DNA from: Bradyrhizobium sp. B124
Lineage (GTDB): Bacteria > Pseudomonadota > Alphaproteobacteria > Rhizobiales > Xanthobacteraceae
Assembly (NCBI RefSeq): GCF_038967635.1
Contig: NZ_CP152413.1
Span: 3,286,001 to 3,350,000, forward strand
Direction of reading: 5' to 3'
DNA: 64,000 bases
The notes under the pieces are model-generated. The model saw only the letters and a program-made list of their open reading frames with translations, was not told the origin of the DNA and ran no database searches. Each line of letters opens with the position of its first letter. Within the stretch, counting starts at the first letter, position 1. Of this stretch, positions 1 to 64,000 are shown one piece after another. Both the position numbers and the translations under genes were made by a program.

Positions 1-1373
1 ACTGAAACCCCCTGCTGCTCGACCCAGGTGTAGTAGCCGAGGTTGAAGACGGCGCGGCGCGAATGCTCCGTCAGCTCAACGACGTTGTCGGAGGCGGCGC
101 CGAGCAGGCAGGCGCCGAAGATTTCGGCGGCATTCACCTGATCAAGGCCACGCGCGTAGTGCTTCTCTTCAAACTGCCTGCGTTCGCTGCCGTACATGGA
201 AGCGCTGTCCGTCGCCACGGTGACAATGGCCTTTTCGGGCCCGTAGTTCATCTGCTTGGCCAGCTTGATCGAGGCGATGATGTTGGCGAGCCCGGAGATG
301 CCGATATGGTCAAAGGCGCGCACCAGCGCGGGTTCGAGACCGCGGCGCGTCTCGAGATAGTCCCGGCCCGCCTTCGTGCCGAACAGTAGATTGAGCTGGT
401 CCGTGGTTCGGTCCGAGACCCCGACGACGAAGTCGAGGTTCATGACATTGTGAACGAGCGGGATGTGCTTGTCGCCGATCCCCTGAATGTTGTGCTCGCC
501 ATAGCCATTGTTGAGCATCGTCGGGCATTCGAGCGCCTCGACGGCGACGACTTTCGAGCCCCAGCGTCTCTTGAGAAAATCCCCCGCGGCGATCGTCCCC
601 GACGACCCGGTTGCCGAGACGAAGGCCGCCAATTCGTGGTTATCGTCTTGATTGAACGCCTTGAAGGCATCTTCCGCTGCGCGCCCCGTGCATTCATAGT
701 GGATGAGATAGTTCGAGAACGATGAGAACTGGTTGAGAATGACGTTGCTGTCGTCGCGCCTGAGCTCCGCGCACTTGTCGTAGATTTCCTTGACGTTGCT
801 CTCGGTACCGGGCGTCCGGATGATGTCGGCCGGATCCGTCACCCACTTCTCGAGCCATTCGAAGCGCTCGCGGCTCATCCCTTCGGGTAAGACGGCAACG
901 CCGCGACAGCCGAGGATCCGCGAAACGGCGACACCGCCACGACAGTAATTGCCGGTAGAAGGCCAGACAGCCTTCTGTTTGGATGGATCGAAGCGCCCGG
1001 TCACGAGCTGCTCGATCAAGGCGGCATAGGCCGGCAGGACCTTGTGCGCGCCGATCATCGGAAAGCGATCGCCGAGCAACACGATGATCTTGGCATCGAC
1101 GCCGGAGATCTCCTTTGGCAGCACGATATGGCCCGGCACCAGGTCCCTGCCCCTGCGGTCTTCCGCATTGTACCAGTGCATGCGCCAGAGGTTCGCGGCG
1201 CTCGGCTCATCCGGCCCGACCGCCGCAATGTCCTCCCACACCCTGGCTGACGGAAGCGGTGGATGCGCGAGCTGCGAGAAGGTCGGCAGCTTCAGGTTAA
1301 GTTTGCGCGCTTGCGCCGCGGCTTGCCGCCAGCCCTTCCTGTCGACGACATTCGGCTCGATTACAAACGCCAT
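1..1373 (-). CDS. PLP-dependent fold-type II enzyme (cysteine synthase-like), 3' end cut by window edge
   Basis: Reading the minus strand from ATG 1373 gives an uninterrupted frame of about 457 codons that runs off the window at position 1, so the C-terminus is missing. The protein begins MAFVIEPNVVDRKGW. It carries a Schiff-base lysine context, IGAHKVLPAY (Lys111), a phosphate/substrate loop STGNYCRGG and a glycine-rich ATGSSGT motif. These are typical of the tryptophan-synthase-beta/cysteine-synthase superfamily. It starts 44 bp after the fbiC stop on the same strand and is probably the last known gene of the pxpA-F420 operon. The exact reaction cannot be assigned: cysteine-synthase-like beta-replacement, or a beta-elimination lyase acting on an amino acid, both fit. 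Its position beside F420 genes and opposite a diaminopropionate lyase suggests amino-acid side-chain catabolism (inference). Confidence 0.8.
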   Translation of the reverse strand, partial: MAFVIEPNVVDRKGWRQAAAQARKLNLKLPTFSQLAHPPLPSARVWEDIAAVGPDEPSAANLWRMHWYNAEDRRGRDLVPGHIVLPKEISGVDAKIIVLLGDRFPMIGAHKVLPAYAALIEQLVTGRFDPSKQKAVWPSTGNYCRGGVAVSRILGCRGVAVLPEGMSRERFEWLEKWVTDPADIIRTPGTESNVKEIYDKCAELRRDDSNVILNQFSSFSNYLIHYECTGRAAEDAFKAFNQDDNHELAAFVSATGSSGTIAAGDFLKRRWGSKVVAVEALECPTMLNNGYGEHNIQGIGDKHIPLVHNVMNLDFVVGVSDRTTDQLNLLFGTKAGRDYLETRRGLEPALVRAFDHIGISGLANIIASIKLAKQMNYGPEKAIVTVATDSASMYGSERRQFEEKHYARGLDQVNAAEIFGACLLGAASDNVVELTEHSRRAVFNLGYYTWVEQQGVS

Positions 1374-1417
1374 TTCCAATCATCCCTGTTGAATCTCACG
1401 GCCTCGCCCCGGGTCCT

Positions 1418-3823
1418 CTAGCACCCCGCGGATCGCATGCCCGTGCTGGTCTGCTGCTCATGGACCGCGTCAAATGAACGCTGCCTCCGAACGTCATCCG
1501 CCACGCCATACGTCGTCGTGCGCTGACGCGGCACACGGCCTGCCGAAATGATGATCGATTCCAGCGCCTGCGGCGTCATTTCCTGGCCGTGCGAGGCGCC
1601 GGCCGACCGCGAGATGCTCTCATCCATCAGTGTGCCGCCGAGGTCGTTGACGCCGGCCGAAAGGCAGTGCCGCAACCCCTCCGGTCCCATCTTGACCCAG
1701 GATGCCTGGATATTGGTGATGTGCGGGTTGAGGACGAGGCGCGACACCGCATGCATCAAGACCGCCTCGCGGAATGTCGGCCCCGGTCGCGCCCGGCCTT
1801 TGAGATAGACCGGCGCTTCCATGTGAACGAACGGCAACGGCACGAGCTCGGTAAATCCGCCGGTCTCCGCCTGCAAGCGCCGCAGCCGGAGCAGGTGCCG
1901 CGCCCAATGGTCGTAACGCTCGATATGGCCGAACATGATGGTGGCCGTCGATCGGAGCCCGATCGAGTGCGCCGTGCGCATGACGTCGAGCCACTGCTGG
2001 GTCCTGATCTTGTCCGCGCAGAGCGTCTCGCGCACCTCGTCGTCGAGGATTTCAGCGGCCGTTCCCGGCAGGGTGCCCAACCCGGCCGCTTTCAGCTCCA
2101 GCAGGAATTCGGCGACCGAAATACCCAGCGTGTGTGCCCCTTGATGGATCTCGAGCGGCGAGAACGCATGGAGATGCATGGCCGGGACGGCGCCCTTCAC
2201 GGCCCGACAGACATCCAGGTACTTCTGCCCCGTATAGGAAGGATGGATGCCGCCCTGCATGCACACCTCGGAGGCGCCGCGGTCCCACGCCTCGGTGACC
2301 CGCTGCGCGACTTCGGACATTTCGAGGTCGTAGGGCCGGCCCCGCAGGTTCTCGCTCATCTTCCCCTTCGAGAAGGCGCAGAACTGGCATTTGAAGGAAC
2401 AGATGTTGGTGTAGTTGATGTTGCGGCATACGACGTAGGACACCACGTCGCCGTTGACGCTGCTCCGCAATTCGTCGGCCGCCCGGCAGACGCTGGTAAA
2501 GTCGCGCTCGTGAGCGCGGAACAGCCTGACGATCTCGCCCTCCGAAAGCTCATCGCCGCGCTGGGCCTTGGCAATGACGGACATGACTTCGCTGCCGTGC
2601 GCGGTGCGCGGTGCGGATTTCAGCCATCCGAGCTCGCGCGATGGCAGCCCGCCGATGTGGCCGGGATGCCAGTCGTCGCTGCGCGGGAATCCATCGCCGT
2701 CGATGCGGTCGAGGACCGACTTCAGCAGCTTGTTGTCGAGCCAGCGCGAGGGATAGCGTGCGAAGCTCGGATAGATCGGCAGCCGCTTCTCGAGCCGCTT
2801 GCCGGTTGACCGCGTTGCAGCCTCCAGGAGCCGCAGATGCGGCCATGGTGCTTCGGGATTGACGTGGTCCGGCGTGACGGGCGAGACGCCACCCCAATCG
2901 TTGATCCCTGCCGCAACGACGCGCCCCAAGGCTGCCGGGCTGAGGTTCGGCGGCGCCTGAATGTTCATCTCCGGCTCGAATATCAGGCGAGCGACAGCGA
3001 TGGTCCAGAGATGATCGTCCACGGAGGGCGCGGGTGCATCGGCCATGCGCGTCCCGACCTTTGGCCGGAAGTTCTGGACGATGATCTCCTGCAGATGGCC
3101 ATGCGCATCGTTCAGGTCCCGCAGCGCGAGCAATGCATCGATCCGTTCGGCCCTGGTCTCCCCGATGCCGATCAGGATTCCGGATGTGAACGGAATGGCC
3201 TGCTCACCGGCAGTCTTGATTGTCTGAAGCCTGACGGCAGGCACCTTGTCCGGCGATCCGAAGTGGGGGCCGCCCTTCGCGCAAAGCCGGTCGGACGCGG
3301 ACTCCAGCATGATGCCCTGCGAGACCGATACCTTGCGCAGCATGGCAAGGTCGAGCTCGCTCATGATCCCGGGATTGACGTGAGGGAGCAGGCCAGTTTG
3401 CTCGAACACAGCCCTGGCGACTTCGGCGAGATACGACAGCGTGGATTCGTGGCCGAGCCTTGTCAGCTCCTCACGCGCGACGCGGTAGCGAAGCTCGGGC
3501 TTGTCGCCGAGCGTAAACAGCGCCTCATGACAGCCGGCCTCCTTGCCGGCCCTGGCGATCGCGACCGCTTCCTCGACCGAGAGATACGGCTTGACGTTCG
3601 AACGCGGCGCGTGAGCGAACGTGCAGTAGTGACAGACATCGCGGCAAAGCTGGGTGAGCGGGATGAACACCTTGGGCGAATAGGTGATGACATCACCGTG
3701 CGCGGCATCCCTTCGCCTGGCGGCGGCCGTCAGGAGTTCGTCGATGTCAGCAAGATCGATGAGCTCATAGGCTTCGCTTCGGGACAGGCGACGATCGAAC
3801 GGGAGATTCAAGACGGACGTCAT
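1418..3823 (-). CDS. fbiC: FbiC, fused CofG-CofH: 7,8-didemethyl-8-hydroxy-5-deazariboflavin (Fo) synthase
   Basis: An 801-residue fusion of two radical-SAM enzymes that together make the deazaflavin chromophore Fo from tyrosine and 5-amino-6-ribitylamino-uracil. The N-terminal CofG half has the CxxxCxxC cluster motif CRDVCHYC (Cys60, 64, 67). The C-terminal CofH half has CSFKCQFC (Cys475, 479, 482). Both 4Fe-4S/SAM sites are intact. The length and domain order match actinobacterial FbiC, whereas archaea usually encode two separate proteins. The start ATG (3821-3823) shares one base with the cofC stop, which indicates translational coupling. This is the committing step of F420 synthesis. Confidence 0.97.
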   Translation of the reverse strand: MTSVLNLPFDRRLSRSEAYELIDLADIDELLTAAARRRDAAHGDVITYSPKVFIPLTQLCRDVCHYCTFAHAPRSNVKPYLSVEEAVAIARAGKEAGCHEALFTLGDKPELRYRVAREELTRLGHESTLSYLAEVARAVFEQTGLLPHVNPGIMSELDLAMLRKVSVSQGIMLESASDRLCAKGGPHFGSPDKVPAVRLQTIKTAGEQAIPFTSGILIGIGETRAERIDALLALRDLNDAHGHLQEIIVQNFRPKVGTRMADAPAPSVDDHLWTIAVARLIFEPEMNIQAPPNLSPAALGRVVAAGINDWGGVSPVTPDHVNPEAPWPHLRLLEAATRSTGKRLEKRLPIYPSFARYPSRWLDNKLLKSVLDRIDGDGFPRSDDWHPGHIGGLPSRELGWLKSAPRTAHGSEVMSVIAKAQRGDELSEGEIVRLFRAHERDFTSVCRAADELRSSVNGDVVSYVVCRNINYTNICSFKCQFCAFSKGKMSENLRGRPYDLEMSEVAQRVTEAWDRGASEVCMQGGIHPSYTGQKYLDVCRAVKGAVPAMHLHAFSPLEIHQGAHTLGISVAEFLLELKAAGLGTLPGTAAEILDDEVRETLCADKIRTQQWLDVMRTAHSIGLRSTATIMFGHIERYDHWARHLLRLRRLQAETGGFTELVPLPFVHMEAPVYLKGRARPGPTFREAVLMHAVSRLVLNPHITNIQASWVKMGPEGLRHCLSAGVNDLGGTLMDESISRSAGASHGQEMTPQALESIIISAGRVPRQRTTTYGVADDVRRQRSFDAVHEQQTSTGMRSAGC

Positions 3824-4515
3824 CAGAACAGCCTCACGGGGACGGGATGGTCGTCGCTGCCGAAGCGCTCGGCAATCTTGAGCTCATCTAGAAACGAACC
3901 TGTCGTTCCGAGGTTTTGCGACGAGATCAGATACGGACCAAAATCGATCGGGCAATCGATGTCCTTGCCGATGCCATGGGACTTGAACACGCTGCAGCTC
4001 AGCTGCCGCTGCCGCGCCAGGGCGCGGTGGGCGCGGAAACTCTCTTCGCCAAACCGAGGCTCCAGCATGTCGGGCGACCGCATCGCCAGGGCATTTGTGC
4101 CACCGTCGTAAAGCGCGGGTACGAGCACGATCGGCGTGTGGTCCAGCAACCGGATGACGTGTTCGAAGTCCTCCGGACGGGCAAACGGAATATCGGCGGG
4201 CACGACAAGAACCCGCCGCCCGTACGGTTGGAACGCATCGAGGCCACGCTGCACCGCGGCATTGACGCCGGTCTCGACGTCATCGAAGATCATGGCCGCG
4301 TCGAAGCGCTTGGCGATCGCAAACGCTTCCGGATCGGCGCTCACCACGGCGATGCCGGCCAGCGCGCGCGTATCCCGCAGGTTTCCGAGAACATCGCACA
4401 GCATGGCTTGCGCCAGCTTTGTGCGCTCGGTCGCCACCAGGATGTCGCCCAGCCTGCTCTTTGCTTGACTGAACCGTTTGACAGGCACCAGGGCCCAGGT
4501 TTCGGAATCGTCCAT
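3823..4515 (-). CDS. cofC: CofC, phospholactate (or PEP/3PG) guanylyltransferase
   Basis: About 230 residues beginning MDDSETWALVPVKRF. The N-terminal VPVK...AKSRL pattern is the nucleotidyltransferase signature of CofC/FbiD. The enzyme activates a 3-carbon phospho-acid with GTP for transfer to Fo by CofD. A longer frame opens upstream at 4557, but ATG 4515 is preferred: it has a GCGGAG ribosome-binding sequence, lies 8 bp after the cofD stop, and places the conserved VPVK motif near the N-terminus. Whether the substrate is 2-phospholactate, phosphoenolpyruvate or 3-phosphoglycerate cannot be read from the sequence alone. It sits between cofD and fbiC in a tightly packed operon. Confidence 0.92.
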   Translation of the reverse strand: MDDSETWALVPVKRFSQAKSRLGDILVATERTKLAQAMLCDVLGNLRDTRALAGIAVVSADPEAFAIAKRFDAAMIFDDVETGVNAAVQRGLDAFQPYGRRVLVVPADIPFARPEDFEHVIRLLDHTPIVLVPALYDGGTNALAMRSPDMLEPRFGEESFRAHRALARQRQLSCSVFKSHGIGKDIDCPIDFGPYLISSQNLGTTGSFLDELKIAERFGSDDHPVPVRLF

Positions 4516-4523
4516 CGCTCCGC

Positions 4524-5462
4524 TCAGCTGTTTAGTCGATCGAGAAATCGGAGACACTCGCGTGCCAACTGAACACGCTCATCCTTCGAGCGCATGATCG
4601 TGTTCGTCACATGCACGGGAATGCCGATCGCATCGGCGTCGGCCTGGTCCTCGCGATCCATCACCAGACCATCGAGGAAGCCATAGTGCCTGACAATCGA
4701 GGCGCAGTTTGTCGCGACGCCGAGCTCGTTCATGATCTTTGCGGTCGGCCCCTTGATGGCGCGGCCGCCGACCAGCGGCGAGATTGCGACGATGGAGGCC
4801 TTGGTCGCATCCAGGGCCGCGCGGATACCGGGTACAGCCAGGATCGGATCGATGCTGAGATACGGGTTCGACGGACAGACGATGATGGCATCGGCGGCGC
4901 CGATGGCCCGCAATGCGGCGCTGGTCGCCGTTCCACCGCTGGGGCTCTGGAATTCGATCTTCCTGACCTCGGGCCGCGCCTGCAGCTCGACGAAATAGCG
5001 TTGAAATGCGAGCTTCTGATCGGCCGTCACGACGATCGTCGCAAACGGATCGTCGGTCATCGGCAGGATGCTCGCCTCAATGCCGAGCTGCGATGCAATC
5101 CTGCCCGTGAAATCGGTCAAGGTCACGCCGGCGCTCAGCGCGCGCGAGCGCAGGACGTGCATGGCAAGATCGCGGTCTCCCAAGCGAAACCATGTCTCGC
5201 CGTTCAGGCCGCCGAGCGCCTCCATGAAGTTCCAGCTTTCGCCGGCTCGTCCCCAGCCGCGCTCTTCGTCGGCAAGCTCGCCCAGCGTATAGACCACCGT
5301 GTCGATGTCCGGTGAGATCGTGAGGCCAAGATGCTCGAAGTCGTCGCCTGTGTTGACGATGACGGCGAGCTTGGCGCCCAGCAGGCGATTGAGGCCATAG
5401 GCAAGCTTGGCGCCTCCGACTCCGCCGCAAAGCGCAACAACGTTGAGGTCAGCGCCACTCAT
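4524..5462 (-). CDS. cofD: CofD/FbiA, 2-phospho-L-lactate transferase
   Basis: 312 residues. It transfers the phospholactyl (or enolpyruvyl/glyceryl) phosphate from the GDP-activated donor to Fo, giving F420-0 or its analogue. The N-terminal Rossmann-like motif CGGVGGAKLAYGLNRLL, NTGDDFEHLGL and the later DIDTVVYTLG...ERGWGR block are family hallmarks. Full length for the family. The start ATG overlaps the cofE stop by 4 bp (ATGA), so translation is probably coupled. Confidence 0.96.
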   Translation of the reverse strand: MSGADLNVVALCGGVGGAKLAYGLNRLLGAKLAVIVNTGDDFEHLGLTISPDIDTVVYTLGELADEERGWGRAGESWNFMEALGGLNGETWFRLGDRDLAMHVLRSRALSAGVTLTDFTGRIASQLGIEASILPMTDDPFATIVVTADQKLAFQRYFVELQARPEVRKIEFQSPSGGTATSAALRAIGAADAIIVCPSNPYLSIDPILAVPGIRAALDATKASIVAISPLVGGRAIKGPTAKIMNELGVATNCASIVRHYGFLDGLVMDREDQADADAIGIPVHVTNTIMRSKDERVQLARECLRFLDRLNS

Positions 5463-6232
5463 CGGAACATGTCCTGGCTCTTGGGTCGCGCGAGCGCGGC
5501 CGCGGGTGAGACCGGTCCATCAAGCGTGAGGCCACGGACGAGGATGATCGGCATGCCCTCGCCCGCTTGCCCCATCAGGAGCGAGGCGGCGCCGGCGATC
5601 TCATCGGCGATGGCAACTTCAGTGACGCGCATCGCCCGGCCAAACATGTCTGGAACACCAATTTGGCTCAGCAACGAGGGAATGCCGGCAGCGCCGATCG
5701 CCACGCCGACGACACCATTGCGCCAGGGACGGCCGAAACTGTCGTTGATGATGATTCCAAGATCGAGGTCGCCGGCTGCGTCCAGCGCGATCTTCAGCCT
5801 CTGCGCTGATCCGTCGGGATCTTTGGGCAGCAGCAGGACGCGCTCTTCGCCTTCACGGTGTTCGATGTTCGATTGATCGATGCCGGCGTTGGCCATGACG
5901 AAGCCGAGCCGGTGCGCGGCGATGACGACGTTCGGCCGTGTCTTGACGACCTCCGCGGATTCGCGCAGCACGACCTCGAGGAAGCGCGGGTCCTTGCCGA
6001 CCGTCGCCGCGAGTTCGAGCGCCTCCGGCGACGGCTCGACGTCGCTCAGCCGAACGTACCGCCCTTCCGATTTCGAGACGATTTTCTGCGCAATGACGAG
6101 GATGTCGCCCCGCTGCAGCTCGAGAGACATCCCGGCCAGGCTCTGCCTGATGAGCGCGGCAAGATCCTCGCCCGGCTCGACGCGCCGAATGTCCTGCAGG
6201 GCGATGTATTCGACTCGCGTCCCCACAGGCAT
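5459..6232 (-). CDS. cofE: CofE, coenzyme F420-0:L-glutamate ligase, stand-alone
   Basis: 257 residues. It is a GTP-dependent ligase that adds gamma-linked glutamates to F420-0. Family segments visible include RPGEDL-like VEPGEDLAALI near the N-terminus, DILVIAQKIVSKSEGR, and NDSFGRPWRNGVVGVAIG, which is the characteristic CofE/FbiB signature. The protein ends after the ligase domain. The C-terminal nitroreductase-like domain that mycobacterial FbiB uses to reduce dehydro-F420-0 is absent. It starts 3 bp after the reductase gene upstream and overlaps cofD by 4 bp. Confidence 0.95.
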   Translation of the reverse strand: MPVGTRVEYIALQDIRRVEPGEDLAALIRQSLAGMSLELQRGDILVIAQKIVSKSEGRYVRLSDVEPSPEALELAATVGKDPRFLEVVLRESAEVVKTRPNVVIAAHRLGFVMANAGIDQSNIEHREGEERVLLLPKDPDGSAQRLKIALDAAGDLDLGIIINDSFGRPWRNGVVGVAIGAAGIPSLLSQIGVPDMFGRAMRVTEVAIADEIAGAASLLMGQAGEGMPIILVRGLTLDGPVSPAAALARPKSQDMFR

Positions 6233-6235
6233 GGA

Positions 6236-6895
6236 TCAGGTACCCGGGGTAGCGGACAGGCCGGTGATGCGGATGCCCGCGCCGGGCACCTTGTAGCGTC
6301 GATTGATCCCGATCAGCACGGATGTCAGCGCCTCGGCTGCCGCCGAGTTTGCCAGCACGCCGCCGTCGATGCCTGCGGATGCAACTTCATTCGCGAGACC
6401 GATGACGACGTCGCGCGCCGCCTTGTCGTCGCCAAAGACCAGAACGTCGCAATCCGCCCGGCTGCCCTGGTGCAGCTTGGTCGCGCCCACATTGTGGAAG
6501 GCGGAGACGACCCGCACGCCGGGTCCGAGCAACTGCTGCGCGATCTGCGCGGCCGAGCCGGCGGACGGAAGCTGGACCACGGACACCTTCGGCGGCACCA
6601 GCGGGACCGCGGCATCCACGACGATCTTGCCCTGAACCACGTCCTTGACTTCGTTCAGCGTCGCATCATGGCTCGCGAACGGCACGGCAACGACCACGAT
6701 GTCGGCAGCCCGCGCGGCGGCGGAATTGCCGTCGCCCGCAACGTCGCCGGTCATGGTCTCCGCCGCGCTCCTGGCCTTCTCTGCGGAGCGTGAACCGAGA
6801 ATGACTTTGTAACCGGCCGCAAGCCAGCATTTCGCGAGGCCGGATCCCAAGTCACCGGTTCCTCCAAGGATGGCAATCGTCGGTTTCGTGTTCAT
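6236..6895 (-). CDS. fno: NADPH-dependent F420 reductase (Fno/NpdG family)
   Basis: 219 residues, starting MNTKPTIAILGGTGDLGSG. The GGTGDLGSGLA dinucleotide loop and following GSRS (NADPH 2'-phosphate recognition) match F420:NADPH oxidoreductase. The enzyme moves hydride between NADPH and F420. In this context it would supply F420H2 to the LLM oxidoreductase at 16.0-17.0 kb, as NADPH:F420 reductase does in the picrate-degradation gene sets of actinobacteria (established for that system, inferred here). It sits between pxpA (21 bp gap) and cofE (3 bp gap), so cofactor synthesis and cofactor reduction share one transcript. A generic NADP oxidoreductase fold is the alternative, but the operon context makes F420 the likely partner. 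Confidence 0.92.
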   Translation of the reverse strand: MNTKPTIAILGGTGDLGSGLAKCWLAAGYKVILGSRSAEKARSAAETMTGDVAGDGNSAAARAADIVVVAVPFASHDATLNEVKDVVQGKIVVDAAVPLVPPKVSVVQLPSAGSAAQIAQQLLGPGVRVVSAFHNVGATKLHQGSRADCDVLVFGDDKAARDVVIGLANEVASAGIDGGVLANSAAAEALTSVLIGINRRYKVPGAGIRITGLSATPGT

Positions 6896-6916
6896 GTCTC
6901 GGTGGCCTTTCCGGGA

Positions 6917-7693
6917 TTAGTCGAGGGGCATTTCGGTGAGCGGCACGAGCTTGACGCCGGCCTTCTCGAGGCCCTCCCGCACCGCACGAGCCGTGGCGAC
7001 GCCCGTGGGCTCGTCGCCATGGACGCACAGCGAGTGGACCTTGCATGTGATCTTCTTGCCGTTGCGGGAGGTGATGGTGTTGTTCAGCACCATATCGAGC
7101 ACCTGCCGGGTGGCGACCGCCGCGTCCTTGATGACCGAGCCCGCGATCTTGCGCGATGTCAGATTGCCGTCGTCGTCGTACTGGCGATCGCAGAAGCCTT
7201 CGATTGCGACGGGCAGTCCGAGCTTGCGGCCGGCTTTCTCCATCTCGGACCCAGCGAGAGCCACATAGATGATGCGCGGATCGACGGCCTTGATGGCGCG
7301 GCCGATGGCCAGCGCGTATTCAGCGTCTTCGGCGGCCATGTTGTTGAGCGCGCCGTGCGGCTTGAGGTGGGTGACCCGCTCGCCTTCGTAGGCCGCCATC
7401 GCCTGCAGCGCGCCAATCTGATAGGCGACCATGTATTCGAGGTCGTCGGGGCGCATATCGATGCGCCGACGTCCGAAACCCCAGAGATCGTTGAAACCGG
7501 GATGAGCACCGATCGTGACGCCGAGGCGCTTGGCTTCGCGCACGACGTTGCGCATCACCCGCGGGTCACCGGCGTGAAAGCCGCAGGCGATATTGGCCGA
7601 TCCGATGATCTTGAGGATTCCGGCATCGTCACCGACGTCGTAGGCACCGAACCCTTCGGCCATGTCGGCGTTCAAGTTGATCGATATGGTCAT
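6917..7693 (-). CDS. pxpA: LamB/YcsF family protein (5-oxoprolinase subunit A-like), PxpA
   Basis: 258 residues with the LamB/YcsF signature: NLNADMAEGFGAYDVGDD at the N-terminus, ANIACGFHAGDP, and SLCVHGDEP near the C-terminus. PxpA works with PxpB and PxpC to open 5-oxoproline with ATP. Older lamB-type members are tied to lactam use. Neither pxpB nor pxpC occurs in the window, so this copy may act on another cyclic amide or rely on partners elsewhere. It is the first gene of the F420 operon, with a GAGGTG ribosome-binding site just upstream and an operator-containing promoter at 7714-7742. Confidence 0.9.
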   Translation of the reverse strand: MTISINLNADMAEGFGAYDVGDDAGILKIIGSANIACGFHAGDPRVMRNVVREAKRLGVTIGAHPGFNDLWGFGRRRIDMRPDDLEYMVAYQIGALQAMAAYEGERVTHLKPHGALNNMAAEDAEYALAIGRAIKAVDPRIIYVALAGSEMEKAGRKLGLPVAIEGFCDRQYDDDGNLTSRKIAGSVIKDAAVATRQVLDMVLNNTITSRNGKKITCKVHSLCVHGDEPTGVATARAVREGLEKAGVKLVPLTEMPLD

Positions 7694-7713
7694 CCGTCAC
7701 CTCGTCTGCTCGA

Positions 7714-7742
7714 GCTATAATGTCCTATCATTAGTAAGACAA
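7714..7742 (-). promoter_or_regulatory. Promoter of the pxpA-F420 operon with dyad operator (site 1)
   Basis: On the minus strand a TTGTCT -35 box (7737-7742) and a TATAGC -10 box (7714-7719) are 17 bp apart. The spacer holds a dyad with arms TGTCCTA (7721-7727) and TAAGACA (7735-7741). Its minus-strand core, ACTAATGATAG, recurs at the other promoters of the region, so this is a candidate binding site for the GntR-family regulator encoded at 9.3-10.1 kb. Confidence 0.6.
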
Positions 7743-7825
7743 TCCCTTTTGCAAACAATTTTTCCCGTTTTTCCGAAGATCGTTTTTGAGGAACGACGGC
7801 AGGCGACCGTCTCACGAGATCCGTA

Positions 7826-7854
7826 TTGAACCATCATCCCAATGATAGTATGTA
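7826..7854 (+). promoter_or_regulatory. Promoter of dpaL with operator core in the spacer (site 5)
   Basis: TTGAAC (7826-7831), a 17-bp spacer and TATGTA (7849-7854) form a good sigma-70 promoter. The spacer contains CCCAATGATAG, which shares the ATGATAG core with sites 1 and 2. It rules out ATG 7842 as the dpaL start, since that codon lies inside the promoter. Confidence 0.6.
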
Positions 7855-7949
7855 TCCCCAGTCCTGGCAAGCTACGCTGCCCCGATGGCGACACGTCCGA
7901 TCGGCGGCGGCAGCTCCCACCAAACAACCCATCGCGAAGGCCGGTTCGA

Positions 7950-9137
7950 ATGTTCCTGTCGAATACAAGTTCATCTCACAACCAACCGCTCGACCCGGCG
8001 GATGCCGCCACGCTGGCGCGTGAAGAAGCGAGCGAAGTCGAGCGCTTTCTCGCCTTCCGACCGAACCACGCGGAAACGCCGCTGCGATCGCTGCCGGCGC
8101 TCGCCCGCGAATTCGAGGTCAAGTCCATCCATATCAAGGACGAATCGCATCGGCTCGGCCTCGGCAGCTTCAAGGCACTGGGCGGATCCTACGCCGTCGT
8201 CAGGCTACTGCTGGAGCATGCGAGCAGCAAGCTGGGCCGCGCGGTGGATATCAGCGAGATCGGGACGCCTGCGATACGCGAGATCGCGCGCAGCCTGACG
8301 GTCGGCTGCGCCACCGATGGAAATCATGGGCGATCGGTCGCGGCCGGCGCGCAGATGGTCGGAGCCAAGGCGGTCATCTTCGTACATTCCGGCGTCACGG
8401 ATGAACGCGTGCAGGCAATTGCCCACTTCGGCGCGGAAATCGTGCGGGTGCCCGGCACTTACGACGACTCCGTCGCTGTCGCCGACAAGGTCTGCCAGGA
8501 CAATCATTGGATCGTCGTCTCGGATACGTCCTGGCCCGGCTATGAGCGCATCCCCGGACTGGTCATGCAGGGCTATACGGCGATGCTGAACGAGATCCTC
8601 CGGCAGCAGCCGGAGACGCCCACCCATGTCTTCATCCAGGCCGGCGTCGGCGGCCTCGCGGCCGCGGTCGCCGGTTACTTTGATGTCGTCTTTGGCAAGA
8701 GCCGGCCGACATTCGTGGTCGTCGAACCCGAACGGGCTGCGTGCCTCTATCAAAGCGCCATTGCGGGCGCGCCGATCAAGATCGCCCATGGTGAGCCGAC
8801 GATCATGGCGATGCTGGAATGCTACGAGCCATCTCTCGTCGCCTGGCGTATCCTGTCGCGGAAGGCGGACGCGTTCATGATGGTCGGCGAAGAAGGGGCC
8901 GCGGCAGCGATGCGCCGGCTCGCACACCCGACAGGCGACGATCCGGCCATTGTGGCCGGTGAAAGCGGTGCTGCCGGATTGGCCGGCCTTTGGCGCGCCG
9001 CCAAGAGCAGCGCCGCGCGTGAATCGCTGGGCTTGAACCAGGCATCGCGCGTCCTGCTGATCAACACCGAGGGTGCGACCGACCAGAAGCGCTACACGGA
9101 AATCGTGGGCGCTTCGCCGGCCAGCATCCTCGCCTAG
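7950..9137 (+). CDS. dpaL: 2,3-diaminopropionate ammonia-lyase (DpaL/YgeX family)
   Basis: 395 residues from ATG 7950, which is preceded by GAAGG at 7936-7940. The PLP lysine is Lys75 in the motif GLGSFKALGGSYA, and the glycine loop TDGNHGRSVAAGA follows. These features and the C-terminal GAAGLAGLW segment match diaminopropionate ammonia-lyase, which converts 2,3-diaminopropionate to pyruvate and two ammonia. In Escherichia coli the homologue YgeX stands next to an M20 deacylase and molybdenum enzymes in a purine/urate catabolic region, and the same families occur together here. The gene faces away from pxpA across a shared promoter region. A threonine/serine-type ammonia-lyase is the less likely alternative. 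Confidence 0.88.
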   Translation: MFLSNTSSSHNQPLDPADAATLAREEASEVERFLAFRPNHAETPLRSLPALAREFEVKSIHIKDESHRLGLGSFKALGGSYAVVRLLLEHASSKLGRAVDISEIGTPAIREIARSLTVGCATDGNHGRSVAAGAQMVGAKAVIFVHSGVTDERVQAIAHFGAEIVRVPGTYDDSVAVADKVCQDNHWIVVSDTSWPGYERIPGLVMQGYTAMLNEILRQQPETPTHVFIQAGVGGLAAAVAGYFDVVFGKSRPTFVVVEPERAACLYQSAIAGAPIKIAHGEPTIMAMLECYEPSLVAWRILSRKADAFMMVGEEGAAAAMRRLAHPTGDDPAIVAGESGAAGLAGLWRAAKSSAARESLGLNQASRVLLINTEGATDQKRYTEIVGASPASILA

Positions 9138-9238
9138 AGCATTTTCGGTTCTGATTACATCAGAACCGAAGCTCTAGATTCTTGTTTTGAGGCGTTTTCT
9201 TTACGCGAACCGGTGGCCACTTCGCTCGAAAACGCTCT
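9136..9238. repeat. Composite dispersed repeat, copy 1 (hairpin plus 45-bp conserved box)
   Basis: The first part is a hairpin with TTCGGTTCTGAT (9144-9155) pairing with ATCAGAACCGAA (9159-9170) around a TAC loop, extended by AGAGC/GCTCT flanks. The second part is a 45-bp box at 9192-9236 containing ACGCGAACCGGT and ending CTCGAAAACGCT. By eye, the box matches 42 of 45 positions with 58169-58213. It lies between convergent dpaL and gntR. Confidence 0.8.
9144..9170. terminator. Hairpin between convergent dpaL and gntR
   Basis: Perfect 12-bp stem with a 3-nt loop, beginning 7 bp after the dpaL stop. It has no long U-tract, so termination activity is inferred from its position. It is also part of the dispersed repeat. 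Confidence 0.5.
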
Positions 9239-9276
9239 GGCGCGGATCAGGAGCGGGCCTTGCGCCCGCTCCTTCG

Positions 9277-10053
9277 TCAGGCCTTCGTGCGCTTCTTCGA
9301 TTTTTCGAGAAGATCGGAACGGAGCGCGAAGCAACTGCGATGATAATGGATGTTGGCGACGTAGACGGCGATGTCGTTGCTGTCGACCAGCACCAGGCGA
9401 CAATCGGCGGTTGGTTCGCCGAGGCCGATCTTGAGCAGTTCGGCCGTTTCGGGATCGGCCACGCCGATCGTCACGACCTGATGAGCATGGGCGAGCGTGA
9501 TGTCGTCCATCTCCATGATTTTCGTCAGCGCGGCCGTGTGGGTGAAGCGCTTGCGGTCCTTGAGGTAGAGGTTGCGCGCCAGATGGAGGTTGACGACCGA
9601 AAACGGCTCGTCCTCGTTGTATTGCACGCTTCTGAGAAACGCGTAGCTGGCGGCGGGCCGGCCTTCATGCGCGGCGAGCCGGGGCGGATCCGCATTCTCC
9701 TCGACATAGACGCGCTTGAGGACGTTGTTCCTGACGGAATCGACCATCGACTCGAAATCATTGGCCAGGTTCAGCCAGTGACGATTCTTGGGTCTTCCGG
9801 ACACGAACGTCCCGCGTCCCTGCTGGGCGTCGAGGAGCCCCTCGTTCCGCAACATCTCGATCGCCTGCCGGATCGTAACGCGCGCGACGCCGAATTCGGT
9901 TTCGAGCTCCTCGATGGTCGAGATCTTGTCGCCCTCTTGCCATCGCCCGGACTCGACCCGTTGGCGCATGACCGATGCAACCTGCACGTAGAGGGGGACC
10001 CGGCTGCGCTCGTAATTTGGGACTACCTTATTCATGATAGTAAGATAGTCCAT
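9277..10053 (-). CDS. GntR family (HutC subfamily) transcriptional regulator
   Basis: 258 residues. An N-terminal winged helix-turn-helix (roughly residues 18-85: PLYVQVASVMRQRVESGRW, EFGVARVTIRQAIEMLRNEG, QGRGTFV) is followed by a UTRA-type ligand-binding domain. It follows coxSG by 35 bp on the same strand, so it may be co-transcribed with the Mo-hydroxylase genes. The start is uncertain: ATG 10053 and ATG 10035 are both possible and neither has a clear ribosome-binding site. A dyad (10021-10050) covers this start region, suggesting autoregulation. It is the obvious candidate to bind the related sites upstream of pxpA, dpaL, coxL and the CoA-transferase. HutC-type regulators typically sense a pathway intermediate. 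Confidence 0.9.
   Translation of the reverse strand: MDYLTIMNKVVPNYERSRVPLYVQVASVMRQRVESGRWQEGDKISTIEELETEFGVARVTIRQAIEMLRNEGLLDAQQGRGTFVSGRPKNRHWLNLANDFESMVDSVRNNVLKRVYVEENADPPRLAAHEGRPAASYAFLRSVQYNEDEPFSVVNLHLARNLYLKDRKRFTHTAALTKIMEMDDITLAHAHQVVTIGVADPETAELLKIGLGEPTADCRLVLVDSNDIAVYVANIHYHRSCFALRSDLLEKSKKRTKA
10021..10050. promoter_or_regulatory. Dyad operator at the gntR start (site 2)
   Basis: Inverted repeat with 10-bp arms GACTACCTTA (10021-10030) and TAAGATAGTC (10041-10050), differing at one paired position. The interior contains TTCATGATAG, matching the shared core. It overlaps the gntR start codons, consistent with autorepression. Confidence 0.6.
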
Positions 10054-10088
10054 TTCATCGCCAAAGGCGAGTTTTTATCGCCGAACAA

Positions 10089-11309
10089 CTAGGATCGTCG
10101 CAAGAGCCATCGCAGCGCTCGTCTCACATAATCCAACGCCATCGATCGCATGAGCGCGCCGGCGTCGAATTCCCTGACCATGGCCGGCTCGCCCTCGCCT
10201 CCACCCGATCGATGGGAGAGCCGCGTCTCGAGGTTCTGGACAAAGACAGCGATGATTCGTCCGGCCACATCCTGGATCAGGCCGGAGCGGCTGAACTGCG
10301 CCAGGGCCCCGGTCAAGGTGAAGCCGATGCTGAGATCGACCTTGGTTTGATTCTCCACGTCACCCGGCTTGACGGCATAGCCGATCAGGCCGCGGGTTGA
10401 CGAGTTGCTGCGCTTGTCCTTGCCTGCGCCGACAATCGTGCCCGTGCGGCGCGCATCATCGCGCGTCACATCGGCGATGCCTTGAAATTCGGCAGAGATC
10501 GGCCCGACCTTGATCTTGATCTGGCCGTCGACGTGACCGTCGACCGGCTCTCCGGCCAACGATGCGCCCGGCAGGCAGGCCGCGACCGCGCCGATGTCGG
10601 AGAAGAAATTCCAGACGTCATCGATCGGATGCCCGACGGTGAAGCTCTGCGTGAACGTCGTTTGCGGCTTCCAGCTCGTATCCCTGAGCGAGGCCGCCGC
10701 CGCTGCCGGAGCTTCCGCCTTTTTCACAGCTGGTGCGGCGGTTGTCTTGGGCCGAGCCGCAGCGGAGGTCACCGCGGTCGCATTGCCCGAACCCGAGGGT
10801 CCAAGACGCGTCCGGTTTCCGTTTGGAATCGCCGCGATCCCTCGCCCCCTGCGGTCTGCGATCACACCCTGGATGGCGCGCACGATGCCGACATAGCCGG
10901 TGCAGCGACAGAGGTTTCCGCTCATGGCCACGCGAATATCGCGCTCGCTGGGGTCCTGCATGCGCAGCACGACATCGCGCGCCGACACAACCATCCCCGG
11001 CGTGCAATAGCCGCATTGCAGGCCGTGCTCCCTCGTGAAGGCCGCACGCAGCTCGCGCGTGATCTCGTCGTCGTCGAGCCCCTCGATCGTCGTGACGTCG
11101 GCCTGCTGGCAAGCCAACGCGAAGGTGATGCAGGAGCGCGTGGGCACACCATCGACAAGCAGTGTGCATGCACCGCAGACGCCGTGCTCGCAGCCCAGAT
11201 GGGTGCCGGTCAGATTGAGCTTCTCGCGGAGAAAGTCTGCAAGATGCGTTCGCGGCTGGATCTCCGCGCTGACGGCGCTCCCGTTGACGTTGAGGTTGCA
11301 GGTGCTCAT
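10089..11309 (-). CDS. Mo-hydroxylase [2Fe-2S] subunit fused to a CoxG (SRPBCC) domain
   Basis: 406 residues. Residues 1-150 form a CoxS-type small subunit with a plant-ferredoxin cluster (Cys40, 45, 48, 60) and a second cluster (Cys99, 102, 134, 136), which pass electrons from the molybdenum centre to FAD. A low-complexity Ala/Lys/Pro linker (about 150-215) leads to a CoxG-like SRPBCC domain (about 218-365; VWNFFSDIGAVAACLPGA, DARRTGTIVGAGKDKRS). Stand-alone CoxG anchors CO dehydrogenase to the membrane in carboxidotrophs. Here the fusion would tether the hydroxylase through its FeS subunit (inference). Its start overlaps the coxM stop by 4 bp. Confidence 0.93.
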   Translation of the reverse strand: MSTCNLNVNGSAVSAEIQPRTHLADFLREKLNLTGTHLGCEHGVCGACTLLVDGVPTRSCITFALACQQADVTTIEGLDDDEITRELRAAFTREHGLQCGYCTPGMVVSARDVVLRMQDPSERDIRVAMSGNLCRCTGYVGIVRAIQGVIADRRGRGIAAIPNGNRTRLGPSGSGNATAVTSAAARPKTTAAPAVKKAEAPAAAAASLRDTSWKPQTTFTQSFTVGHPIDDVWNFFSDIGAVAACLPGASLAGEPVDGHVDGQIKIKVGPISAEFQGIADVTRDDARRTGTIVGAGKDKRSNSSTRGLIGYAVKPGDVENQTKVDLSIGFTLTGALAQFSRSGLIQDVAGRIIAVFVQNLETRLSHRSGGGEGEPAMVREFDAGALMRSMALDYVRRALRWLLRRS

Positions 11310-12145
11310 TGCGGCCGTGCCTGCTCGATCGCGCGGCGCAGCGCGGCGACATGGGTTTGCTTGTCCAGGGGATCGACCATCCCTGCCTTCTCCAGAATCT
11401 CGTCGACGGCCCGGCCGTCGAAACTGTCGTTCAGCCGCGGAGCGCGGCCGTCGCCGATCACATTGCTTGCCTTGGCAATGACGATCGGACGGCTCTCCGT
11501 CGCGCCGATCACCGCGCGGCTGATGCCGCGATCGGGGTCGGTCATGAAGGCGCCGATCGCATGGGCAAATTCGCCCGTCTTGCGGCAGCTCTTGTAATAG
11601 CCCCAGCGCGCCGATTTGCTCAGTCGCGGCACCACGACGCGAACGAGAACTTCACCAGGGCGCAGGTCGGCTTCGAGAGCGCCGACCATGTAGTCCTCAA
11701 CGGCCACGGTCCGCTCTCCGGCCCGGCCGCGCAGCACGACTTTGGCCCCAACCGCGGCGAGGATCGAGTGCCAGTCGGCGGACGGATCGGCATGCGTCAA
11801 GCTTCCGCCGATGGTGCCGCGATTGCGCACCGCGCGGTATGCGATGCCGTTGGCGACCGTCGGCAGCGCACCGCGGGTGACGTCGGTGACACGGAGGTCC
11901 TCGATATCGGCATGCGTGACGCACGCCCCGATCGAGATTTCGTCCGCGCCGTCACTGAAACAACGGAGCTCTTCGATCCCGGTGAGGTCGACGATCAGAT
12001 CGGGCTGCACGAGCCTGAGATTCAACATCGGCCCGAGCGACTGGCTCCCGGCCATCATCTTGACGGTTCTGCTGTCGTCCGCGATGAGCCTGATCACCGC
12101 GTCGACCGCATCGGGGCGCGCATAGTCGAAATTGACAGGTTTCAC
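11306..12145 (-). CDS. Mo-hydroxylase FAD-binding subunit (CoxM type)
   Basis: 279 residues starting MKPVNFDYARP. The motifs MAGSQSLGPMLNLRL and NRGTIGGSLTHADPSAD are the two FAD-contact loops of the CoxM/xanthine dehydrogenase medium subunit. No extra 4Fe-4S cysteines are present, unlike the PaoB-type protein at 51-52 kb. It overlaps both neighbours by 4 bp, so the L-M-S subunits should be made in equal amounts. Confidence 0.94.
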   Translation of the reverse strand: MKPVNFDYARPDAVDAVIRLIADDSRTVKMMAGSQSLGPMLNLRLVQPDLIVDLTGIEELRCFSDGADEISIGACVTHADIEDLRVTDVTRGALPTVANGIAYRAVRNRGTIGGSLTHADPSADWHSILAAVGAKVVLRGRAGERTVAVEDYMVGALEADLRPGEVLVRVVVPRLSKSARWGYYKSCRKTGEFAHAIGAFMTDPDRGISRAVIGATESRPIVIAKASNVIGDGRAPRLNDSFDGRAVDEILEKAGMVDPLDKQTHVAALRRAIEQARPQ

Positions 12146-14577
12146 GCCGGCAACCCTTCTGCCAGTTCGGGCGCCCTCTCCTTGCGGCGCTCGGCTGCGG
12201 CCCGAATGGCCTCGAGGACACGCCGTGGCGTCATTGGTGTGTGCAAGACCTGGGCCCCAAGAGGCCGCAATGCGTCATTGACCGCGTTGCCGATTGCCCC
12301 GGGAGGCGCAATGGCACCGCCCTCGCCGATGCCTTTGACACCGAACTCCGTATAGGGCGCCAACGTCTCCATGTGGCCGAGCTTGGGCGCCGGCACCTCG
12401 GTCGGGCCCGGCAACAGATAGTCGGCAAAGGTCGATGCGAGCGGCTGCCCCGACGTGTCAAAGTTCATCTCTTCATACATTGCGGTGCCGATGCCTTGCG
12501 CCAGCCCGCCATAGATTTGCCCATCGACGACCATGGGGTTGATCAGCTGGCCGCCGTCTTCGACGACCACGTAGTCGATCAGCTCGATATCGCCCAACTC
12601 CGGATCGACGGCGACCACCGCGATATGGGTCGCGTAGCTGAACGTCCCGGAATCGCGCGCCGGCTTGTAGCCGATGGTGACCTCCAGGCCCCTCGGATCG
12701 ACCGTTGCCGGCAGATCCTGCGGCCGGCGATACCAGGTGTGCGCGATTTCATCGATCTTCACGCTGTTCGACGGACCGACGACCGCGCCGTTCTCGAGTT
12801 TGACATTCTCGACTTCGGTCTGCAGCAGATGCGCGCCAATCCCCTTGATGAGCTTGGCGAGTTCACGCGAGGCCGTCGCAACGGCGCCGCCGGACATCAC
12901 CGCGCAGCGCGATCCCCAGCTGCCTGTCGAGTACGGCGTGTACTCGGTGTCGCCGTGAACCAGCTTGATGCGCGCGATGTCGATCCCAAGGATCTCGTGC
13001 GCGACCTGCGGAAGCGTGGTCTCCATGCTCTGACCATGCGAATGCGCGCCGATGCGAAGCTCGAGGCCGCCGTCGGGGGTCATGCGGGCGGTCGCCTGTT
13101 CGTGTCCCGGAACCATCGGGATGCCCCAGCCTGCGTAGACCGACGTGCCGTGCGCACCCTGCTCGCAATAGACTGACAGCCCGACCCCGATCAGCCGGCC
13201 GTCCGGCTCGCCCTTCTTCTGGCGCGCGCGGAGGCCCGCCAAATCGATCTTTGCCAGAGCCTGTCGCAGCGATTCCGGATAATCTCCGCTGTCGAAATGC
13301 TTCTTGGTGATGTTGTCGAACGGCATCTGCTCCGGCCGCACCAAATTCTTGAGCCGCACCTCGTACGGCTCAAGACCGCATTCGTGTGCGATCGCGTCCA
13401 TCATCAGCTCGATCGCGTAGCAAACGCCGGTGCGGGCAACGCCGCGGTAAGGCAGGATCGGACATTTGTTGGTGGACACCGACCAGGTGCGGCAGCGATA
13501 GGACGGGAAATCGTATGGCCCGGGCAAAATGCTGGCGATCTGCGCAGCCTCCAGACAGGCAGAAAACGGATACGACGAATAGGCGCCGGAATCGACCGAG
13601 GCCTCGCACTCGACACCGCGCAGTTTCCCATCGCGATCGGCGTAGACGGTGATGTTATAATGATGCTCGCGGCAATTCGCGCCCGCCGTCAAATGCTCGC
13701 GACGATCTTCGATCCAACGCACGGGATAGCCGCAGCGCATGGCGAGCCAACCCAGACAAACATCCTCCGTCAGCACGATACCCTTGTAGCCGAAGCCGCC
13801 GCCGACATCGGGCGAGACGATGCGGATCTTCAGCTGCTCGAGATTGAGGCATTCCGATAGACCGTTGCGCACGATGTGCGGTTGCTGATTGCCGGTGTAG
13901 AGGACGAGCTGATCCATCCGCTTGTGCCAGACGGCAACCGTCCCGCGGCCTTCCATCGGCGCCATGCTCTGCCGCGCGGTCGATATCTCGCGCGTGATCT
14001 TGATCGGAGCGTCGTAGGCCGCTTCCATGTTGATGTCGACAAACGTCTCGAGGAAGACATTGTCGCCCCACTCTTCGTGCACCAGGGCCGAGTCCGGACG
14101 CCGCGCCAGCAGCATGTCATGCACGGCCGGCAATTCCTCGAAATCAACTTCGACCGCAGCTGCAATGTCCTCGGCTTCCGCGCGGCTATCGGCGACGCAC
14201 ATCGCGATCAATTCGCCGACCTGACGGACCTTCTCGAACGCGAGGATCGGCTGATCGGAAGGCTTGAAGCCCGGCAGTCCGGACACAGCGCGAATGGGAC
14301 GCGTATCGGCCGCGATATCCGACGCAATGAACACGCTGCTGCGGAGGTGCGGCGGGATACGGATATCCTTGATCCGCGCATGGGCAAGTGGACTACGGAC
14401 GAACGCAACGTCGCGCATGCCGGGCAAGCGAATATCGCCGACATATTCGCCTCGTCCACGGAGAAAGCGATCATCTTCCTTTCGGGAAACGGAAGCTCCA
14501 ACGCCCTGCTTTGCCACTCCGTCTCCCCTTTTGTCGTCGGTGTCCTGAGCGATCGACGGCTCGAACATCAAATTCAT
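12142..14577 (-). CDS. Xanthine dehydrogenase family molybdopterin-binding large subunit (CoxL-like)
   Basis: 811 residues. It is the catalytic subunit of a three-part Mo-hydroxylase that inserts oxygen from water into a C-H bond, often of an N-heterocycle or aldehyde. Glycine-rich pterin contacts are visible (DVGGGFGYKG near residue 257; GSWGSR; KGIGEGGAIAPP near the C-terminus, where the catalytic Glu of the GEGG motif sits). The loop that is AYxCSFR in true CO dehydrogenase is PYRGVART here (376-383) and has no cysteine, so CO oxidation is unlikely. First gene of the operon, after a terminator and an operator-bearing start region. The substrate is unknown; pathway context suggests a nitrogen heterocycle. 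Confidence 0.93.
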   Translation of the reverse strand: MNLMFEPSIAQDTDDKRGDGVAKQGVGASVSRKEDDRFLRGRGEYVGDIRLPGMRDVAFVRSPLAHARIKDIRIPPHLRSSVFIASDIAADTRPIRAVSGLPGFKPSDQPILAFEKVRQVGELIAMCVADSRAEAEDIAAAVEVDFEELPAVHDMLLARRPDSALVHEEWGDNVFLETFVDINMEAAYDAPIKITREISTARQSMAPMEGRGTVAVWHKRMDQLVLYTGNQQPHIVRNGLSECLNLEQLKIRIVSPDVGGGFGYKGIVLTEDVCLGWLAMRCGYPVRWIEDRREHLTAGANCREHHYNITVYADRDGKLRGVECEASVDSGAYSSYPFSACLEAAQIASILPGPYDFPSYRCRTWSVSTNKCPILPYRGVARTGVCYAIELMMDAIAHECGLEPYEVRLKNLVRPEQMPFDNITKKHFDSGDYPESLRQALAKIDLAGLRARQKKGEPDGRLIGVGLSVYCEQGAHGTSVYAGWGIPMVPGHEQATARMTPDGGLELRIGAHSHGQSMETTLPQVAHEILGIDIARIKLVHGDTEYTPYSTGSWGSRCAVMSGGAVATASRELAKLIKGIGAHLLQTEVENVKLENGAVVGPSNSVKIDEIAHTWYRRPQDLPATVDPRGLEVTIGYKPARDSGTFSYATHIAVVAVDPELGDIELIDYVVVEDGGQLINPMVVDGQIYGGLAQGIGTAMYEEMNFDTSGQPLASTFADYLLPGPTEVPAPKLGHMETLAPYTEFGVKGIGEGGAIAPPGAIGNAVNDALRPLGAQVLHTPMTPRRVLEAIRAAAERRKERAPELAEGLPA

Positions 14578-14578
14578 T

Positions 14579-14597
14579 CTATTATCGCAAAGATAGC
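14579..14597. promoter_or_regulatory. Dyad at the coxL start (site 3)
   Basis: CTAT (14579-14582) and ATAG (14593-14596) flank a 10-bp centre immediately upstream of the coxL ATG. The minus strand reads GATAATAG, one mismatch from the ATGATAG core. A weak promoter (TCGACG, 17 bp, TATCTT) can be drawn so that the site lies just downstream of -10. This is the weakest member of the operator set. Confidence 0.4.
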
Positions 14598-14673
14598 ATC
14601 ACTAGGATTGAGCGTCGAGTCTCGAGAACCCTCCCGCGTGCGACAATAGCGAGTTCGCACCACCGACGCCGCC

Positions 14674-14703
14674 AAAAAAGGAGGGGCCCAAACCTTGGGC
14701 CCC
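14674..14703 (-). terminator. Rho-independent terminator after the M20 deacylase gene
   Basis: In the minus-strand transcript GGGGCCCA pairs with TGGGCCCC across a 5-nt loop (14683-14703), followed by CC and a run of six U (14674-14679). It separates the CoA-transferase/LLM/M20 transcript from the Mo-hydroxylase operon. Confidence 0.85.
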
Positions 14704-14726
14704 TTCCCGATCGATCCGGCCCTTGA

Positions 14727-16004
14727 TTACCTGGCTGGGGCGGAATTGCACCAGTCGTAGATGCTGAGCGCCATGACCTTGATGGCCGTCAGGTAATCAT
14801 CGATCGACACATACTCGTCGTTCGCATGCATGACCGCCGTCGAACCGGGTCCGAAGATCACGGTCGGCGTATTCGCGTACTTGTTCAAGAACCGCGTGTC
14901 CGCCGCACCCTGGCGCCCCGAGATCGTGGGCTTCTTGCCAGTCACTTCGGTATAGACATCGCAGACGGTCTGCACGATCGGATGCTGGACCGGAATCTCC
15001 GAGGCCTCGGCGTCGTAGCCGACGAACTTCACCACGGGAGGATGGTCCTTCATCCAGGGATCCTGAGCCGCAACCTCGGCAATCTTCTTGACGAGGCTCT
15101 GCTTGACGCCCTCGTGGTCCTCGCTCGGAACCGTGCCGATCGATCCCTTCAGAACGGCGCTGGCCGGGAAGGCGCTCGGATAATTGCCGGCCTGGAAGCT
15201 GCCGATGATGCAGGGCAAGGAGTCGATGGCGCTCGGGTAGAGCGCGTGCTTGACGTTCGCAACGCGCTCGTCTTCCAGCTCCTGCACGGCTTTCACGATC
15301 TTGTTGCCGAGCTCGATGGCGCTGATGCCAAGGTAGCGCTGCTGGATACCGGCGGGTTTGCCTTCGATGTCGATCTGGAACCAGATACGCCCGATGCAAG
15401 CCGGCTGCACGAACAGGTCACTGGTCTCGCCGGAAATACCGGCATCCGCCTTGTATCCGCGGATGACAGTGTCGAGCGTGCCGTGTCCGCTGACTTCCTC
15501 GTCGATGACGATGTTGATCATGACATCGCCCTTCGGAGTGAGCCCAAGCTCCTTCAGGTACTGGACCGCGAGCACGTGGCTGGCAACGCCGCTCTTCATG
15601 TCGCACGAACCGCGGCCATAGATGCGCCCGTTCTTGATCGAAGCCGACCACGGATTGTCGCTCCATCCCTCGCCGTTGCCGACGGGGATCACGTCGGTGT
15701 GACCGTTGAGAAGCAGCGAGCGGCCGCCGCCGGTGCCTTTCAGGGTGGCAACGATATTGGGGCGATTCTCATAGCCGCGATCGACCGGGCGATAGCCGGG
15801 ATGCTTCTTCAGCTCGTCCCAATTGGTCTCCCACATGTCGACCTCGAGACCGACCTCGGTCAGGTAGCCGTGCATGTGCTTCTGGATCGCGGCTTCGTCG
15901 CCGGTCACGCTCGGGATCGCGACCATATCCTGGAGGAACTTGATCGCGTGATCCTTCGAAGCGTCGACCTTGTCGAGGATCTTCTTGCGTACGGGGTCTG
16001 TCAT
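14727..16004 (-). CDS. M20 metallo-deacylase (ArgE/DapE/YgeY-like)
   Basis: 425 residues. The zinc site is visible: GHTDVIP (His102, Asp104), GRGSCDMKSG (Asp135) and the catalytic pair DEE (Glu169-Glu170). Family members hydrolyse N-acyl or N-carbamoyl amino acids in the cytoplasm. The product could be 2,3-diaminopropionate for the DpaL lyase encoded nearby, as proposed for the E. coli ygeX-ygeY neighbourhood (inference). It follows the LLM gene by 36 bp and is the last gene before a clear terminator. Confidence 0.9.
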   Translation of the reverse strand: MTDPVRKKILDKVDASKDHAIKFLQDMVAIPSVTGDEAAIQKHMHGYLTEVGLEVDMWETNWDELKKHPGYRPVDRGYENRPNIVATLKGTGGGRSLLLNGHTDVIPVGNGEGWSDNPWSASIKNGRIYGRGSCDMKSGVASHVLAVQYLKELGLTPKGDVMINIVIDEEVSGHGTLDTVIRGYKADAGISGETSDLFVQPACIGRIWFQIDIEGKPAGIQQRYLGISAIELGNKIVKAVQELEDERVANVKHALYPSAIDSLPCIIGSFQAGNYPSAFPASAVLKGSIGTVPSEDHEGVKQSLVKKIAEVAAQDPWMKDHPPVVKFVGYDAEASEIPVQHPIVQTVCDVYTEVTGKKPTISGRQGAADTRFLNKYANTPTVIFGPGSTAVMHANDEYVSIDDYLTAIKVMALSIYDWCNSAPAR

Positions 16005-16040
16005 CTGCTTGTCGCCTGTGTTGAGCGTTTTCCGGTTTCG

Positions 16041-16994
16041 TTACTTGGCGCGCAGGCGCGGGATGATCTCACGCGCGATGGTCTCGACCTGGTCCGCCTG
16101 ATACTTGTACGGGACGAAGATGATCTTCTGGACGCCCAGCGCGATATGCTCGCGAAGCTGGGCGACGCACTCATCGACCGAGCCCATGATGGCGCTCTCG
16201 CGGCTGCAATCGCTGTGAGCCGGGAAATCCCACTCCTTGTTGAGCCAGTCCATCATGTCGGCTTCGACCGCCTGCCGTGATTTGCCGATCATGATCGGCA
16301 GCTGCGAGGCGTTCTTCAAAGTCGACGGATCCTTGCCGCCCTCCTTGGCGAAGTTGATGATCTTGTCCCAGGACTTCTTGAAGTCGGCGGGACGATAGAA
16401 GTAGGTCAGCCAGCCATCCCCGTTCAGAGCGGCGCGCTTCAGCACGGGATCGGCGTATCCGCCGATCAGCAGCGGAATTTGCGGCTGCGCCGGCTTGGGA
16501 TACATCACCGCCTTCGAAATGTTGTGGCGCATGTATTCGCCGGTCACCGACTCTTCGGTCCACAGCCGGCGCATGATCTCAAGATTTTCATCCATGATCT
16601 TGCCGCGCTTCTCGAAGGGAATGCCGAGCGCATCGAACTCGCGCTTGTACCATCCGGACGCCATGCCCATGATCAGGCGGCCTTCGGACAGCTGATCCAT
16701 GCTCGAGAGCTGCTTGGCGAGAGCCACCGCGTTACGGAGCGGCAGAACCAGGATGCCGGTGCCCATCTTGATCCGCTTCGTGCGCGCAGCAATGCCCGTC
16801 AGCGTCGTCAACGAATCGATGATCGGGAAGTTCGGATCGACGCCGAGGAGCATGTGATCCCAGACCCAGACCGAATCGTAGCCGAGCTCCTCGACCCGAA
16901 CGCCGTACTCGACGAGCGCCCGGGCGTTGGGCATTTCGGGATAGGCGGTGAAGTTGCGCGCGGCAATACCAAACGTGTTGGCGAGCGTGGTCAT
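16041..16994 (-). CDS. LLM-class F420-dependent oxidoreductase
   Basis: 317 residues of the bacterial luciferase-like TIM-barrel family. Visible blocks are YDSVWVWDHML near residue 40, GTGILVLPLRNAVALAKQLSS, LSEGRLIMGMASGW and IPLLIGGYADPVLKRAA. These match F420-using members such as N5,N10-methylene-tetrahydromethanopterin-reductase-like and hydride transferase enzymes. With a full F420 pathway and Fno in the same cluster, F420H2 is the probable cofactor. FMN remains possible because LLM enzymes use either. ATG 16994 is chosen over the TTG one codon earlier; GGAGA lies upstream. It would reduce, or oxidatively attack, the ring or imine of the unknown substrate (inference). Confidence 0.88.
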   Translation of the reverse strand: MTTLANTFGIAARNFTAYPEMPNARALVEYGVRVEELGYDSVWVWDHMLLGVDPNFPIIDSLTTLTGIAARTKRIKMGTGILVLPLRNAVALAKQLSSMDQLSEGRLIMGMASGWYKREFDALGIPFEKRGKIMDENLEIMRRLWTEESVTGEYMRHNISKAVMYPKPAQPQIPLLIGGYADPVLKRAALNGDGWLTYFYRPADFKKSWDKIINFAKEGGKDPSTLKNASQLPIMIGKSRQAVEADMMDWLNKEWDFPAHSDCSRESAIMGSVDECVAQLREHIALGVQKIIFVPYKYQADQVETIAREIIPRLRAK

Positions 16995-17021
16995 CAATAG
17001 ATCTCCGGACTTGGTGTAGCT

Positions 17022-17792
17022 TTAAGCGGTGAAGAGACGGTCGGGATCGAGCATCCGCAGCGTCTCGAGTTCGTGGTCGGTCGGCGGCGACGTGACGTGG
17101 AGGTTCTCGTCGAAGTCGAGCCTGAAGCCGGTATTGTCCTGTACTTCCTCGCGGCCGACGCCGGGATTGAGCGCGAGCACCTTGATGCGCCGGGTCCTGT
17201 CGTCGAAGCCGAACACGGCGAGCTCGGTAATCACGCGCCACATGCCGCCGCTCGGCAGGCCGGAGTCGCGCCGGCTGGTGCCGCCGCGAATGAACCCGGG
17301 GCTGGTGATGAAGTCGACCTTTTCGACGAAGCGCCGCTTCTCGTGCTTCATCGCGACGATCATGTTGGTCAGGCTGGAGATGTCATTGCCGCCGCCGGTA
17401 CCCGGCAGGCGCGTCTTCGGCTTGGCCGGGTCGCCGATGAACGACGAGTTCAGATTGCCGAACTGATCGATCTGGGCGCCGCCCATGAAGCCGACATCGA
17501 CGTAACCGCGCTGGAGCAGCAGCAGGACATCGGCGCTGCCGAGGACCATGTTGGCGCGCTTGGTGCAGCGCTGGTCGTTGGTCGACGGCGGCAATTTGCC
17601 CGGCTCGACGAAGGCGCCGACCACGCCGCCCTCGAACAGAATGGTCAGGGCTGGACAGCGGGTGCGCTGGGCCAGGGTTGCAGCGAGCAGCGGCACGCCG
17701 ATGCCGGCGAAGACCACCTGCCCGTCCTGCAGCTGGCGCGCGCTCAAGATCGCGAGAATTTCGCTTGCGGTGTAGCGCTGCGCCTCAGTCAT
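17022..17792 (-). CDS. CoA-transferase subunit B (glutaconate/3-oxoadipate CoA-transferase type)
   Basis: 256 residues from ATG 17792 (MTEAQRYTASEIL). It has the beta-subunit features FAGIGVPLLAATLAQ, LFEGGVVGA, where the family places its catalytic glutamate, and the PGTGGGNDISSL glycine loop. The 8-bp overlap with subunit A (ATGACTGA) supports this start over the longer frame to 17834. With subunit A it would move CoA between an acyl-CoA donor and a carboxylic acid made late in the pathway. Confidence 0.92.
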   Translation of the reverse strand: MTEAQRYTASEILAILSARQLQDGQVVFAGIGVPLLAATLAQRTRCPALTILFEGGVVGAFVEPGKLPPSTNDQRCTKRANMVLGSADVLLLLQRGYVDVGFMGGAQIDQFGNLNSSFIGDPAKPKTRLPGTGGGNDISSLTNMIVAMKHEKRRFVEKVDFITSPGFIRGGTSRRDSGLPSGGMWRVITELAVFGFDDRTRRIKVLALNPGVGREEVQDNTGFRLDFDENLHVTSPPTDHELETLRMLDPDRLFTA

Positions 17793-18750
17793 TGTAGATG
17801 CTCCTGCCCTTCTGCGTTGCCTCCAACACCTCATCCATGCCGATCAGCGAGAGATATTCGTTCCAGGACTTCGGGCTGTAAAAATAGCGGTCGAGATATT
17901 CCTGCATGCCCTTCACGGGATCCGCGTTGACCTGCGCGACATAGGCTTCCATGTGCCGCATCATCGGCTCATAGAGGCCGTAGCACTCGTGCGGCGCCGA
18001 TCCGTAGGGAACCTCGACCACGGCATCGACACAGAAGAACGGGATCTTGGTCTGGTCCGGCGCGCGCCGGATCTGGTCGTTCGAGACGATCCGCTCGGTC
18101 GTGAGGATCACGCTGTTGGCAGCGAGCGCGAGATCGATGTCCATGAATTGCAGGCCGTCGATCTGGGCGTTACCGTAGGGGTCGCAGCGCTGGACGTGGA
18201 TCAGCGCGACGTCGGGGTTGAGCGCGGGGACCAGCAGCAGCTTCTCGCCCGTGAACGGACAGTCGATCTGCTTGGCTTCGGGACGCTGACCAACGATATC
18301 CGACCCCAACATGGCGCGGGTCGGCAGGAACGGAACACCCATGCCGCCGGCGCGAAAGCGCATGCCGACAGCCATGTGGCTCCATTCCTCATAGCGCTTG
18401 CCGCCACTCTCCACGTGATGCCGCATCACCTTGGACAGGCCCCATAGAATACCTTGGGCGAACCAGCTGGTGACGACGTGGTTCGCGATGCCGGATCCGA
18501 ACACGAGGTCGCCGTCCGTCGAGACGATGCAGCGCGAAATCGAAAGGTCCTTGCGATGCTGGCGGATCAGCTCCCAGAGCAGCGCCATCGGCGTGCGGGA
18601 CATGGTCGACCCGCCAATACCCACTTTCATGCCGTCTTGGACGAAGCCTGCCGCTTCCTCAAGCGACACCACCTTTTCGCGCAGGCTGCGGTCGCGCTGC
18701 GCCATCTTCTCTCTGAGCCGCGTGTACGGCTCCACCAGGGTATCCGGCAA
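17785..18750 (-). CDS. CoA-transferase subunit A (glutaconate CoA-transferase type)
   Basis: 321 residues. Family motifs include VGIGGSTMSRTPMALLWELIR near residue 43, GADL-like STDGDLVFGSG, and PALNPDVALIHVQRCDPYGNAQIDG. Translation probably starts at TTG 18750, since AAGGAGG lies 5 bp upstream; an internal ATG (residue 16) is the alternative. First gene of a four-gene transcript: transferase A, transferase B, LLM oxidoreductase, M20 deacylase. Its promoter at 18821-18849 carries a strong dyad. Confidence 0.92.
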   Translation of the reverse strand: MPDTLVEPYTRLREKMAQRDRSLREKVVSLEEAAGFVQDGMKVGIGGSTMSRTPMALLWELIRQHRKDLSISRCIVSTDGDLVFGSGIANHVVTSWFAQGILWGLSKVMRHHVESGGKRYEEWSHMAVGMRFRAGGMGVPFLPTRAMLGSDIVGQRPEAKQIDCPFTGEKLLLVPALNPDVALIHVQRCDPYGNAQIDGLQFMDIDLALAANSVILTTERIVSNDQIRRAPDQTKIPFFCVDAVVEVPYGSAPHECYGLYEPMMRHMEAYVAQVNADPVKGMQEYLDRYFYSPKSWNEYLSLIGMDEVLEATQKGRSIYND

Positions 18751-18819
18751 AACATCCTCCTTGTCGGCAACCGGCAGCGGCTGAGGAGCGAACCGCAGGC
18801 CCTTCCTGCCAATTGGACC

Positions 18820-18849
18820 TATGGTACTAATGTTAGTCCCATACGTCTA
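18820..18849 (-). promoter_or_regulatory. Promoter of the CoA-transferase operon with 24-bp dyad (site 4)
   Basis: A near-perfect palindrome covers 18820-18843. Its centre is ACTAATGTTAGT (18826-18837) and its outer arms are TATGG and CCATA. On the minus strand TAGACG (18844-18849) and TACCAT (18821-18826) are 17 bp apart, placing the dyad in the spacer as at pxpA. The core ACTAATGTTAG differs by one base from site 1. It could also control the divergent amidase gene. Confidence 0.6.
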
Positions 18850-19263
18850 GCAGAATCTTCGCAACGGCCGATCGTGACGGATTCGGTCTCCGCGATATGC
18901 CTTGGGTTTGCGATCGCCGGGCGCACAGTAAAACGACGAGCAATGCCTACCTTTGCAGCCTGGTCTTCCCGACTCTCCCGACTCTCGCTATCCGCTGTGC
19001 GAGCGGCCGGAGTTGCCGCAGTGCTGACCTGGTCAGCTCAGGATGCGAACTCGAAGCGACGGCATAAGGACCATAAGCCGATAGATAGGATGTCCTGCCC
19101 TGCATCACGGCCTTTGGCACAGATCATGCTTATGAACCAGCGTCGCTTTCGAGAGCGTCGCATGCAGCGCGCTGCTTCGATGGCGATCACCCGGTTGAAG
19201 CGAGCGCGTGGCGCGGCAGCGGGCGCACAGGCGTCAACAAGAACCAACAAGAGAGGATGGACC
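18850..19263. other. Non-coding stretch upstream of the amidase gene
   Basis: Frames cross this stretch, but none has a ribosome-binding site or recognisable protein. The only clear signals are the dyad at its left end and the GAGAGG ribosome-binding site (19251-19256) serving the amidase GTG start. Confidence 0.5.
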
Positions 19264-20049
19264 GTGGAGCATTATCTTACCTCGACACCAGATCATCTTC
19301 ATTGGGGACTGTGGGATGGTCGGCTCAGTCCCGTCATCAGAATTGCGTCTGGTGATCGGGTAACGATCGAAACGCTATCGGCCGAGCCGGATGAAGCGTT
19401 CGATCTCGTGAGCGACCTGGTCGAACCGCTTGGCTGCAGCGACATCCCCGCGTCCCACGGAGCCGCACCGCGGCTATTGACCGGACCGATCCACATCGAG
19501 GGCGCCGAACCGGGTGACGTGCTCGAGGTTCGGGTCCTCGATGTCCGCTTGCGATCGGACTGGGGTTGGAACATGAGGGCCCCGACGAGCGCTGCGCGGG
19601 AAACGTCATTGGACTTTTGCTGCCGGTATGTCCCGCTCGATCGCACGCGCAACATCGCGCGCCTGCCCTGGGGACGGGAGCTGAGGTTGTCGCCGTGCTT
19701 TGGCAACTTTGGTGTCGCGCCGCCGGCGAACTGGGACCCCCGCAAGCCGAACGAAGCGAATGGTTTCAGCGGGCGCATCGACAACAGGGATCTCGGCGTC
19801 GGATGCACCGCCTATTTCCCGATCTTCGTCGCAGGCGCATTGTTCTCGGCGGGTCATGGCCACGCGCTGCTGGACGATGGGGCTGCGCAGCTCTCCGCCA
19901 TCGAAACGGCGCTCGCCGGCACGTTCGAATTTCACATTCGCCGCAATCTGCATCTGGCGACCCCTCGGGTCGAGACCACATCCGCGTCGGCCAGCACATC
20001 GACCGTCAATGCGTTCACACCGCAAGGCCGCAGCCAACGCACGAACTAG
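19264..20049 (+). CDS. Acetamidase/formamidase family protein, C-terminally truncated
   Basis: 261 residues from GTG 19264, seven bp after GAGAGG. Family features: HWGLWDGRLSPVIRIASGDRV, the HGAAPRLLTGPIHIEGAEPGD metal-site segment, RELRLSPCFGNFGVAPP and FVAGALFSAGHGHALLDDG. The enzyme would release ammonia and formate or a short acid from an amide. The last part (TTSASASTSTVNAF onward) is low-complexity and does not resemble the family C-terminus, which normally runs on for several dozen residues. A frameshift or rearrangement next to the convergent TRAP gene is likely. It may still be functional or may be a decaying gene. Confidence 0.75.
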   Translation: MEHYLTSTPDHLHWGLWDGRLSPVIRIASGDRVTIETLSAEPDEAFDLVSDLVEPLGCSDIPASHGAAPRLLTGPIHIEGAEPGDVLEVRVLDVRLRSDWGWNMRAPTSAARETSLDFCCRYVPLDRTRNIARLPWGRELRLSPCFGNFGVAPPANWDPRKPNEANGFSGRIDNRDLGVGCTAYFPIFVAGALFSAGHGHALLDDGAAQLSAIETALAGTFEFHIRRNLHLATPRVETTSASASTSTVNAFTPQGRSQRTN

Positions 20050-20104
20050 TGTTGCACGCCGCGCACAGCGCCTTGGCTCATCGTCGCCCGTGCAATGACA
20101 CCGT

Positions 20105-21139
20105 CTATTGCTGCTGCAACGCCCGCTCAACGATAGCCACGGCTTCCGGAGGAGCCTTGGCCTTCCACATTGCGATTGGTGCCGACGCACCTTGCTTGAG
20201 CGCGGCGAGAACAGGAGCCGGCGCCGGCTCCGCGATCTCAACCCCGTTGGCGCGCATGCGCGCATAATTCTCGACTGTGCGATTGGCCAGAAGCTGGAAC
20301 TGGCTTTGTTCCGTCTCGGCAGCCACCTGCATCACCTGGCGTTGAACCGATTCCGGCAGCGCTTCAAAGGCATCGGTCCTTACAAAAGCAATCGAGATCG
20401 GAATCGCGTAGTTGATCGCCGTGAAATGGGGCAGATCCTGCCAGAGCTTTCGGCCGGCCCCGCCATCGCCAGACGTCAGGATAGCATTCAGCTCATGGCT
20501 TTTTACCTTGGCGATTGCCTCGTTGAACGGAAGATACTCCGCCGTTGCACCGACCGCGCGCATGACCTCGGCCGAATTGTAGTCATACGTCCGCGCGGCA
20601 ATGGATCGCAGGTCCGCCGGCGTCGAGATTGGCTGGACAGTCCAGAGGCCGGTGGACGGCCAAATGGTGATGTACAGGAGCTTGAGGCCCTGTGCGGCTA
20701 ACGCCTTCTCATAGAGTGGCCGCGCGCGCGCGTTGATGGACCGCGCCGCCTCGATGGACTGGACGACAAACGGCAGCGACGGCAGACCAAATACCGGATC
20801 GGACGCTTCGAGCGGCCCCGCGAATGCGTCGCCACCGGCAATCCGCCCCTCTTGGGCCGCACGCAGCATTTCGCCGGAGCTGATCTTCAACTCGTTATCG
20901 AACGCATTGCGGACCGTAACGTATCCGTTCGTCTGTGTGGACACGAGCTCCGCGAATTTTGCCAAGCCAACTCCCGAGATATTGCTTCGAGGATATTCCG
21001 TCGCCATCTGCCACGCCACTTGAGCGGACGCAGGTGCGCTGAAGAAGGCCGTCGACGCGATGAGAAGAAGCGCCGCCATGGCAGAGCGCAGACCGGCCCA
21101 ACTGGTCGACCAAGGCAAATCAGAATCCGAATTGAGCAC
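20105..21139 (-). CDS. TRAP transporter solute-binding protein (DctP family)
   Basis: 344 residues from GTG 21139; ATG 21079 is an alternative start that also precedes the hydrophobic core. A signal peptide (AALLLIASTAFFSAPASA) is followed by a DctP-type periplasmic domain (VAWQMATEYPRSN, LPFVVQSIEAAR, KVKSHELNAILTSGDGG). It would bind an organic acid in the periplasm. No DctQ or DctM membrane subunits are nearby, so it is an orphan in this window. The gene runs convergent to the amidase. Confidence 0.85.
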   Translation of the reverse strand: MLNSDSDLPWSTSWAGLRSAMAALLLIASTAFFSAPASAQVAWQMATEYPRSNISGVGLAKFAELVSTQTNGYVTVRNAFDNELKISSGEMLRAAQEGRIAGGDAFAGPLEASDPVFGLPSLPFVVQSIEAARSINARARPLYEKALAAQGLKLLYITIWPSTGLWTVQPISTPADLRSIAARTYDYNSAEVMRAVGATAEYLPFNEAIAKVKSHELNAILTSGDGGAGRKLWQDLPHFTAINYAIPISIAFVRTDAFEALPESVQRQVMQVAAETEQSQFQLLANRTVENYARMRANGVEIAEPAPAPVLAALKQGASAPIAMWKAKAPPEAVAIVERALQQQ

Positions 21140-21232
21140 CGGATATATCCCGCAAGCACAGTTTGACTTCGATCAGTCTTGCCTATGCTGACGGGGCCGT
21201 CAAACATGCCGTCCTGGACCGGCGAGTGCCCG

Positions 21233-21961
21233 TCATCGCTTGCTGCTACGCCGTTTCTCGGCACGGCGCGGCGCCGCCTTTGCCGTCGCGCGGGCCTTGC
21301 TCGGCTTTGGTGCCTGCAACCCGTAGGACGAGAACCCCTTCGCGGTGTCGGCGATCTCCTCGTCGCTCAGGATGATCCGCGAGTCGAGCGCAAGCGAGAG
21401 GTAGTACTGCCGCGCGAGGGTCTCGAGCTCGACCGCGAGCCACATCGCCTTGTCGAGATTGGCGCCGAGCGCGATCATGCCGTGATTGGCGAGCAGGCAG
21501 CCATTGCGACCCTCCAGCGCGGCGATCGCATGATCGGACAATTCCTTGGTGCCGTAACGCGCGTAGCCGGCGCAGCGGATGTCGGTGCCGCCGAATGCCG
21601 CCATCATGTAGTGGCAGGCCGGGATCGGCTTGCGCGCGATCGCAAGCACGGTCGCATAGGTCGAGTGGGTATGGACGATGGCGCCGACATCGGGCCGGGC
21701 GCGCGTGATGTCGAGATGGAAGCGCCATTCGGTAGAGGGCTGCAGCGGCCCCTCCCACGCGCCATCGTCGCCCTCGAGCGACATCGACGCGATCATCTCC
21801 GGCCTCATCGAATCATACGGGGTCGCCGAGGGCGTGATCAGCATCCTGTCCTTGTAGCGGGCGGAGATGTTGCCTGATGTCCCCTGGTTGAGACCCGACG
21901 CATTCATCCATCGGCACCTGGCAATGATCGCCTCGCGCAATTGTCGTTCCTCACGGGTCAT
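21233..21961 (-). CDS. Class II aldolase/adducin family protein
   Basis: 242 residues from ATG 21961 (MTREERQLREAI). The zinc-binding signatures GLNQGTSGNISAR, VGAIVHTHSTYAT (paired histidines) and LLANHGMIALG match L-fuculose-phosphate/ribulose-phosphate aldolases. A Lys/Ala/Arg-rich tail (about the last 30 residues) is extra to the fold. The substrate is unknown. It lies in the same direction as the TRAP binding protein (93 bp gap) and might act on an imported hydroxy-acid after phosphorylation, but no kinase is present. Confidence 0.88.
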   Translation of the reverse strand: MTREERQLREAIIARCRWMNASGLNQGTSGNISARYKDRMLITPSATPYDSMRPEMIASMSLEGDDGAWEGPLQPSTEWRFHLDITRARPDVGAIVHTHSTYATVLAIARKPIPACHYMMAAFGGTDIRCAGYARYGTKELSDHAIAALEGRNGCLLANHGMIALGANLDKAMWLAVELETLARQYYLSLALDSRIILSDEEIADTAKGFSSYGLQAPKPSKARATAKAAPRRAEKRRSSKR

Positions 21962-22081
21962 ACGGACTGCCTTTCTCTTCAGCACGAATTGCCTCTTCAG
22001 CACGGATTGCGTAGCGGCTCGCCGATGTCTTGCACCGCCAACCGTCCGCTTTACTCTGGACCAGCGTAGGACCTCCCCGCT

Positions 22082-23629
22082 TCATCCCTTCTCGGCAGAG
22101 AGGAACAGGCGATAGGCCGGGTTCTCGCTCTCGTTCCAGTAGGGATAGCCGAGCGCGTCGAGCGCCTGAACGAACCGGGCGCGCTCCGAAGGCTTGACTT
22201 CGATGCCTGCCAGGATGCGTCCGTAGTCGGCGCCATGATTCCGGTAGTGAAACAGCGAAATGTTCCAGTCGGGCGCTAGGCTCTCAAGGAATTTCAACAA
22301 CGCGCCAGGACGCTCGGGAAACTCGAAGCGGTAGATCACCTCGTCCCTCAGAAGCGGCGCGCGACCACCCACCATGTAGCGCACATGGTCCTTGGCCATT
22401 TCGTTCTCGCTCAGATCCAGGATCGGATAGCCCTCGCGCCGCAGCAGCTCCATGACTTCCCGCTTCTCGGCCTCGCCACGGCTCAGCGCGATACCGACAA
22501 AGAGCTGCGCCGGCGCGGTCGTTTCGGCGAAGCGGTAGTTGAATTCCGTGATCGCCCGCGAGCCAAGGATGCGGATGAAGTGCCGATAGCTGCCCGGCTT
22601 CTCCGGCACCGTTACCGCAAGCAGCGCCTCCCGATGTTCGCCGACCTCGGCGCGATCGGCGATGGTGCGCAGCCGGTCGAAATTCAGATTGGCGCCGCTG
22701 TTGACGGCAATCAGGCTGCCGTCGCTCAGCGCGCCGCGCTCGGCATAGGCCTTGAGGCCGGCGAGCGCCAACGCCCCGGAGGGCTCGGCAACCGATCGCA
22801 CGTCGTCGAAGATATCCTTGATGGCCGCGCACATGGCGTCGGTGTCCACGGTGACGACTTCGTCGAGCAGGTCGCGGCAGAGCCGGAACGTCTCCGTTCC
22901 GACCTTGCGGACCGCGACGCCGTCGGCGAACAATCCGACCTGATCCAGCGCGACAACGCAGTCCTTGGCGAGCGCGGCCGCCATCGAGGCGGCGTCGGCC
23001 GGCTCCACGCCGACGACCTTGATCGAGGGGTTGAGGAATTTCACGAAGGCGGCGACGCCGGCCGCCAGCCCGCCCCCGCCGATCGGCACGAAGATCGCCT
23101 CGATCGGATCGGGATGCTGGCGCAGGATTTCCATCCCGACGGTCCCCTGGCCGGCAATCACGTCAGGATCGTCGAACGGATGCACGAAGGTCAGGCCGCG
23201 CGCGACCTCGATCTCCCTGGCCTTGGTTTGCGCGTCGTCGAACGTGTCGCCATGCAGCACAACGTCGCCGCCCAGACGCCGGACGGCCTCGACCTTGATG
23301 GCCGGCGTCGTCCGCGGCATCACGATCGTCGCGGGAATGCCGAGCTTGCGCGCAGACAGCGCCACACCCTGCGCGTGATTACCCGCCGACGCGCAGATGA
23401 CGCCTTGTCTTCGCTGCGCGTCCGGCAGCCGGACGATCTTGTTATAGGCGCCGCGAAGCTTGAACGAGAAGATCGGCTGAAAATCCTCCCGCTTCAGCAA
23501 GACGGCGCGCGACAAGCGCTCCGAGAGCCGCGGCATCGGATCGAGCGGCGTCTCGACCGCCACGTCGTAGACACGGGCGGTCAGGATGCGTTGGGCGTAG
23601 TCACGGAGCGCGTTGGCGGCAGTGGTCAT
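22082..23629 (-). CDS. ilvA: Threonine ammonia-lyase, biosynthetic type
   Basis: 515 residues from ATG 23629 (MTTAANALRDYAQRIL). The PLP lysine lies in FSFKLRGAYNKI, followed by SAGNHAQGVALSA and GGGGLAAGVAAFVK. Two ACT-like regulatory domains occupy the C-terminal third (VTVPEKPGSYRHFIRILG and EFPERPGALLKFLESLAP), as in isoleucine-inhibited IlvA. It converts threonine to 2-oxobutyrate for isoleucine synthesis. A 12-residue longer form from 23662 is possible. Confidence 0.95.
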   Translation of the reverse strand: MTTAANALRDYAQRILTARVYDVAVETPLDPMPRLSERLSRAVLLKREDFQPIFSFKLRGAYNKIVRLPDAQRRQGVICASAGNHAQGVALSARKLGIPATIVMPRTTPAIKVEAVRRLGGDVVLHGDTFDDAQTKAREIEVARGLTFVHPFDDPDVIAGQGTVGMEILRQHPDPIEAIFVPIGGGGLAAGVAAFVKFLNPSIKVVGVEPADAASMAAALAKDCVVALDQVGLFADGVAVRKVGTETFRLCRDLLDEVVTVDTDAMCAAIKDIFDDVRSVAEPSGALALAGLKAYAERGALSDGSLIAVNSGANLNFDRLRTIADRAEVGEHREALLAVTVPEKPGSYRHFIRILGSRAITEFNYRFAETTAPAQLFVGIALSRGEAEKREVMELLRREGYPILDLSENEMAKDHVRYMVGGRAPLLRDEVIYRFEFPERPGALLKFLESLAPDWNISLFHYRNHGADYGRILAGIEVKPSERARFVQALDALGYPYWNESENPAYRLFLSAEKG

Positions 23630-24008
23630 CGGGTCGCTTCTGTCGATGGGGAGGCAATCCATATCGGTTGCACCTGCCCATCGTCGGCGCCGCCCTGGCG
23701 AGCAGACGGCACGGAGCCGCCGCTACATCCAGCTCGAAGCATCGCATGACCGGAGGCACGAGTGAAGCAAAGACCGCCTGATCAATCGCCCGGCCGAGCG
23801 CATATGAAGTCATCCGGGCCGTCGCAGGGGGCACTACCAAAATATCGAAAACAACCCCATGCAAAGTAGCCGGCGGCGGCCGGGCAACTTGACACGTCGG
23901 GCAATTCAGGGATATATTTCTAGTATTCCGAAATCAATCGACGAGCGACTCCAGCACCGCAGCTGAATCAGTGACCCAGCCAAAAATGCCGCCCTGGCGT
24001 TGACCGCT
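23630..24008. other. Intergenic region upstream of ilvA
   Basis: Between two minus-strand genes. An AT-rich patch around 23905-23940 (gatatatttctagtattcc) is the only compositional feature. I see no leader peptide, attenuator, repeat or convincing gene. Confidence 0.4.
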
Positions 24009-25199
24009 TCACGCCATGAGATGCGACGAATTCCACCCCCTGCCGTGGTCACCGGGCGCTTCCCAGCCCACCTCGGAGACGAGCAGCGTGTCCTCGAGCT
24101 TGATGTAACCGCGCACCGGATGCAGCAGCGCGGTTTCGATCGAGATCACCATCCCGCATTCGAGCGGCCGGTCGGCGTCATACGGCGCGTAAGGCACCGG
24201 GCCGGTCGCGGTGAGGCGCGGCGCTTCGTGACTGACAAGCCCGATGCCGTGCGCGGTGAAGTCGAGCACAGCGCGATGCGACGAGGCTTTGACGGCCGCC
24301 TCGCCCGCCGCAATGATGTCGCCACCCAAGGCGCCCGGCCGGATTGCGCGCCGGGCCACTTGCTGGATTTCCTCGACCTGTTGCAGCAACTCGCGCAGCT
24401 CGCTGTCGGGCTCACCCAGAATACCCATGCGGCTGAGGTCGCCGATATAGCCCCGGTAGTTTCCGCCGGAATCGATCGAGATCACGTCGCCCTCCGCAAG
24501 GCGCTGGTTCGACGGCGCGCGGTTATGGCTCTTGCCCGCGGCGATCAAGCAATATTCGAACACGAGATCACGTTCCTGCTCCTCACGGCGCAGACGGGCG
24601 ACGACGTCGTTCTTGGTCATGCCCGGTGCACAGCCCTTGAACGTCGCCATCATCGCATCGACGACCCGTTCGGAAGCTTCCCTGATGAGATCCAGTTCGA
24701 CCGGAGACTTGACGGCGCGAAGCCGTTCCAGCGTGAAATGGGCCTCGCGGACCTCGACGTGGCCAAGACCGGCAAGCAGATGATCCCTGGCGTCGGCCGG
24801 CAGGAAGCCGGCTTCGATGCCGACGCGCTTGGCGGCGCCCCCGAGCTTTCTCACATGATCAATGGCGAAGCCGATCGCATCGATCGTCCCCCATGCACCC
24901 GCTTTGACAATCGGCGCCGATATTCGTCCGAGCTCATGCTCGAACTTCTCCATGCGGTTGCCGATGTAGATGGAATTTTCAGGGTGCCCTTTCTGATAGA
25001 CGAAGACCGGCAGATAGCGGCTGGTGCCGATCGCCTCCATGACGTCGAAGAAGAAGAAACGATATCCACCGAGCAGGTACTGCACGTTGTGACGCGAAGT
25101 AACGACCAGGATGTCGAGCCCCGCCTCATCCATCAGCCGATCGAGTTTTGCAGTATCGAACGGCGCCGCCGTTGCGATCGTGTCGTGCGCATTGTCCAT
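24009..25199 (-). CDS. M24 family metallopeptidase (Xaa-Pro dipeptidase/creatinase fold)
   Basis: 396 residues. The N-terminal creatinase-like domain (about 1-150) precedes a pita-bread catalytic domain. The five metal ligands fall in IDSGGNYRGYIGDLSR (two Asp), FTAHGIGL (His), VISIETALL (Glu) and IKLEDTLLV (Glu). Such enzymes cleave Xaa-Pro dipeptides or C-N bonds of small compounds. It follows an MFS gene by 18 bp in the same direction and may therefore act on that transporter's substrate (inference). Confidence 0.9.
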   Translation of the reverse strand: MDNAHDTIATAAPFDTAKLDRLMDEAGLDILVVTSRHNVQYLLGGYRFFFFDVMEAIGTSRYLPVFVYQKGHPENSIYIGNRMEKFEHELGRISAPIVKAGAWGTIDAIGFAIDHVRKLGGAAKRVGIEAGFLPADARDHLLAGLGHVEVREAHFTLERLRAVKSPVELDLIREASERVVDAMMATFKGCAPGMTKNDVVARLRREEQERDLVFEYCLIAAGKSHNRAPSNQRLAEGDVISIDSGGNYRGYIGDLSRMGILGEPDSELRELLQQVEEIQQVARRAIRPGALGGDIIAAGEAAVKASSHRAVLDFTAHGIGLVSHEAPRLTATGPVPYAPYDADRPLECGMVISIETALLHPVRGYIKLEDTLLVSEVGWEAPGDHGRGWNSSHLMA

Positions 25200-25217
25200 G
25201 GTAAAACCTTCCGTCTT

Positions 25218-26636
25218 TCACTGTCCCGCAGCCGCTTTTGCGGCCAGCGGCGTCGGTGCGGCGCTCGAGCCCGCGTTTTCACCAAACAGAGCCACCGGGC
25301 GTCCGTGCGGCTCGACGCCGAGGAACGTAAAGGCAAGTCCAATCAGGAGGCCCGCGCCGGCAAGAAAGCAAAACGCCGGCATCACCGCTGACGCGGTCGC
25401 GCTGGGATGCACGACATTGTCAGCGCCGGCGATCAGTGCGAGACACAGGGGACCTACGATCTTGCCGACCCCGTTTGAGAGTTGAGCTAGGCCGACCGCG
25501 CGCCCCGAAAGCTGGACCGGAAAGATCTCTGCGGGATAGGGCCCGATGTTCGAGAATCCACCGTCGAAGAACACGGCGCCGACGATCAGGAAGATCAGAA
25601 ACAACGGGACCGAGCCGGCAAAGTCGGCATGAAAATAGGCCGCCAGCGCCAGCGAGACCGCGGTGCCATAGCCCATCAACTGGCCACACGGCTTGCGGCC
25701 GATCCGATTGGCGAGAAAGGCAAAGCCGGTTCGGCCAACAACGCCGGCGAGGCTGACATAGATGAACATCTTCGCCGCATCCTGGGGCGCGACGCCAAGC
25801 AGCAGCGCCACAATCGTCGGTCCCCACAAGAAGACGCCGTAATTCGCTGTGCTGGCGCCGAACCAAACCAGGACCGTCAACCAGAAGCGCCGCTGCTCTG
25901 CAAAGAGATCGGCGAATGTCGCCGGGTTCGCCGGCGGCAGCGTAGGCAGAACAAATGACTCGCCGTCGACCCGGTAGAGCTTTCGGATGGCCGCCTGCGC
26001 CTCGCGCACGCGACCCTTGCTGATCAGCCAGCGTGGCGATTCCGGCATGATGATCATGGTCAGAACCGCGAGGATGATCGGCAGAAAGCCGACCGCCGCC
26101 AGGCCGCGCCAGCCGACCAGCGGCAACAGGAAGCTCGCCGTCACCGACGCCGACAGCACGCCGAAGGCGACCGGAACGACCACGAGGCTCGTGACCAAGG
26201 TGCGGTGGCGGGTCGGTGCAAATTCGACGATGGCAGGAACCGCCGCCGCCGCGCCCGCGGCAAGGCCGAAGCCGACGAAAAAGCGCAGGATCGCAAACGC
26301 AATCCAGCCGTCTTCCGGAATGAACGCGATTGCGCCGGAGGTCAGGCCGCACAGCAGAACGCCGGCAACCGCCAGCGGCTTGCGCCCGAATCGGTCGGCG
26401 AGGACCCCTGCGGCGAACGCCCCCAGCATCGCCCCGATGCCGGCGCTCATCAGCATGATCGAGGTCTGGCCGAACGTCAGGTGCCATTTCGGCGCCAGCA
26501 CCGAGACCAGAAATCCGACCACAAAGAAATCGAAGAAATCCACCACGCCGGAGATGGCGAAGATGATGATCGATAGCCAATAGCGCGTCGTCACCGGCGC
26601 TTCGTCGAACGGCACAGCGTTCGCTTGCTCAGCCAT
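25218..26636 (-). CDS. MFS transporter, aromatic-acid/sugar-porter-like
   Basis: 472 residues with about 12 hydrophobic segments. The loop 2-3 motif GVLADRFGRKPLAVAG and the second-half VGRTGFAFLANRIGRKPCGQ are MFS signatures. FDFFVVGFLVSVLAP in helix 1 resembles AAHS-type aromatic-acid symporters. It heads a pair with the M24 peptidase and lies 18 bp downstream of the hydrolase gene, so it could belong to the monooxygenase/hydrolase transcript. Confidence 0.9.
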   Translation of the reverse strand: MAEQANAVPFDEAPVTTRYWLSIIIFAISGVVDFFDFFVVGFLVSVLAPKWHLTFGQTSIMLMSAGIGAMLGAFAAGVLADRFGRKPLAVAGVLLCGLTSGAIAFIPEDGWIAFAILRFFVGFGLAAGAAAAVPAIVEFAPTRHRTLVTSLVVVPVAFGVLSASVTASFLLPLVGWRGLAAVGFLPIILAVLTMIIMPESPRWLISKGRVREAQAAIRKLYRVDGESFVLPTLPPANPATFADLFAEQRRFWLTVLVWFGASTANYGVFLWGPTIVALLLGVAPQDAAKMFIYVSLAGVVGRTGFAFLANRIGRKPCGQLMGYGTAVSLALAAYFHADFAGSVPLFLIFLIVGAVFFDGGFSNIGPYPAEIFPVQLSGRAVGLAQLSNGVGKIVGPLCLALIAGADNVVHPSATASAVMPAFCFLAGAGLLIGLAFTFLGVEPHGRPVALFGENAGSSAAPTPLAAKAAAGQ

Positions 26637-26654
26637 AGTCTCCCCCTGTTGTTG

Positions 26655-27446
26655 TCAAGCCGCCTTCTTTTTCGAATTCAGGAATGCCGTCACCGCTTCT
26701 GCGACCCGCTCAGGGGCCTGGATCGACGCGACATGTCCGACATCCGCAATGGTCCTGGTCTCGACGTGCGCAAGGTCGCGGGCGAGCGCAAATGTCTCCG
26801 CGTTCGGGATCAGCCGGTCGTCAGCACCGGCGAGCAGCAAGGTCGGACGATCAAAGCCCGTCAGATCGGCGGCGACGGGCTGCGCGAGCAAGGCGCCGCG
26901 TCGTGCCTTCTGGCCGTCGTCGCGGTTGGAGCCACGGAAGATGTCGATCAACTCGGGCCGCGCGCGCAGATAGCCCGGCGGGAAGAAGAACTCCGCGATC
27001 TTCGGCGCGTTGGCTGCGGTGTCCGCGCGGTACGACGCGAGTGTGCGGAAGACATCCGCATTCACCTCCAGCGGGCTCCTGTTGACCTTCCAGGTGCTGC
27101 TCAGGATCAGACGGTCGATGCGGCCAGGATGGCGGGCTGCCAGCACTTGCGCGATCTGGCCGCCCAGCGAGGTCCCGAAGACATGGGCACGATCGTAGCC
27201 GAGCCCCCTGATCAAGGCCGCGGCATCATCAGCCAGATCGGCCAGCGAATAGGACGACGCAGGATTCCTGGTGGCGCCGGAATCGCGCTGGTCATAGGCG
27301 ATCACCGTAAGATGCGCCGCCAGCGCCGGCGCAAGGCCGTCGAACATCGAGTGATCGGCCTCGCCGCCGTGCAACAGTACGATCGGTTCGCCGCATCCGG
27401 TTTTCTCGAACGCCGTGACGACGTCGCCAGATTCGAACGATTGCAT
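26655..27446 (-). CDS. Alpha/beta hydrolase
   Basis: 263 residues from ATG 27446, with GGAGGC at ideal spacing just upstream. Catalytic features: oxyanion-hole HGGEADHSMF, nucleophile elbow FGTSLGGQ, LLAGADDRLIP (Asp) and VGHVASIQAPE (His). It starts 11 bp after the monooxygenase stop. It could hydrolyse an ester or lactone product, or a C-C bond after ring cleavage. The extended frame upstream to 27530 is not used because it overlaps the monooxygenase gene. Confidence 0.9.
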   Translation of the reverse strand: MQSFESGDVVTAFEKTGCGEPIVLLHGGEADHSMFDGLAPALAAHLTVIAYDQRDSGATRNPASSYSLADLADDAAALIRGLGYDRAHVFGTSLGGQIAQVLAARHPGRIDRLILSSTWKVNRSPLEVNADVFRTLASYRADTAANAPKIAEFFFPPGYLRARPELIDIFRGSNRDDGQKARRGALLAQPVAADLTGFDRPTLLLAGADDRLIPNAETFALARDLAHVETRTIADVGHVASIQAPERVAEAVTAFLNSKKKAA

Positions 27447-27457
27447 GGGAGCCTCCG

Positions 27458-29077
27458 TCAGTGCAGCAACGTCGAAAGCGCGCCAGCCAGTTCCTTCGCC
27501 GGATCCGACGGCACCCACGGCATCCGCCACGCCACGTGTCCGTCAGGGCGCACCAGCACGGCGCCGCGCATGCCGAGCTGGAAGCCGTCTGCCGGGTCAG
27601 CCGACGGCAGCTGTTTCAGCGAGAGCGGCAGGCCGGTCTTCTCCGACACCTGCTTCCCCGCCTCGAGCCACTCGCTGCCGAGCGGCCCGGTGACGACGGT
27701 GAATGCCTTGTCGAACCAGTCGAGCGTCGATTTCTTGCGCGAAGGCTCGAGCCACATATGCGGAAAGCGCGCGCCGGGACGGTCGGACGGCGTGTAGTAG
27801 CGGGAGTTCAACGCCTTCGCGACGGTGCCATCGGGAATGACAGCGCCCTCCTCGTAATTGTGTCCGAGGTTCTGCCCGATGCTGTGCAGATGATTGTCCA
27901 TATCGTTGATCCAGAACCTGATCCGGTCCGGATTGCGCGATCGCACGGCGTCGTCGGTCAGCCCAAATCGCAGCCGATTGCCGTAGCTGAAATTGGCATT
28001 GGATTGCGCGATCGGGCGGCGTTCGCTGGAATAGCTGTCGAGCAGCTTTTCGTCCGCGAGTCCCTTCAACACGAAGGCGAGCTTCCAGGCGAGATTATGC
28101 GCGTCCTGAACGCCGGAGTTCAGGCCGAAGCCACCGGTCGGCGGAAAGCGGTGCGCGCAGTCGCCGACCAGAAACACTCGGCCCTTTCGAAAGGTCTCGG
28201 CCACCTGCATGCTGACGCGCCAGATCGAACGATTCAAAAGCGTGACGTCGAGGTCGGGAATGCCGACATGGCCTCGCGCGATCTCGATGAACTCCTGGTC
28301 GGTCCACGGCCGCTCGCGATCGTCCTTGGTCAGGCCGATCTGCGTCACGGTGAGCCAGCGATCCCGGCCGTTGGTGTTCAGGATGCCGGCACGCGGCAGA
28401 TCGGGCCTGTCCGGGACGATGATGAAGCCCGCGGCCTCACGCGCGATCGGCAACCGCGACAGATCGGCCCGCCAATACTCGTTCGACATCACCGCCAGCG
28501 TGGACGGCCCGACCATCTCGATCCCCGCGCTGCGCCGCGTCTGGCTGCCCGCGCCATCGGCGGCGATCAGGTAGGTCGCCGTCCACTGCGTCACCTCGCC
28601 GGTCTTTTCGCAACGTGTCGTGACGTTGACGCCGCTGTTGGTCTCCTCGAACGATTCACAGGCCGTGTTGAACAGGACCGTGGCGTGCTTGGACTTCTCG
28701 ACCACGCGCAGAATTTCTTCCTCGACCGCATCCTGGGCGACCAGGCTCTTCCAGGCGGGGGTATGTCCGACATTGGGCTCGGGACGGGTGCGGCCGAACT
28801 CGTGACCCGCGATGCTGTCGAGGAACACGAACATGTCGGAATTGTCCTGCAGGCCGCGATCGCGGATCGCCTGCTCGATCCCCCACTGCCGGAAGATCTC
28901 CATGGTGCGGACCCAGCAGCCGCGCGACTTGGGATGATCCGTTGTCGTCGGGCTCTTCTCGACCACGACGCAGTCGATGCCGAAGCGATCGAGCAGCAGC
29001 GACATCGCAAGCCCGACCGGCCCGCCGCCGGCGATGAATACGGACGTCTGGCGTGCCTCATCGGTGGCGATGCCCAT
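27458..29077 (-). CDS. FAD-dependent aromatic monooxygenase (PheA/MhpA type)
   Basis: 539 residues. The FAD Rossmann motif GGGPVG is at 17-22, the DG motif sits in AADGAGSQTRR, and the GD motif is GDCAHRFPPTGGFGLN (about residue 310). The C-terminal thioredoxin-like domain typical of phenol hydroxylases is present in the last 130 residues. It would hydroxylate a phenolic ring using NAD(P)H and O2. First gene of a minus-strand unit divergent from the LysR gene. Substrate not deducible. Confidence 0.92.
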   Translation of the reverse strand: MGIATDEARQTSVFIAGGGPVGLAMSLLLDRFGIDCVVVEKSPTTTDHPKSRGCWVRTMEIFRQWGIEQAIRDRGLQDNSDMFVFLDSIAGHEFGRTRPEPNVGHTPAWKSLVAQDAVEEEILRVVEKSKHATVLFNTACESFEETNSGVNVTTRCEKTGEVTQWTATYLIAADGAGSQTRRSAGIEMVGPSTLAVMSNEYWRADLSRLPIAREAAGFIIVPDRPDLPRAGILNTNGRDRWLTVTQIGLTKDDRERPWTDQEFIEIARGHVGIPDLDVTLLNRSIWRVSMQVAETFRKGRVFLVGDCAHRFPPTGGFGLNSGVQDAHNLAWKLAFVLKGLADEKLLDSYSSERRPIAQSNANFSYGNRLRFGLTDDAVRSRNPDRIRFWINDMDNHLHSIGQNLGHNYEEGAVIPDGTVAKALNSRYYTPSDRPGARFPHMWLEPSRKKSTLDWFDKAFTVVTGPLGSEWLEAGKQVSEKTGLPLSLKQLPSADPADGFQLGMRGAVLVRPDGHVAWRMPWVPSDPAKELAGALSTLLH

Positions 29078-29157
29078 CCTCGTCTCTCCTCGGTTTGATC
29101 GTTGGGGAGAGACTGCTCTCTTTTTGGTATCTCACAAGAATATGTTTGATATGGTAT

Positions 29158-29176
29158 CCATCTCGAATTGAGATGG
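29158..29176. promoter_or_regulatory. LysR-type operator in the divergent promoter
   Basis: Perfect dyad CCATCTC-GAATT-GAGATGG containing ATC-N9-GAT, the T-N11-A form expected of a LysR regulator. It lies 11 bp before the lysR start and 80 bp from the monooxygenase start. Confidence 0.65.
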
Positions 29177-29186
29177 AGCGCCCGTC

Positions 29187-30083
29187 ATGGACCTGCGGCA
29201 GATCCGCTATTTCGTTGCAGTCGCCGAGCGTGGCGGCTTTGCCGCCGCAGCGAGCACGCTGAACGTCGCCCAGTCGGCGCTCAGCCGCCACGTCAAGGAG
29301 CTCGAAGACGAATTGGGCGGCGCCCTGCTCGAACGCGGCGCGCGCGGAGTCTCGGTTACGGAATCCGGCAAGGTGCTGCTCGCGCGCGGACGCTGGCTGC
29401 TCGGCATGATCGACGACATCAAGGCCGAGGTGCGCACGGAAAATCGCGAGCCCAGCGGTACGGTGCGGATCGGCGCGCCGCCAAGCCTCGGCGATATCCT
29501 CTACCCGGCGCTCGCCCAGATATTCGTGAAGCAATTTCCACGCGTACGGCTCGAATTGAATGAGGTCCTGACCGAAAACGCATCCGAACGCCTGCTGCGC
29601 GGTGAGCTCGATCTGGCGATCGTGACGACGCCGCCTCCCAACGATCACCTCGACTATGAACTGCTCATGGTCGAACAGGTGTTCCTGATCGGGCCATCGC
29701 GCGATCCGCTGCTGAAGCGCGGTAGACTGACCCGCAAGGAGTTCGATGCCCTGCCGTCCGCTGTGGGCCCGCTCAGCCGCAACCCGTTTCCGTCGACAAC
29801 GCTCTGCGCGGTTCGGGTCGACAACAGCACCCCGATGAAGCGCATGGTGGCCGCAGGCCTCGGCTATGCATTGCTGCCGTTCTCCGGCATTCACCAGGAA
29901 GTCGCTGCCGGTACGCTAGCGGCAGCGCTGTTGCCGTGGATGCGCGCCGACCGCGTCCTGGCATTGCCGCGTGGACGGCCGGTCAGCCGGGCAACGCGTG
30001 AAGCGATTGCAACGTTGAAGAAGATCTGCCGCGCTTTGATCGATGACGGAATTATCCTGACCGCACCGGCGCGCAAGAGCTGA
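29187..30083 (+). CDS. LysR family transcriptional regulator
   Basis: 298 residues. The N-terminal helix-turn-helix (MDLRQIRYFVAVAERGGF, AQSALSRHVKELEDELG) is followed by a LysR substrate-binding domain (GTVRIGAPPSLGDIL onward). It is divergent from the monooxygenase gene and upstream of the Rieske oxygenase genes, so it probably activates one or both in response to an aromatic inducer. Confidence 0.95.
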   Translation: MDLRQIRYFVAVAERGGFAAAASTLNVAQSALSRHVKELEDELGGALLERGARGVSVTESGKVLLARGRWLLGMIDDIKAEVRTENREPSGTVRIGAPPSLGDILYPALAQIFVKQFPRVRLELNEVLTENASERLLRGELDLAIVTTPPPNDHLDYELLMVEQVFLIGPSRDPLLKRGRLTRKEFDALPSAVGPLSRNPFPSTTLCAVRVDNSTPMKRMVAAGLGYALLPFSGIHQEVAAGTLAAALLPWMRADRVLALPRGRPVSRATREAIATLKKICRALIDDGIILTAPARKS

Positions 30084-30297
30084 GCATGATTCCGCGCTGC
30101 ACGCGCGGGCTCCATTCGCGGCATCCCGCCGCCCGTTCCAGGCGGCCCGGCCTCACCGCGTCCGCTCCGGGTTCACCAATCGCCTTGACCATAGTTGTCA
30201 TGACAACTATAGAGTCGTTCCAAGATTGGCGATCAAGCCGGCTGTTCCCGCCGTGGAACGCGCCTTGCAGCCGGCGGCAAGCCGAAGGGAGGACGTG

Positions 30298-31671
30298 ATG
30301 AACGCTGCTTCGCAGAACCACGCGGCACGGCTGCGGGAGATTTCCCGGCTGATTGACGACCGCCCCAGCGAACGCATCTTCCAGGTCGATCGCCGGATCT
30401 TCAGCGATCCCGACGTGTTCGATGCCGAACTCAGGCATATTTTCGAGGCCACGTGGAATTTCATCGGCTTGGAATCCCAGATCGCCCGGCCCAACGACTT
30501 CGTCACCACCCATATCGGCCGGCATCCGATTCTGGTGATGCGGAGCGCCGAGGGCAAGGTCGGCGCCTTCCTCAACACCTGCCGGCATCGCGGCACGGTC
30601 GTCTGCCCCTTCAAACAGGGCCGGCAGAAATTCCATGTCTGCCGCTATCATGGCTGGGCCTACGACTCGAGCGGCCGCAACATCTCGGTGACCGAGGAAG
30701 CGAGCGGGCAGTATCCGCCGTCCTTCTCGAACCAGAATCACGACCTGCTCCCGGTCGCCCGGCTCGGCTCGTATCGCGGATTCCTGTTCGCAAGCCTCTC
30801 TGCCGACGTTCCACAACTGGAAGATTTTCTCGGCGACACCCGCGCCTTCCTCGACCTCATCATCGATCAGAGCGACAGCGGTGAAGTCGAGTTCGTGCCG
30901 GGCGCCAGCACCTACACGTTCGATGCAAACTGGAAACTGCAGTTCGAGAATGGTCTCGACTATTATCATTTCGCGACCACCCACAGCTCCTACGTCGATA
31001 TCCTGAAGAAGCGCAACGCCACCGCCGGACCGGACGCCGGATTCACGGCGGAGCCGGAAGGCGAACAGGAAGGACAAGGCAGCTTCAGCTTCGACTATGG
31101 CCATGCCGTCAACTGGTCGATCAAGCGGACGCAACTCTATGGCCGTCCGCTCGGCATGGATCCGGCGCGTCTCGATGCCGTGCGGCAGCGCGTCGGCAGC
31201 ACCCGCGCCAAGTGGATGCTTCGGCAACGCAACCTCACGATTTTTCCGAACCTGCAGGTGATCGACATCCTGTCGGCGCAGGTACGAACCTGGCGGCCGC
31301 TGGCGCCGGACAAGACCGAGATGGTGTCGCACTGTCTGGCTCCGGTCGGCGAAAGCGCTGCGGCGCGCACGCTTCGGATTCGCAACTACGAAGACTTCTT
31401 CAACGCATCCGGGCTCGCGAGCTCCGACGACAACGTGATGTATGAATTCTGCCAGACCGGCTACGACGCGACGTCGGCCGCGCCCACGCAAGGCTATCTG
31501 CGCGGCGTTGCAGACGTCGGCCACGGCGAAAGCGCGCACACGCGCGAGCTCGGCATAACGGCGTCCGAATGGTCGTTCGGCCCCACCAGCTTCGGCGGCG
31601 AGACGAATTTCCACCCCGGCTATCGTGAATGGCGCAGGCTGTTGCAGCACGCCGCGGGGGAGACGGCGTGA
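30298..31671 (+). CDS. Aromatic-ring-hydroxylating dioxygenase, alpha subunit
   Basis: 457 residues from ATG 30298, preceded by GAAGGGAGG. The Rieske site is CRHRG (Cys95, His97) and CRYHGW (Cys115, His118). The mononuclear iron site is DYYHFATTH (Asp221 bridge, His224, His229) plus a later carboxylate. Size and order resemble anthranilate/benzoate-type dioxygenases. It adds both atoms of O2 to a ring, or may demethylate or decarboxylate it. The stop shares one base with the beta-subunit start. Confidence 0.94.
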   Translation: MNAASQNHAARLREISRLIDDRPSERIFQVDRRIFSDPDVFDAELRHIFEATWNFIGLESQIARPNDFVTTHIGRHPILVMRSAEGKVGAFLNTCRHRGTVVCPFKQGRQKFHVCRYHGWAYDSSGRNISVTEEASGQYPPSFSNQNHDLLPVARLGSYRGFLFASLSADVPQLEDFLGDTRAFLDLIIDQSDSGEVEFVPGASTYTFDANWKLQFENGLDYYHFATTHSSYVDILKKRNATAGPDAGFTAEPEGEQEGQGSFSFDYGHAVNWSIKRTQLYGRPLGMDPARLDAVRQRVGSTRAKWMLRQRNLTIFPNLQVIDILSAQVRTWRPLAPDKTEMVSHCLAPVGESAAARTLRIRNYEDFFNASGLASSDDNVMYEFCQTGYDATSAAPTQGYLRGVADVGHGESAHTRELGITASEWSFGPTSFGGETNFHPGYREWRRLLQHAAGETA

Positions 31672-32186
31672 TGGCTGGCAGCGCAATCGAACAAGCCGAC
31701 GCTCAGGCGGTCGCCGCCGCTGTCATCTTCCGCGAGGCCCGCCTGCTCGACACCGGCGAATGGACCGATTGGGTCGCGATGTACAGCGAGGACGCCGTCT
31801 ACTGGGTGCCGGGATGGCTCGACGAATACACCACCACCAGTGATCCCGATACGCAGGTCTCGCTGCTTTACCACGACGCCCGGCGCGGACTGGAAGAGCG
31901 GATCGCACGCATCGAGTCGCGCAAATCGATCACCGCGTTGCCGTTGCCGCGCACTGTGCACCAGATCTCGAACCTGGAAGCGTCCGAGAGCGGACCTGAC
32001 GAGATCATCTGTCAGTCGGTGTTCTCGGTGCACGTCTACGACCCGCGCATAGCCAAGGAACATCTGCGCCACGGGCGCTATCAGCACACGCTGCGACGTG
32101 ACGGCGACACGTGGAAGATCGCGCGCAAGGTCATCACGCTGGTCAACGACCGCGTCCCGACCGTGCTCGATTTCTACAGCATCTGA
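31671..32186 (+). CDS. Aromatic-ring-hydroxylating dioxygenase, beta subunit
   Basis: 171 residues from ATG 31671. The cystatin-like beta-subunit pattern is visible (FREARLLDTGEWTDWVAMY, YWVPGW, RIARIESR, VLDFYSI ending). It is structural and forms the hexamer with the alpha subunit. Coupled to alpha by a 1-bp overlap. Confidence 0.93.
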   Translation: MAGSAIEQADAQAVAAAVIFREARLLDTGEWTDWVAMYSEDAVYWVPGWLDEYTTTSDPDTQVSLLYHDARRGLEERIARIESRKSITALPLPRTVHQISNLEASESGPDEIICQSVFSVHVYDPRIAKEHLRHGRYQHTLRRDGDTWKIARKVITLVNDRVPTVLDFYSI

Positions 32187-32194
32187 GAGGGGAC

Positions 32195-32518
32195 ATGACG
32201 GACGAAGGAAGCTGGCACGAAGCTGCCGCGCTCGGCACGTTGAACGAGGGCGAACCCCACGGCGTCGAAATCGCCGGCCATCACATCGCGCTCTATCGCG
32301 TCGGCAATGAGTACTACGCCACCAGCAATATCTGCACCCATGCGGAAGCACTCTTGTCCGACGGCATGCTGGACGGTTGCGAAATCGAATGCCCGCTGCA
32401 TATGGGCCGCTTCGACATCAGGACCGGCGAGGCGCTGACCAGTCCGGTCGAAATCGACATCCAGACCTATCCGGTGCGCGTGGCGGGCGACCGGCTGGAA
32501 GTCTGCCTGCCCGCATAG
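32195..32518 (+). CDS. Rieske [2Fe-2S] ferredoxin
   Basis: 107 residues from ATG 32195, with GAGGGG upstream. The cluster ligands are CTH (Cys47, His49) and CPLH (Cys66, His69). It passes electrons to the terminal oxygenase. No reductase gene accompanies it, so electrons must come from a reductase encoded elsewhere. Confidence 0.94.
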   Translation: MTDEGSWHEAAALGTLNEGEPHGVEIAGHHIALYRVGNEYYATSNICTHAEALLSDGMLDGCEIECPLHMGRFDIRTGEALTSPVEIDIQTYPVRVAGDRLEVCLPA

Positions 32519-32556
32519 CGCGACCGTCAAATAATCAAGAATCGGGGGAAGCCGGG

Positions 32557-33870
32557 ATGACCGAAGTCGTGATGGACAAGGCGGCGAGTGCGACCGCCGA
32601 TCCGGAGATCGAGCGCAGCACGATCCGCAAGGTCGCGCTGCGCCTGATGTGGTTCGTGATGGCGATGTACTTTCTCGCCATTCTCGACCGTGGCAACATC
32701 TCCTTTGCCGCGCTGCAGATGAACAAGGAGCTCGGGCTCAATGCCGAGATGTTCGGCATCGCGGTCGGGATCATGTACTTCACCTATTCGATCTTCGAGA
32801 TCCCGAGCAATCTCATCCTCAGCAAGTACGGCGCACGCATTACGCTGACGCGGATCGCAATCCTGTGGGGCATCGCCACGGTGCTGATGGCCTTCACGCA
32901 GGGCCCGCTCAGCCTCTATGCATTCCGCGGCTTCCTCGGCTTTGCCGAGTCCGGCCTGTTTCCCGGCGTCATGCTGCTGCTGAGCCTCTGGTTTCCGTTC
33001 AGCTACCGCGCCCGCTACAACGCGATGTTCAATTATGCGGTGCCGATCTCCTACATCTTCGCCTCGCTGATCTCCGGCGCCATCCTCGAACTGAACGGAA
33101 CGTTCGGCATTTCGGGCTGGAAATGGCTGTTCATCCTCGAAGGCGTGCCGCCCATCATCCTGGGCATCGTCGGCATCTTCTATCTGACCGACCGCCCGCA
33201 GCAAGCGAGCTGGCTGTCGACGGCGCAGCGCAACTGGCTGACCGGTGCACTGGAGCGCGACGCCAAGGCGACCGGGGTGGTGCATGCCGAGGGCGTGCTC
33301 AGGACCATCACCAAGCCGATGGTGCTGCTGTTCGGCCTGTGCAATTTCGGCCTGTTCTGCGGGCTGGCTTCGCTGTTCCCCTGGCTGCCGCAGATCATCA
33401 AGTCGTTCGGCCTGCCGAATTCGCAGGTCGGCTTCGTCACCGCGATCCCGCCGATCGCCGGCCTGATCGGCATGATTGCCCTGTCGCGGCACTCCGATCA
33501 TGTCGGTGAGCGCTTCTACTATGCCGCGACGACCTTCGTGATCGCGGCCGCAGGCTTCGCCATCGCTGCCTTTTCCACATCGCCGGTCTGGATCATCATC
33601 GGATTCATGGTTGCCAATGTCGGCGTCTATGGTACGCAGGCCGTGTTCTGGACCATTCCGCAGTCCTACATGTCGCGGCAGAGCGCGCCGGGAGCGATCG
33701 GTCTGGTCAGTACCATCGGCAGCATCGGAGGTGCGACGATCCCGATCGTGATCGGACGCGCCAAGGATGCCTCCGGCAGCTTCACCACCGGCTTCCTCGT
33801 GGTATCGGGCGTTCTCCTCGTCGCGGCGGTCCTGGTCTTGATCGCGCGCACACAACTCGTGAAAGAATGA
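32557..33870 (+). CDS. MFS transporter, anion:cation symporter (ACS) family
   Basis: 437 residues from ATG 32557. Twelve predicted membrane segments. The ACS signatures YFLAILDRGNISFAALQM in helix 1 and FAESGLFPGVMLLLSLWFP in helix 4 are clear. Homologues import organic anions such as aromatic acids. It is downstream of the ferredoxin gene in the same operon and likely imports the dioxygenase substrate. Confidence 0.93.
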   Translation: MTEVVMDKAASATADPEIERSTIRKVALRLMWFVMAMYFLAILDRGNISFAALQMNKELGLNAEMFGIAVGIMYFTYSIFEIPSNLILSKYGARITLTRIAILWGIATVLMAFTQGPLSLYAFRGFLGFAESGLFPGVMLLLSLWFPFSYRARYNAMFNYAVPISYIFASLISGAILELNGTFGISGWKWLFILEGVPPIILGIVGIFYLTDRPQQASWLSTAQRNWLTGALERDAKATGVVHAEGVLRTITKPMVLLFGLCNFGLFCGLASLFPWLPQIIKSFGLPNSQVGFVTAIPPIAGLIGMIALSRHSDHVGERFYYAATTFVIAAAGFAIAAFSTSPVWIIIGFMVANVGVYGTQAVFWTIPQSYMSRQSAPGAIGLVSTIGSIGGATIPIVIGRAKDASGSFTTGFLVVSGVLLVAAVLVLIARTQLVKE

Positions 33871-34460
33871 AAAGCCGGATTGCCACAAGTCGTACCAAAG
33901 TCGCTGACGCGCGCCGCGCCCCGCAGGAGGACGCACGTTCGGAACTGGTGATCGATTTCGAACGCTACGTGCCGACAGTGCTGTCGAGCCTGGTCGCGAA
34001 GCTACGCGCCAACGCCAACGCGTTCTTCCCGCAGGCCTACGGCGTCTCGCTCGCGGAATGGCGGGTGCTGTCCTTTCTCAGGGAGCACGAGCCCGCCAGC
34101 GCCTACGACATCTGGACCAACGCGCAACTGGACAAGGCCGTCGTCAGCCGCGAGACGACGTCGCTGAAGAAAAAGGGGCTGATCGAGCTGACCCCGGTCC
34201 GGGGCAGCGCCCGGAACCGGAGCGAGATCCGCCTGACGGCGCAGGGCGTGGCGCTGCTTGACCGCAGCCTCGATGAAATCCTGCGCCGGCACAGCAACCT
34301 CACGGCCGGCCTCGACGCCAGGACGCTCGATACTTTCTTCCGCGTCGTTGATCACATCGAGCACCGCATTCCTCACATGGCCGATCCGTCCGAACATGCC
34401 GCGCCGGCCCATGCGCCGGTCAAGCGCATTGCGAAGCGGAGATCGCCAACCGGCGCCTGA
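33867..34460 (+). CDS. MarR family transcriptional regulator
   Basis: 197 residues with a winged helix (SLAEWRVLSFLREHEP, DKAVVSRETTSLKKKGLIE, RSEIRLTAQG). Its ATG overlaps the MFS stop by 4 bp, so it is made with the transporter. Probably a feedback repressor responsive to an aromatic acid. Confidence 0.92.
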   Translation: MKSRIATSRTKVADARRAPQEDARSELVIDFERYVPTVLSSLVAKLRANANAFFPQAYGVSLAEWRVLSFLREHEPASAYDIWTNAQLDKAVVSRETTSLKKKGLIELTPVRGSARNRSEIRLTAQGVALLDRSLDEILRRHSNLTAGLDARTLDTFFRVVDHIEHRIPHMADPSEHAAPAHAPVKRIAKRRSPTGA

Positions 34461-34607
34461 AGGCGGCAGGCCGGGACGGCGGCGATCGCGCAGATCGAAA
34501 TCCGAGTCACGGTGCGGTGAGTGCACGAAGGAACCGGGCTCAATTTAGGTTTCAGTAAGCAAGTTGTAGCTAAAGTCGATCAGTGAGTTGCGTATAGGAG
34601 ACTTCCA

Positions 34608-34889
34608 GTGATCGACTTTGACGAACTTCGTAGTATCGCCGCGGATGTTCGTATCTTTATCGATGCTTCGGAAGACAAGGGCGGTGCCTTGAAGGCCATC
34701 GTCGACGCCTACGATGTCGTCCTCGGCATCTTCCCCGCCGGCCCTGGAATGGACCTTCACGTGGTCAAGGGCACCGAGGTCCTCAATCACATCGCGCAGA
34801 CCCAAGCCTCGTCGGGCTTCACGCATACCGCGATCGCCTTCCAGACCCGCGAGCAGGCTGTTGCGCTTGAGCACCTGATGGCGGCCTAG
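34608..34889 (+). CDS. Small protein of unknown function (93 residues)
   Basis: GTG start at 34608 with AGGAGA upstream. The protein (MIDFDELRSIAADVRIF...) is acidic at the N-terminus, lacks cysteine and any signal peptide, and looks like a compact soluble alpha/beta fold. I do not recognise the family. It stands alone between marR and an araC gene. Confidence 0.65.
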   Translation: MIDFDELRSIAADVRIFIDASEDKGGALKAIVDAYDVVLGIFPAGPGMDLHVVKGTEVLNHIAQTQASSGFTHTAIAFQTREQAVALEHLMAA

Positions 34890-35115
34890 CCACCGGCGCA
34901 GAGCCGCTGACGACCCGCGCATTCTGCTTTGAGATCAAACGATTGCCCGCCATGCAGCGGGGGCGATATGCAGTTTGTGCCAGTCTCGTCCCCAAGGCGC
35001 GCAGTCCTGACAAAACGGCGTCCCGACCCATCGATCCCGTGCCGTCGTCCGCGTTGCCTTCCCGGGCAAAACCGGCAAAAATCCCGTCCACGATTCCGCC
35101 GTGGGACGCGTGGAT

Positions 35116-36069
35116 ATGGGCCAGCATCTGACGGTCAGCACCGGCGAGCTTGACGGCTTCGAGGGACTCCACGACGCCGTCAAAGGCTCGCATGTCGAAG
35201 TCATGCAGCTTGAGCGCGGCAAGCTGCGCGGGACATTGTCCCATGTCGGGATCGGCGATTTCTCGCTCAGCATCGGCGCATTCAATGTCGGGGTCCGCAC
35301 CCAGCGCACCTCGGCCGACGACAAGCTGATCATCGGAATGCTGCTGAACGCCACGGACCGCGTCACGCATTGGGCTTTCGACATGCAGCCGGCCGACGTG
35401 CTGGTGATCCCTCCGTCGGTCGAGCATGACGGCGTCTTTCACAAGGCCTCGTCCTATGCCGCCATTCGCTTCGACATGGCCGATCTGCCCGACATCTTCG
35501 GCGATGAGCCGCGGCTCGCCGATGCCGAAACATGGCAAGCAAAGAACCACTTTCGCGCCGACCCCACGCTCGGCATGGCCGGGGCGATCAGGCTGCCGCA
35601 GATCGTCTCGCATCTCGCCCGACATCCGGACGCGCTGTCGGAGGCATCGTCCGAGTTCTGGAAGCGCGCGATCATCGATTGCGTCAGGCCGACGGCCATC
35701 ACGTCGCTGCCGCCAGACGGAACCAGCTACCTGCCGTCAGCGATGAAGCTGGTACGCCACGTCGAGGACTATCTGCACGCCGCGGGCGCCCGCCCGGTCC
35801 ATGTCTCGGAAATCTGCACCGAGCTTCGGCTGTCGCGACGCAGCCTGCACCGCGCCTTCCACGAGGTGTTCGGCGTCGGCCCGGTGACGTTCCTGCGCTA
35901 CAAGCGGCTCTGCATGATCCGTTCGATCCTGCGCGAAAGCACGCCGGAGCAGACCACCGTTTCCAAGGTTGCGATCGAACAGGGCTTCATCGAGCTCGGG
36001 CGCTTCTCGCAATACTATCGCGCGATGTTCGGGGAGTACCCGTCGCAGACGCTCGGCTACGCCGGTTAG
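35116..36069 (+). CDS. AraC family transcriptional regulator
   Basis: About 317 residues. The C-terminal AraC/XylS DNA-binding domain has two helix-turn-helix units (VSEICTELRLSRRSLHRAFHEVFGVG; IEQGFIELGRFSQYYRAMFGEYP). The N-terminal part resembles cupin-like sensor domains. The start is uncertain: GTG 35101 is also possible and no strong ribosome-binding site supports either. No obvious target gene is adjacent. Confidence 0.88.
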   Translation: MGQHLTVSTGELDGFEGLHDAVKGSHVEVMQLERGKLRGTLSHVGIGDFSLSIGAFNVGVRTQRTSADDKLIIGMLLNATDRVTHWAFDMQPADVLVIPPSVEHDGVFHKASSYAAIRFDMADLPDIFGDEPRLADAETWQAKNHFRADPTLGMAGAIRLPQIVSHLARHPDALSEASSEFWKRAIIDCVRPTAITSLPPDGTSYLPSAMKLVRHVEDYLHAAGARPVHVSEICTELRLSRRSLHRAFHEVFGVGPVTFLRYKRLCMIRSILRESTPEQTTVSKVAIEQGFIELGRFSQYYRAMFGEYPSQTLGYAG

Positions 36070-36107
36070 AACGATCCGGCGGTGATCACGCACATTCAGG
36101 CGCAAGC

Positions 36108-36968
36108 TCATTTCGATCGTCCCGGATCGCCATTGCCGGACAGCACCTGCGCGGCGCCGCCGATGCCGCGCCGGAAGGCCTCATCGAAGGTGACGCCGCG
36201 AAACCGCCATGTGTAGTCCCTGCCGCGCCACGCCATCCGCCATTGCGTGGCCCAGCCGAGATCCTTGTCGTCCCAGACCAGCTGTCCGACCAGAATGGCC
36301 TCGCCGCCCCGCGGCGCCACGATCGCACTCAACTGCGCGGGCGGCGTCTTCAGGAGGCCGGCAGCCGCGACATTGGCGCTCGTCAGAGCGGCCGTCTCGG
36401 GCAGCACGAAGCGCATGCCGCGCTTGCCGGCCGCAGCCGCGAGTGCATCGCGCTGCAAATCGGACTGCGTCCCGTCCGATGTGACGATATAGTCCTTCGG
36501 GCCGTGCAGCATCTCGACGAAGACGCCGAGCGCCGGCCGCTGCGATCGCCACGGCTTGAGGCCGAGCTTGACGAGGATGCCGTCGATCTTGTTCTCGTCG
36601 AAAGCCACCGTCAGGTCGTAAGGCCGGTCGCGGGTGCCCTGCTCGTCATGATGCGGCTTGCCGGCATACTGGTCGTGATAGTCGAAACTGCTGACGAACT
36701 CCCTGGCCTTCGGTTTGTATGCGGCCAGCCTGCGGTCGCTTGCCAGCATCGGCTGGCCGGAGACCTTGATCAGGACGTCTTCCAGGCATGCACCGAAGCC
36801 GATGATGCGGTTCGGCTCGCCCTGGCCGGTGACGACGGTCTGCGCGCGGTAGAGGTTGTCATCCGCCGCCATCGCAGCGCTGCAACAGATCAATGCAGCG
36901 GCAAGCAAGATCACTCCGCGCGCGAACGCGGCGATCGAATTGGGTTTCGTCTCAAGCAAGGCAGCCAT
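36108..36968 (-). CDS. DUF2066 domain secreted protein
   Basis: 286 residues from ATG 36968, with GGAGG upstream. A signal peptide (GVILLAAALICCSAAMA) precedes YRAQTVVTGQGE and CLEDVLIKVSGQPML, the DUF2066 hallmark. It is exported and of unknown function. It faces away from the oxidoreductase at 37.2 kb. Confidence 0.82.
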   Translation of the reverse strand: MAALLETKPNSIAAFARGVILLAAALICCSAAMAADDNLYRAQTVVTGQGEPNRIIGFGACLEDVLIKVSGQPMLASDRRLAAYKPKAREFVSSFDYHDQYAGKPHHDEQGTRDRPYDLTVAFDENKIDGILVKLGLKPWRSQRPALGVFVEMLHGPKDYIVTSDGTQSDLQRDALAAAAGKRGMRFVLPETAALTSANVAAAGLLKTPPAQLSAIVAPRGGEAILVGQLVWDDKDLGWATQWRMAWRGRDYTWRFRGVTFDEAFRRGIGGAAQVLSGNGDPGRSK

Positions 36969-37180
36969 GGTCACCTCCGCTCGGTCACGTCATCAACGGC
37001 ACATTGGCGGCATTTTTCGGCAGCGCCAACATGTTCGGACTTGGGCACCATTCCATCGGCCGCACTGCACGCTATGGCCATGCGCGGCAGGCCTGACATA
37101 TGCTCGGTGGAGGCGCGGCGGCGCCGGGTGCGCCGCCCAAGACAAGAAGATCGACGAGAACAGCCAGCAGGAGACGTCCC

Positions 37181-38194
37181 GTGAAATGCTATGAGTTGCA
37201 AGGCCCCGGCGGCGTCGACGCGCTTGCGCTGGTCGACAAGCCGGTTCCGCAGGCCGGCCCCGGCGAGGTCCTGGTACGGCTGAAGGCGGCGACGCTGAAC
37301 TATCGCGACCTGCTCACGGTCAAGGGCGGCTATGGCTCGCGCCAGAAATTTCCGCTGGTGCCGGTCTCCGACGGCGCCGGTGTCGTCGAGGCGGTCGGCG
37401 CCGGCGTCAGGAGTTTCGCACCCGGCGATCGCGTGATCGGCAGCTTCTTCGAAAGCTGGCTTGGCGGCGAGCCCAGCGAGGCGCGGATGCGCGCGGCGCT
37501 TGGCGGCAGCGTCGACGGCGTGCTGACCGAATACCGCGTGTTCCCGGCGCACGCGCTGGTGCGCACGCCGGACCATCTCAGCGACATCGAGGCCGCGGCA
37601 CTCCCCTGCGCCGGCCTCACGGCGTGGAGCGCGGTGGTCAAGCTCGGCGATATCAAGCCGGGGCAGACGGTGCTGACCCAGGGCACCGGCGGCGTCTCGC
37701 TGTTCGCGCTGCAATTCGCCAAGATGTGCGGCGCCCGCGTCATTGCAACCTCTTCCAGCGATGCCAAGATCGTGCGGCTGAAGCAGCTCGGCGCCGATGT
37801 GACGCTCAACTACAAGACCACACCCGACTGGGGCAAGAAGGCGCGCGAGCTGACCGGGCGCGGTGTCGATCTCGTTGTCGAGGTCGGCGGCGTCGGCACG
37901 CTGAACGAGTCGATCCGCGCGACGAAGATCGGCGGCACCATCGCCTTCATCGGCGTGCTCGCCGGTCCCGCCTCGTCCGACACCCGGCTGCCGCTGATGG
38001 TGATGCAGCAGCAGCGGCTGCAGGGCGTCACCGTCGGCTCGATCGAGGATCTGCAGTCGCTGTGCGACGGCATCAGCATGCACGGCGTCAAGCCCGTGAT
38101 CGACAAGGTGTTCGCGTTCGACCAGGTCAAGGACGCGTTCGCCCACATGGCGAGCGGCGCGCATTTCGGCAAGATCGCGATCGCGATCGGCTAG
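37181..38194 (+). CDS. NADPH:quinone oxidoreductase-like / zinc-type alcohol dehydrogenase superfamily
   Basis: 337 residues from GTG 37181, preceded by CAGGAG. The MDR fold is evident: NYRDLLTVKGGYG, SDGAGVVEAVGAGV, and the nucleotide loop GTGGVSLFALQFAK. The zinc-binding Cys/His set of alcohol dehydrogenases is not evident, which points to a zinc-free quinone-oxidoreductase-type reductase. The substrate is unknown. Confidence 0.88.
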   Translation: MKCYELQGPGGVDALALVDKPVPQAGPGEVLVRLKAATLNYRDLLTVKGGYGSRQKFPLVPVSDGAGVVEAVGAGVRSFAPGDRVIGSFFESWLGGEPSEARMRAALGGSVDGVLTEYRVFPAHALVRTPDHLSDIEAAALPCAGLTAWSAVVKLGDIKPGQTVLTQGTGGVSLFALQFAKMCGARVIATSSSDAKIVRLKQLGADVTLNYKTTPDWGKKARELTGRGVDLVVEVGGVGTLNESIRATKIGGTIAFIGVLAGPASSDTRLPLMVMQQQRLQGVTVGSIEDLQSLCDGISMHGVKPVIDKVFAFDQVKDAFAHMASGAHFGKIAIAIG

Positions 38195-38203
38195 CATGCT
38201 TGC

Positions 38204-38977
38204 CTAGCGCCCCGTGAACTGGGCCTTGCGCTTCTCGACGAAGGCCTTGCGGCCTTCCTGCGCGTCGGCGCTTTCGCGGATCACCATCTGCAGCTCGATT
38301 TCGCGGCGGAACTGATCGGCGTAGCTTGCGTGCTCGCTCTCCTCGAGCAGCTGCCGGGTCGCGACCAGCGCGCGCGTCGGGCCATCGGCGAGGCGGCCTG
38401 CTAGCGCTTTCGCCTCGTCGAGCAGCCTTGCGTCGTCGACCACGTCGCGCACCAATCCCCACTCCTTGGCTCGCTCGGCCGACAACGGCTCGTTCAGCAG
38501 CATCAACTCGAGTGCGCGCTGGCGCCCGATCAGGCGCGGCAAGAGCCAGGTCGAGCCGAGGTCGGGCACCAGGCCGATCCGGCTGAACACCTGGATGAAG
38601 CTCGCCGAGCGCGCGGCCAGGATGATGTCGCCGGACATCGCAAGGCTGAAGCCGCCGCCGGCCGCGACGCCGTTGACGGCGACCACCACCGGCATCCGGC
38701 ACTCGCGCAAGGCCTGCATCGCCGGCCAGTAATGCTTCATCACGCCGGTATAGATATTGTCGCCGAGCGAGTTGAACGCTTTGAGATTCTGCCCGGAGCA
38801 GAAGCCGCGTCCCTCCCCGGTCAGGATCAGCGCGCGGATGCCGGGCTCGACGCCCATCTCGCCTATGGCGCGTGCGAGATCACCGAGCAGTTCCGGCGTC
38901 ATGGCGTTCAGGCTGGCGGGATCGTTCAGCGTCAGAATGCCGACCTTGCCGTCCCGCTCACGCTTCACACTGCTCAT
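38204..38977 (-). CDS. Enoyl-CoA hydratase/isomerase, PaaG-like
   Basis: 257 residues of the crotonase fold. The oxyanion-hole segments are GEGRGFCSGQNL and NGVAAGGGFSLAMSGDI. At the catalytic position the sequence is GLVPDLGSTWLLPR, with an aspartate as in PaaG-type isomerases rather than the two glutamates of classical hydratases. It is convergent with the oxidoreductase and divergent from the gamma-glutamyltransferase. Confidence 0.88.
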   Translation of the reverse strand: MSSVKRERDGKVGILTLNDPASLNAMTPELLGDLARAIGEMGVEPGIRALILTGEGRGFCSGQNLKAFNSLGDNIYTGVMKHYWPAMQALRECRMPVVVAVNGVAAGGGFSLAMSGDIILAARSASFIQVFSRIGLVPDLGSTWLLPRLIGRQRALELMLLNEPLSAERAKEWGLVRDVVDDARLLDEAKALAGRLADGPTRALVATRQLLEESEHASYADQFRREIELQMVIRESADAQEGRKAFVEKRKAQFTGR

Positions 38978-39078
38978 TTTCCGCTCCCCGAAATTGGTTC
39001 TTGTTGCACTGACAGTGCCAAGCTTGGCATGCTACGCCAACGCGACCCGCCCGCAACAAGAACAGCGAAAGCAACGCC

Positions 39079-40668
39079 ATGTCCGACCAGTTCTCCAACT
39101 CGCAAGTGATCCGCAAGCCGGCCGTCAGCGCCAAGGGCGGCATCGTCGCCGCGCAATCGCGCAAGGCGGCCGAAGTCGGCGCGGAGGTATTGGCAGCGGG
39201 CGGCGATTGCGTCGACGCCGTGATTGCAACCACCTTTGCGCTGGGCGTGCTGGAGCCATGGATGAGCGGCGCCGGCGGCGGCGGCGCCATGGTGCTGTAC
39301 CGCGCCAAGGAGAACCGCGTCGAGGTGATCGACTACGGCATGCGGGCGCCGGACGGCCTGCGCCTCGAGGATTATCCGCTGACCGGTGGCGCCGCCTCCG
39401 ACCTGTTCCCTTGGGCGCGGGTCAAGGACGACCGCAATCTGCACGGCCCCGGCTCGATCGCGGTGCCCGGCGTCGTCGCCGGCATGGAAGAGGCGCATCG
39501 CCGCCACGCCAAAATGCCGTGGAAGGACCTGCTGGCGCCGAGCGTCAAGCTCGCCGGCGAAGGCCTGCTAGTGGATTGGTGGACCACCGACATGATCGCA
39601 AGCTCCGCCGCCGATCTGCGGCGCTATCCGGCCAGCGCCGCGGCGTATCTGCTGGACGGCCTGCCGCCGAATGCGCAATGGGGCATCAGATCGGTGGTCC
39701 GCATGCCGCAGGACAGGCTGAAGGCGACGATGGCGCAGCTTGCCGCGGCTGGCCCGCGCGATTTCTACGAGGGCGATCTGGCGCGCAACATCGCTGACGA
39801 TATCCAGGCCGCCGGCGGCGCGCTGTCGGTGCGCGATCTCGCCGCCTTCCGCGCCCATCTGCGCGAGCCGCTCAGGATTCCCTATCGCGGCGGCACGGTC
39901 TACGCGACGCCGGAGCTGACCGCGGGTCCGACCATGGCGCGCACGCTCGGCCTGTTGCAGAAGGCGTTCGCACCCGCGCAGGGCGGTCCGGACGCGGCCG
40001 CCTATGCTGCCTACGCCGAGGCGCTGCAGGCCGCCTATCGCGAGCGGCTGAAGGACATGGGCGACGTCGACGGCCGCCGCGCGCTCGGCGCGGAGGCGAT
40101 CGCCCCAAGCTGCACCACGCATTTCTCGGCGGTCGACCGCGACGGCAACATGGCCGCGGTGACGCAGACGCTGCTGTCGACCTTCGGCTCCAAATTCGTG
40201 ACGCCGAACACCGGCCTCACCATGAACAACGGCATCATGTGGTTCGATCCGACGCAAGGCAATCCGAACTCGCTTGCGCCCGGCAAGCGCTGCCTGACCA
40301 ATTACACGCCCGTGGTGGCTGAGGCGGCTGACGGCCGCCGTCTTGCCGCCGGCGCATCCGGTGGCCGCCGCATCCTTCCCGCGGTGTCGCAGTTGCTCTC
40401 CTTCGTGATGGATTTCGGCATGGATCTCGACGCCGCGATCCACCAGCCACGCATCGACGCCAGCGAAGGCAATGTGGTGATCGGCGATGTCCGCCTGCCG
40501 CAAGCTGTGCGCGACGCGCTGCGCGGCAGCTTCGACTATGCGGAGGCCCGCATCCAGACCCAGCCAAAGAAGTTCGCCTGCCCCAGCATCGTGCTGCGCG
40601 ACGGCACCACAAACAGCGGCGCCACCGAGCCGTTTCATCCGTGGAGCGATGCAATCGCGGAGGGGTAA
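39079..40668 (+). CDS. Gamma-glutamyltransferase family protein
   Basis: 529 residues. The autoproteolytic site is SCTTHFSAVDRDGNMAAVTQT (nucleophile probably Thr346). The large-subunit start ATTFALGVLEPWMSGAGGGG and the small-subunit ASGGRRI glycine loop are present. No signal peptide is seen, unlike periplasmic Ggt, so a cytoplasmic amidase or acylase role is possible. Full length for the family. Confidence 0.9.
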   Translation: MSDQFSNSQVIRKPAVSAKGGIVAAQSRKAAEVGAEVLAAGGDCVDAVIATTFALGVLEPWMSGAGGGGAMVLYRAKENRVEVIDYGMRAPDGLRLEDYPLTGGAASDLFPWARVKDDRNLHGPGSIAVPGVVAGMEEAHRRHAKMPWKDLLAPSVKLAGEGLLVDWWTTDMIASSAADLRRYPASAAAYLLDGLPPNAQWGIRSVVRMPQDRLKATMAQLAAAGPRDFYEGDLARNIADDIQAAGGALSVRDLAAFRAHLREPLRIPYRGGTVYATPELTAGPTMARTLGLLQKAFAPAQGGPDAAAYAAYAEALQAAYRERLKDMGDVDGRRALGAEAIAPSCTTHFSAVDRDGNMAAVTQTLLSTFGSKFVTPNTGLTMNNGIMWFDPTQGNPNSLAPGKRCLTNYTPVVAEAADGRRLAAGASGGRRILPAVSQLLSFVMDFGMDLDAAIHQPRIDASEGNVVIGDVRLPQAVRDALRGSFDYAEARIQTQPKKFACPSIVLRDGTTNSGATEPFHPWSDAIAEG

Positions 40669-40697
40669 GTTGTGCGCACAGCTCTCCTCCCGCCGTC

Positions 40698-40972
40698 GTC
40701 CCTGCGAAAGCAGGGACCCATAACCACAGGGTCATGTTGTTGAAGGGGGCTGTGGCCCCAGCGTCGCGCAACGATTGCGATTTGGGGTAATGGGTCCTGG
40801 CTTTCGCCAGGACGATGAGGATGGTTCTCGCGCGATACGACGCACGATCATTGCGTACTTCATCTCGGTGTCATCGCCCGGCTTGACCGGGCGATCCAGT
40901 ATTCCAGAGACGCCGGCGCGTGAGCCGAGAGGCCGCGGCGTACTGGATCGCCCGGTCAAGTGTTCAGCCCGA
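40698..40972. repeat. Array of palindromic intergenic repeats
   Basis: This gap (40669-41108) holds no gene but several hairpins. One is GTCCCTGC-gaaa-GCAGGGAC (40698-40717). A second is GTCCTGGC-tttc-GCCAGGAC (40794-40813). Around 40875-40962, CGCCCGGCTTGACCGGGCG and TACTGGATCGCCCGGTCAAG form inverted copies. These look like Bradyrhizobium-type dispersed repeats. Confidence 0.75.
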
Positions 40973-41108
40973 GGACATGACCGACGGGTGTTCGGAGACA
41001 TAGCCGACACATCATAGTGCAGGGATTTGGCAAAGTGGGAGGCCAAGTCCATGCCATGGCGTGAGGTGTCGGTGATGGATCAACGGCGCGAGTTTGTACG
41101 GCTTTCGA

Positions 41109-42332
41109 TCAGCAGCGCGGGATCCGAAAGGTGAACCGTGTTTCGGCGGCGGAGGACGTCACCTCAAGCTTGCCGTTGTGGGCGCGCGCAATTTCCGCGG
41201 CGATGTAGAGGCCCAAACCCAGGCCTTCGTAGGTCGACTGGTGCGCAACGCGAAAGAACGGCTGGAACAACCTCTCGATAACCGCCGGAGAGATCGGCGC
41301 CCCGCCATTGGCGACCGACAACTCAAAGCCCTCGCTGTCGGTTGCCGCTGACACCCTGATCGGCGAATTGCCATCGCCATGCTTCAGGGCATTGCCGACC
41401 AGGTTGGACAGCAGTTGCGCGATCCGGGCCGGATCGGAGTTGATGCCGCGATTGATGGCGAAATCGGTCTGGATCACGCGATCGGGCCATGCCGCACGCA
41501 ATTCATTCACGACTTGCTCAAGCGCCGGCAGCAATTGCGCGTCGGCGCTGCGCTTCAATCTGAAGCCGCCGCCCAGACGGGCGCGCGCAAAGTCCAGGAC
41601 ATCGTCGATCAGGGCCGCCATGCGCTTCACGCTGTTCTGAAGCAACCCGACATAGGTCATCGACTTTTCGTTGAGCGGCTCCTTCAGCAACAGCCTCATG
41701 CCCGCGTCGATCGAGGCGAGCGGATTGCGCAAATCGTGCGCGAGCACCGCGATAAATTGCTCGCGAATCTCATCCGCCTGCTGGTGGTTCAGCAGCGCGG
41801 CCTCGCTGGTTGCGACCCTCTCCTGCGCCTGCAAATGAAACGCGATCAGCGAAGCGAACAATCTGAACATGTTGACGACCTCCGGCGTGTTCACTTTCGC
41901 CGGGTGCGGATCGATCGCGCAGAGCGTCCCGAAAAACGTGCCATTGGCGAGGACGATCGGGATCGAAATGTAGCTTTGAAATCCGTACATCGCCGGCGCG
42001 CGGTGGTCGCGAAAGGCCGGATCCTCGGCGACATGGTCGATGACAACGCCGTGTCCGCTCGCCCGGATTTCGTCGCAGATCGTGGTCTCGACCTTCAGCT
42101 CATCGCCGGGCTTCAGTCCGAACGAGATGTTGTCCCGGACCGCGCAGGCAATCCAGCGGCTTTCCGTGACCCTCGCCACCGCGGCAAAGCCCATGCCTGT
42201 GCTGCGGCACACCACGTCGAGGATGGTCGGAACTGCATCGATCCGGCTGATCGCCAGGATATCAGCCTTCAAGTCAGCGGGGAGCTCTGTCGTCGCGGCG
42301 GCTGACGAGCCTTCCAAGTTCGTGGCAATCAA
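41109..42332 (-). CDS. Orphan sensor histidine kinase with GAF domain
   Basis: 407 residues. A GAF domain occupies about 25-170 (CRSTGMGFAAVARVT, FGTLCAIDP). The HisKA box is VLAHDLRNPLAS with phospho-acceptor His199, and the ATPase domain shows NLVGNALKHGDG (N box) and GLGLGLYIAAEIA (G box). No membrane segments are seen, so it is cytoplasmic. No response regulator is next to it. Confidence 0.92.
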   Translation of the reverse strand: MIATNLEGSSAAATTELPADLKADILAISRIDAVPTILDVVCRSTGMGFAAVARVTESRWIACAVRDNISFGLKPGDELKVETTICDEIRASGHGVVIDHVAEDPAFRDHRAPAMYGFQSYISIPIVLANGTFFGTLCAIDPHPAKVNTPEVVNMFRLFASLIAFHLQAQERVATSEAALLNHQQADEIREQFIAVLAHDLRNPLASIDAGMRLLLKEPLNEKSMTYVGLLQNSVKRMAALIDDVLDFARARLGGGFRLKRSADAQLLPALEQVVNELRAAWPDRVIQTDFAINRGINSDPARIAQLLSNLVGNALKHGDGNSPIRVSAATDSEGFELSVANGGAPISPAVIERLFQPFFRVAHQSTYEGLGLGLYIAAEIARAHNGKLEVTSSAAETRFTFRIPRC

Positions 42333-42604
42333 CTCGGGAATTCGGATCTACCTCACGCAAAATACCGGGTACAAAAAGCTCGATCATGGGTCACGCACGA
42401 TGGGGATCGTCAGTGATCTCAGCATGGCCCGAAACTTCGACCGCTGTCCACATCTAATGATGGTTCCCGCATTTCCCAAGTTCGGATCGCACCGACGCCG
42501 CAGGGGCTTGTCGGATAAATCAGTGATCGGCACTTTCGCGATGGCGCGCCGAGCGACATTGCAGGACGCAAATGGGCTGATACATTTCGGCCCGACAACG
42601 AACA

Positions 42605-43009
42605 ATGGTGACTGGCTTGAGCGATGCAAGCGCAGACGTGCCGCCCGGCGCTCAGCTCCTCGGACGCGAGTGGCTGGGCTTCGACGGCGAAATCGCCTCG
42701 ATCCGCTTTGTGGCGCAGCCGCTGTTCACCAACCGGCATGGAACGATCCAGGGCGGCTTCCTTGCGGCGATGCTGGATTCGGCGACAGGCCTCGGCGCCC
42801 TCGCTGTACTTCCGTCAACCAAGACCGTGGTGACCAGAACCCTCACCACGCGGTTTCTCAAGCCGGCGCGCGTCGGTCCGATCACGGCCAAGGCCAAGGT
42901 CGTCTCGCAGACCGACCGCGACATGATCGTCGAGGCCGATCTGATCGACGCTGACAATTTGACCGTTGCCAGCGCCACGGCCGAATTGCGGATTCTGGAC
43001 AAGCGATAG
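42605..43009 (+). CDS. PaaI-type acyl-CoA thioesterase
   Basis: 134-residue hot-dog fold protein. RHGTIQGGFLAAMLDSATGLGAL is the catalytic HGG/helix segment of the PaaI/YbgC-like group, followed by VVTRTLTTRFLKPARVG. It likely hydrolyses an aromatic or short acyl-CoA. It is 2 bp upstream of the secreted hydrolase gene and probably co-transcribed with it. Confidence 0.88.
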   Translation: MVTGLSDASADVPPGAQLLGREWLGFDGEIASIRFVAQPLFTNRHGTIQGGFLAAMLDSATGLGALAVLPSTKTVVTRTLTTRFLKPARVGPITAKAKVVSQTDRDMIVEADLIDADNLTVASATAELRILDKR

Positions 43010-43011
43010 CC

Positions 43012-44001
43012 ATGCGTTGTGCTCCCTTCGTACTGTCAGCCCTGCTGCTGCTTGCGGTCTCTGCGGCGCAGGCGGCCGGACTACGGCGCTTCGACGTTCC
43101 CGCGGGCCCCGACGGGCCTGCGATCAGAGGGGTGGTATGGCATCCCTGCGCCGAGCCCCCGCACGAGATCGACGCCCGCGGCGGCAGAACATTCTTCGGC
43201 GTCAACGACTGCCCGATCGTGGGAGACAAGCTGCCGCTGATCGTGATCTCGCATGGCAGGCGCGGCTGGCTCGGCGGCCATCACGACACCGCCGCGGCGC
43301 TTGCGGATGCCGGCTTCATCGTCGTGACGATCAATCATCCGACCGATACCGAGCGCGACACCAGCGGCACCGACAGCCTTGCCGTCACGGTCGAGCGGCC
43401 CGCCGACATCAAGCGCGCGATCGACTACGCACTCGGAGGCTGGCCCAATGCAGCTCGCATCGATGCCGGACGCATCGGTCTCTATGGTTTCTCCTGGGGC
43501 GGTTATACAGGCCTCGCGGCGATTGGCGGCGAGCCCGATCTCCGCAAGGGCCTGCCGAACTGCCAGACATCGAGCTTGCGGGCGTGCAAGGAACTCGAAG
43601 GCGGAGAAAAGCCGAGCGGACCGGTCGTCCACGATCCGCGGATCAAGGCTGCGATCATCGTCGATCCCTTTCCTGTGCTGTTCTTTGCCGCCGAAAACCT
43701 GAAAGCCGTGACGATCCCGATTCAGTTGTGGAGCTCGGACCCCGCGCAGAGCGGCGACGGTCTCTCCGGGTGCTGTGCCGCCGCGATCAACGACGAGCTT
43801 CCGTCCAGACCGGACTTTCACCTGGTGAAGGATGCCAAGCACTTCTCCTTCCTCGCGACCTGCACGCCGGAGGAGACAGCGAAGATGGCTGCCATCTGCA
43901 CCGACCCGCCAGGCTTCGATCGCCTCGCCTTTCATCAGCGCTTCCACACGGCCGCCATCGCGTTCTTCAGAACGCATTTGGGCGAGGCCGGGACGCGATA
44001 G
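43012..44001 (+). CDS. Secreted alpha/beta hydrolase (PAF-acetylhydrolase/dienelactone-hydrolase-like)
   Basis: 329 residues. A signal peptide (FVLSALLLLAVSAAQAA) comes first. The serine elbow is YGFSWGGYTG, the oxyanion-hole region is VISHGRRGWLGGH, and the acid and His lie near the C-terminus (HLVKDAKHFSFL). Four or more cysteines suggest disulfides in the periplasm. Probable carboxylesterase or lipase-like enzyme. Confidence 0.85.
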   Translation: MRCAPFVLSALLLLAVSAAQAAGLRRFDVPAGPDGPAIRGVVWHPCAEPPHEIDARGGRTFFGVNDCPIVGDKLPLIVISHGRRGWLGGHHDTAAALADAGFIVVTINHPTDTERDTSGTDSLAVTVERPADIKRAIDYALGGWPNAARIDAGRIGLYGFSWGGYTGLAAIGGEPDLRKGLPNCQTSSLRACKELEGGEKPSGPVVHDPRIKAAIIVDPFPVLFFAAENLKAVTIPIQLWSSDPAQSGDGLSGCCAAAINDELPSRPDFHLVKDAKHFSFLATCTPEETAKMAAICTDPPGFDRLAFHQRFHTAAIAFFRTHLGEAGTR

Positions 44002-44004
44002 CTT

Positions 44005-44110
44005 CGTAGGGTGGGTTAGCCGGAGGCGTAACCCACCATTGTCGTCCCAAATCGGCCTGTCGACCGAAGGGAGACCAGCGGTGGGTTACGCTTCGCTAAC
44101 CCACCCTACG
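44005..44110. repeat. Nested GTGGGTTA palindromic repeat
   Basis: Perfect 16-bp outer arms CGTAGGGTGGGTTAGC (44005-44020) and its complement (44095-44110) enclose a second inverted pair GCGTAACCCACC (44026-44037)/GGTGGGTTACGC (44080-44091). It lies between two convergent genes and may fold as a bidirectional terminator. Confidence 0.85.
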
Positions 44111-44128
44111 CAACCGCCCATCCGCATT

Positions 44129-45421
44129 CTACATCCCGAGCTTGTCCCTTACCCGGCCGGTCAGCACCGCCGTGGTGACGCCGACGCGCCAGAAAGCGTG
44201 CATCGGGATCGGCTTGATGCCGGTCACGGGCATGTCGATCTCCGCCTTTGCACCTCCGACCAGGCGGCGGGCGAGTTGCGCGCCCATCGCGGTCGAGAGC
44301 GCAACGCCGCGGCCGTTGCAGCCGAGCGAGATCAGCAAATTCTCCGCGGGCGCATGAACATGCGGATAGTGATCGGTGGTGATGGCGAGCCGGCTGTTCC
44401 AGCCGTGGGTCCAGCTGACGCCTTTGAGCTGCGGCCACAGCCGCTCGGCGTAGCGCATCAGATAAGCGACGTCGGTCGGCTTGCTGATCCAGCGCATTGG
44501 GCCGCGGCCGCCCATCAGCAGGCGATTGTGCTGGTCGATGCGGTAATAGACCGTGATGTGGCCGCTCTCGTAGAGCACCGGACGGCCCGGCATGATCGAA
44601 CGCGCGACCTCGTCGGACAGCGGCGCGGTCGCCGCGATCGACGAGAACACCGGCACGATGGTGCGGCGGAGCGCGGGCCAGAGATCATCGGTAAAGCCAT
44701 TGGTCGCGAGCAGCACCTTGTCGGCATGCACGATTGCGCGCGGGGTCTCGATCCGCCAGCTTCTGCCGTCACGGCGCAACGACAGTGCCGGCGTCTCGCC
44801 ATGGACGGCAACGCCGGCACCGATCGCGGCGCGCGCCAGGCCGCGTGCGTAACTCAGCGGATGCAGGTCGCCGCCGCGCGCATCCAGCATGGCGCAGAGG
44901 TAACGGTCGCTGCCGGTCATCTCGCGCATCTCGGCGGCATTGAGCAGCTTGACCGGCATGCCGCGCCGGATGCACTGCTTTGCCGTGGTCTCGATCGCCG
45001 TGGCGCTGGCTTCATTATAGGCGGCGCGCAGCGTGCCGTTCTGCCGCGCCTCGCAGGGAATCTGGTAGCGGCGGATCAGGTCATGCGTGAAGTTGGTGGT
45101 GCCGTAGGAGAATTCGATCATGCGGCGGCCGAGGTCGGCGCCGAAATCCTGTTCGATCTGATCGGGGTCGTGCTTCAGCCCCGGATTGGTCTGGCCGCCA
45201 TTGTTGCCGGAGGCGCCCCAGCCCGGCTCCTGCGCCTCCAGCACGGTCGCGAGCACGCCCTGCTCGGCGAGGTGCAGCGCGGTCGACAGGCCGGTGAAGC
45301 CGCCGCCGATGATCGCGACCGGCACGCTCTTGTCCGATGTCAGCGGCGGTGTCGGCGTCGCCTCCACCGCGGTGTCGGCGTAGAGACTCGGTGGCAGCGG
45401 CAGGCGAATAGGCGCGTTCAT
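44129..45421 (-). CDS. FAD-dependent amine oxidase (PuuB/OrdL, DAO family)
   Basis: 430 residues from ATG 45421 (MNAPIRLP); GTG 45439 would overlap the ATPase stop by 4 bp and is an alternative. The FAD motif IIGGGFTGLSTALHL and the GWGASGNNGGQTNPG block are typical of gamma-glutamylputrescine oxidase-like proteins. It would oxidise an amine or D-/N-alkyl amino acid taken up by the adjacent ABC transporter, giving an aldehyde or keto acid plus H2O2. Confidence 0.88.
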   Translation of the reverse strand: MNAPIRLPLPPSLYADTAVEATPTPPLTSDKSVPVAIIGGGFTGLSTALHLAEQGVLATVLEAQEPGWGASGNNGGQTNPGLKHDPDQIEQDFGADLGRRMIEFSYGTTNFTHDLIRRYQIPCEARQNGTLRAAYNEASATAIETTAKQCIRRGMPVKLLNAAEMREMTGSDRYLCAMLDARGGDLHPLSYARGLARAAIGAGVAVHGETPALSLRRDGRSWRIETPRAIVHADKVLLATNGFTDDLWPALRRTIVPVFSSIAATAPLSDEVARSIMPGRPVLYESGHITVYYRIDQHNRLLMGGRGPMRWISKPTDVAYLMRYAERLWPQLKGVSWTHGWNSRLAITTDHYPHVHAPAENLLISLGCNGRGVALSTAMGAQLARRLVGGAKAEIDMPVTGIKPIPMHAFWRVGVTTAVLTGRVRDKLGM

Positions 45422-45435
45422 TGCAGGTGGCCTGA

Positions 45436-46167
45436 TCACAACGGGTGCAGCACGCGGCGCAGGAAATCCTGGGTGCGCGGATGCTGCGGTTGGTTGAGGA
45501 CGGATTTGGCGGAGCCCTGCTCGACGATGACGCCACCGTCGATGAACAGCACGCGGTCGGCGACGTCGCGGGCAAAGCCCATCTCATGGGTGACGACGAC
45601 CATGGTCATGCCGTCATCGGCGAGCTTGCGCATCACCGACAGCACCTCGCCGACCAGTTCCGGATCGAGCGCCGAGGTCGGCTCGTCGAACAGGATCGCC
45701 TTCGGCTGCATCGCCAGCGCCCGCGCGATCGCGACGCGCTGCTGCTGGCCGCCGGAGAGCTTTGGCGGATGCACCTCGGCCTTGTCGGCAAGGCCGACCT
45801 GCGCGAGCAGCGCACGGCCGCGGGCGATCGCCGCCTCGCGCGGCTCCTTCTTCACATAGAGCGGCCCCTCGATGACGTTCTCGAGCGCGGTGCGATGCGG
45901 AAACAGGTTGAAGCGCTGGAACACCATCGAGACCTGGGTGCGGATCGCCACGATCGAGCGGGCGCCCTGATCGACGCGCGCGCCCTCGACGCTGATCTCG
46001 CCGCGATCGTAGCTCTCGAGCCCGTTGATGCAGCGCAGGATGGTCGACTTGCCGGAGCCCGACGGGCCGATGATGCACACCACCTCGCTCTTGGCGACCG
46101 ATGCCGTGATGCCCTTCAGCACCTCGACCTTGCCAAAACTCTTGTGGACGTCGTTGAGCTCGATCAT
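45436..46167 (-). CDS. Polar amino acid ABC transporter, ATP-binding protein
   Basis: 243 residues from ATG 46167. Walker [10 protein letters not shown], the Q-loop in [12 protein letters not shown], signature LSGGQQQR and Walker [15 protein letters not shown] are all intact. It overlaps the permease stop by 4 bp. The frame continues open far upstream, but that part is a shadow of the permease gene. Confidence 0.95.
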
Positions 46168-46817
46168 TTGCGGTTCGCCTTGTTCTCGAAGTGCCGAACC
46201 AGCAGGATGAGCGGAATGCTCATGGTGAGGTACATCAGCGCCACCAGCGTGAACACGCTGGTGTTCTTGAAGGTCGAGGAAGCGATCAGCTTGCCCTGCA
46301 ATGCGAGCTCGGCGACCGTGATGGTGGAAGCCTGCGAAGAATCCTTCAGCATCATGATCATGATGTTGCCGTAGGGCGGCAGGATGATCCTGACCGCCTG
46401 CGGCAGCACCACGCGGCGCATGGTGAGCCACCAGCCCATCCCGATGGTCTGCGCCGCCTCGATCTGTCCCTTGTCGATCGCCTCGATGCCGGCGCGGAAG
46501 TTTTCCGCCTGATAGGCCGAGTAGGCGATGCCGAGTCCGATGATCGCGGCCTGCAATGCAGAGAGAGCGATGCCGAAATCGGGCATCACGAAATAGATGT
46601 AGAACAGCAGCACGATGATCGGGATGCCGCGGATCACATTGATCAGCGCGGCGCTGAGGCCTGTGAGGATGCGAATTCCGGACACCCGCATCAAGGCCCA
46701 CACCAGCCCAAGCACGGTCGAGAGCAGGAGCGAGCCGACCGTGACGACGATGGTCAGCCAGACACCCTGCAACAGGATCGGCACGAACTCGACGGCGTCA
46801 TGGAAGAATTTTTGCAT
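46164..46817 (-). CDS. Polar amino acid ABC transporter, permease
   Basis: 217 residues with five or so membrane segments. The EAA loop is visible ([22 protein letters not shown]). A HisMQ/GlnP-type permease; only one permease is encoded, so it may act as a homodimer. Forms one operon with the ATPase and oxidase. Confidence 0.94.
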
Positions 46818-46860
46818 CGGCTAAATGTATCCAGTCCCGTCACATGCTCGAATACTACCT

Positions 46861-46984
46861 CCGTCATCCTGAGGTGCGAGCCTTGCGGCGCACTTGCGCC
46901 GCTGGGCGAGCCTCGAAGGATGAATCGGCCCCGCTGGTGGCCGTCGACCCTTCGAGACGCGCTACGCGCTCCTCAGGGTGACGG
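46861..46984. repeat. Palindromic dispersed repeat
   Basis: CCGTCATCCTGAGG (46861-46874) pairs with CCTCAGGGTGACGG (46971-46984) with one internal mismatch. The inside holds CGCACTTGCGCC and CGAGACGCGCTACGCG segments. It fills the gap between the binding-protein and permease genes, as REP-like elements often do inside transporter operons. Confidence 0.75.
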
Positions 46985-47030
46985 GTCAACTAATCTCACA
47001 TAGCCAGACAGAGTGAAGCAGCACACGCGC

Positions 47031-47798
47031 TCACGACGCGCTGGCCTTCTGGCCCCATTTCTCCAGGATCTTCGCGATCGTGCCGTTGGCCTTCAGCTTG
47101 GCCAGCAAGGCGTTGATCTTCACCAGCAGCTCGGTGTCGGTCTTGCGGATGCCGATCGCGACCGTGCCGACGGTAACGGGCTTGTAGCCGTCGACCAGCC
47201 GCACATCGGCGAAATTGCCCTGCTGCAGATTGTAGGCGAGGATCGGATAGTCGGCGAAGCCGGCCTTGAGACGGCCGGCATTCACGTCGCGCAGGATGTC
47301 GGGAATGGTGTCGTAGACCTTGACCTCGCTGAACAGCCCGGTCTTCTTCAGCGCGTCGACGAACGCGGTGCCGACCTGGGCGCCGACCACGGTGCCCTTC
47401 AGATCCTCCTGCGTGGCATAGGCCTTGGCGTCGGACTTCGGCACCACGAGGCCTTCGCCATAGGTGTAGACCGGCTCGGAGAAGTCGATCACCTCCTTGC
47501 GCGCGGCGGTGGCGAACATCGCGGCCGCGATGATGTCGATCTTGTTTGCGGTCAGCGAGGGGATCAGCGCCGAGAACTGCATCGGCTCGATCTGCACGGA
47601 GAAGCCGGCGTCCTTGCCGATCTCGGTGGCGAGATCGACCATGATGCCCTGGATCGAATTGGTCTTGGTGTCGAGGAAGGTGAAGGGGATGCCGGTCGGC
47701 GTCGAGCCGACCTTGAGCACCTGCTGCGCCCCTGACGGCGCGCTCAAGGCAAGGGCAAGCGCCGCGACCGCGGCATGGACGAGACGCTGAAAGGACAT
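47031..47798 (-). CDS. ABC transporter substrate-binding protein (amino acid family 3)
   Basis: 255 residues. A signal peptide (VAALALALSAPSGAQ) precedes the family-3 fold: VGSTPTGIPFTFLDTKTNSIQG, ANKIDIIAAAMFATAARKE, VVGAQVGTAFVDAL. It binds the amino-acid-like ligand in the periplasm. The permease gene is 213 bp downstream, beyond the repeat. Confidence 0.94.
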   Translation of the reverse strand: MSFQRLVHAAVAALALALSAPSGAQQVLKVGSTPTGIPFTFLDTKTNSIQGIMVDLATEIGKDAGFSVQIEPMQFSALIPSLTANKIDIIAAAMFATAARKEVIDFSEPVYTYGEGLVVPKSDAKAYATQEDLKGTVVGAQVGTAFVDALKKTGLFSEVKVYDTIPDILRDVNAGRLKAGFADYPILAYNLQQGNFADVRLVDGYKPVTVGTVAIGIRKTDTELLVKINALLAKLKANGTIAKILEKWGQKASAS

Positions 47799-47881
47799 CG
47801 CACACCTCCCGAAGCTGGCCTCGGCGCCGCATCGCCCTGCTTTTCGAGCTAGATGTTGCGGGCGACGCCGTTCCGGCCTAT

Positions 47882-47946
47882 TTTCACAAATATGAAATTG
47901 TGGTCACGAAACCGCGGCCAATGCAAGCGGTTTTCATGCACATGAA
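47882..47946. promoter_or_regulatory. Two inverted repeats in the binding-protein/XRE divergent promoter
   Basis: TTTCA-N6-TGAAA (47882-47897) and TTCATG-CA-CATGAA (47933-47946). Both are dyads with TTCA/TGAA arms. They lie 84 bp upstream of the binding-protein gene and 14 bp upstream of the XRE gene, as expected for the XRE regulator's own binding sites. Confidence 0.55.
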
Positions 47947-47960
47947 GGAAGCGGATTGAC

Positions 47961-48626
47961 GTGAGCGGCGGCAAGAGAATGCGCAAAGGCGCGGCAGCGC
48001 GGCCCGTGACGCCACGACGCGCGGCCAAAAAGCCGGTCAAGAAGCCGGCCGAACCGGCGATGGATCTCGCGGTCGGACGCCGCATCCGCGACCTGCGCCG
48101 CACCAAGCAGATGTCGCTGGAGACCGTTGCCGCGCGTACCGACCTGTCGATCGGCTTCATCAGCCAGATCGAGCGCGGCCTGTCGTCGCCCTCGCTGCGC
48201 GTGCTGGCGACGCTGGCCGACGTGCTCGGCGTCGGCATCGCCGCGCTGTTCGGCGCGACGCCGAGGGATGACGGCGCCGGCGGCGTCGTGACCCGCGAGG
48301 TGCAGCGCGCCGAGCTGAAACTGTGGCGCACCGGGATTTCGAAGCAGCTATTGAGCCCGGCCGGCAGCGAGAGCCGGCTCAATCTGTTCCTCGTGCATCT
48401 CGAACCCGGCGGCAACACCGGCGACGAGTTCTATACCCATGACGGCGAAGAGGCCGGCCTCGTGCTATCAGGCGAGATGATTCTGACGGTGGATACCGAG
48501 ACCTGGACGCTGAAGCAGGGCGACAGCTTCCGCTTCGCCAGCCGCCGCCCGCATCGGTTCTCCAATCCGGCCGGCGACGCCAAGGCCGTGGTGCTGTGGG
48601 TGAATTGCGTGACGGCGGCGGGGTGA
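47961..48626 (+). CDS. XRE-cupin transcriptional regulator (PuuR-like)
   Basis: 221 residues from GTG 47961. A basic N-terminal tail (about 32 residues) comes before an XRE helix-turn-helix (IRDLRRTKQMSLETVAARTDLSIGFISQIERGLSSPS) and a C-terminal cupin (about 120-215; EFYTHDGEEAGLVLSGEM, FRFASRRPHRFSNP). Such regulators control polyamine or amino-acid uptake and oxidation. Divergent from the ABC/oxidase operon, which is its likely target. Confidence 0.92.
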   Translation: MSGGKRMRKGAAARPVTPRRAAKKPVKKPAEPAMDLAVGRRIRDLRRTKQMSLETVAARTDLSIGFISQIERGLSSPSLRVLATLADVLGVGIAALFGATPRDDGAGGVVTREVQRAELKLWRTGISKQLLSPAGSESRLNLFLVHLEPGGNTGDEFYTHDGEEAGLVLSGEMILTVDTETWTLKQGDSFRFASRRPHRFSNPAGDAKAVVLWVNCVTAAG

Positions 48627-48647
48627 GGCCCCGCGCTCTCTCCGTTC

Positions 48648-48673
48648 GTCGTCCCGGCTTTCGCCGGGACGAC
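48648..48673. terminator. Strong hairpin between convergent XRE and paoC-type genes
   Basis: GTCGTCCCGGC-TTTC-GCCGGGACGAC, a perfect 11-bp stem with a 4-nt loop. No T-tract. It is a common repeat type in this genus and sits where a bidirectional terminator is expected. Confidence 0.6.
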
Positions 48674-48707
48674 ACCTGTTATTACGGAGCCCTCAGGTCA
48701 AGACGCA

Positions 48708-50975
48708 TCACTTCAACCCCATCACGATTTCCTCGATCTTGATCGGGAAATTCCGCACCCGGATGCCGGTGGCATGGAAGACGGCGTTGGCGACTGCGCC
48801 GGCGCTGCCGGTGATGCCGATCTCGCCGACGCCCTTGATGCCGAGCGGATTGACGTGCGGATCGTGCTCGTCGACCGTGATCACCTCCATCGGCGGCACG
48901 TCGGCATTCACGGGCACATGATACTCGGCGAGGTTCGCATTCAGGATGCGGCCCGAACGATGGTCCATCACCGCCTCCTCGTGCAGCGCGAAGGAGAGGC
49001 CCCAGATCATGCCGCCGTAGAGCTGGCTCTGCACCATCAACGGATTGACGATGCGCCCCGCAGCGAATGCGCCGACCAGCCGCGTCGCGCGGATCTGGCC
49101 GAGCTCGGGATCGACCTTGACCTCGGCAAACACGGCGCCATGCGCGTGCATCGCATATTGCGACTGCGCCGCCGCATCGGCCGCGCCGCTGCCGGTGGCG
49201 TCGACCTCGGCGAGGCCGGCGCGCGCCAGGATGTCGGCATAGCTTTCGCTGCGCGCATCGTCGTCGCGGCGATGCAGCCGCCCGGCCCGCGCCACCACGC
49301 CGGCATTGCCGGCGCCGAACAGCGGCGAGCGCTGGTCCGCGGTCGCGAGCTCGGCGAGCTTTGCGATCACGGCAGCGCCTGCATTGTGGATCGCGGCGCC
49401 GACGGTTGCGGTATGCCCCGAACCGCCGGCAATGCCGGCATCGGGCAGATCGGAGCTGCCGGAGCGGAACGTCAGCTGATCGAAATCGAGACCGAGCGCG
49501 TCGGCCGAGATCTGCGCCAGCGCGGTCCAGGCGCCCTGCCCCATGTCGTGCGCGCCGGTCTCCATCACGCCTTTGCCGTCGGCGCGGATCACCGCGCGCG
49601 CATTGCCCTGGAACATGATGGCCGGAAAGGTCGCGGTACCGACGCCCCAGCCGACCAGAAAGCCGTTCTCGTCGCGCATCTGCTTCGGCTGCAGCGGACG
49701 TCCCGCCCAGCCGAAGCGTTCGGCGGCCTTTGCGTAGCACTGGCGCAGCGCCTTCGAGGAGAACGGCTTGCCGGTGGTCGGCTCGACCTCGGCATAGTTC
49801 TTCAGCCGAAACTCCAGCGGATCGATACCGCAGGCGAACGCCGCCTCGTCGATCGCGCTCTCCAGCACGATCGATCCGGTGGCCTCGCCCGGCGCGCGCA
49901 TGAACAGCGGCGTGCCGGTGTCGACGCGCACCGCTTCGTGCGCGGTGCGGATCGCCGGGCTGGCATAGAGCGTGTGCGAGGCGTCAGCGGCGGGCTCGTA
50001 GAAATCGTCGAAGCTCGACGTCGTGACCCGCGCCTCATGATTGATCGCGGTCAGCTGGCCCGCATCGTCGGTGCCGATCTGGATGCGCTGGCGGGTCGGC
50101 GGACGATGGCCGACCGGGCCATACATCTGGCTGCGGCGCAGCACCAGCTTGACCGGACGGCCGATCAGCTTGGCGGCCATGATGCCGAGCACCTGCGGTC
50201 CAGAGATCAGCCCCTTGGAGCCGAAGCCGCCGCCGAGGAACGGGCTGTTGATGTGGATGTTCGCCGGCGGGATGCCGAACAGGCCCGCGATGCGCATCTG
50301 CGCGAACCCCATGCCCTGGCTCGGCGTGTCGATGAACAGGCGGTCGCCGTCCCACACCGCGACGATCGCATGCGGCTCCATCGCGTTGTGATACTGCGCC
50401 GCCGTCTCATAGGTCGAATCTGTCAGCTTCGCGGCCGCAGCCATGCCGGCATCGATATCGCCGTGGCGAACTTCGGCGGGATTGCCGATGCCGACCACGG
50501 GCGGCGCATAGGCCTCGCCGGCATCAAGGCCGACGCGCGCGATCTCGACCTGGTAGCGCGGCGACAGCAGCGCCGCGCCTTCGGTCGCGGCCTCCAGCGT
50601 CTCCGCGATCACGACCGCGATCGCCTGGTTGGCGTAGCGCACCTCATCGCTCTGCAACAGCTCCATGCGGAAGGCGAACGGGTTGCCCTTGGCGTCGGGA
50701 TCTTCCGCCAGCTCCGGCCTGTGCGCCGGCGTCATCACGTCGATGACGCCGGGATGGCGCTTGGCGGCGGCGACATCGAGCGCGGTGACACGGCCGCGCG
50801 CGATGCAGCTGGTCGCGATCACGGCATAGACCATGCCGGGCGGATGATTGTCCGCGGCATAGCGGGCCTTGCCGGTGACCTTCAGCACGCCGTCGGTGCG
50901 GGTCATCGGCTGGCCGATGTTCGAGCCGTGCCTGATGTGGGCGGGGTCGCGGGTCAGACTGAGTTCAACCGTCAT
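48708..50975 (-). CDS. paoC: Aldehyde oxidoreductase molybdenum-binding subunit (PaoC/YagR type)
   Basis: 755 residues. IGQPMTRTDGVLKVTGKARYAAD at the start, NSPFLGGGFGSKG (pterin contact), MRAPGEATGSIVLE (active-site Arg/Pro loop) and GIKGVGEIGITGSAGA (GVGE catalytic Glu) place it in the PaoC group, which oxidises aromatic and other aldehydes to acids. It ends the paoABC-like operon. No PaoD/XdhC maturation protein follows. Confidence 0.92.
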   Translation of the reverse strand: MTVELSLTRDPAHIRHGSNIGQPMTRTDGVLKVTGKARYAADNHPPGMVYAVIATSCIARGRVTALDVAAAKRHPGVIDVMTPAHRPELAEDPDAKGNPFAFRMELLQSDEVRYANQAIAVVIAETLEAATEGAALLSPRYQVEIARVGLDAGEAYAPPVVGIGNPAEVRHGDIDAGMAAAAKLTDSTYETAAQYHNAMEPHAIVAVWDGDRLFIDTPSQGMGFAQMRIAGLFGIPPANIHINSPFLGGGFGSKGLISGPQVLGIMAAKLIGRPVKLVLRRSQMYGPVGHRPPTRQRIQIGTDDAGQLTAINHEARVTTSSFDDFYEPAADASHTLYASPAIRTAHEAVRVDTGTPLFMRAPGEATGSIVLESAIDEAAFACGIDPLEFRLKNYAEVEPTTGKPFSSKALRQCYAKAAERFGWAGRPLQPKQMRDENGFLVGWGVGTATFPAIMFQGNARAVIRADGKGVMETGAHDMGQGAWTALAQISADALGLDFDQLTFRSGSSDLPDAGIAGGSGHTATVGAAIHNAGAAVIAKLAELATADQRSPLFGAGNAGVVARAGRLHRRDDDARSESYADILARAGLAEVDATGSGAADAAAQSQYAMHAHGAVFAEVKVDPELGQIRATRLVGAFAAGRIVNPLMVQSQLYGGMIWGLSFALHEEAVMDHRSGRILNANLAEYHVPVNADVPPMEVITVDEHDPHVNPLGIKGVGEIGITGSAGAVANAVFHATGIRVRNFPIKIEEIVMGLK

Positions 50976-50978
50976 GCG

Positions 50979-52025
50979 TTACGCTCCTGCAACGGACGAG
51001 AAGGGAGAGCCGGGCAGCGCGGGAATGCGATCCGGCGTGCCTGCGGCGGCAAGGGTGAGCGCGCGCACGGCGATGCGCTGCGCGAGCTCGATCTTGAAGG
51101 CGTTGTCGCCGGACGGCTTGGCGCCGGCGAGCGCCGCGCGCGCCGCCTCGCGATAAACCGCCGCATCGGGCGCGGCGCCTGCGAGCACCTGCTCGGCCTC
51201 ATGGGCGCGCCACGGCTTTGCCGCGACCCCGCCGAGTGCGAGCCGCGCCTCGCGGATTTTGCCGTCCTCGATACGCAGGCCGGCCGCGGCCGAGACCACG
51301 GCGAAGGCATAGGACGTGCGCTCGCGCACCTTGATGTAGCGGGCATGGCCGGCGAAGCTTCGCGCGTCGGCCGGCAGCCGCAGCGCGACGATCAGGTCGC
51401 CGCGCTCCAGCACGGTCTCGCGCTCAGGCGACTCGCCGGGCAAACGATGCAGCGCCTCGAGCGGCAGCTCGCGCCGGCCGCCCTTGCCCTCGATCTCGAC
51501 GATTGCATCGAGCGCGACCAGCGGCACGCAGAAGTCGGACGGATGGGTGGCGATGCAGCCCTCGCTCCAGCCGAGCACCGCGTGCAAGCGGTTCTCGCCT
51601 TTCAGCGCGTCGCAGCCGGCGCCCGGCCAGCGCCGGTTGCAGGCGCTGCCGGCGTCGTAGAAATAGGCGCAGCGCGTCCGCTGCATCAGATTGCCGCCGA
51701 CGGTCGCAGCATTGCGCAGCTGCGCCGATGCGCCCGACAGCAGCGCCTCAGCGACCGCGGGATAGTTGCGCGCGAACGCGGTGTCATGCGCGAGATCGGC
51801 GTTGCGCACCAGCGCGCCGATGCGCAAGCTACCATCGGCCAGATGCTCGATACGATCGAGCCCGGGCAGACGCGTGACGTCGACGAGGCGGCTCGGCCGG
51901 CTGACGCCGCCCTTCATCAGGTCGAGCAGATTGGTGCCGGAGGCGAGATAGGTCGCGCCCTTCTCAGAAGCCGCCGCGATCGCGTCCGCGACGCTGGCCG
52001 GCCTGACATAATCGAAGTTCATCAT
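50979..52025 (-). CDS. paoB: Aldehyde oxidoreductase FAD-binding subunit with extra 4Fe-4S cluster (PaoB type)
   Basis: 348 residues from ATG 52025, overlapping the paoA stop by 4 bp. Besides the FAD loops (LASGTNLLDLMKGG, AATVGGNLMQ), it has Cys119, Cys129, Cys138 and Cys156 arranged as in E. coli PaoB, where they hold an additional [4Fe-4S] cluster. Ends 3 bp before the paoC start. Confidence 0.93.
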   Translation of the reverse strand: MMNFDYVRPASVADAIAAASEKGATYLASGTNLLDLMKGGVSRPSRLVDVTRLPGLDRIEHLADGSLRIGALVRNADLAHDTAFARNYPAVAEALLSGASAQLRNAATVGGNLMQRTRCAYFYDAGSACNRRWPGAGCDALKGENRLHAVLGWSEGCIATHPSDFCVPLVALDAIVEIEGKGGRRELPLEALHRLPGESPERETVLERGDLIVALRLPADARSFAGHARYIKVRERTSYAFAVVSAAAGLRIEDGKIREARLALGGVAAKPWRAHEAEQVLAGAAPDAAVYREAARAALAGAKPSGDNAFKIELAQRIAVRALTLAAAGTPDRIPALPGSPFSSVAGA

Positions 52026-52519
52026 GCGGAGCGCCTCTGCTTGCTGGCGGTCATGTTGGATTGTGCCTCGAGCACGGCTTCGGTGATCCCCTGATAGGCG
52101 CCGCAGCGGCACAGGTTGCCGCTCATGCATTCGCGCACGCGCTCCGGATCGTCGCCGGCCTGCCCTTCCTGGATCAGGCCGATGCCGCTCATGATCTGGC
52201 CCGGGGTACAGAAGCCGCACTGAAAACCGTCATGGGCGATGAAGGCGGCCTGCACCGGATGCAGCTCGCCGGCGCGCCCGACGCCTTCGATGGTGGTGAT
52301 CTCGGCGCCGTCATGGCTGACGGCGAGCGCGAGGCAGGAATTGATGCGGCGGCCGTCGACCAGGATGGTGCACGCGCCGCACTGGCCGCGGTCGCATCCC
52401 TTCTTGGTTCCGGTGAGGTCGAGCCGCTCACGCAACAGGTCGAGCAGGGTGACGCGGGGGTCGTCGAGGGCAATGTCCCGGCGGACACCGTTGATGGTGA
52501 GACTGATGGGGAGATTCAT
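52022..52519 (-). CDS. paoA: Aldehyde oxidoreductase [2Fe-2S] subunit (PaoA type)
   Basis: 165 residues from ATG 52519 (MNLPISLTINGVRRD). Two 2Fe-2S clusters: Cys42, 47, 50, 62 and Cys101, 104, 137, 139. The E. coli homologue carries a Tat signal; none is present with this start, so the enzyme is probably cytoplasmic. A longer frame to 52588 adds residues without a convincing twin-arginine motif. Confidence 0.93.
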   Translation of the reverse strand: MNLPISLTINGVRRDIALDDPRVTLLDLLRERLDLTGTKKGCDRGQCGACTILVDGRRINSCLALAVSHDGAEITTIEGVGRAGELHPVQAAFIAHDGFQCGFCTPGQIMSGIGLIQEGQAGDDPERVRECMSGNLCRCGAYQGITEAVLEAQSNMTASKQRRSA

Positions 52520-52628
52520 GCAAGGCGCTCCGATCCGTGTATGGTCGGGTTGAATCGAGGCAACGCGAACCCATGGCCGCCGATGCATGATCGGCGCGCC
52601 TTGTCAGGCCCGGTGCTGGTCGCCATAT

Positions 52629-52645
52629 ACGGAGGCATCCTCCGT
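52629..52645. promoter_or_regulatory. TetR operator between paoA and tetR
   Basis: Perfect dyad ACGGAGG-CAT-CCTCCGT in the divergent intergenic region, 28 bp before the tetR start. It likely lets the TetR protein repress both its own gene and paoABC. Confidence 0.7.
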
Positions 52646-52673
52646 TTACAAGGGAGGGTGAAAAGAAAAAGGA

Positions 52674-53318
52674 ATGGCCGGTTCATCACCAGAAATTGTC
52701 CGCAAGCCGCGCGCCGACGCCGTGCGCAATCGCGAGCGCGTGCTGGAAGCGGCCAAGGCCGTGTTTTCGGCCGGCGGCAGCGAGGCGAGCCTCGAGGCCG
52801 TCGCGCGCCATGCCGGCGTCGGCATCGGCACGCTGTATCGCCACTTCCCGACCCGCGAGGCGCTGTATGAGGCGGTCTATCGCCGCGAGGTCGAACAGCT
52901 CGGCGATCTTGCCGAGCAATTGCAATGCGCCCCCGAGCCGGTCGAGGCACTGCGGCGCTGGCTGCGCGCCAATGTGGAATTCGTCGCGACCAAGAAGGGC
53001 ATGGTTGCAGCCCTCGCACTGGTCGCGCATGGCTCGACCGAACTGCACGCCTATTCGTTCGATCGCCTCACCAAGGCGATCGGTACCCTGCTGGCGCGCG
53101 CCGTCGCCGCCGGCGCCATCCGCGACGACATCAGCGCCGAGGACGTGCTGCGCGCGCTGATCGGCATGTGCTACATGCACGACCAGCCGGGCTGGCAGAC
53201 CACGGCGCTCAGGCTGTTGGATGTGTTCGTGGACGGACTGCGGATGCAGCCGGCGGGTGCAGCGGCATCCGCGGCAAAGCCAGCAAAGAAGAAGGCCGAC
53301 CGGCCGCGCTCGCCGTAG
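52674..53318 (+). CDS. TetR/AcrR family transcriptional regulator
   Basis: 214 residues. Helix-turn-helix at about 20-60 (RERVLEAAKAVFSAGGSEASLEAVARHAGVGIGTLYRHFP). The C-terminus is Ala/Lys-rich. Divergent from paoABC; the dyad at 52629 is its probable target. Confidence 0.94.
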   Translation: MAGSSPEIVRKPRADAVRNRERVLEAAKAVFSAGGSEASLEAVARHAGVGIGTLYRHFPTREALYEAVYRREVEQLGDLAEQLQCAPEPVEALRRWLRANVEFVATKKGMVAALALVAHGSTELHAYSFDRLTKAIGTLLARAVAAGAIRDDISAEDVLRALIGMCYMHDQPGWQTTALRLLDVFVDGLRMQPAGAAASAAKPAKKKADRPRSP

Positions 53319-53601
53319 CTGCTACAAGTGTATCGTAATCAGAAATACTCCGCGCGAAGGCCACGTGTTGGGCGCGCGGATTCCGGCCATTGAACGAAGG
53401 TCGAATGGGCGATCCGGTGTTTCCATTCGCGCGTCGTCCCCGGGAATGACTATGCTGGCAAAAAACAGGTAGACGCGAGAGCCAACTCCGCGATCTGCCG
53501 ATTGGCCATGGCGAGGAAAACGCGCGTTCGCGCTCGAGCTTTCGAGGACGACTCCCGGCATTCGGGAAAAGATGCGCCTGCCGTTCATTTGGATTGCCGA
53601 A

Positions 53602-56600
53602 ATGAACGAGAGCATCTCATCTCCGTTTATCCGCTACCCTATCGGCACCTCGCTGCTGATGGCCGGCATTCTGTTCGTCGGCATCGTCGCCTATCCACTG
53701 CTGCCGGTCGCGCCGCTGCCGCAGGTCGACTTTCCGACCATCCAGATCTCCGCAAGCCTGCCCGGCGCCAGCCCCGAAACCATGGCCTCCTCGGTTGCGC
53801 AGCCGCTGGAGCGGCAATTCGCGCAGATTCCCGGCATCGCGCAAATGACCTCGACGAGCTCACTCGGGTCGACCGCGGTCACCATCCAGTTCGATCTGAA
53901 CCGCAACATCGACGGCGCCGCCAACGACATCCAGGCGGCGATCAATGCCGCCGGCGGCCAGCTGCCCAAGAACCTGCCGTCGCCGCCGACCTATCGCAAG
54001 GTCAACCCGGCCGACTCGCCGATCCTGCTGTTGTCGGCGACCTCCGACACCCTGCCGCTGATCAGGGTGAGCGACGCGGTCGACGCCCAGCTCGGGCAGC
54101 AGATCAGCCAGATTTCCGGCGTCGCCCAGGTGTTCATCGGCGGACAGCAGAAGCCCGCGATCCGCGTGCAGATCGATCCCGCCAAGCTGGTCGCCAAGGG
54201 GCTCTCGCTGGAAGACATCCGCGGCCAGATCGCCATCACCACGGTCGACAGCCCGAAGGGCAACATCGACGGCGCCAGCCGCGCCTACACGATCTACGCC
54301 AACGACCAGCTCCCGGATGCCAAGGACTGGAATGACGTCATCGTCGCCTACCGCAACGGCGGCCCGTTGCGGATTCGCGACATCGGCCAGGCCGTCGCCG
54401 GGCCGGAAGACATGAAGCAGGCCGCCTGGGCGGACGGCAAGCGCGGCGTGTTCCTCGTCATCTTCAAGCAACCCGGCGCCAACGTCATCGGCACGGTCGA
54501 CAGGATCAAGGCGCAGCTTTCGAGACTGATTGCCGCGATTCCGCCCGCCATCAAGATCAAGATCATCAGTGACCGGACCTTGACCATCCGCGCCGCCGTC
54601 GAGGACGTGCAGATCACGCTGCTGATCACCATCGTTCTGGTCGTCATGGTGATCTTCATCTTCCTGCGCAGCTTCTGGGCTACCGTGATTCCTGCCGTCA
54701 CCGTGCCGCTTGCGCTGCTCGGCGCCTGCGCGCTGATGTGGGTGTTCGGCTACACGCTCGACAATCTGTCGCTGATGGCGCTGACGATTGCGGTCGGCTT
54801 CGTGGTCGACGACGCCATCGTCATGCTGGAAAACATCACGCGCTACGTCGAGCAGGGCGAGCGGCCGCTTGCCGCGGCGCTGCGCGGCGCCGGCGAGATC
54901 GGATTCACGATCCTGTCGATCAGCATCTCATTGGTTGCGGTGCTGATCCCGCTGCTCCTGATGGGGGGCGTCATCGGCCGGCTGTTCCGCGAGTTTGCGG
55001 TGACCCTGGCGATGGCGATCTTCGTCTCGCTGGTGGTGTCGCTGACGCTGACGCCGATGATGGCATCGCGCTTCCTGCGCGCGCATGGCGAAACCAGGCA
55101 CGGCCGGCTCTACCAATGGAGCGAAGCGGCATTCGAGCGGATGCTGCATGGCTATGAGCGCAGCCTCGATCTGGCACTGAGCTGGAGCCGGACCACGCTG
55201 TGCATCTTCTTCGCGACGCTGGCACTGTCGGTCTATTTGTTCGTGATCATACCCAAGGGATTCTTCCCACAACAGGACAACGGCTTCCTGAACGCCGTAT
55301 CGGAGATGGCCCAGGACATCTCGTTTGCCGACATGAAGCAGCATCAGGAAGAACTCAGCCGGATCGTCCGGGCCGATCCGGCGGTCGACAGCATGGCCGA
55401 GTTCATCGGCGGCGGCGGCACCGCGCTGAATTCGGGCCGCATGTACATCACGCTGAAGCCGCACGAGGAGCGCGACGCGGACGCGCAGCAGATCATCGCG
55501 CGGCTGCGGCCGAAGCTCGAGGCGGTCGAGGGTGCACGCCTCTACATGCAAGCCTCGCAGGACGTCCGGCTCGGCGGCCGCGCCACCCGGACGCAGTTCG
55601 AGTACACGCTGCAGGACGCCAACCTCGCCGAGCTGAACCAATGGGCGCCGAAGATCCTGGCCAGCATGAAGACTCTGCCTGAGTTGCGCGACGTCGCCAC
55701 CGACCAGCAGACCGAGGGAACGACGCTGACGATGACCATCGATCGCGACACCGCGTCGCGCTACGGCATCCAGCCGCAGCTGATCGACGACACGCTGTAT
55801 GACGCGTTTGGCCAGCGCCAGGTGACCCAGTACTTCACCCAGCTCAACAGCTATCACGTCATCCTGGAGATCCTCCCCGAACTGCAGGGCAAGCTCGACA
55901 CGCTCAACAAGCTCTACATCAGGTCACCGACGACGGGCGACGAAGTGCCGCTCTCGGTGTTCTGCAAGTGGACGACGGTTCCGGTGCGCCCGCTCGCGAT
56001 CGCGCACCAGGGGCAGTTTCCTGCGACCACGATCAGCTTCAACCTCGCGCAAGGGGTCGCGCTCGGCCAGGCCACCGATGCGATCCAGGACGCCGTCGCC
56101 AATCTCGGGGCTCCGGCCACGCTCAGTTCGAGCTTCCAGGGCACCGCGCAGGCCTTCCAGCAGTCACTGAGCTCGGTGCCGCTGCTGATCCTGGCTGCGC
56201 TGGTCGTGGTCTATCTGATCCTCGGCATGCTCTATGAAAGCTACATCCATCCGCTCACGATCCTTTCCACGCTGCCGTCGGCCGGCGTCGGTGCACTGGC
56301 GATCCTGATGGCGTTCGGCTTCGATTTCAGCCTGATCGCGCTGATCGGCATCATCCTCCTGATCGGGATCGTGAAGAAGAACGGCATCATGATGGTCGAC
56401 TTCGCGATCGCCGCCGAACGCGAGGAGCATTTGTCGCCGCGCGCATCGATCCGGAAAGCGGCGCTCCTGCGTTTCCGCCCGATCATGATGACGACGATGG
56501 CAGCCCTGCTCGGCGGCGTACCGCTGATGCTCGGCACCGGAACAGGCGCGGAAATTCGTCAGCCGCTCGGCTATGCGATGGTTGGCGGCCTGATCGTGAG

Positions 56601-56733
56601 CCAGGCGCTGACGCTGTTCACCACGCCAGTCGTGTATCTCTATCTCGACAGATTCTCGAACGCGCTCTCGAGCTGGACGGCAACGAAGCGGGACGACGAT
56701 GCCGAACCGCCGTTGAAGAACGCCGCCGAATAG
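53602..56733 (+). CDS. RND efflux transporter, inner-membrane pump (MdtB/MdtC-like)
   Basis: 1043 residues from ATG 53602 (ATG 53572 is also in frame). Typical twelve-helix HAE1 pump: PFIRYPIGTSLLMAGILFVG helix 1, PLPQVDFPTIQIS, the charged proton-relay helix GFVVDDAIVMLENI, and RPIMMTTMAALLGGVPLMLGTGTG. MdtBC-type sequence rather than AcrB. No periplasmic adaptor or outer-membrane factor lies in the window, so it must pair with components encoded elsewhere. It runs convergent to dadA. Confidence 0.92.
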   Translation: MNESISSPFIRYPIGTSLLMAGILFVGIVAYPLLPVAPLPQVDFPTIQISASLPGASPETMASSVAQPLERQFAQIPGIAQMTSTSSLGSTAVTIQFDLNRNIDGAANDIQAAINAAGGQLPKNLPSPPTYRKVNPADSPILLLSATSDTLPLIRVSDAVDAQLGQQISQISGVAQVFIGGQQKPAIRVQIDPAKLVAKGLSLEDIRGQIAITTVDSPKGNIDGASRAYTIYANDQLPDAKDWNDVIVAYRNGGPLRIRDIGQAVAGPEDMKQAAWADGKRGVFLVIFKQPGANVIGTVDRIKAQLSRLIAAIPPAIKIKIISDRTLTIRAAVEDVQITLLITIVLVVMVIFIFLRSFWATVIPAVTVPLALLGACALMWVFGYTLDNLSLMALTIAVGFVVDDAIVMLENITRYVEQGERPLAAALRGAGEIGFTILSISISLVAVLIPLLLMGGVIGRLFREFAVTLAMAIFVSLVVSLTLTPMMASRFLRAHGETRHGRLYQWSEAAFERMLHGYERSLDLALSWSRTTLCIFFATLALSVYLFVIIPKGFFPQQDNGFLNAVSEMAQDISFADMKQHQEELSRIVRADPAVDSMAEFIGGGGTALNSGRMYITLKPHEERDADAQQIIARLRPKLEAVEGARLYMQASQDVRLGGRATRTQFEYTLQDANLAELNQWAPKILASMKTLPELRDVATDQQTEGTTLTMTIDRDTASRYGIQPQLIDDTLYDAFGQRQVTQYFTQLNSYHVILEILPELQGKLDTLNKLYIRSPTTGDEVPLSVFCKWTTVPVRPLAIAHQGQFPATTISFNLAQGVALGQATDAIQDAVANLGAPATLSSSFQGTAQAFQQSLSSVPLLILAALVVVYLILGMLYESYIHPLTILSTLPSAGVGALAILMAFGFDFSLIALIGIILLIGIVKKNGIMMVDFAIAAEREEHLSPRASIRKAALLRFRPIMMTTMAALLGGVPLMLGTGTGAEIRQPLGYAMVGGLIVSQALTLFTTPVVYLYLDRFSNALSSWTATKRDDDAEPPLKNAAE

Positions 56734-56756
56734 CCATTCGCGTGCGACGACGAGAC

Positions 56757-58022
56757 CTACCCGAACCGGTGATCGTAGCGCTTGATCGACAGCTCCTTGG
56801 TGTCGATCTCGGGCTTCTTGCCGGAGAGCATATCGGCCAGCACCCGGCCCGAGCCGCAGGCCATGGTCCAGCCGAGCGTGCCGTGGCCGGTGTTGAGGTG
56901 CAGATTGGCGAACCGTGTCGCGCCGATCACCGGCGGGCCGTCCGGCGTCATCGGGCGCAGGCCGCACCAGAAGGTGGCCTTGGGCAGGTCGCCGCCGCGC
57001 GGAAACAGATCGGTCAGCGAGTGGTCCAGCGTCGCGCGCCGCGCATCGTAGAGCTTGGTCGAATAGCCCGAGATCTCGGCGGTGCCGCCGACCCGGATGC
57101 GATCGCCGAGCCGGGTGATCGCGACCTTGTAACTCTCGTCCATCACGGTGGACTCAGGCGCGCCGCTCGCGTCCTTGATCGGCACCGTGATCGAATAGCC
57201 CTTCACCGGATAGACCGGCAGCGAGATGCCGAGCGGCCGCACCAGATGCGGCGAGTAGCTGCCCAGCGCCAGCACGTAGGCATCGGCGGTCATCAGGCCG
57301 GCACTGGTCGCAACGCCGGTGATGCGGGTCGTATCCGCGTTCAGGCCGTCGATGCCGACATTGAAATTGAAACGCACGCCGATCTTCTCGGCTTCCAGTG
57401 CGAGCGCCTGGGTGAACATGTGGCAGTCGCCGGTCTCGTCATGCGGCAGCCGCAGCCCGCCGGCGAATTTCTGCTTCACGCCGGCCAGCGCCGGCTCGGC
57501 TTTAATGCAGCCCTCGCGGTCGAGCACCTCGAACGGCACGCCGTATTGCTTCAGCACGGCGATGTCATCGCCGGTGTGATCGAGCTGGGCCTGCTCGCGA
57601 AACAGCTGCAGTGTTCCCTGCGCACGCTCATCGTAGCGGATGCCGATGTCATTGCGCAGCGCCTGCAGGCAGTCGCGGCTGTATTCCGCGATCGGGATCA
57701 TCCGGCTCTTGTTCACCGCGTAGCGCGACGTGGTGCAGTTGCGCAGCATCTTCAGCAGCCAGAGCCACATCACGGGATCGAGCTTCGGGCGGATCACCAG
57801 CGGACCGTGCTTCATCAGCAGCCACTTCACCGCTTTCACCGGCACACCGGGGCCGGCCCAGGGCGACGAATAGCCCGGCGACACTTCGCCGGCGTTGGCA
57901 AAGGAGGTTTCGAGCGCGGGCTTCGGCTGACGGTCGATCACCGTCACCTCATGGCCGGCGCGCGCAAGATAATAGGCCGAGGTGACGCCGATCACGCCAC
58001 TGCCGAGAACAAGGACCTTCAC
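56757..58022 (-). CDS. dadA: D-amino acid dehydrogenase (DadA)
   Basis: 421 residues. The N-terminal FAD motif [48 protein letters not shown], and the C-terminal [14 protein letters not shown] and [16 protein letters not shown] blocks are diagnostic of DadA. It oxidises D-amino acids (D-alanine) to keto acids and passes electrons to the respiratory chain at the membrane. No alanine racemase is adjacent. Confidence 0.93.
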
Positions 58023-58116
58023 TTTTCCTCACATCCTGCAGCGAAAACGCAATCGCCGCTGCGAAACCACTCTGCTTCGCAACGGCGACAGCAATTTGTA
58101 GAGCTAGCTAAAGATT

Positions 58117-58213
58117 AGCTAGAGCTCGTTCCGATCCAATCGGAACGAGCTCTAGCTTCTAGTTCGCCGCGTTTTCTTCACGCGAACCGGTTTCCACTTC
58201 GCTCGAAAACGCT
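58117..58213. repeat. Composite dispersed repeat, copy 2
   Basis: A 15-bp perfect stem AGAGCTCGTTCCGAT (58121-58135)/ATCGGAACGAGCTCT (58139-58153), extended by AGCT on both sides. A 45-bp box (58169-58213) follows that matches copy 1 at 9192-9236 with three differences. The hairpin sequence differs from copy 1 while its layout is the same. Confidence 0.85.
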
Positions 58214-58222
58214 TTGCAATTA

Positions 58223-59551
58223 TCAGGCCACGCGCTTGATGGCGTCGCCGAGGATCGAGACGATGTCGTCGATATGCGACTTCTCGACGATCAAGGGCGG
58301 CGACAGCGCCAGCGAGTCGCCGCTCATGCGGAAGTAGAGGCCGCGATTGAAGCAATCGACCATGACGTCGTAGCCGCGCGCACCGACGGCACCATCACGC
58401 GGCGCGAGCTCGACCGCGCCCATCAGGCCCTGGTTGCGGATGTCGACGACGTTCGGCAGGCCCTTGAGCGAATGCAGGCCATCGCGCCAGTAGTCCGAGA
58501 GCGAGGCGCCGCGGGTCAAGAGACCCTCGTCCTTGTAGATGTCGAGCGTGGCAAGACCTGCGGCGCAAGCCACCGGATGCGCCGAGTAGGTGTAGCCGTG
58601 GAACAGCTCCATGGCGTTGTCCGGGCCGACCATCAGCCCATCATGGACCTGGCGGCTGGCGAACACCGCGCCGCACGGCACGGTGCCGTTGGTGATGCCC
58701 TTGGCGGTCGTCATCATGTCCGGCGTCACGCCGTAGAAGTTGGCGGCGAACGGCGTGCCGAGGCGGCCGAAGCCGGTGATGACCTCGTCGAAGATCAACA
58801 GGATGCCGTGCTTGGTGCAGAGCTCGCGCAGGCGCTGCAGATAGCCCTTCGGCGCCGGCAGCACCGCGGTCGAACCGGGCACCGGCTCGACGATCACGGC
58901 GGCGATGGTGTCGGCGCCATGCAGCGCGACCATCCGCTCGACGTCGTCGGCGAGCTCGGCGCCGTGATCCGGCTGGTCCTTGGCGAAGGCGTTGCGGGCG
59001 AGATCATGGGTATGACGGATATGGTCGACACCCGGCAGATGGGTCGCGAACTGGCGGCGGTTGGCGACCATGCCGCCGACCGACATGCCGCCGAAGCCGA
59101 CGCCGTGATAGCCGCGCTCGCGGCCGATCAGGCGGGTGCGGGTCCCCTGCCCGTTGGCGCGATGATAGGCCAGCGCGATCTTCAGCGCAGTGTCGACCGA
59201 TTCAGAGCCCGAATTGGTGAAGAAGATCCGATCCAGCCCCTTCGGGGCGATCTCGGCGAGGCGCTCGGCGAAATCGAACGCCAGCGGGTGGCCCATGTTG
59301 AAGGAGGGCGCGAAGTCCAGCGTGGAGAGCTGGCGCTCGACGGCGGCCGCGATCTGCGGGCGGCCATGGCCGGCGTTGACGCACCAGAGACCGGCGGAGC
59401 CGTCGATCACCTGCCGGCCGTCGACCGAGGTGTAGTACATGCCCTTGGCGGAGGAGAACAGCCGCGGCGCTTTCTTGAACTGCCGGTTGGCCGTGAAGGG
59501 CATCCAGAACGAATCGGTCTTGATGGTGTTCGGAATCTGATGAACGGTCAC
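58223..59551 (-). CDS. Class III omega-aminotransferase (beta-alanine:pyruvate type)
   Basis: 442 residues from GTG 59551 (VTVHQIPNTIKTDSFWMPFTANRQ), with GGAGC upstream; the frame extends to 59635 but lacks support there. FTNSGSESVDTALKIA binds the phosphate, LIFDEVITGFGRLG holds the PLP-aspartate, and MTTAKGITNGTVPCGA holds the Schiff-base Lys. The FWMPFTANRQFK start is typical of beta-alanine/polyamine:pyruvate transaminases. It probably transaminates an omega-amino acid or diamine. Confidence 0.9.
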   Translation of the reverse strand: MTVHQIPNTIKTDSFWMPFTANRQFKKAPRLFSSAKGMYYTSVDGRQVIDGSAGLWCVNAGHGRPQIAAAVERQLSTLDFAPSFNMGHPLAFDFAERLAEIAPKGLDRIFFTNSGSESVDTALKIALAYHRANGQGTRTRLIGRERGYHGVGFGGMSVGGMVANRRQFATHLPGVDHIRHTHDLARNAFAKDQPDHGAELADDVERMVALHGADTIAAVIVEPVPGSTAVLPAPKGYLQRLRELCTKHGILLIFDEVITGFGRLGTPFAANFYGVTPDMMTTAKGITNGTVPCGAVFASRQVHDGLMVGPDNAMELFHGYTYSAHPVACAAGLATLDIYKDEGLLTRGASLSDYWRDGLHSLKGLPNVVDIRNQGLMGAVELAPRDGAVGARGYDVMVDCFNRGLYFRMSGDSLALSPPLIVEKSHIDDIVSILGDAIKRVA

Positions 59552-59699
59552 GGCGGCGCTCCATTGCTGACTGCGCCTAGTCGGACCACTCTTCACGGCA
59601 CTCAACAAGTCCTTTTCTGTCGCACGGCAAGCCATTGATCTTGTTGAGGCGGTCTGCGACTATTTGTTCGATCCGCAACACCTGCAACAGGGATCTTCC

Positions 59700-60248
59700 A
59701 TGAGCGTCGACATCGGCGGTCGGCTTCGATTCATCCGCGCGCGGCACAAGCTGTCGCAGCGCGAGCTCGCCAAGCGCTCCGGCGTGACCAATTCGACGAT
59801 TTCGCTGATCGAATCCAACCAGATGAACCCGTCGGTCGGCGCGCTCAAGCGCATCCTCGACGGCATCCCGATGGGGCTTGCGGAATTCTTCGCGATCGAG
59901 CCGGAGCGGCCGCGCAAGGCGTTCTACCGCGCCGACGAGCTGACCGAAATCGGCAAGAAGCCGATCTCCTACCTCCAGATCGGCGACAGCCTGTTCGGAC
60001 GTGCGTTGCAGATCCTGAAAGAGCGCTACGAGCCCGGCAGCGACACCGGCCGGGTGCCGCTGGTGCATGAAGGCGAGGAAGGCGGCATCGTGGTCTCGGG
60101 CCGGCTCGAGGTCACGGTCGACGACGAGCGGCGGGTGCTCAATGCCGGCGACGCCTATTACTTCGAAAGCCGCCGCCCGCACCGCTTCCGCTGCATCGGC
60201 GCCAAGCCGTGCGAGGTGATTTCGGCCTGCACGCCGCCGACATTTTGA
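59700..60248 (+). CDS. XRE-cupin transcriptional regulator (PuuR-like), second copy
   Basis: 182 residues from ATG 59700. Helix-turn-helix (LRFIRARHKLSQRELAKRSGVTNSTISLIESNQMNPS) followed by a cupin (VPLVHEGEEGGIVVSGRLEV, YYFESRRPHRFRCIG). The layout is the E. coli PuuR type. Divergent from the omega-aminotransferase, which it likely regulates. It lacks the basic N-terminal tail of the other copy at 47.96 kb. Confidence 0.93.
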   Translation: MSVDIGGRLRFIRARHKLSQRELAKRSGVTNSTISLIESNQMNPSVGALKRILDGIPMGLAEFFAIEPERPRKAFYRADELTEIGKKPISYLQIGDSLFGRALQILKERYEPGSDTGRVPLVHEGEEGGIVVSGRLEVTVDDERRVLNAGDAYYFESRRPHRFRCIGAKPCEVISACTPPTF

Positions 60249-60315
60249 ACCCGGCGCAGTCGCTGCGCGACCCAAGCCGCAAGGGCCGCATGTCGCGGCC
60301 TCGCAGGTGACGTCG

Positions 60316-61851
60316 ATGCCTTGCTCCCCACGGCTTGCGGCCGCCGTCGCGGCCATCTCGGTCCTTGCATCAGGCGCGTCGGCTGCGATGGACGATTTCC
60401 TGCGCGCATCGAGCAATGCGCCGACCGCGATCAAACTATGCGGCAATAGCGGCGACGACCGGATCAAGACCGCGGACTGCAAGAAGGCCGGCTACGACAA
60501 GCTGGTGGCGCAGATCGACAAGGCGTTCGACGCGGCGCTCCCCAAGCTGCCGGCGAATGTCAGGCCGCTGTTGAAGCGCGACCAGGCCTGGTTCAACGAG
60601 ATGATCATCGATGCCGCGGACGTGCTGGCCGATGCCGACGAGGACGAGCTGAAGGCAAGTTTCGCCGCGACCTTGCGCCGCCGCGCCGCCGCGCTTGAGG
60701 GCATGGCATCCGGCCGTCCGGGCCTGTCAGGCAACTGGGTCAATGCCTTCGGCCACCTCACGCTGACGCCGACCGAGGGCGGCGCCTATCGCCTCGCCGC
60801 CGATCTGCGCGGCGACTATGGCGGCGATCGCAGGCGAACCTGCAAGCTGACGGCCGATCTGAAGCCCTCGGGGACTGCCTGGCTCTCCGGCCCCGTGCTG
60901 ATCGAGGTGGACGCATCCACCGACAAGCCCAAAACCAAGATGGCGACCGACGCCGCCGCCTCAAGCAAGCCGCCGTCAATCAAACTTCGCCGCCAGGGCG
61001 ACACGCTGCGGATCGTCGGCACCATCGATGACGAGGAGTTTGACGGGCTCAACGACTGCTCGTCGATGTGGCAGGTCACCGGCAGCTACTTTGCCGCCGG
61101 CAAGGATGCGGCATCCGACAAGGCCGACACCGCATTCATCGCGCCGACCTTCGACTGCACCAGGCCCGAGACCGCGACCGACGAGGAAATCTGCGCCGAT
61201 CCTGATCTGGCCGACAACGACCGGCGGCTGAACCGCGCCTGGAAGGCACTGCAGCCGCGGCTCGACGAGGCGACGCGGCGCGCGCTGATCGACGACCAGC
61301 GCAACTGGGTGAAGAGCCAGACCGAACAATACCCGGAATTCCTGCATCCGGCCTGGAACAAGCAGAGCTCGCTGGTGCACTTCACCGTCGACGCGCGCGA
61401 TCACGTCAACGGATTGCAGCGCGAACGCCTGGCGCTGCTCGAAGGCTTTGACGACAAGCGCAGCGGGCTTGCCGGCATCTGGCTGGCCTATAACGCCGTC
61501 ATCAAGGTCACTGTTGAGAAAGACGGCACGCTGAAGGCGACCGGATGGAAGTGGGACCAGGGCGACTGGAAGGCCGGCTGCGACTACGAGATGACGGGCA
61601 AGGTGGTCGGCGGCGCGTTCCGCTCCGACGAGCAGCGCAAGAATCCGGATACGCTCGAGCGCGACCATGCGATGCTGATCGTCAACCGGCAGGACGATGC
61701 CTTCGCCAGGAAGCGCACCGGGAAGGATGGCACCGAAGACAGCGCGGACGAGGCAAAATGCAAGCGCCGGCTCGACAACTCCTCGACCGCGCGGCTGTTT
61801 CCGGCCCGTCCGTCGCCCGACATCGACAATTTCAAGGGCTCGATCAGGTAG
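60316..61851 (+). CDS. Secreted protein with LprI-like (DUF1311) domain
   Basis: 511 residues from ATG 60316. A signal peptide (LAAAVAAISVLASGASA) leads to an N-terminal cysteine-containing helical region (CGNSGDDRIKTADC). A central beta-rich part follows (GLSGNWVNAFGHLTLTPTEGGAYRL). An LprI-type segment near 285-340 has FDCTRPETATDEEICADPDLADNDRRL and DQRNWVKSQ. A second copy of the beta-rich pattern (GLAGIWLAYNAVIKVTVEKDG) is in the C-terminal part. LprI proteins can inhibit lysozyme; whether this one does is unknown. Confidence 0.8.
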   Translation: MPCSPRLAAAVAAISVLASGASAAMDDFLRASSNAPTAIKLCGNSGDDRIKTADCKKAGYDKLVAQIDKAFDAALPKLPANVRPLLKRDQAWFNEMIIDAADVLADADEDELKASFAATLRRRAAALEGMASGRPGLSGNWVNAFGHLTLTPTEGGAYRLAADLRGDYGGDRRRTCKLTADLKPSGTAWLSGPVLIEVDASTDKPKTKMATDAAASSKPPSIKLRRQGDTLRIVGTIDDEEFDGLNDCSSMWQVTGSYFAAGKDAASDKADTAFIAPTFDCTRPETATDEEICADPDLADNDRRLNRAWKALQPRLDEATRRALIDDQRNWVKSQTEQYPEFLHPAWNKQSSLVHFTVDARDHVNGLQRERLALLEGFDDKRSGLAGIWLAYNAVIKVTVEKDGTLKATGWKWDQGDWKAGCDYEMTGKVVGGAFRSDEQRKNPDTLERDHAMLIVNRQDDAFARKRTGKDGTEDSADEAKCKRRLDNSSTARLFPARPSPDIDNFKGSIR

Positions 61852-61875
61852 CGGCGCGGCCGGACGGGTGCGGCA

Positions 61876-61977
61876 TCACAGATTGCGGGTCTGGTGGTCG
61901 CCATAGGCGATCACGAACGCGACCGTCGCGAACATCATGGTCACGGCGATGACGACGAGAATGGTATCCAGGGTCAT
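61876..61977 (-). CDS. Small single-pass membrane protein (33 residues)
   Basis: ATG 61977 to TGA 61876 encodes MTLDTILVVIAVTMMFATVA followed by FVIAYGDHQTRNL. A ribosome-binding GGAGG sits 6 bp upstream. Residues 5-25 form one hydrophobic helix, followed by a short polar tail. It lies between two secreted-protein genes on the opposite strand. Function unknown. Confidence 0.7.
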   Translation of the reverse strand: MTLDTILVVIAVTMMFATVAFVIAYGDHQTRNL

Positions 61978-62119
61978 GACGGTCCTCCAAGATTGGCAAA
62001 GCAAGGTTAGTGCGCCGGCCGGAGGAAGCCTTGCGGCAGATCAATTTTCGACGGGAATCGCGCGTGAAACCACGCCGGATTTGCCGCGTAAGCTCAAGGA
62101 TCGACCAGGGAGCCTCCCG

Positions 62120-62524
62120 ATGCGCGCGATCGCCCTCATTGCCGCCGTTCTGTTCGCCATCGCTGCGCCGGCCATGGCCGACGATGTCGGTGCCGCGCAG
62201 GACGTAATCCGCGCCCAGGAACAGGCGTTCGGCCGCGACGACGCCGCGGCGGCCTATTCCTATGCCGCCCCCGCGATCCGGCAGATCTTTCCGCAGGCCG
62301 ATCTCTTCATGTCGATGGTGCAGAACCAATACGCGCCGGTCTATCGCCACAGAAGCTTCGAGTTCGGCGAGGCGCGTAGCGAAGGCGACCAGATTGCGCA
62401 ACGCGTTCACATCGTCGACGCCAATGGCGAGGCGTGGGAGGCGCTCTATACACTGGAGCGGCAGGCCGACGGCAGTTTGAAAATCACCGGCTGCTCATTG
62501 CTGAAGGCCGGTCAGGCGGTGTGA
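62120..62524 (+). CDS. DUF4864 secreted protein
   Basis: 134 residues from ATG 62120, with GGGAG upstream. A signal peptide (AIALIAAVLFAIAAPAMA) precedes an NTF2-like domain: QEQAFGRDDAAAAYSYAAPAIR, MVQNQYAPVYRHRSFEFG. The DUF4864 family is common in alphaproteobacteria and has no known role. Confidence 0.85.
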   Translation: MRAIALIAAVLFAIAAPAMADDVGAAQDVIRAQEQAFGRDDAAAAYSYAAPAIRQIFPQADLFMSMVQNQYAPVYRHRSFEFGEARSEGDQIAQRVHIVDANGEAWEALYTLERQADGSLKITGCSLLKAGQAV

Positions 62525-62567
62525 TCGCACGGTTCGGGTCCGCAACGGTCACCCGAAGACAGTCGCT

Positions 62568-63710
62568 TCAGGACAAGCCCTTTCTCAGCCGGAGCCTGTC
62601 TTCAAGCCAGTCGAATATGACTTCATTGGCCAATGTAGGGTTGTCGATATGCCCCTGCATGGCGGCGGTTTCGGCACGCCGGAACAGGATCAGACTGGCG
62701 TCGCGATGAATGCTGCTCAATTGGTTGCCGAATTCGATCAAGGCGCCTGGAAGGAGCCAGCCGCCCTCACCCGCGGTGACGAGGAGCGGACAATCGATGC
62801 TTCGCGAGATCGCATTGGCTTCATCGAGCCATCCGGCCTGCTCACCGTCGCCGGCTTGCCGATAAAAGAAACTCTTCTCGTGCGAGTCCCAGATTCCGGC
62901 GTCGCAAACCGCCGCGGCAAACCGGGCATCACTAGCGGCTGCCCGGGCGACCAGGGACGAGTTGCAGGCGTCCGCCACGATGGCGATCCGCGTGCTGTCG
63001 ACACCGGGCTGCTCCGAAAGAAAGTCGAGGACGCGGCTCATCGCCGCTTCGAACTTGTGGCCCTCGAGCCGTTCCGGCGACAAGGCCGTCTGCGTCCCCA
63101 GCAGATCCACGACGAGAAGCGCGAACCCGCGCTCGCTGGCATGACCTGCGTATTTGGTGATCAATTCTTCCTTGTAGGAACCTGGCTCGCCAATGCACAC
63201 GATGACGGGTCCGTCGTCGCGCAAGGTTGACGGCAGGTAGTAGGCCTGAAGAGACAGGTCTTCCGTCCAGGGAATCGAGAGCACCTGGCCGGCCGGAACC
63301 CGGGTCTTCAAGAAGCTGGTTGCGCATCGCCGCATGCCGTCGACGGCACGGTTCAGCCAATCGTTGGCATATCCGGGAGGCCTTACAGCGGCGTGAAAGT
63401 AGGTGGTCGCCCGAAGCCAGTTGCGGCGGGCGGTGACCAGATTGTTGTTCAGCAACGAAAGCTCAGCTCTCGCCTCGTTCAGTTCCGCGGTCTTGATCCA
63501 CTCTTCCGACCACGAGTTCTCTGATGCGAGGTTTATCTTGCTCAAAGTCAGCCAGCATTCGGAGACCGTCGAGCCGCCTTCCTGTGCGGCAGCCAGAAGC
63601 TTGATGAACTCCGCCGACAGATCCTCGCGATCCGGCCAGGCGGGCCAGCCCTTGTCATCGAACTCGACGCTGCTTGACGAGGCTCCACGCGCCCCACAAT
63701 GCTCATGCAT
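62568..63710 (-). CDS. Alpha/beta-hydrolase-like protein with altered nucleophile elbow
   Basis: 380 residues. A helical N-terminal half (1-140) precedes an alpha/beta hydrolase core like FrsA or 2,6-dihydroxypseudooxynicotine hydrolase (VIVCIGEPGSYKEEL, GFALLVVDLLGTQTA). The strand-elbow reads RIAIVADACNSSLVARAA. Where family members have G-x-S-x-G, this has A246-D-A248-C249-N, so the catalytic serine is missing. A C-terminal His (MQGHIDNP) remains. It may be a pseudo-enzyme or use Cys249 (speculative). Confidence 0.75.
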   Translation of the reverse strand: MHEHCGARGASSSSVEFDDKGWPAWPDREDLSAEFIKLLAAAQEGGSTVSECWLTLSKINLASENSWSEEWIKTAELNEARAELSLLNNNLVTARRNWLRATTYFHAAVRPPGYANDWLNRAVDGMRRCATSFLKTRVPAGQVLSIPWTEDLSLQAYYLPSTLRDDGPVIVCIGEPGSYKEELITKYAGHASERGFALLVVDLLGTQTALSPERLEGHKFEAAMSRVLDFLSEQPGVDSTRIAIVADACNSSLVARAAASDARFAAAVCDAGIWDSHEKSFFYRQAGDGEQAGWLDEANAISRSIDCPLLVTAGEGGWLLPGALIEFGNQLSSIHRDASLILFRRAETAAMQGHIDNPTLANEVIFDWLEDRLRLRKGLS

Positions 63711-64000
63711 ATTTCGTCAACTCGTTCGCACCCGGCTCCGCTGCCGGTACGCGTGAAAGGTACGAGTCCGCCCGTTGGAGTCGACGAGCCGCCGCTTCGG
63801 TCGCCGCGAAAAAACTGGCGCCGAAATCGCAAACGCCAATCACGCGGCTCTCCCAAGAAATTATTCCAATTGGGCTTCATATAATTGAAGTAATTCGGCG
63901 GCGGCAATTGTTGATATGGCGGCGCAGGAATGCGTTGCGCTTATGCCTGAGGGCCGAATGTTGCTGCAGCAATCGTTGCCGAGCAAATGCTCGGTCATGT
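63711..64000. other. AT-richer intergenic end of window
   Basis: The stretch around 63860-63895 (attattccaattgggcttc, then atataattgaagtaattc) is clearly AT-richer than its surroundings and may hold the promoter of the 62.6-63.7 kb gene or of a gene beyond the window. A plus-strand ATG at 63957 preceded by GAGGG stays open to the edge, but 14 codons are too few to call. Confidence 0.35.

Follow-up and report, generated by a model that had tools for sequence, protein, structure and literature searches.

A candidate inducible F420 regulon in Bradyrhizobium: cofactor synthesis and a putative catabolic pathway appear to lie behind one operator-like signal

The actinobacterial picrate and nitrophenol (npd) systems combine the NADPH:F420 reductase Fno with an F420-dependent LLM-type hydride transferase in the breakdown of nitroaromatics, in phyla where F420 is general. 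The locus of Bradyrhizobium sp. B124 described here resembles them in bringing Fno and a putatively F420-dependent LLM enzyme together in catabolism; unlike in the npd systems, the cofactor genes lie inside the unit, and the companions are a Mo-hydroxylase, an M20 enzyme, a CoA-transferase and PLP lyases. The quinoline/nicotinate-type Mo-hydroxylase pathways are also close, since the nearest solved relative of the MoCo subunit is quinoline 2-oxidoreductase (1t3q, 455.9 bits). Unlike in those pathways, an F420-linked step is proposed here, and a ring oxygenase, presumably part of those routes, is not among the genes named here. The reductive uric acid pathway of E. coli and Clostridium is alike in its XDH-type Mo enzyme, its reductive dearomatisation, a peptidase-family hydrolase (YgeY) and a diaminopropionate ammonia-lyase (YgeX), but it uses YgfK or PydA-type flavoenzymes, SsnA, HyuA and YgeW, and F420 and a CoA-transferase are absent there, going by the sections of the source used here (PMC12507026). 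None of YgfK/PydA-type reductase, SsnA, HyuA and YgeW is among the genes named at positions 1–20049, nor are the first three in the incomplete gene table available for the S. meliloti version.

The gene set itself has evidently been reported before. A genome-wide association study (GWAS) of nodule competitiveness placed k-mers in a 26-kb pSymA region of S. meliloti GR4, KH35c and KH46 that holds genes for fbi, livF, PyrC, an M20 deacylase, PntAB, a caffeine-dehydrogenase-like subunit, GctAB, a luciferase-family protein, DpaL and GntR, and the authors saw reason to look more closely at what F420 does in competition (PMC8407117). We found the LLM gene and the cluster gene order on the GR4, KH46 and KH35c records as well as on further Sinorhizobium records, and the 26-kb region, matched by genes and order, is evidently the same cluster. 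In the sections of that paper used here, the functions are handled separately and the role of F420 is left open, without an operator, regulon or pathway proposal (PMC8407117). The sequence-only reading had known of no described pathway with this gene set. No operator, regulon or pathway for it was found described among the open-licence papers listed by the searches; the gene set, however, is evidently the one in the pSymA region (PMC8407117, as seen in part).

The window, that is, the whole stretch of 64,000 nucleotides analysed, contains the following features.

1..1379, minus strand: PLP1, CysK-like PLP enzyme (PF00291), last gene of the F420 run; runs off the window, complete protein 498 aa
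1418..3823, minus strand: fbiC (CofG-CofH fusion), FO synthase (NF006687, 1147.7 bits, over cut-off)
3823..4557, minus strand: cofC (TIGR03552, 151.3 bits, cut-off 105)
4524..5462, minus strand: cofD (TIGR01819, 290.2 bits, over cut-off)
5459..6232, minus strand: cofE (TIGR01916, 264.7 bits, over cut-off)
6236..6895, minus strand: npdG/fno, NADPH:F420 reductase (TIGR01915, 183.8 bits, cut-off 149.8)
6917..7693, minus strand: pxpA (LamB/YcsF; NF003814, 346.9 bits), first gene of the F420 run
7723..7736, no strand: operator-like palindrome between pxpA and dpaL, one mismatch to TACTA-N4-TAGTA
7837–7851, no strand: weaker copy of the palindrome, same pxpA-dpaL region
7842..9137, plus strand: dpaL-like PLP ammonia-lyase (NF006058, 522.5 bits, over cut-off)
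9277..10053, minus strand: gntR, GntR/HutC-type (UTRA) regulator (PF00392 and PF07702, over cut-off)
10089..11309, minus strand: moS, Mo-hydroxylase 2Fe-2S subunit with C-terminal CoxG domain (PF01799, PF06240)
11306..12145, minus strand: moM, Mo-hydroxylase FAD subunit (PF00941)
12142..14577, minus strand: moL, Mo-hydroxylase MoCo subunit (PF02738, PF20256)
14727..16004, minus strand: m20, M20 (ArgE/DapE-type) amidohydrolase (TIGR01910, 272.2 bits, cut-off 217.6)
16041..16997, minus strand: llm, LLM oxidoreductase, proposed F420H2-dependent reductase (TIGR03619, F420_Rv2161c subfamily, 192.3, cut-off 166.9)
17022..17834, minus strand: ctB, CoA-transferase subunit B, GctB-like (1poi_B, 164.5 bits)
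17785..18750, minus strand: ctA, CoA-transferase subunit A, GctA-like (1poi_A, 151 bits)
18825..18838, no strand: operator-like palindrome TACTAATGTTAGTC, upstream of ctA
19293..20049 (about), plus strand: FmdA/AmdA amidase-like gene (PF03069), apparently without its C-terminal part

The minus-strand run pxpA-fno-cofE-cofD-cofC-fbiC-PLP1 contains several overlaps and gaps of at most 38 bp. All four synthesis genes (fbiC, cofC, cofD and cofE) are present with open frames and score over the NCBIfam cut-offs; cofE encodes the ligase domain alone, with PF01996 as sole Pfam domain and without an FbiB-type reductase domain. The tight minus-strand operon of cofE-cofD-cofC-fbiC, the reductase gene and pxpA that had been read from the sequence holds up, as curated cut-offs were passed and pxpA through fbiC are separated by at most 21 bp or overlap. 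The genes named in that reading lie where it put them, but its list missed PLP1, which begins 38 bp beyond fbiC in the same run and extends the F420 operon. Among solved structures PLP1 matched cysteine-synthase relatives (best, 73 bits), the 120 homologue matches listed gave nothing beyond generic names, and the gene stands before ctA in many other loci. From the 5-oxoprolinase set PxpABC, pxpA alone is found in the window cluster; three PF02626 genes lie elsewhere in the same genome. The pxpB and pxpC families adjoin the cluster in Afipia (L069) and, by similarity, in Cupriavidus (L072).

A second minus-strand run consists of ctA-ctB-llm-m20-moL-moM-moS-gntR, with the plus-strand dpaL between both runs; the dpaL product matched diaminopropionate ammonia-lyase (PDB 4d9g) at 266.7 bits. 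In ctB, the Glu of ILFEGG aligns with the ESG motif of 1poi_B, whose Glu we take to be catalytic, and it is kept in 40 of 40 homologous stretches, some of them overlapping (39 ILFEGG, 1 MEGG). A role of CtAB in hydrolytic ring opening or in decarboxylation was considered, as for IpdAB or AibAB, which presumably lack that catalytic Glu; this is less likely, the Glu of CtB being kept. The adjacent catabolic block of the sequence-only reading (LLM, M20, CoA-transferase, Mo-hydroxylase, dpaL and GntR) is present, except that its “amidase” may be a remnant, because the frame loses similarity to the L039 homologue and stops about 80 residues short of it; cluster membership of this FmdA/AmdA-like gene is doubtful. 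The cluster may extend leftward past the window edge: genes for a branched-chain-type ABC importer and a transhydrogenase lie at contig positions 3277695–3285650 (L014), with 69–70% identity to the S. meliloti versions for the sbp-livHMGF-like genes and 45–64% for the pntAA/pntAB/pntB-like genes, and with Pfam support for pntAA, pntB, livH and sbp.

Using the LLM protein as query, we obtained 38 loci in GTDB species genomes, on which the window proteins were mapped and open reading frames clustered. The neighbourhood recurs, whole or partial, in these 38 loci of other genomes, which makes chance adjacency of the genes very unlikely; the search also bears out the expectation that F420 and pathway genes are kept together across families. 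Hosts include Kaistia, Labrys, Aminobacter, Nitratireductor, Phyllobacterium, Chelativorans, Afipia, Ancylobacter and the betaproteobacterium Cupriavidus. A single order, fno-cofEDC-fbiC-PLP1-ctA-ctB-llm-m20-pntAA/AB/B-moL-moM-moS, was found in 11 loci (L034, L035, L040–L042, L044, L047, L049, L051, L052 and L064), in most of which gntR comes next, and the liv genes lie ahead where the sequence reached that far. In the Aminobacter locus L078 liv is not directly ahead of the cluster. The other loci either differ in gene order (Bradyrhizobium, Afipia, Ancylobacter, Cupriavidus) or stop at a contig end. The pntAB genes occur in 12 of the 38 loci, between m20 and moL in 11 of the 12, and a gntR homologue was found in 23 of the 38 pathway loci versus 0 of 12 control F420 loci. 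The Afipia version has a serine dehydratase gene after llm, and the Cupriavidus version an extra biotin-dependent acyl-CoA carboxylase and a carbonic anhydrase.

A plasmid search located the LLM gene on 12 plasmid records, all from Sinorhizobium and all typed conjugative, including symbiotic megaplasmids (pSymA). The annotation of R28 pSymA lists a dihydroorotase, liv permeases and ATPases, NpdG, CofD, CofC, CofH, a CoA-transferase pair, an F420-dependent LLM protein, an ArgE/DapE deacylase, transhydrogenase subunits, xanthine-dehydrogenase-family subunits, a binding protein and GntR; dpaL and cofE are present there by similarity, the latter as two overlapping pieces. PLP1 and pxpA were not found in the Sinorhizobium stretches examined.

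The palindrome TACTA-N4-TAGTA appears to be new, as we did not find it described in the open-licence literature searched. It emerged from a comparison of promoter regions, followed by a matrix built from three sites of the B124 genome, which has close copies in most pathway loci. In the window region and the 38 loci, the palindrome occurs perfectly 34 times, with no occurrence at the other spacers from 0 to 9, and 63 sites have up to one mismatch (other spacers, 0–12); the 12 control F420 loci contain no site. With two Sinorhizobium loci added, the counts rise to 36 and 65, whereas 89 other arm and gap combinations of the same letters average 0.27 perfect sites and 5.2 at up to one mismatch. 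These counts are inflated by near-identical Bradyrhizobium copies, and independent support comes from the distant families. For 64 of the 65 sites, a match to a cluster gene starts no more than 350 bp downstream, and none of the 65 is inside a cluster gene. The runner-up palindrome, ATCAT-N4-ATGAT, has 8 perfect sites and 65 at up to one mismatch, 26 of which fall inside cluster genes. By the same limits (at most one mismatch, within 350 bp upstream), TACTA-N4-TAGTA precedes 28 of 31 testable F420-operon promoters and 27 of 40 pathway-operon promoters.

When whole genomes are scanned, 43 sites fit the strict form TACTAWNNWTAGTA (reversed pattern, 18); they are spread over 26 of the 38 genomes, and the other 12 have none. 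By contig and position, 41 of the 43 are no farther than about 23 kb from llm or cofE; the remaining two are elsewhere in the genome (G064) and unplaced (G068). The strict form is absent from six F420-positive genomes that do not have the cluster at their cof loci (reversed pattern, 6). In the B124 genome, a looser form gave four matches, comprising the three cluster sites that seeded the matrix and one 3' of a porin gene. Because the palindrome stands upstream of both F420 and pathway operons, the predicted cofactor-synthesis and pathway operons have one operator-like signal in common. The conserved joint gene set together with the common palindrome is what co-induction would need; the cluster is presumably inducible, and GntR is the candidate regulator that would read the palindrome. 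One DNA signal appears to turn on, as a set, the genes for making and recharging F420 and those that probably use it.

A cofE gene is present in 36 of the 38 LLM genomes (35 over the cut-off and one fragment below it), and the two cofE-negative genomes are metagenome-assembled. Among 297 sampled genomes of the order, the LLM gene (limit, E up to 1e-60) occurs in 9 and cofE in 40 (39 over the cut-off, one of the 40 broken). All 9 LLM genomes are cofE-positive (Fisher p 6e-9; 5e-8 without the B124 genome); in 8 of them llm and cofE are at most about 12 kb from each other, whereas in G305 they are far apart. Within the genus, cofE occurs in 7 of 35 other genomes; only one of these (G004) has the cluster at its cof locus, and in the other six the cof genes have other neighbours. 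Judging from these gene counts (7 of 35 congeners, 40 of 297 in the order), F420 in this group is accessory rather than housekeeping; yet it is usually not tied to this pathway in relatives, and hence not exclusive to it, since 31 of the 40 cofE-positive order genomes are without this LLM gene. The claim that F420 is not a housekeeping molecule here and is made with its pathway therefore stands in part: the cofactor genes are accessory, conserved together with the pathway and linked to it by a common promoter palindrome, but most cofE-positive relatives lack the pathway, and the strict form, in which F420 is tied to the pathway in relatives, has those 31 genomes and 6 of 7 congeners against it.

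A FbiC tree of 32 rows, chosen by hand from fetched loci (22 pathway, 10 control), required 3 changes of pathway label, compared with 8.7 in shuffles. A single clade (99/97) unites 16 of the 22 pathway rows, which come from several families, and contains none of the 10 control rows; the other six pathway rows (L038, AlphaMAG, Cupriavidus and three Ancylobacter) fall outside, and the L038 sequence adjoins two Bradyrhizobium controls. This grouping of pathway rows across families suggests that the F420 genes mostly, though not always, follow the module rather than the genus.

As a whole, these data are probably best explained by a catabolic regulon that is inducible and supplies its own redox cofactor. 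The substrate is likeliest an N-heterocycle catabolised with an F420H2-dependent reductive step, an N-heteroaromatic compound being suggested by the likeness of the MoCo subunit to quinoline 2-oxidoreductase. In the proposed mechanism, the branched-chain-type ABC importer left of the window would take up the substrate, and the GntR/HutC regulator would leave the TACTA-N4-TAGTA operators at the importer, pxpA-fno-cofEDC-fbiC and ctA-ctB-llm-m20-Mo-hydroxylase promoters. FbiC, CofC, CofD and CofE would then build F420, which Fno would keep reduced with NADPH, supplied in many versions by the proton-driven transhydrogenase PntAB encoded inside the cluster. The Mo-hydroxylase would put oxygen next to the ring nitrogen, and the LLM enzyme would reduce the ring with F420H2. 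Ring opening and deacylation may fall to the M20 enzyme together with cyclic-amide hydrolases of PxpA, PyrC or other type, the PLP lyases would remove ammonia, and the GctAB-like transferase would move the acid fragment to CoA. Taking the reductive urate pathway as the model, as outlined in the source sections used (PMC12507026), we propose that hydroxylation comes first and F420H2-dependent ring reduction second, followed by hydrolysis, then deacylation and finally deamination; step order and substrate class are what we infer from the predicted enzymes. Isonicotinate via citrazinate, pyrazinoate, imidazole carboxylates, beta-substituted alanines and urate were weighed as substrates, and the present evidence favours none of them over the others.

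The structure model of the LLM protein (mean pLDDT 89.2) matched F420 enzymes and luciferases equally, so that its cofactor assignment rests on context and TIGR03619, from which we infer use of F420, not FMN. Its top fold matches include Fgd and Mer, with FMN and F420 enzymes not separated. Since the two folds are inseparable here, and since further LLM-like genes are present in B124 (25 candidates at first look, of which 7 were scored and one matched at the strict limit), the protein could be an FMN-dependent oxygenase that is a mere neighbour of F420 genes serving other enzymes; the co-occurrence with cofE (36/38 and 9/9), the motif common to both sets of operons and the absence of a flavin reductase among the cluster genes identified make this very improbable. 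If F420 is the cofactor, the enzyme might instead oxidise its substrate, like Fgd and Adf, with Fno and the transhydrogenase passing electrons to NADP and NAD. Fno is reversible in principle, and the fold matches to Fgd and Mer agree with such a role. The pmf-driven transhydrogenase in many cluster versions, however, fits NADPH supply, and the dominant direction of bacterial Fno is F420 reduction according to the part of the review used here (PMC8498797), leaving the oxidative direction rather unlikely. Fno, and pntAB in 12 of the 38 loci, support the reductive role.

The cluster could also build a small molecule, whose possession would confer the nodule advantage seen by GWAS. CysK-like and other PLP enzymes are also biosynthetic, and the link to competitiveness is compatible with such a product (PMC8407117, as seen in part). 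This has only a slight chance of being right, as the importer with its binding protein, the ammonia-lyases, hydrolases and CoA-transferase, and the serine dehydratase of some versions point to breakdown, and no NRPS, PKS or exporter is among the identified genes. Regarding regulation, the operons may be co-regulated by a reader of the palindrome other than GntR, for example of Lrp/AsnC type: gntR was not found in 15 of the 38 stretches, and a gene of Lrp type was seen close to dpaL in L067, L069 and L071 and close to importer genes in L081. But many of the stretches without gntR end at contig or fetch limits, gntR homologues (48–51% identity) lie further out in Afipia (L069) and Cupriavidus (L072), and the Lrp-type gene is seen in few loci; we regard a reader other than GntR as improbable. 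The catabolic, reductive and GntR-controlled reading is preferred. In its fullest form, which is somewhat less likely than not, it would be a mobile catabolic unit with an F420 supply of its own. Operators under GntR control would govern import, F420 synthesis from scratch, charging from NADH through NADPH to F420H2, and F420H2-dependent reductive dearomatisation of a plant or soil N-heterocycle, and the unit would contribute to nodule competitiveness when carried on symbiotic megaplasmids.

A 2021 review counts the reason why Proteobacteria make F420 among the open questions and also notes only trace F420 in two tested Alphaproteobacteria, in the part used here (PMC8498797). A conserved unit in which an importer, a likely client enzyme and both the synthesis and the reduction of the cofactor stand under one operator-like signal allows a direct test of this question. 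It also offers a concrete hypothesis for the unexplained S. meliloti competitiveness locus, and could serve as an F420-on-demand system movable between laboratory hosts. A breakdown pathway with its F420 genes appears to have spread among rhizobia and other Proteobacteria, and this would supply a concrete reason for F420 production in such bacteria. If true, this would explain the patchy occurrence of F420 in Alphaproteobacteria and perhaps the trace amounts in the two tested species, had those cells been grown without an inducer (PMC8498797, as seen in part).

The CofE protein of the window (5459-6232) comprises the ligase domain alone, as demonstrated by Pfam and curated profile matches, and a domain profile search of this protein did not find an FbiB-type reductase domain. 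The PEP-derived F420 route requires a reductase, while the 3-phosphoglycerate-derived form does not. Thus, with a ligase-only CofE, another reductase would be needed if F420 is PEP-derived, and none would be needed if it is 3-phosphoglycerate-derived.

The cofE gene of Sinorhizobium meliloti R28 was missing from the gene table, and its similarity match was split into two overlapping pieces (9145-9916 of the pSymA locus L073). In contrast, a single match was obtained in strains GR4, KH46, and KH35c. The split match possibly reflects a frame break in R28 cofE.

In the Methyloligella locus L068, a perfect palindrome (position 7918) lies upstream of what looks by eye like a different, NitT/TauT-like ABC importer near the cluster (7974-9817), which may provide another route of uptake. 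Sinorhizobium (L073, 3324-4367) and Pseudohoeflea (L081, 7572-8696) each have a dihydroorotase-type gene close to the cluster, and the stretches examined in these two showed no pxpA. This gene could possibly substitute as the ring-opening enzyme in both. In the window, the FmdA/AmdA-like frame at 19293-20049 ends approximately 80 residues before its homologue does, and this gene may be a remnant. Another palindrome copy (G000:C1:3350379-3350393, own genome), located 3′ of a porin gene shortly beyond the right end of the window, is probably a chance occurrence.

Three other Bradyrhizobium genomes (loci L019, L020, and L023) carry an F420 neighborhood of a different type from the window cluster: many LLM genes surround the F420 genes, and a scan of these loci detected no palindrome. 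In another congener, cofE is interrupted by stops (G243:C156:5867-6608), representing a decaying F420 locus. Contig C1 of congener G015 carries three distinct cofE loci (L015, L016, and L017), each with different surroundings, and these separate loci with unlike neighbors hint that a single genome can acquire the F420 synthesis module repeatedly.
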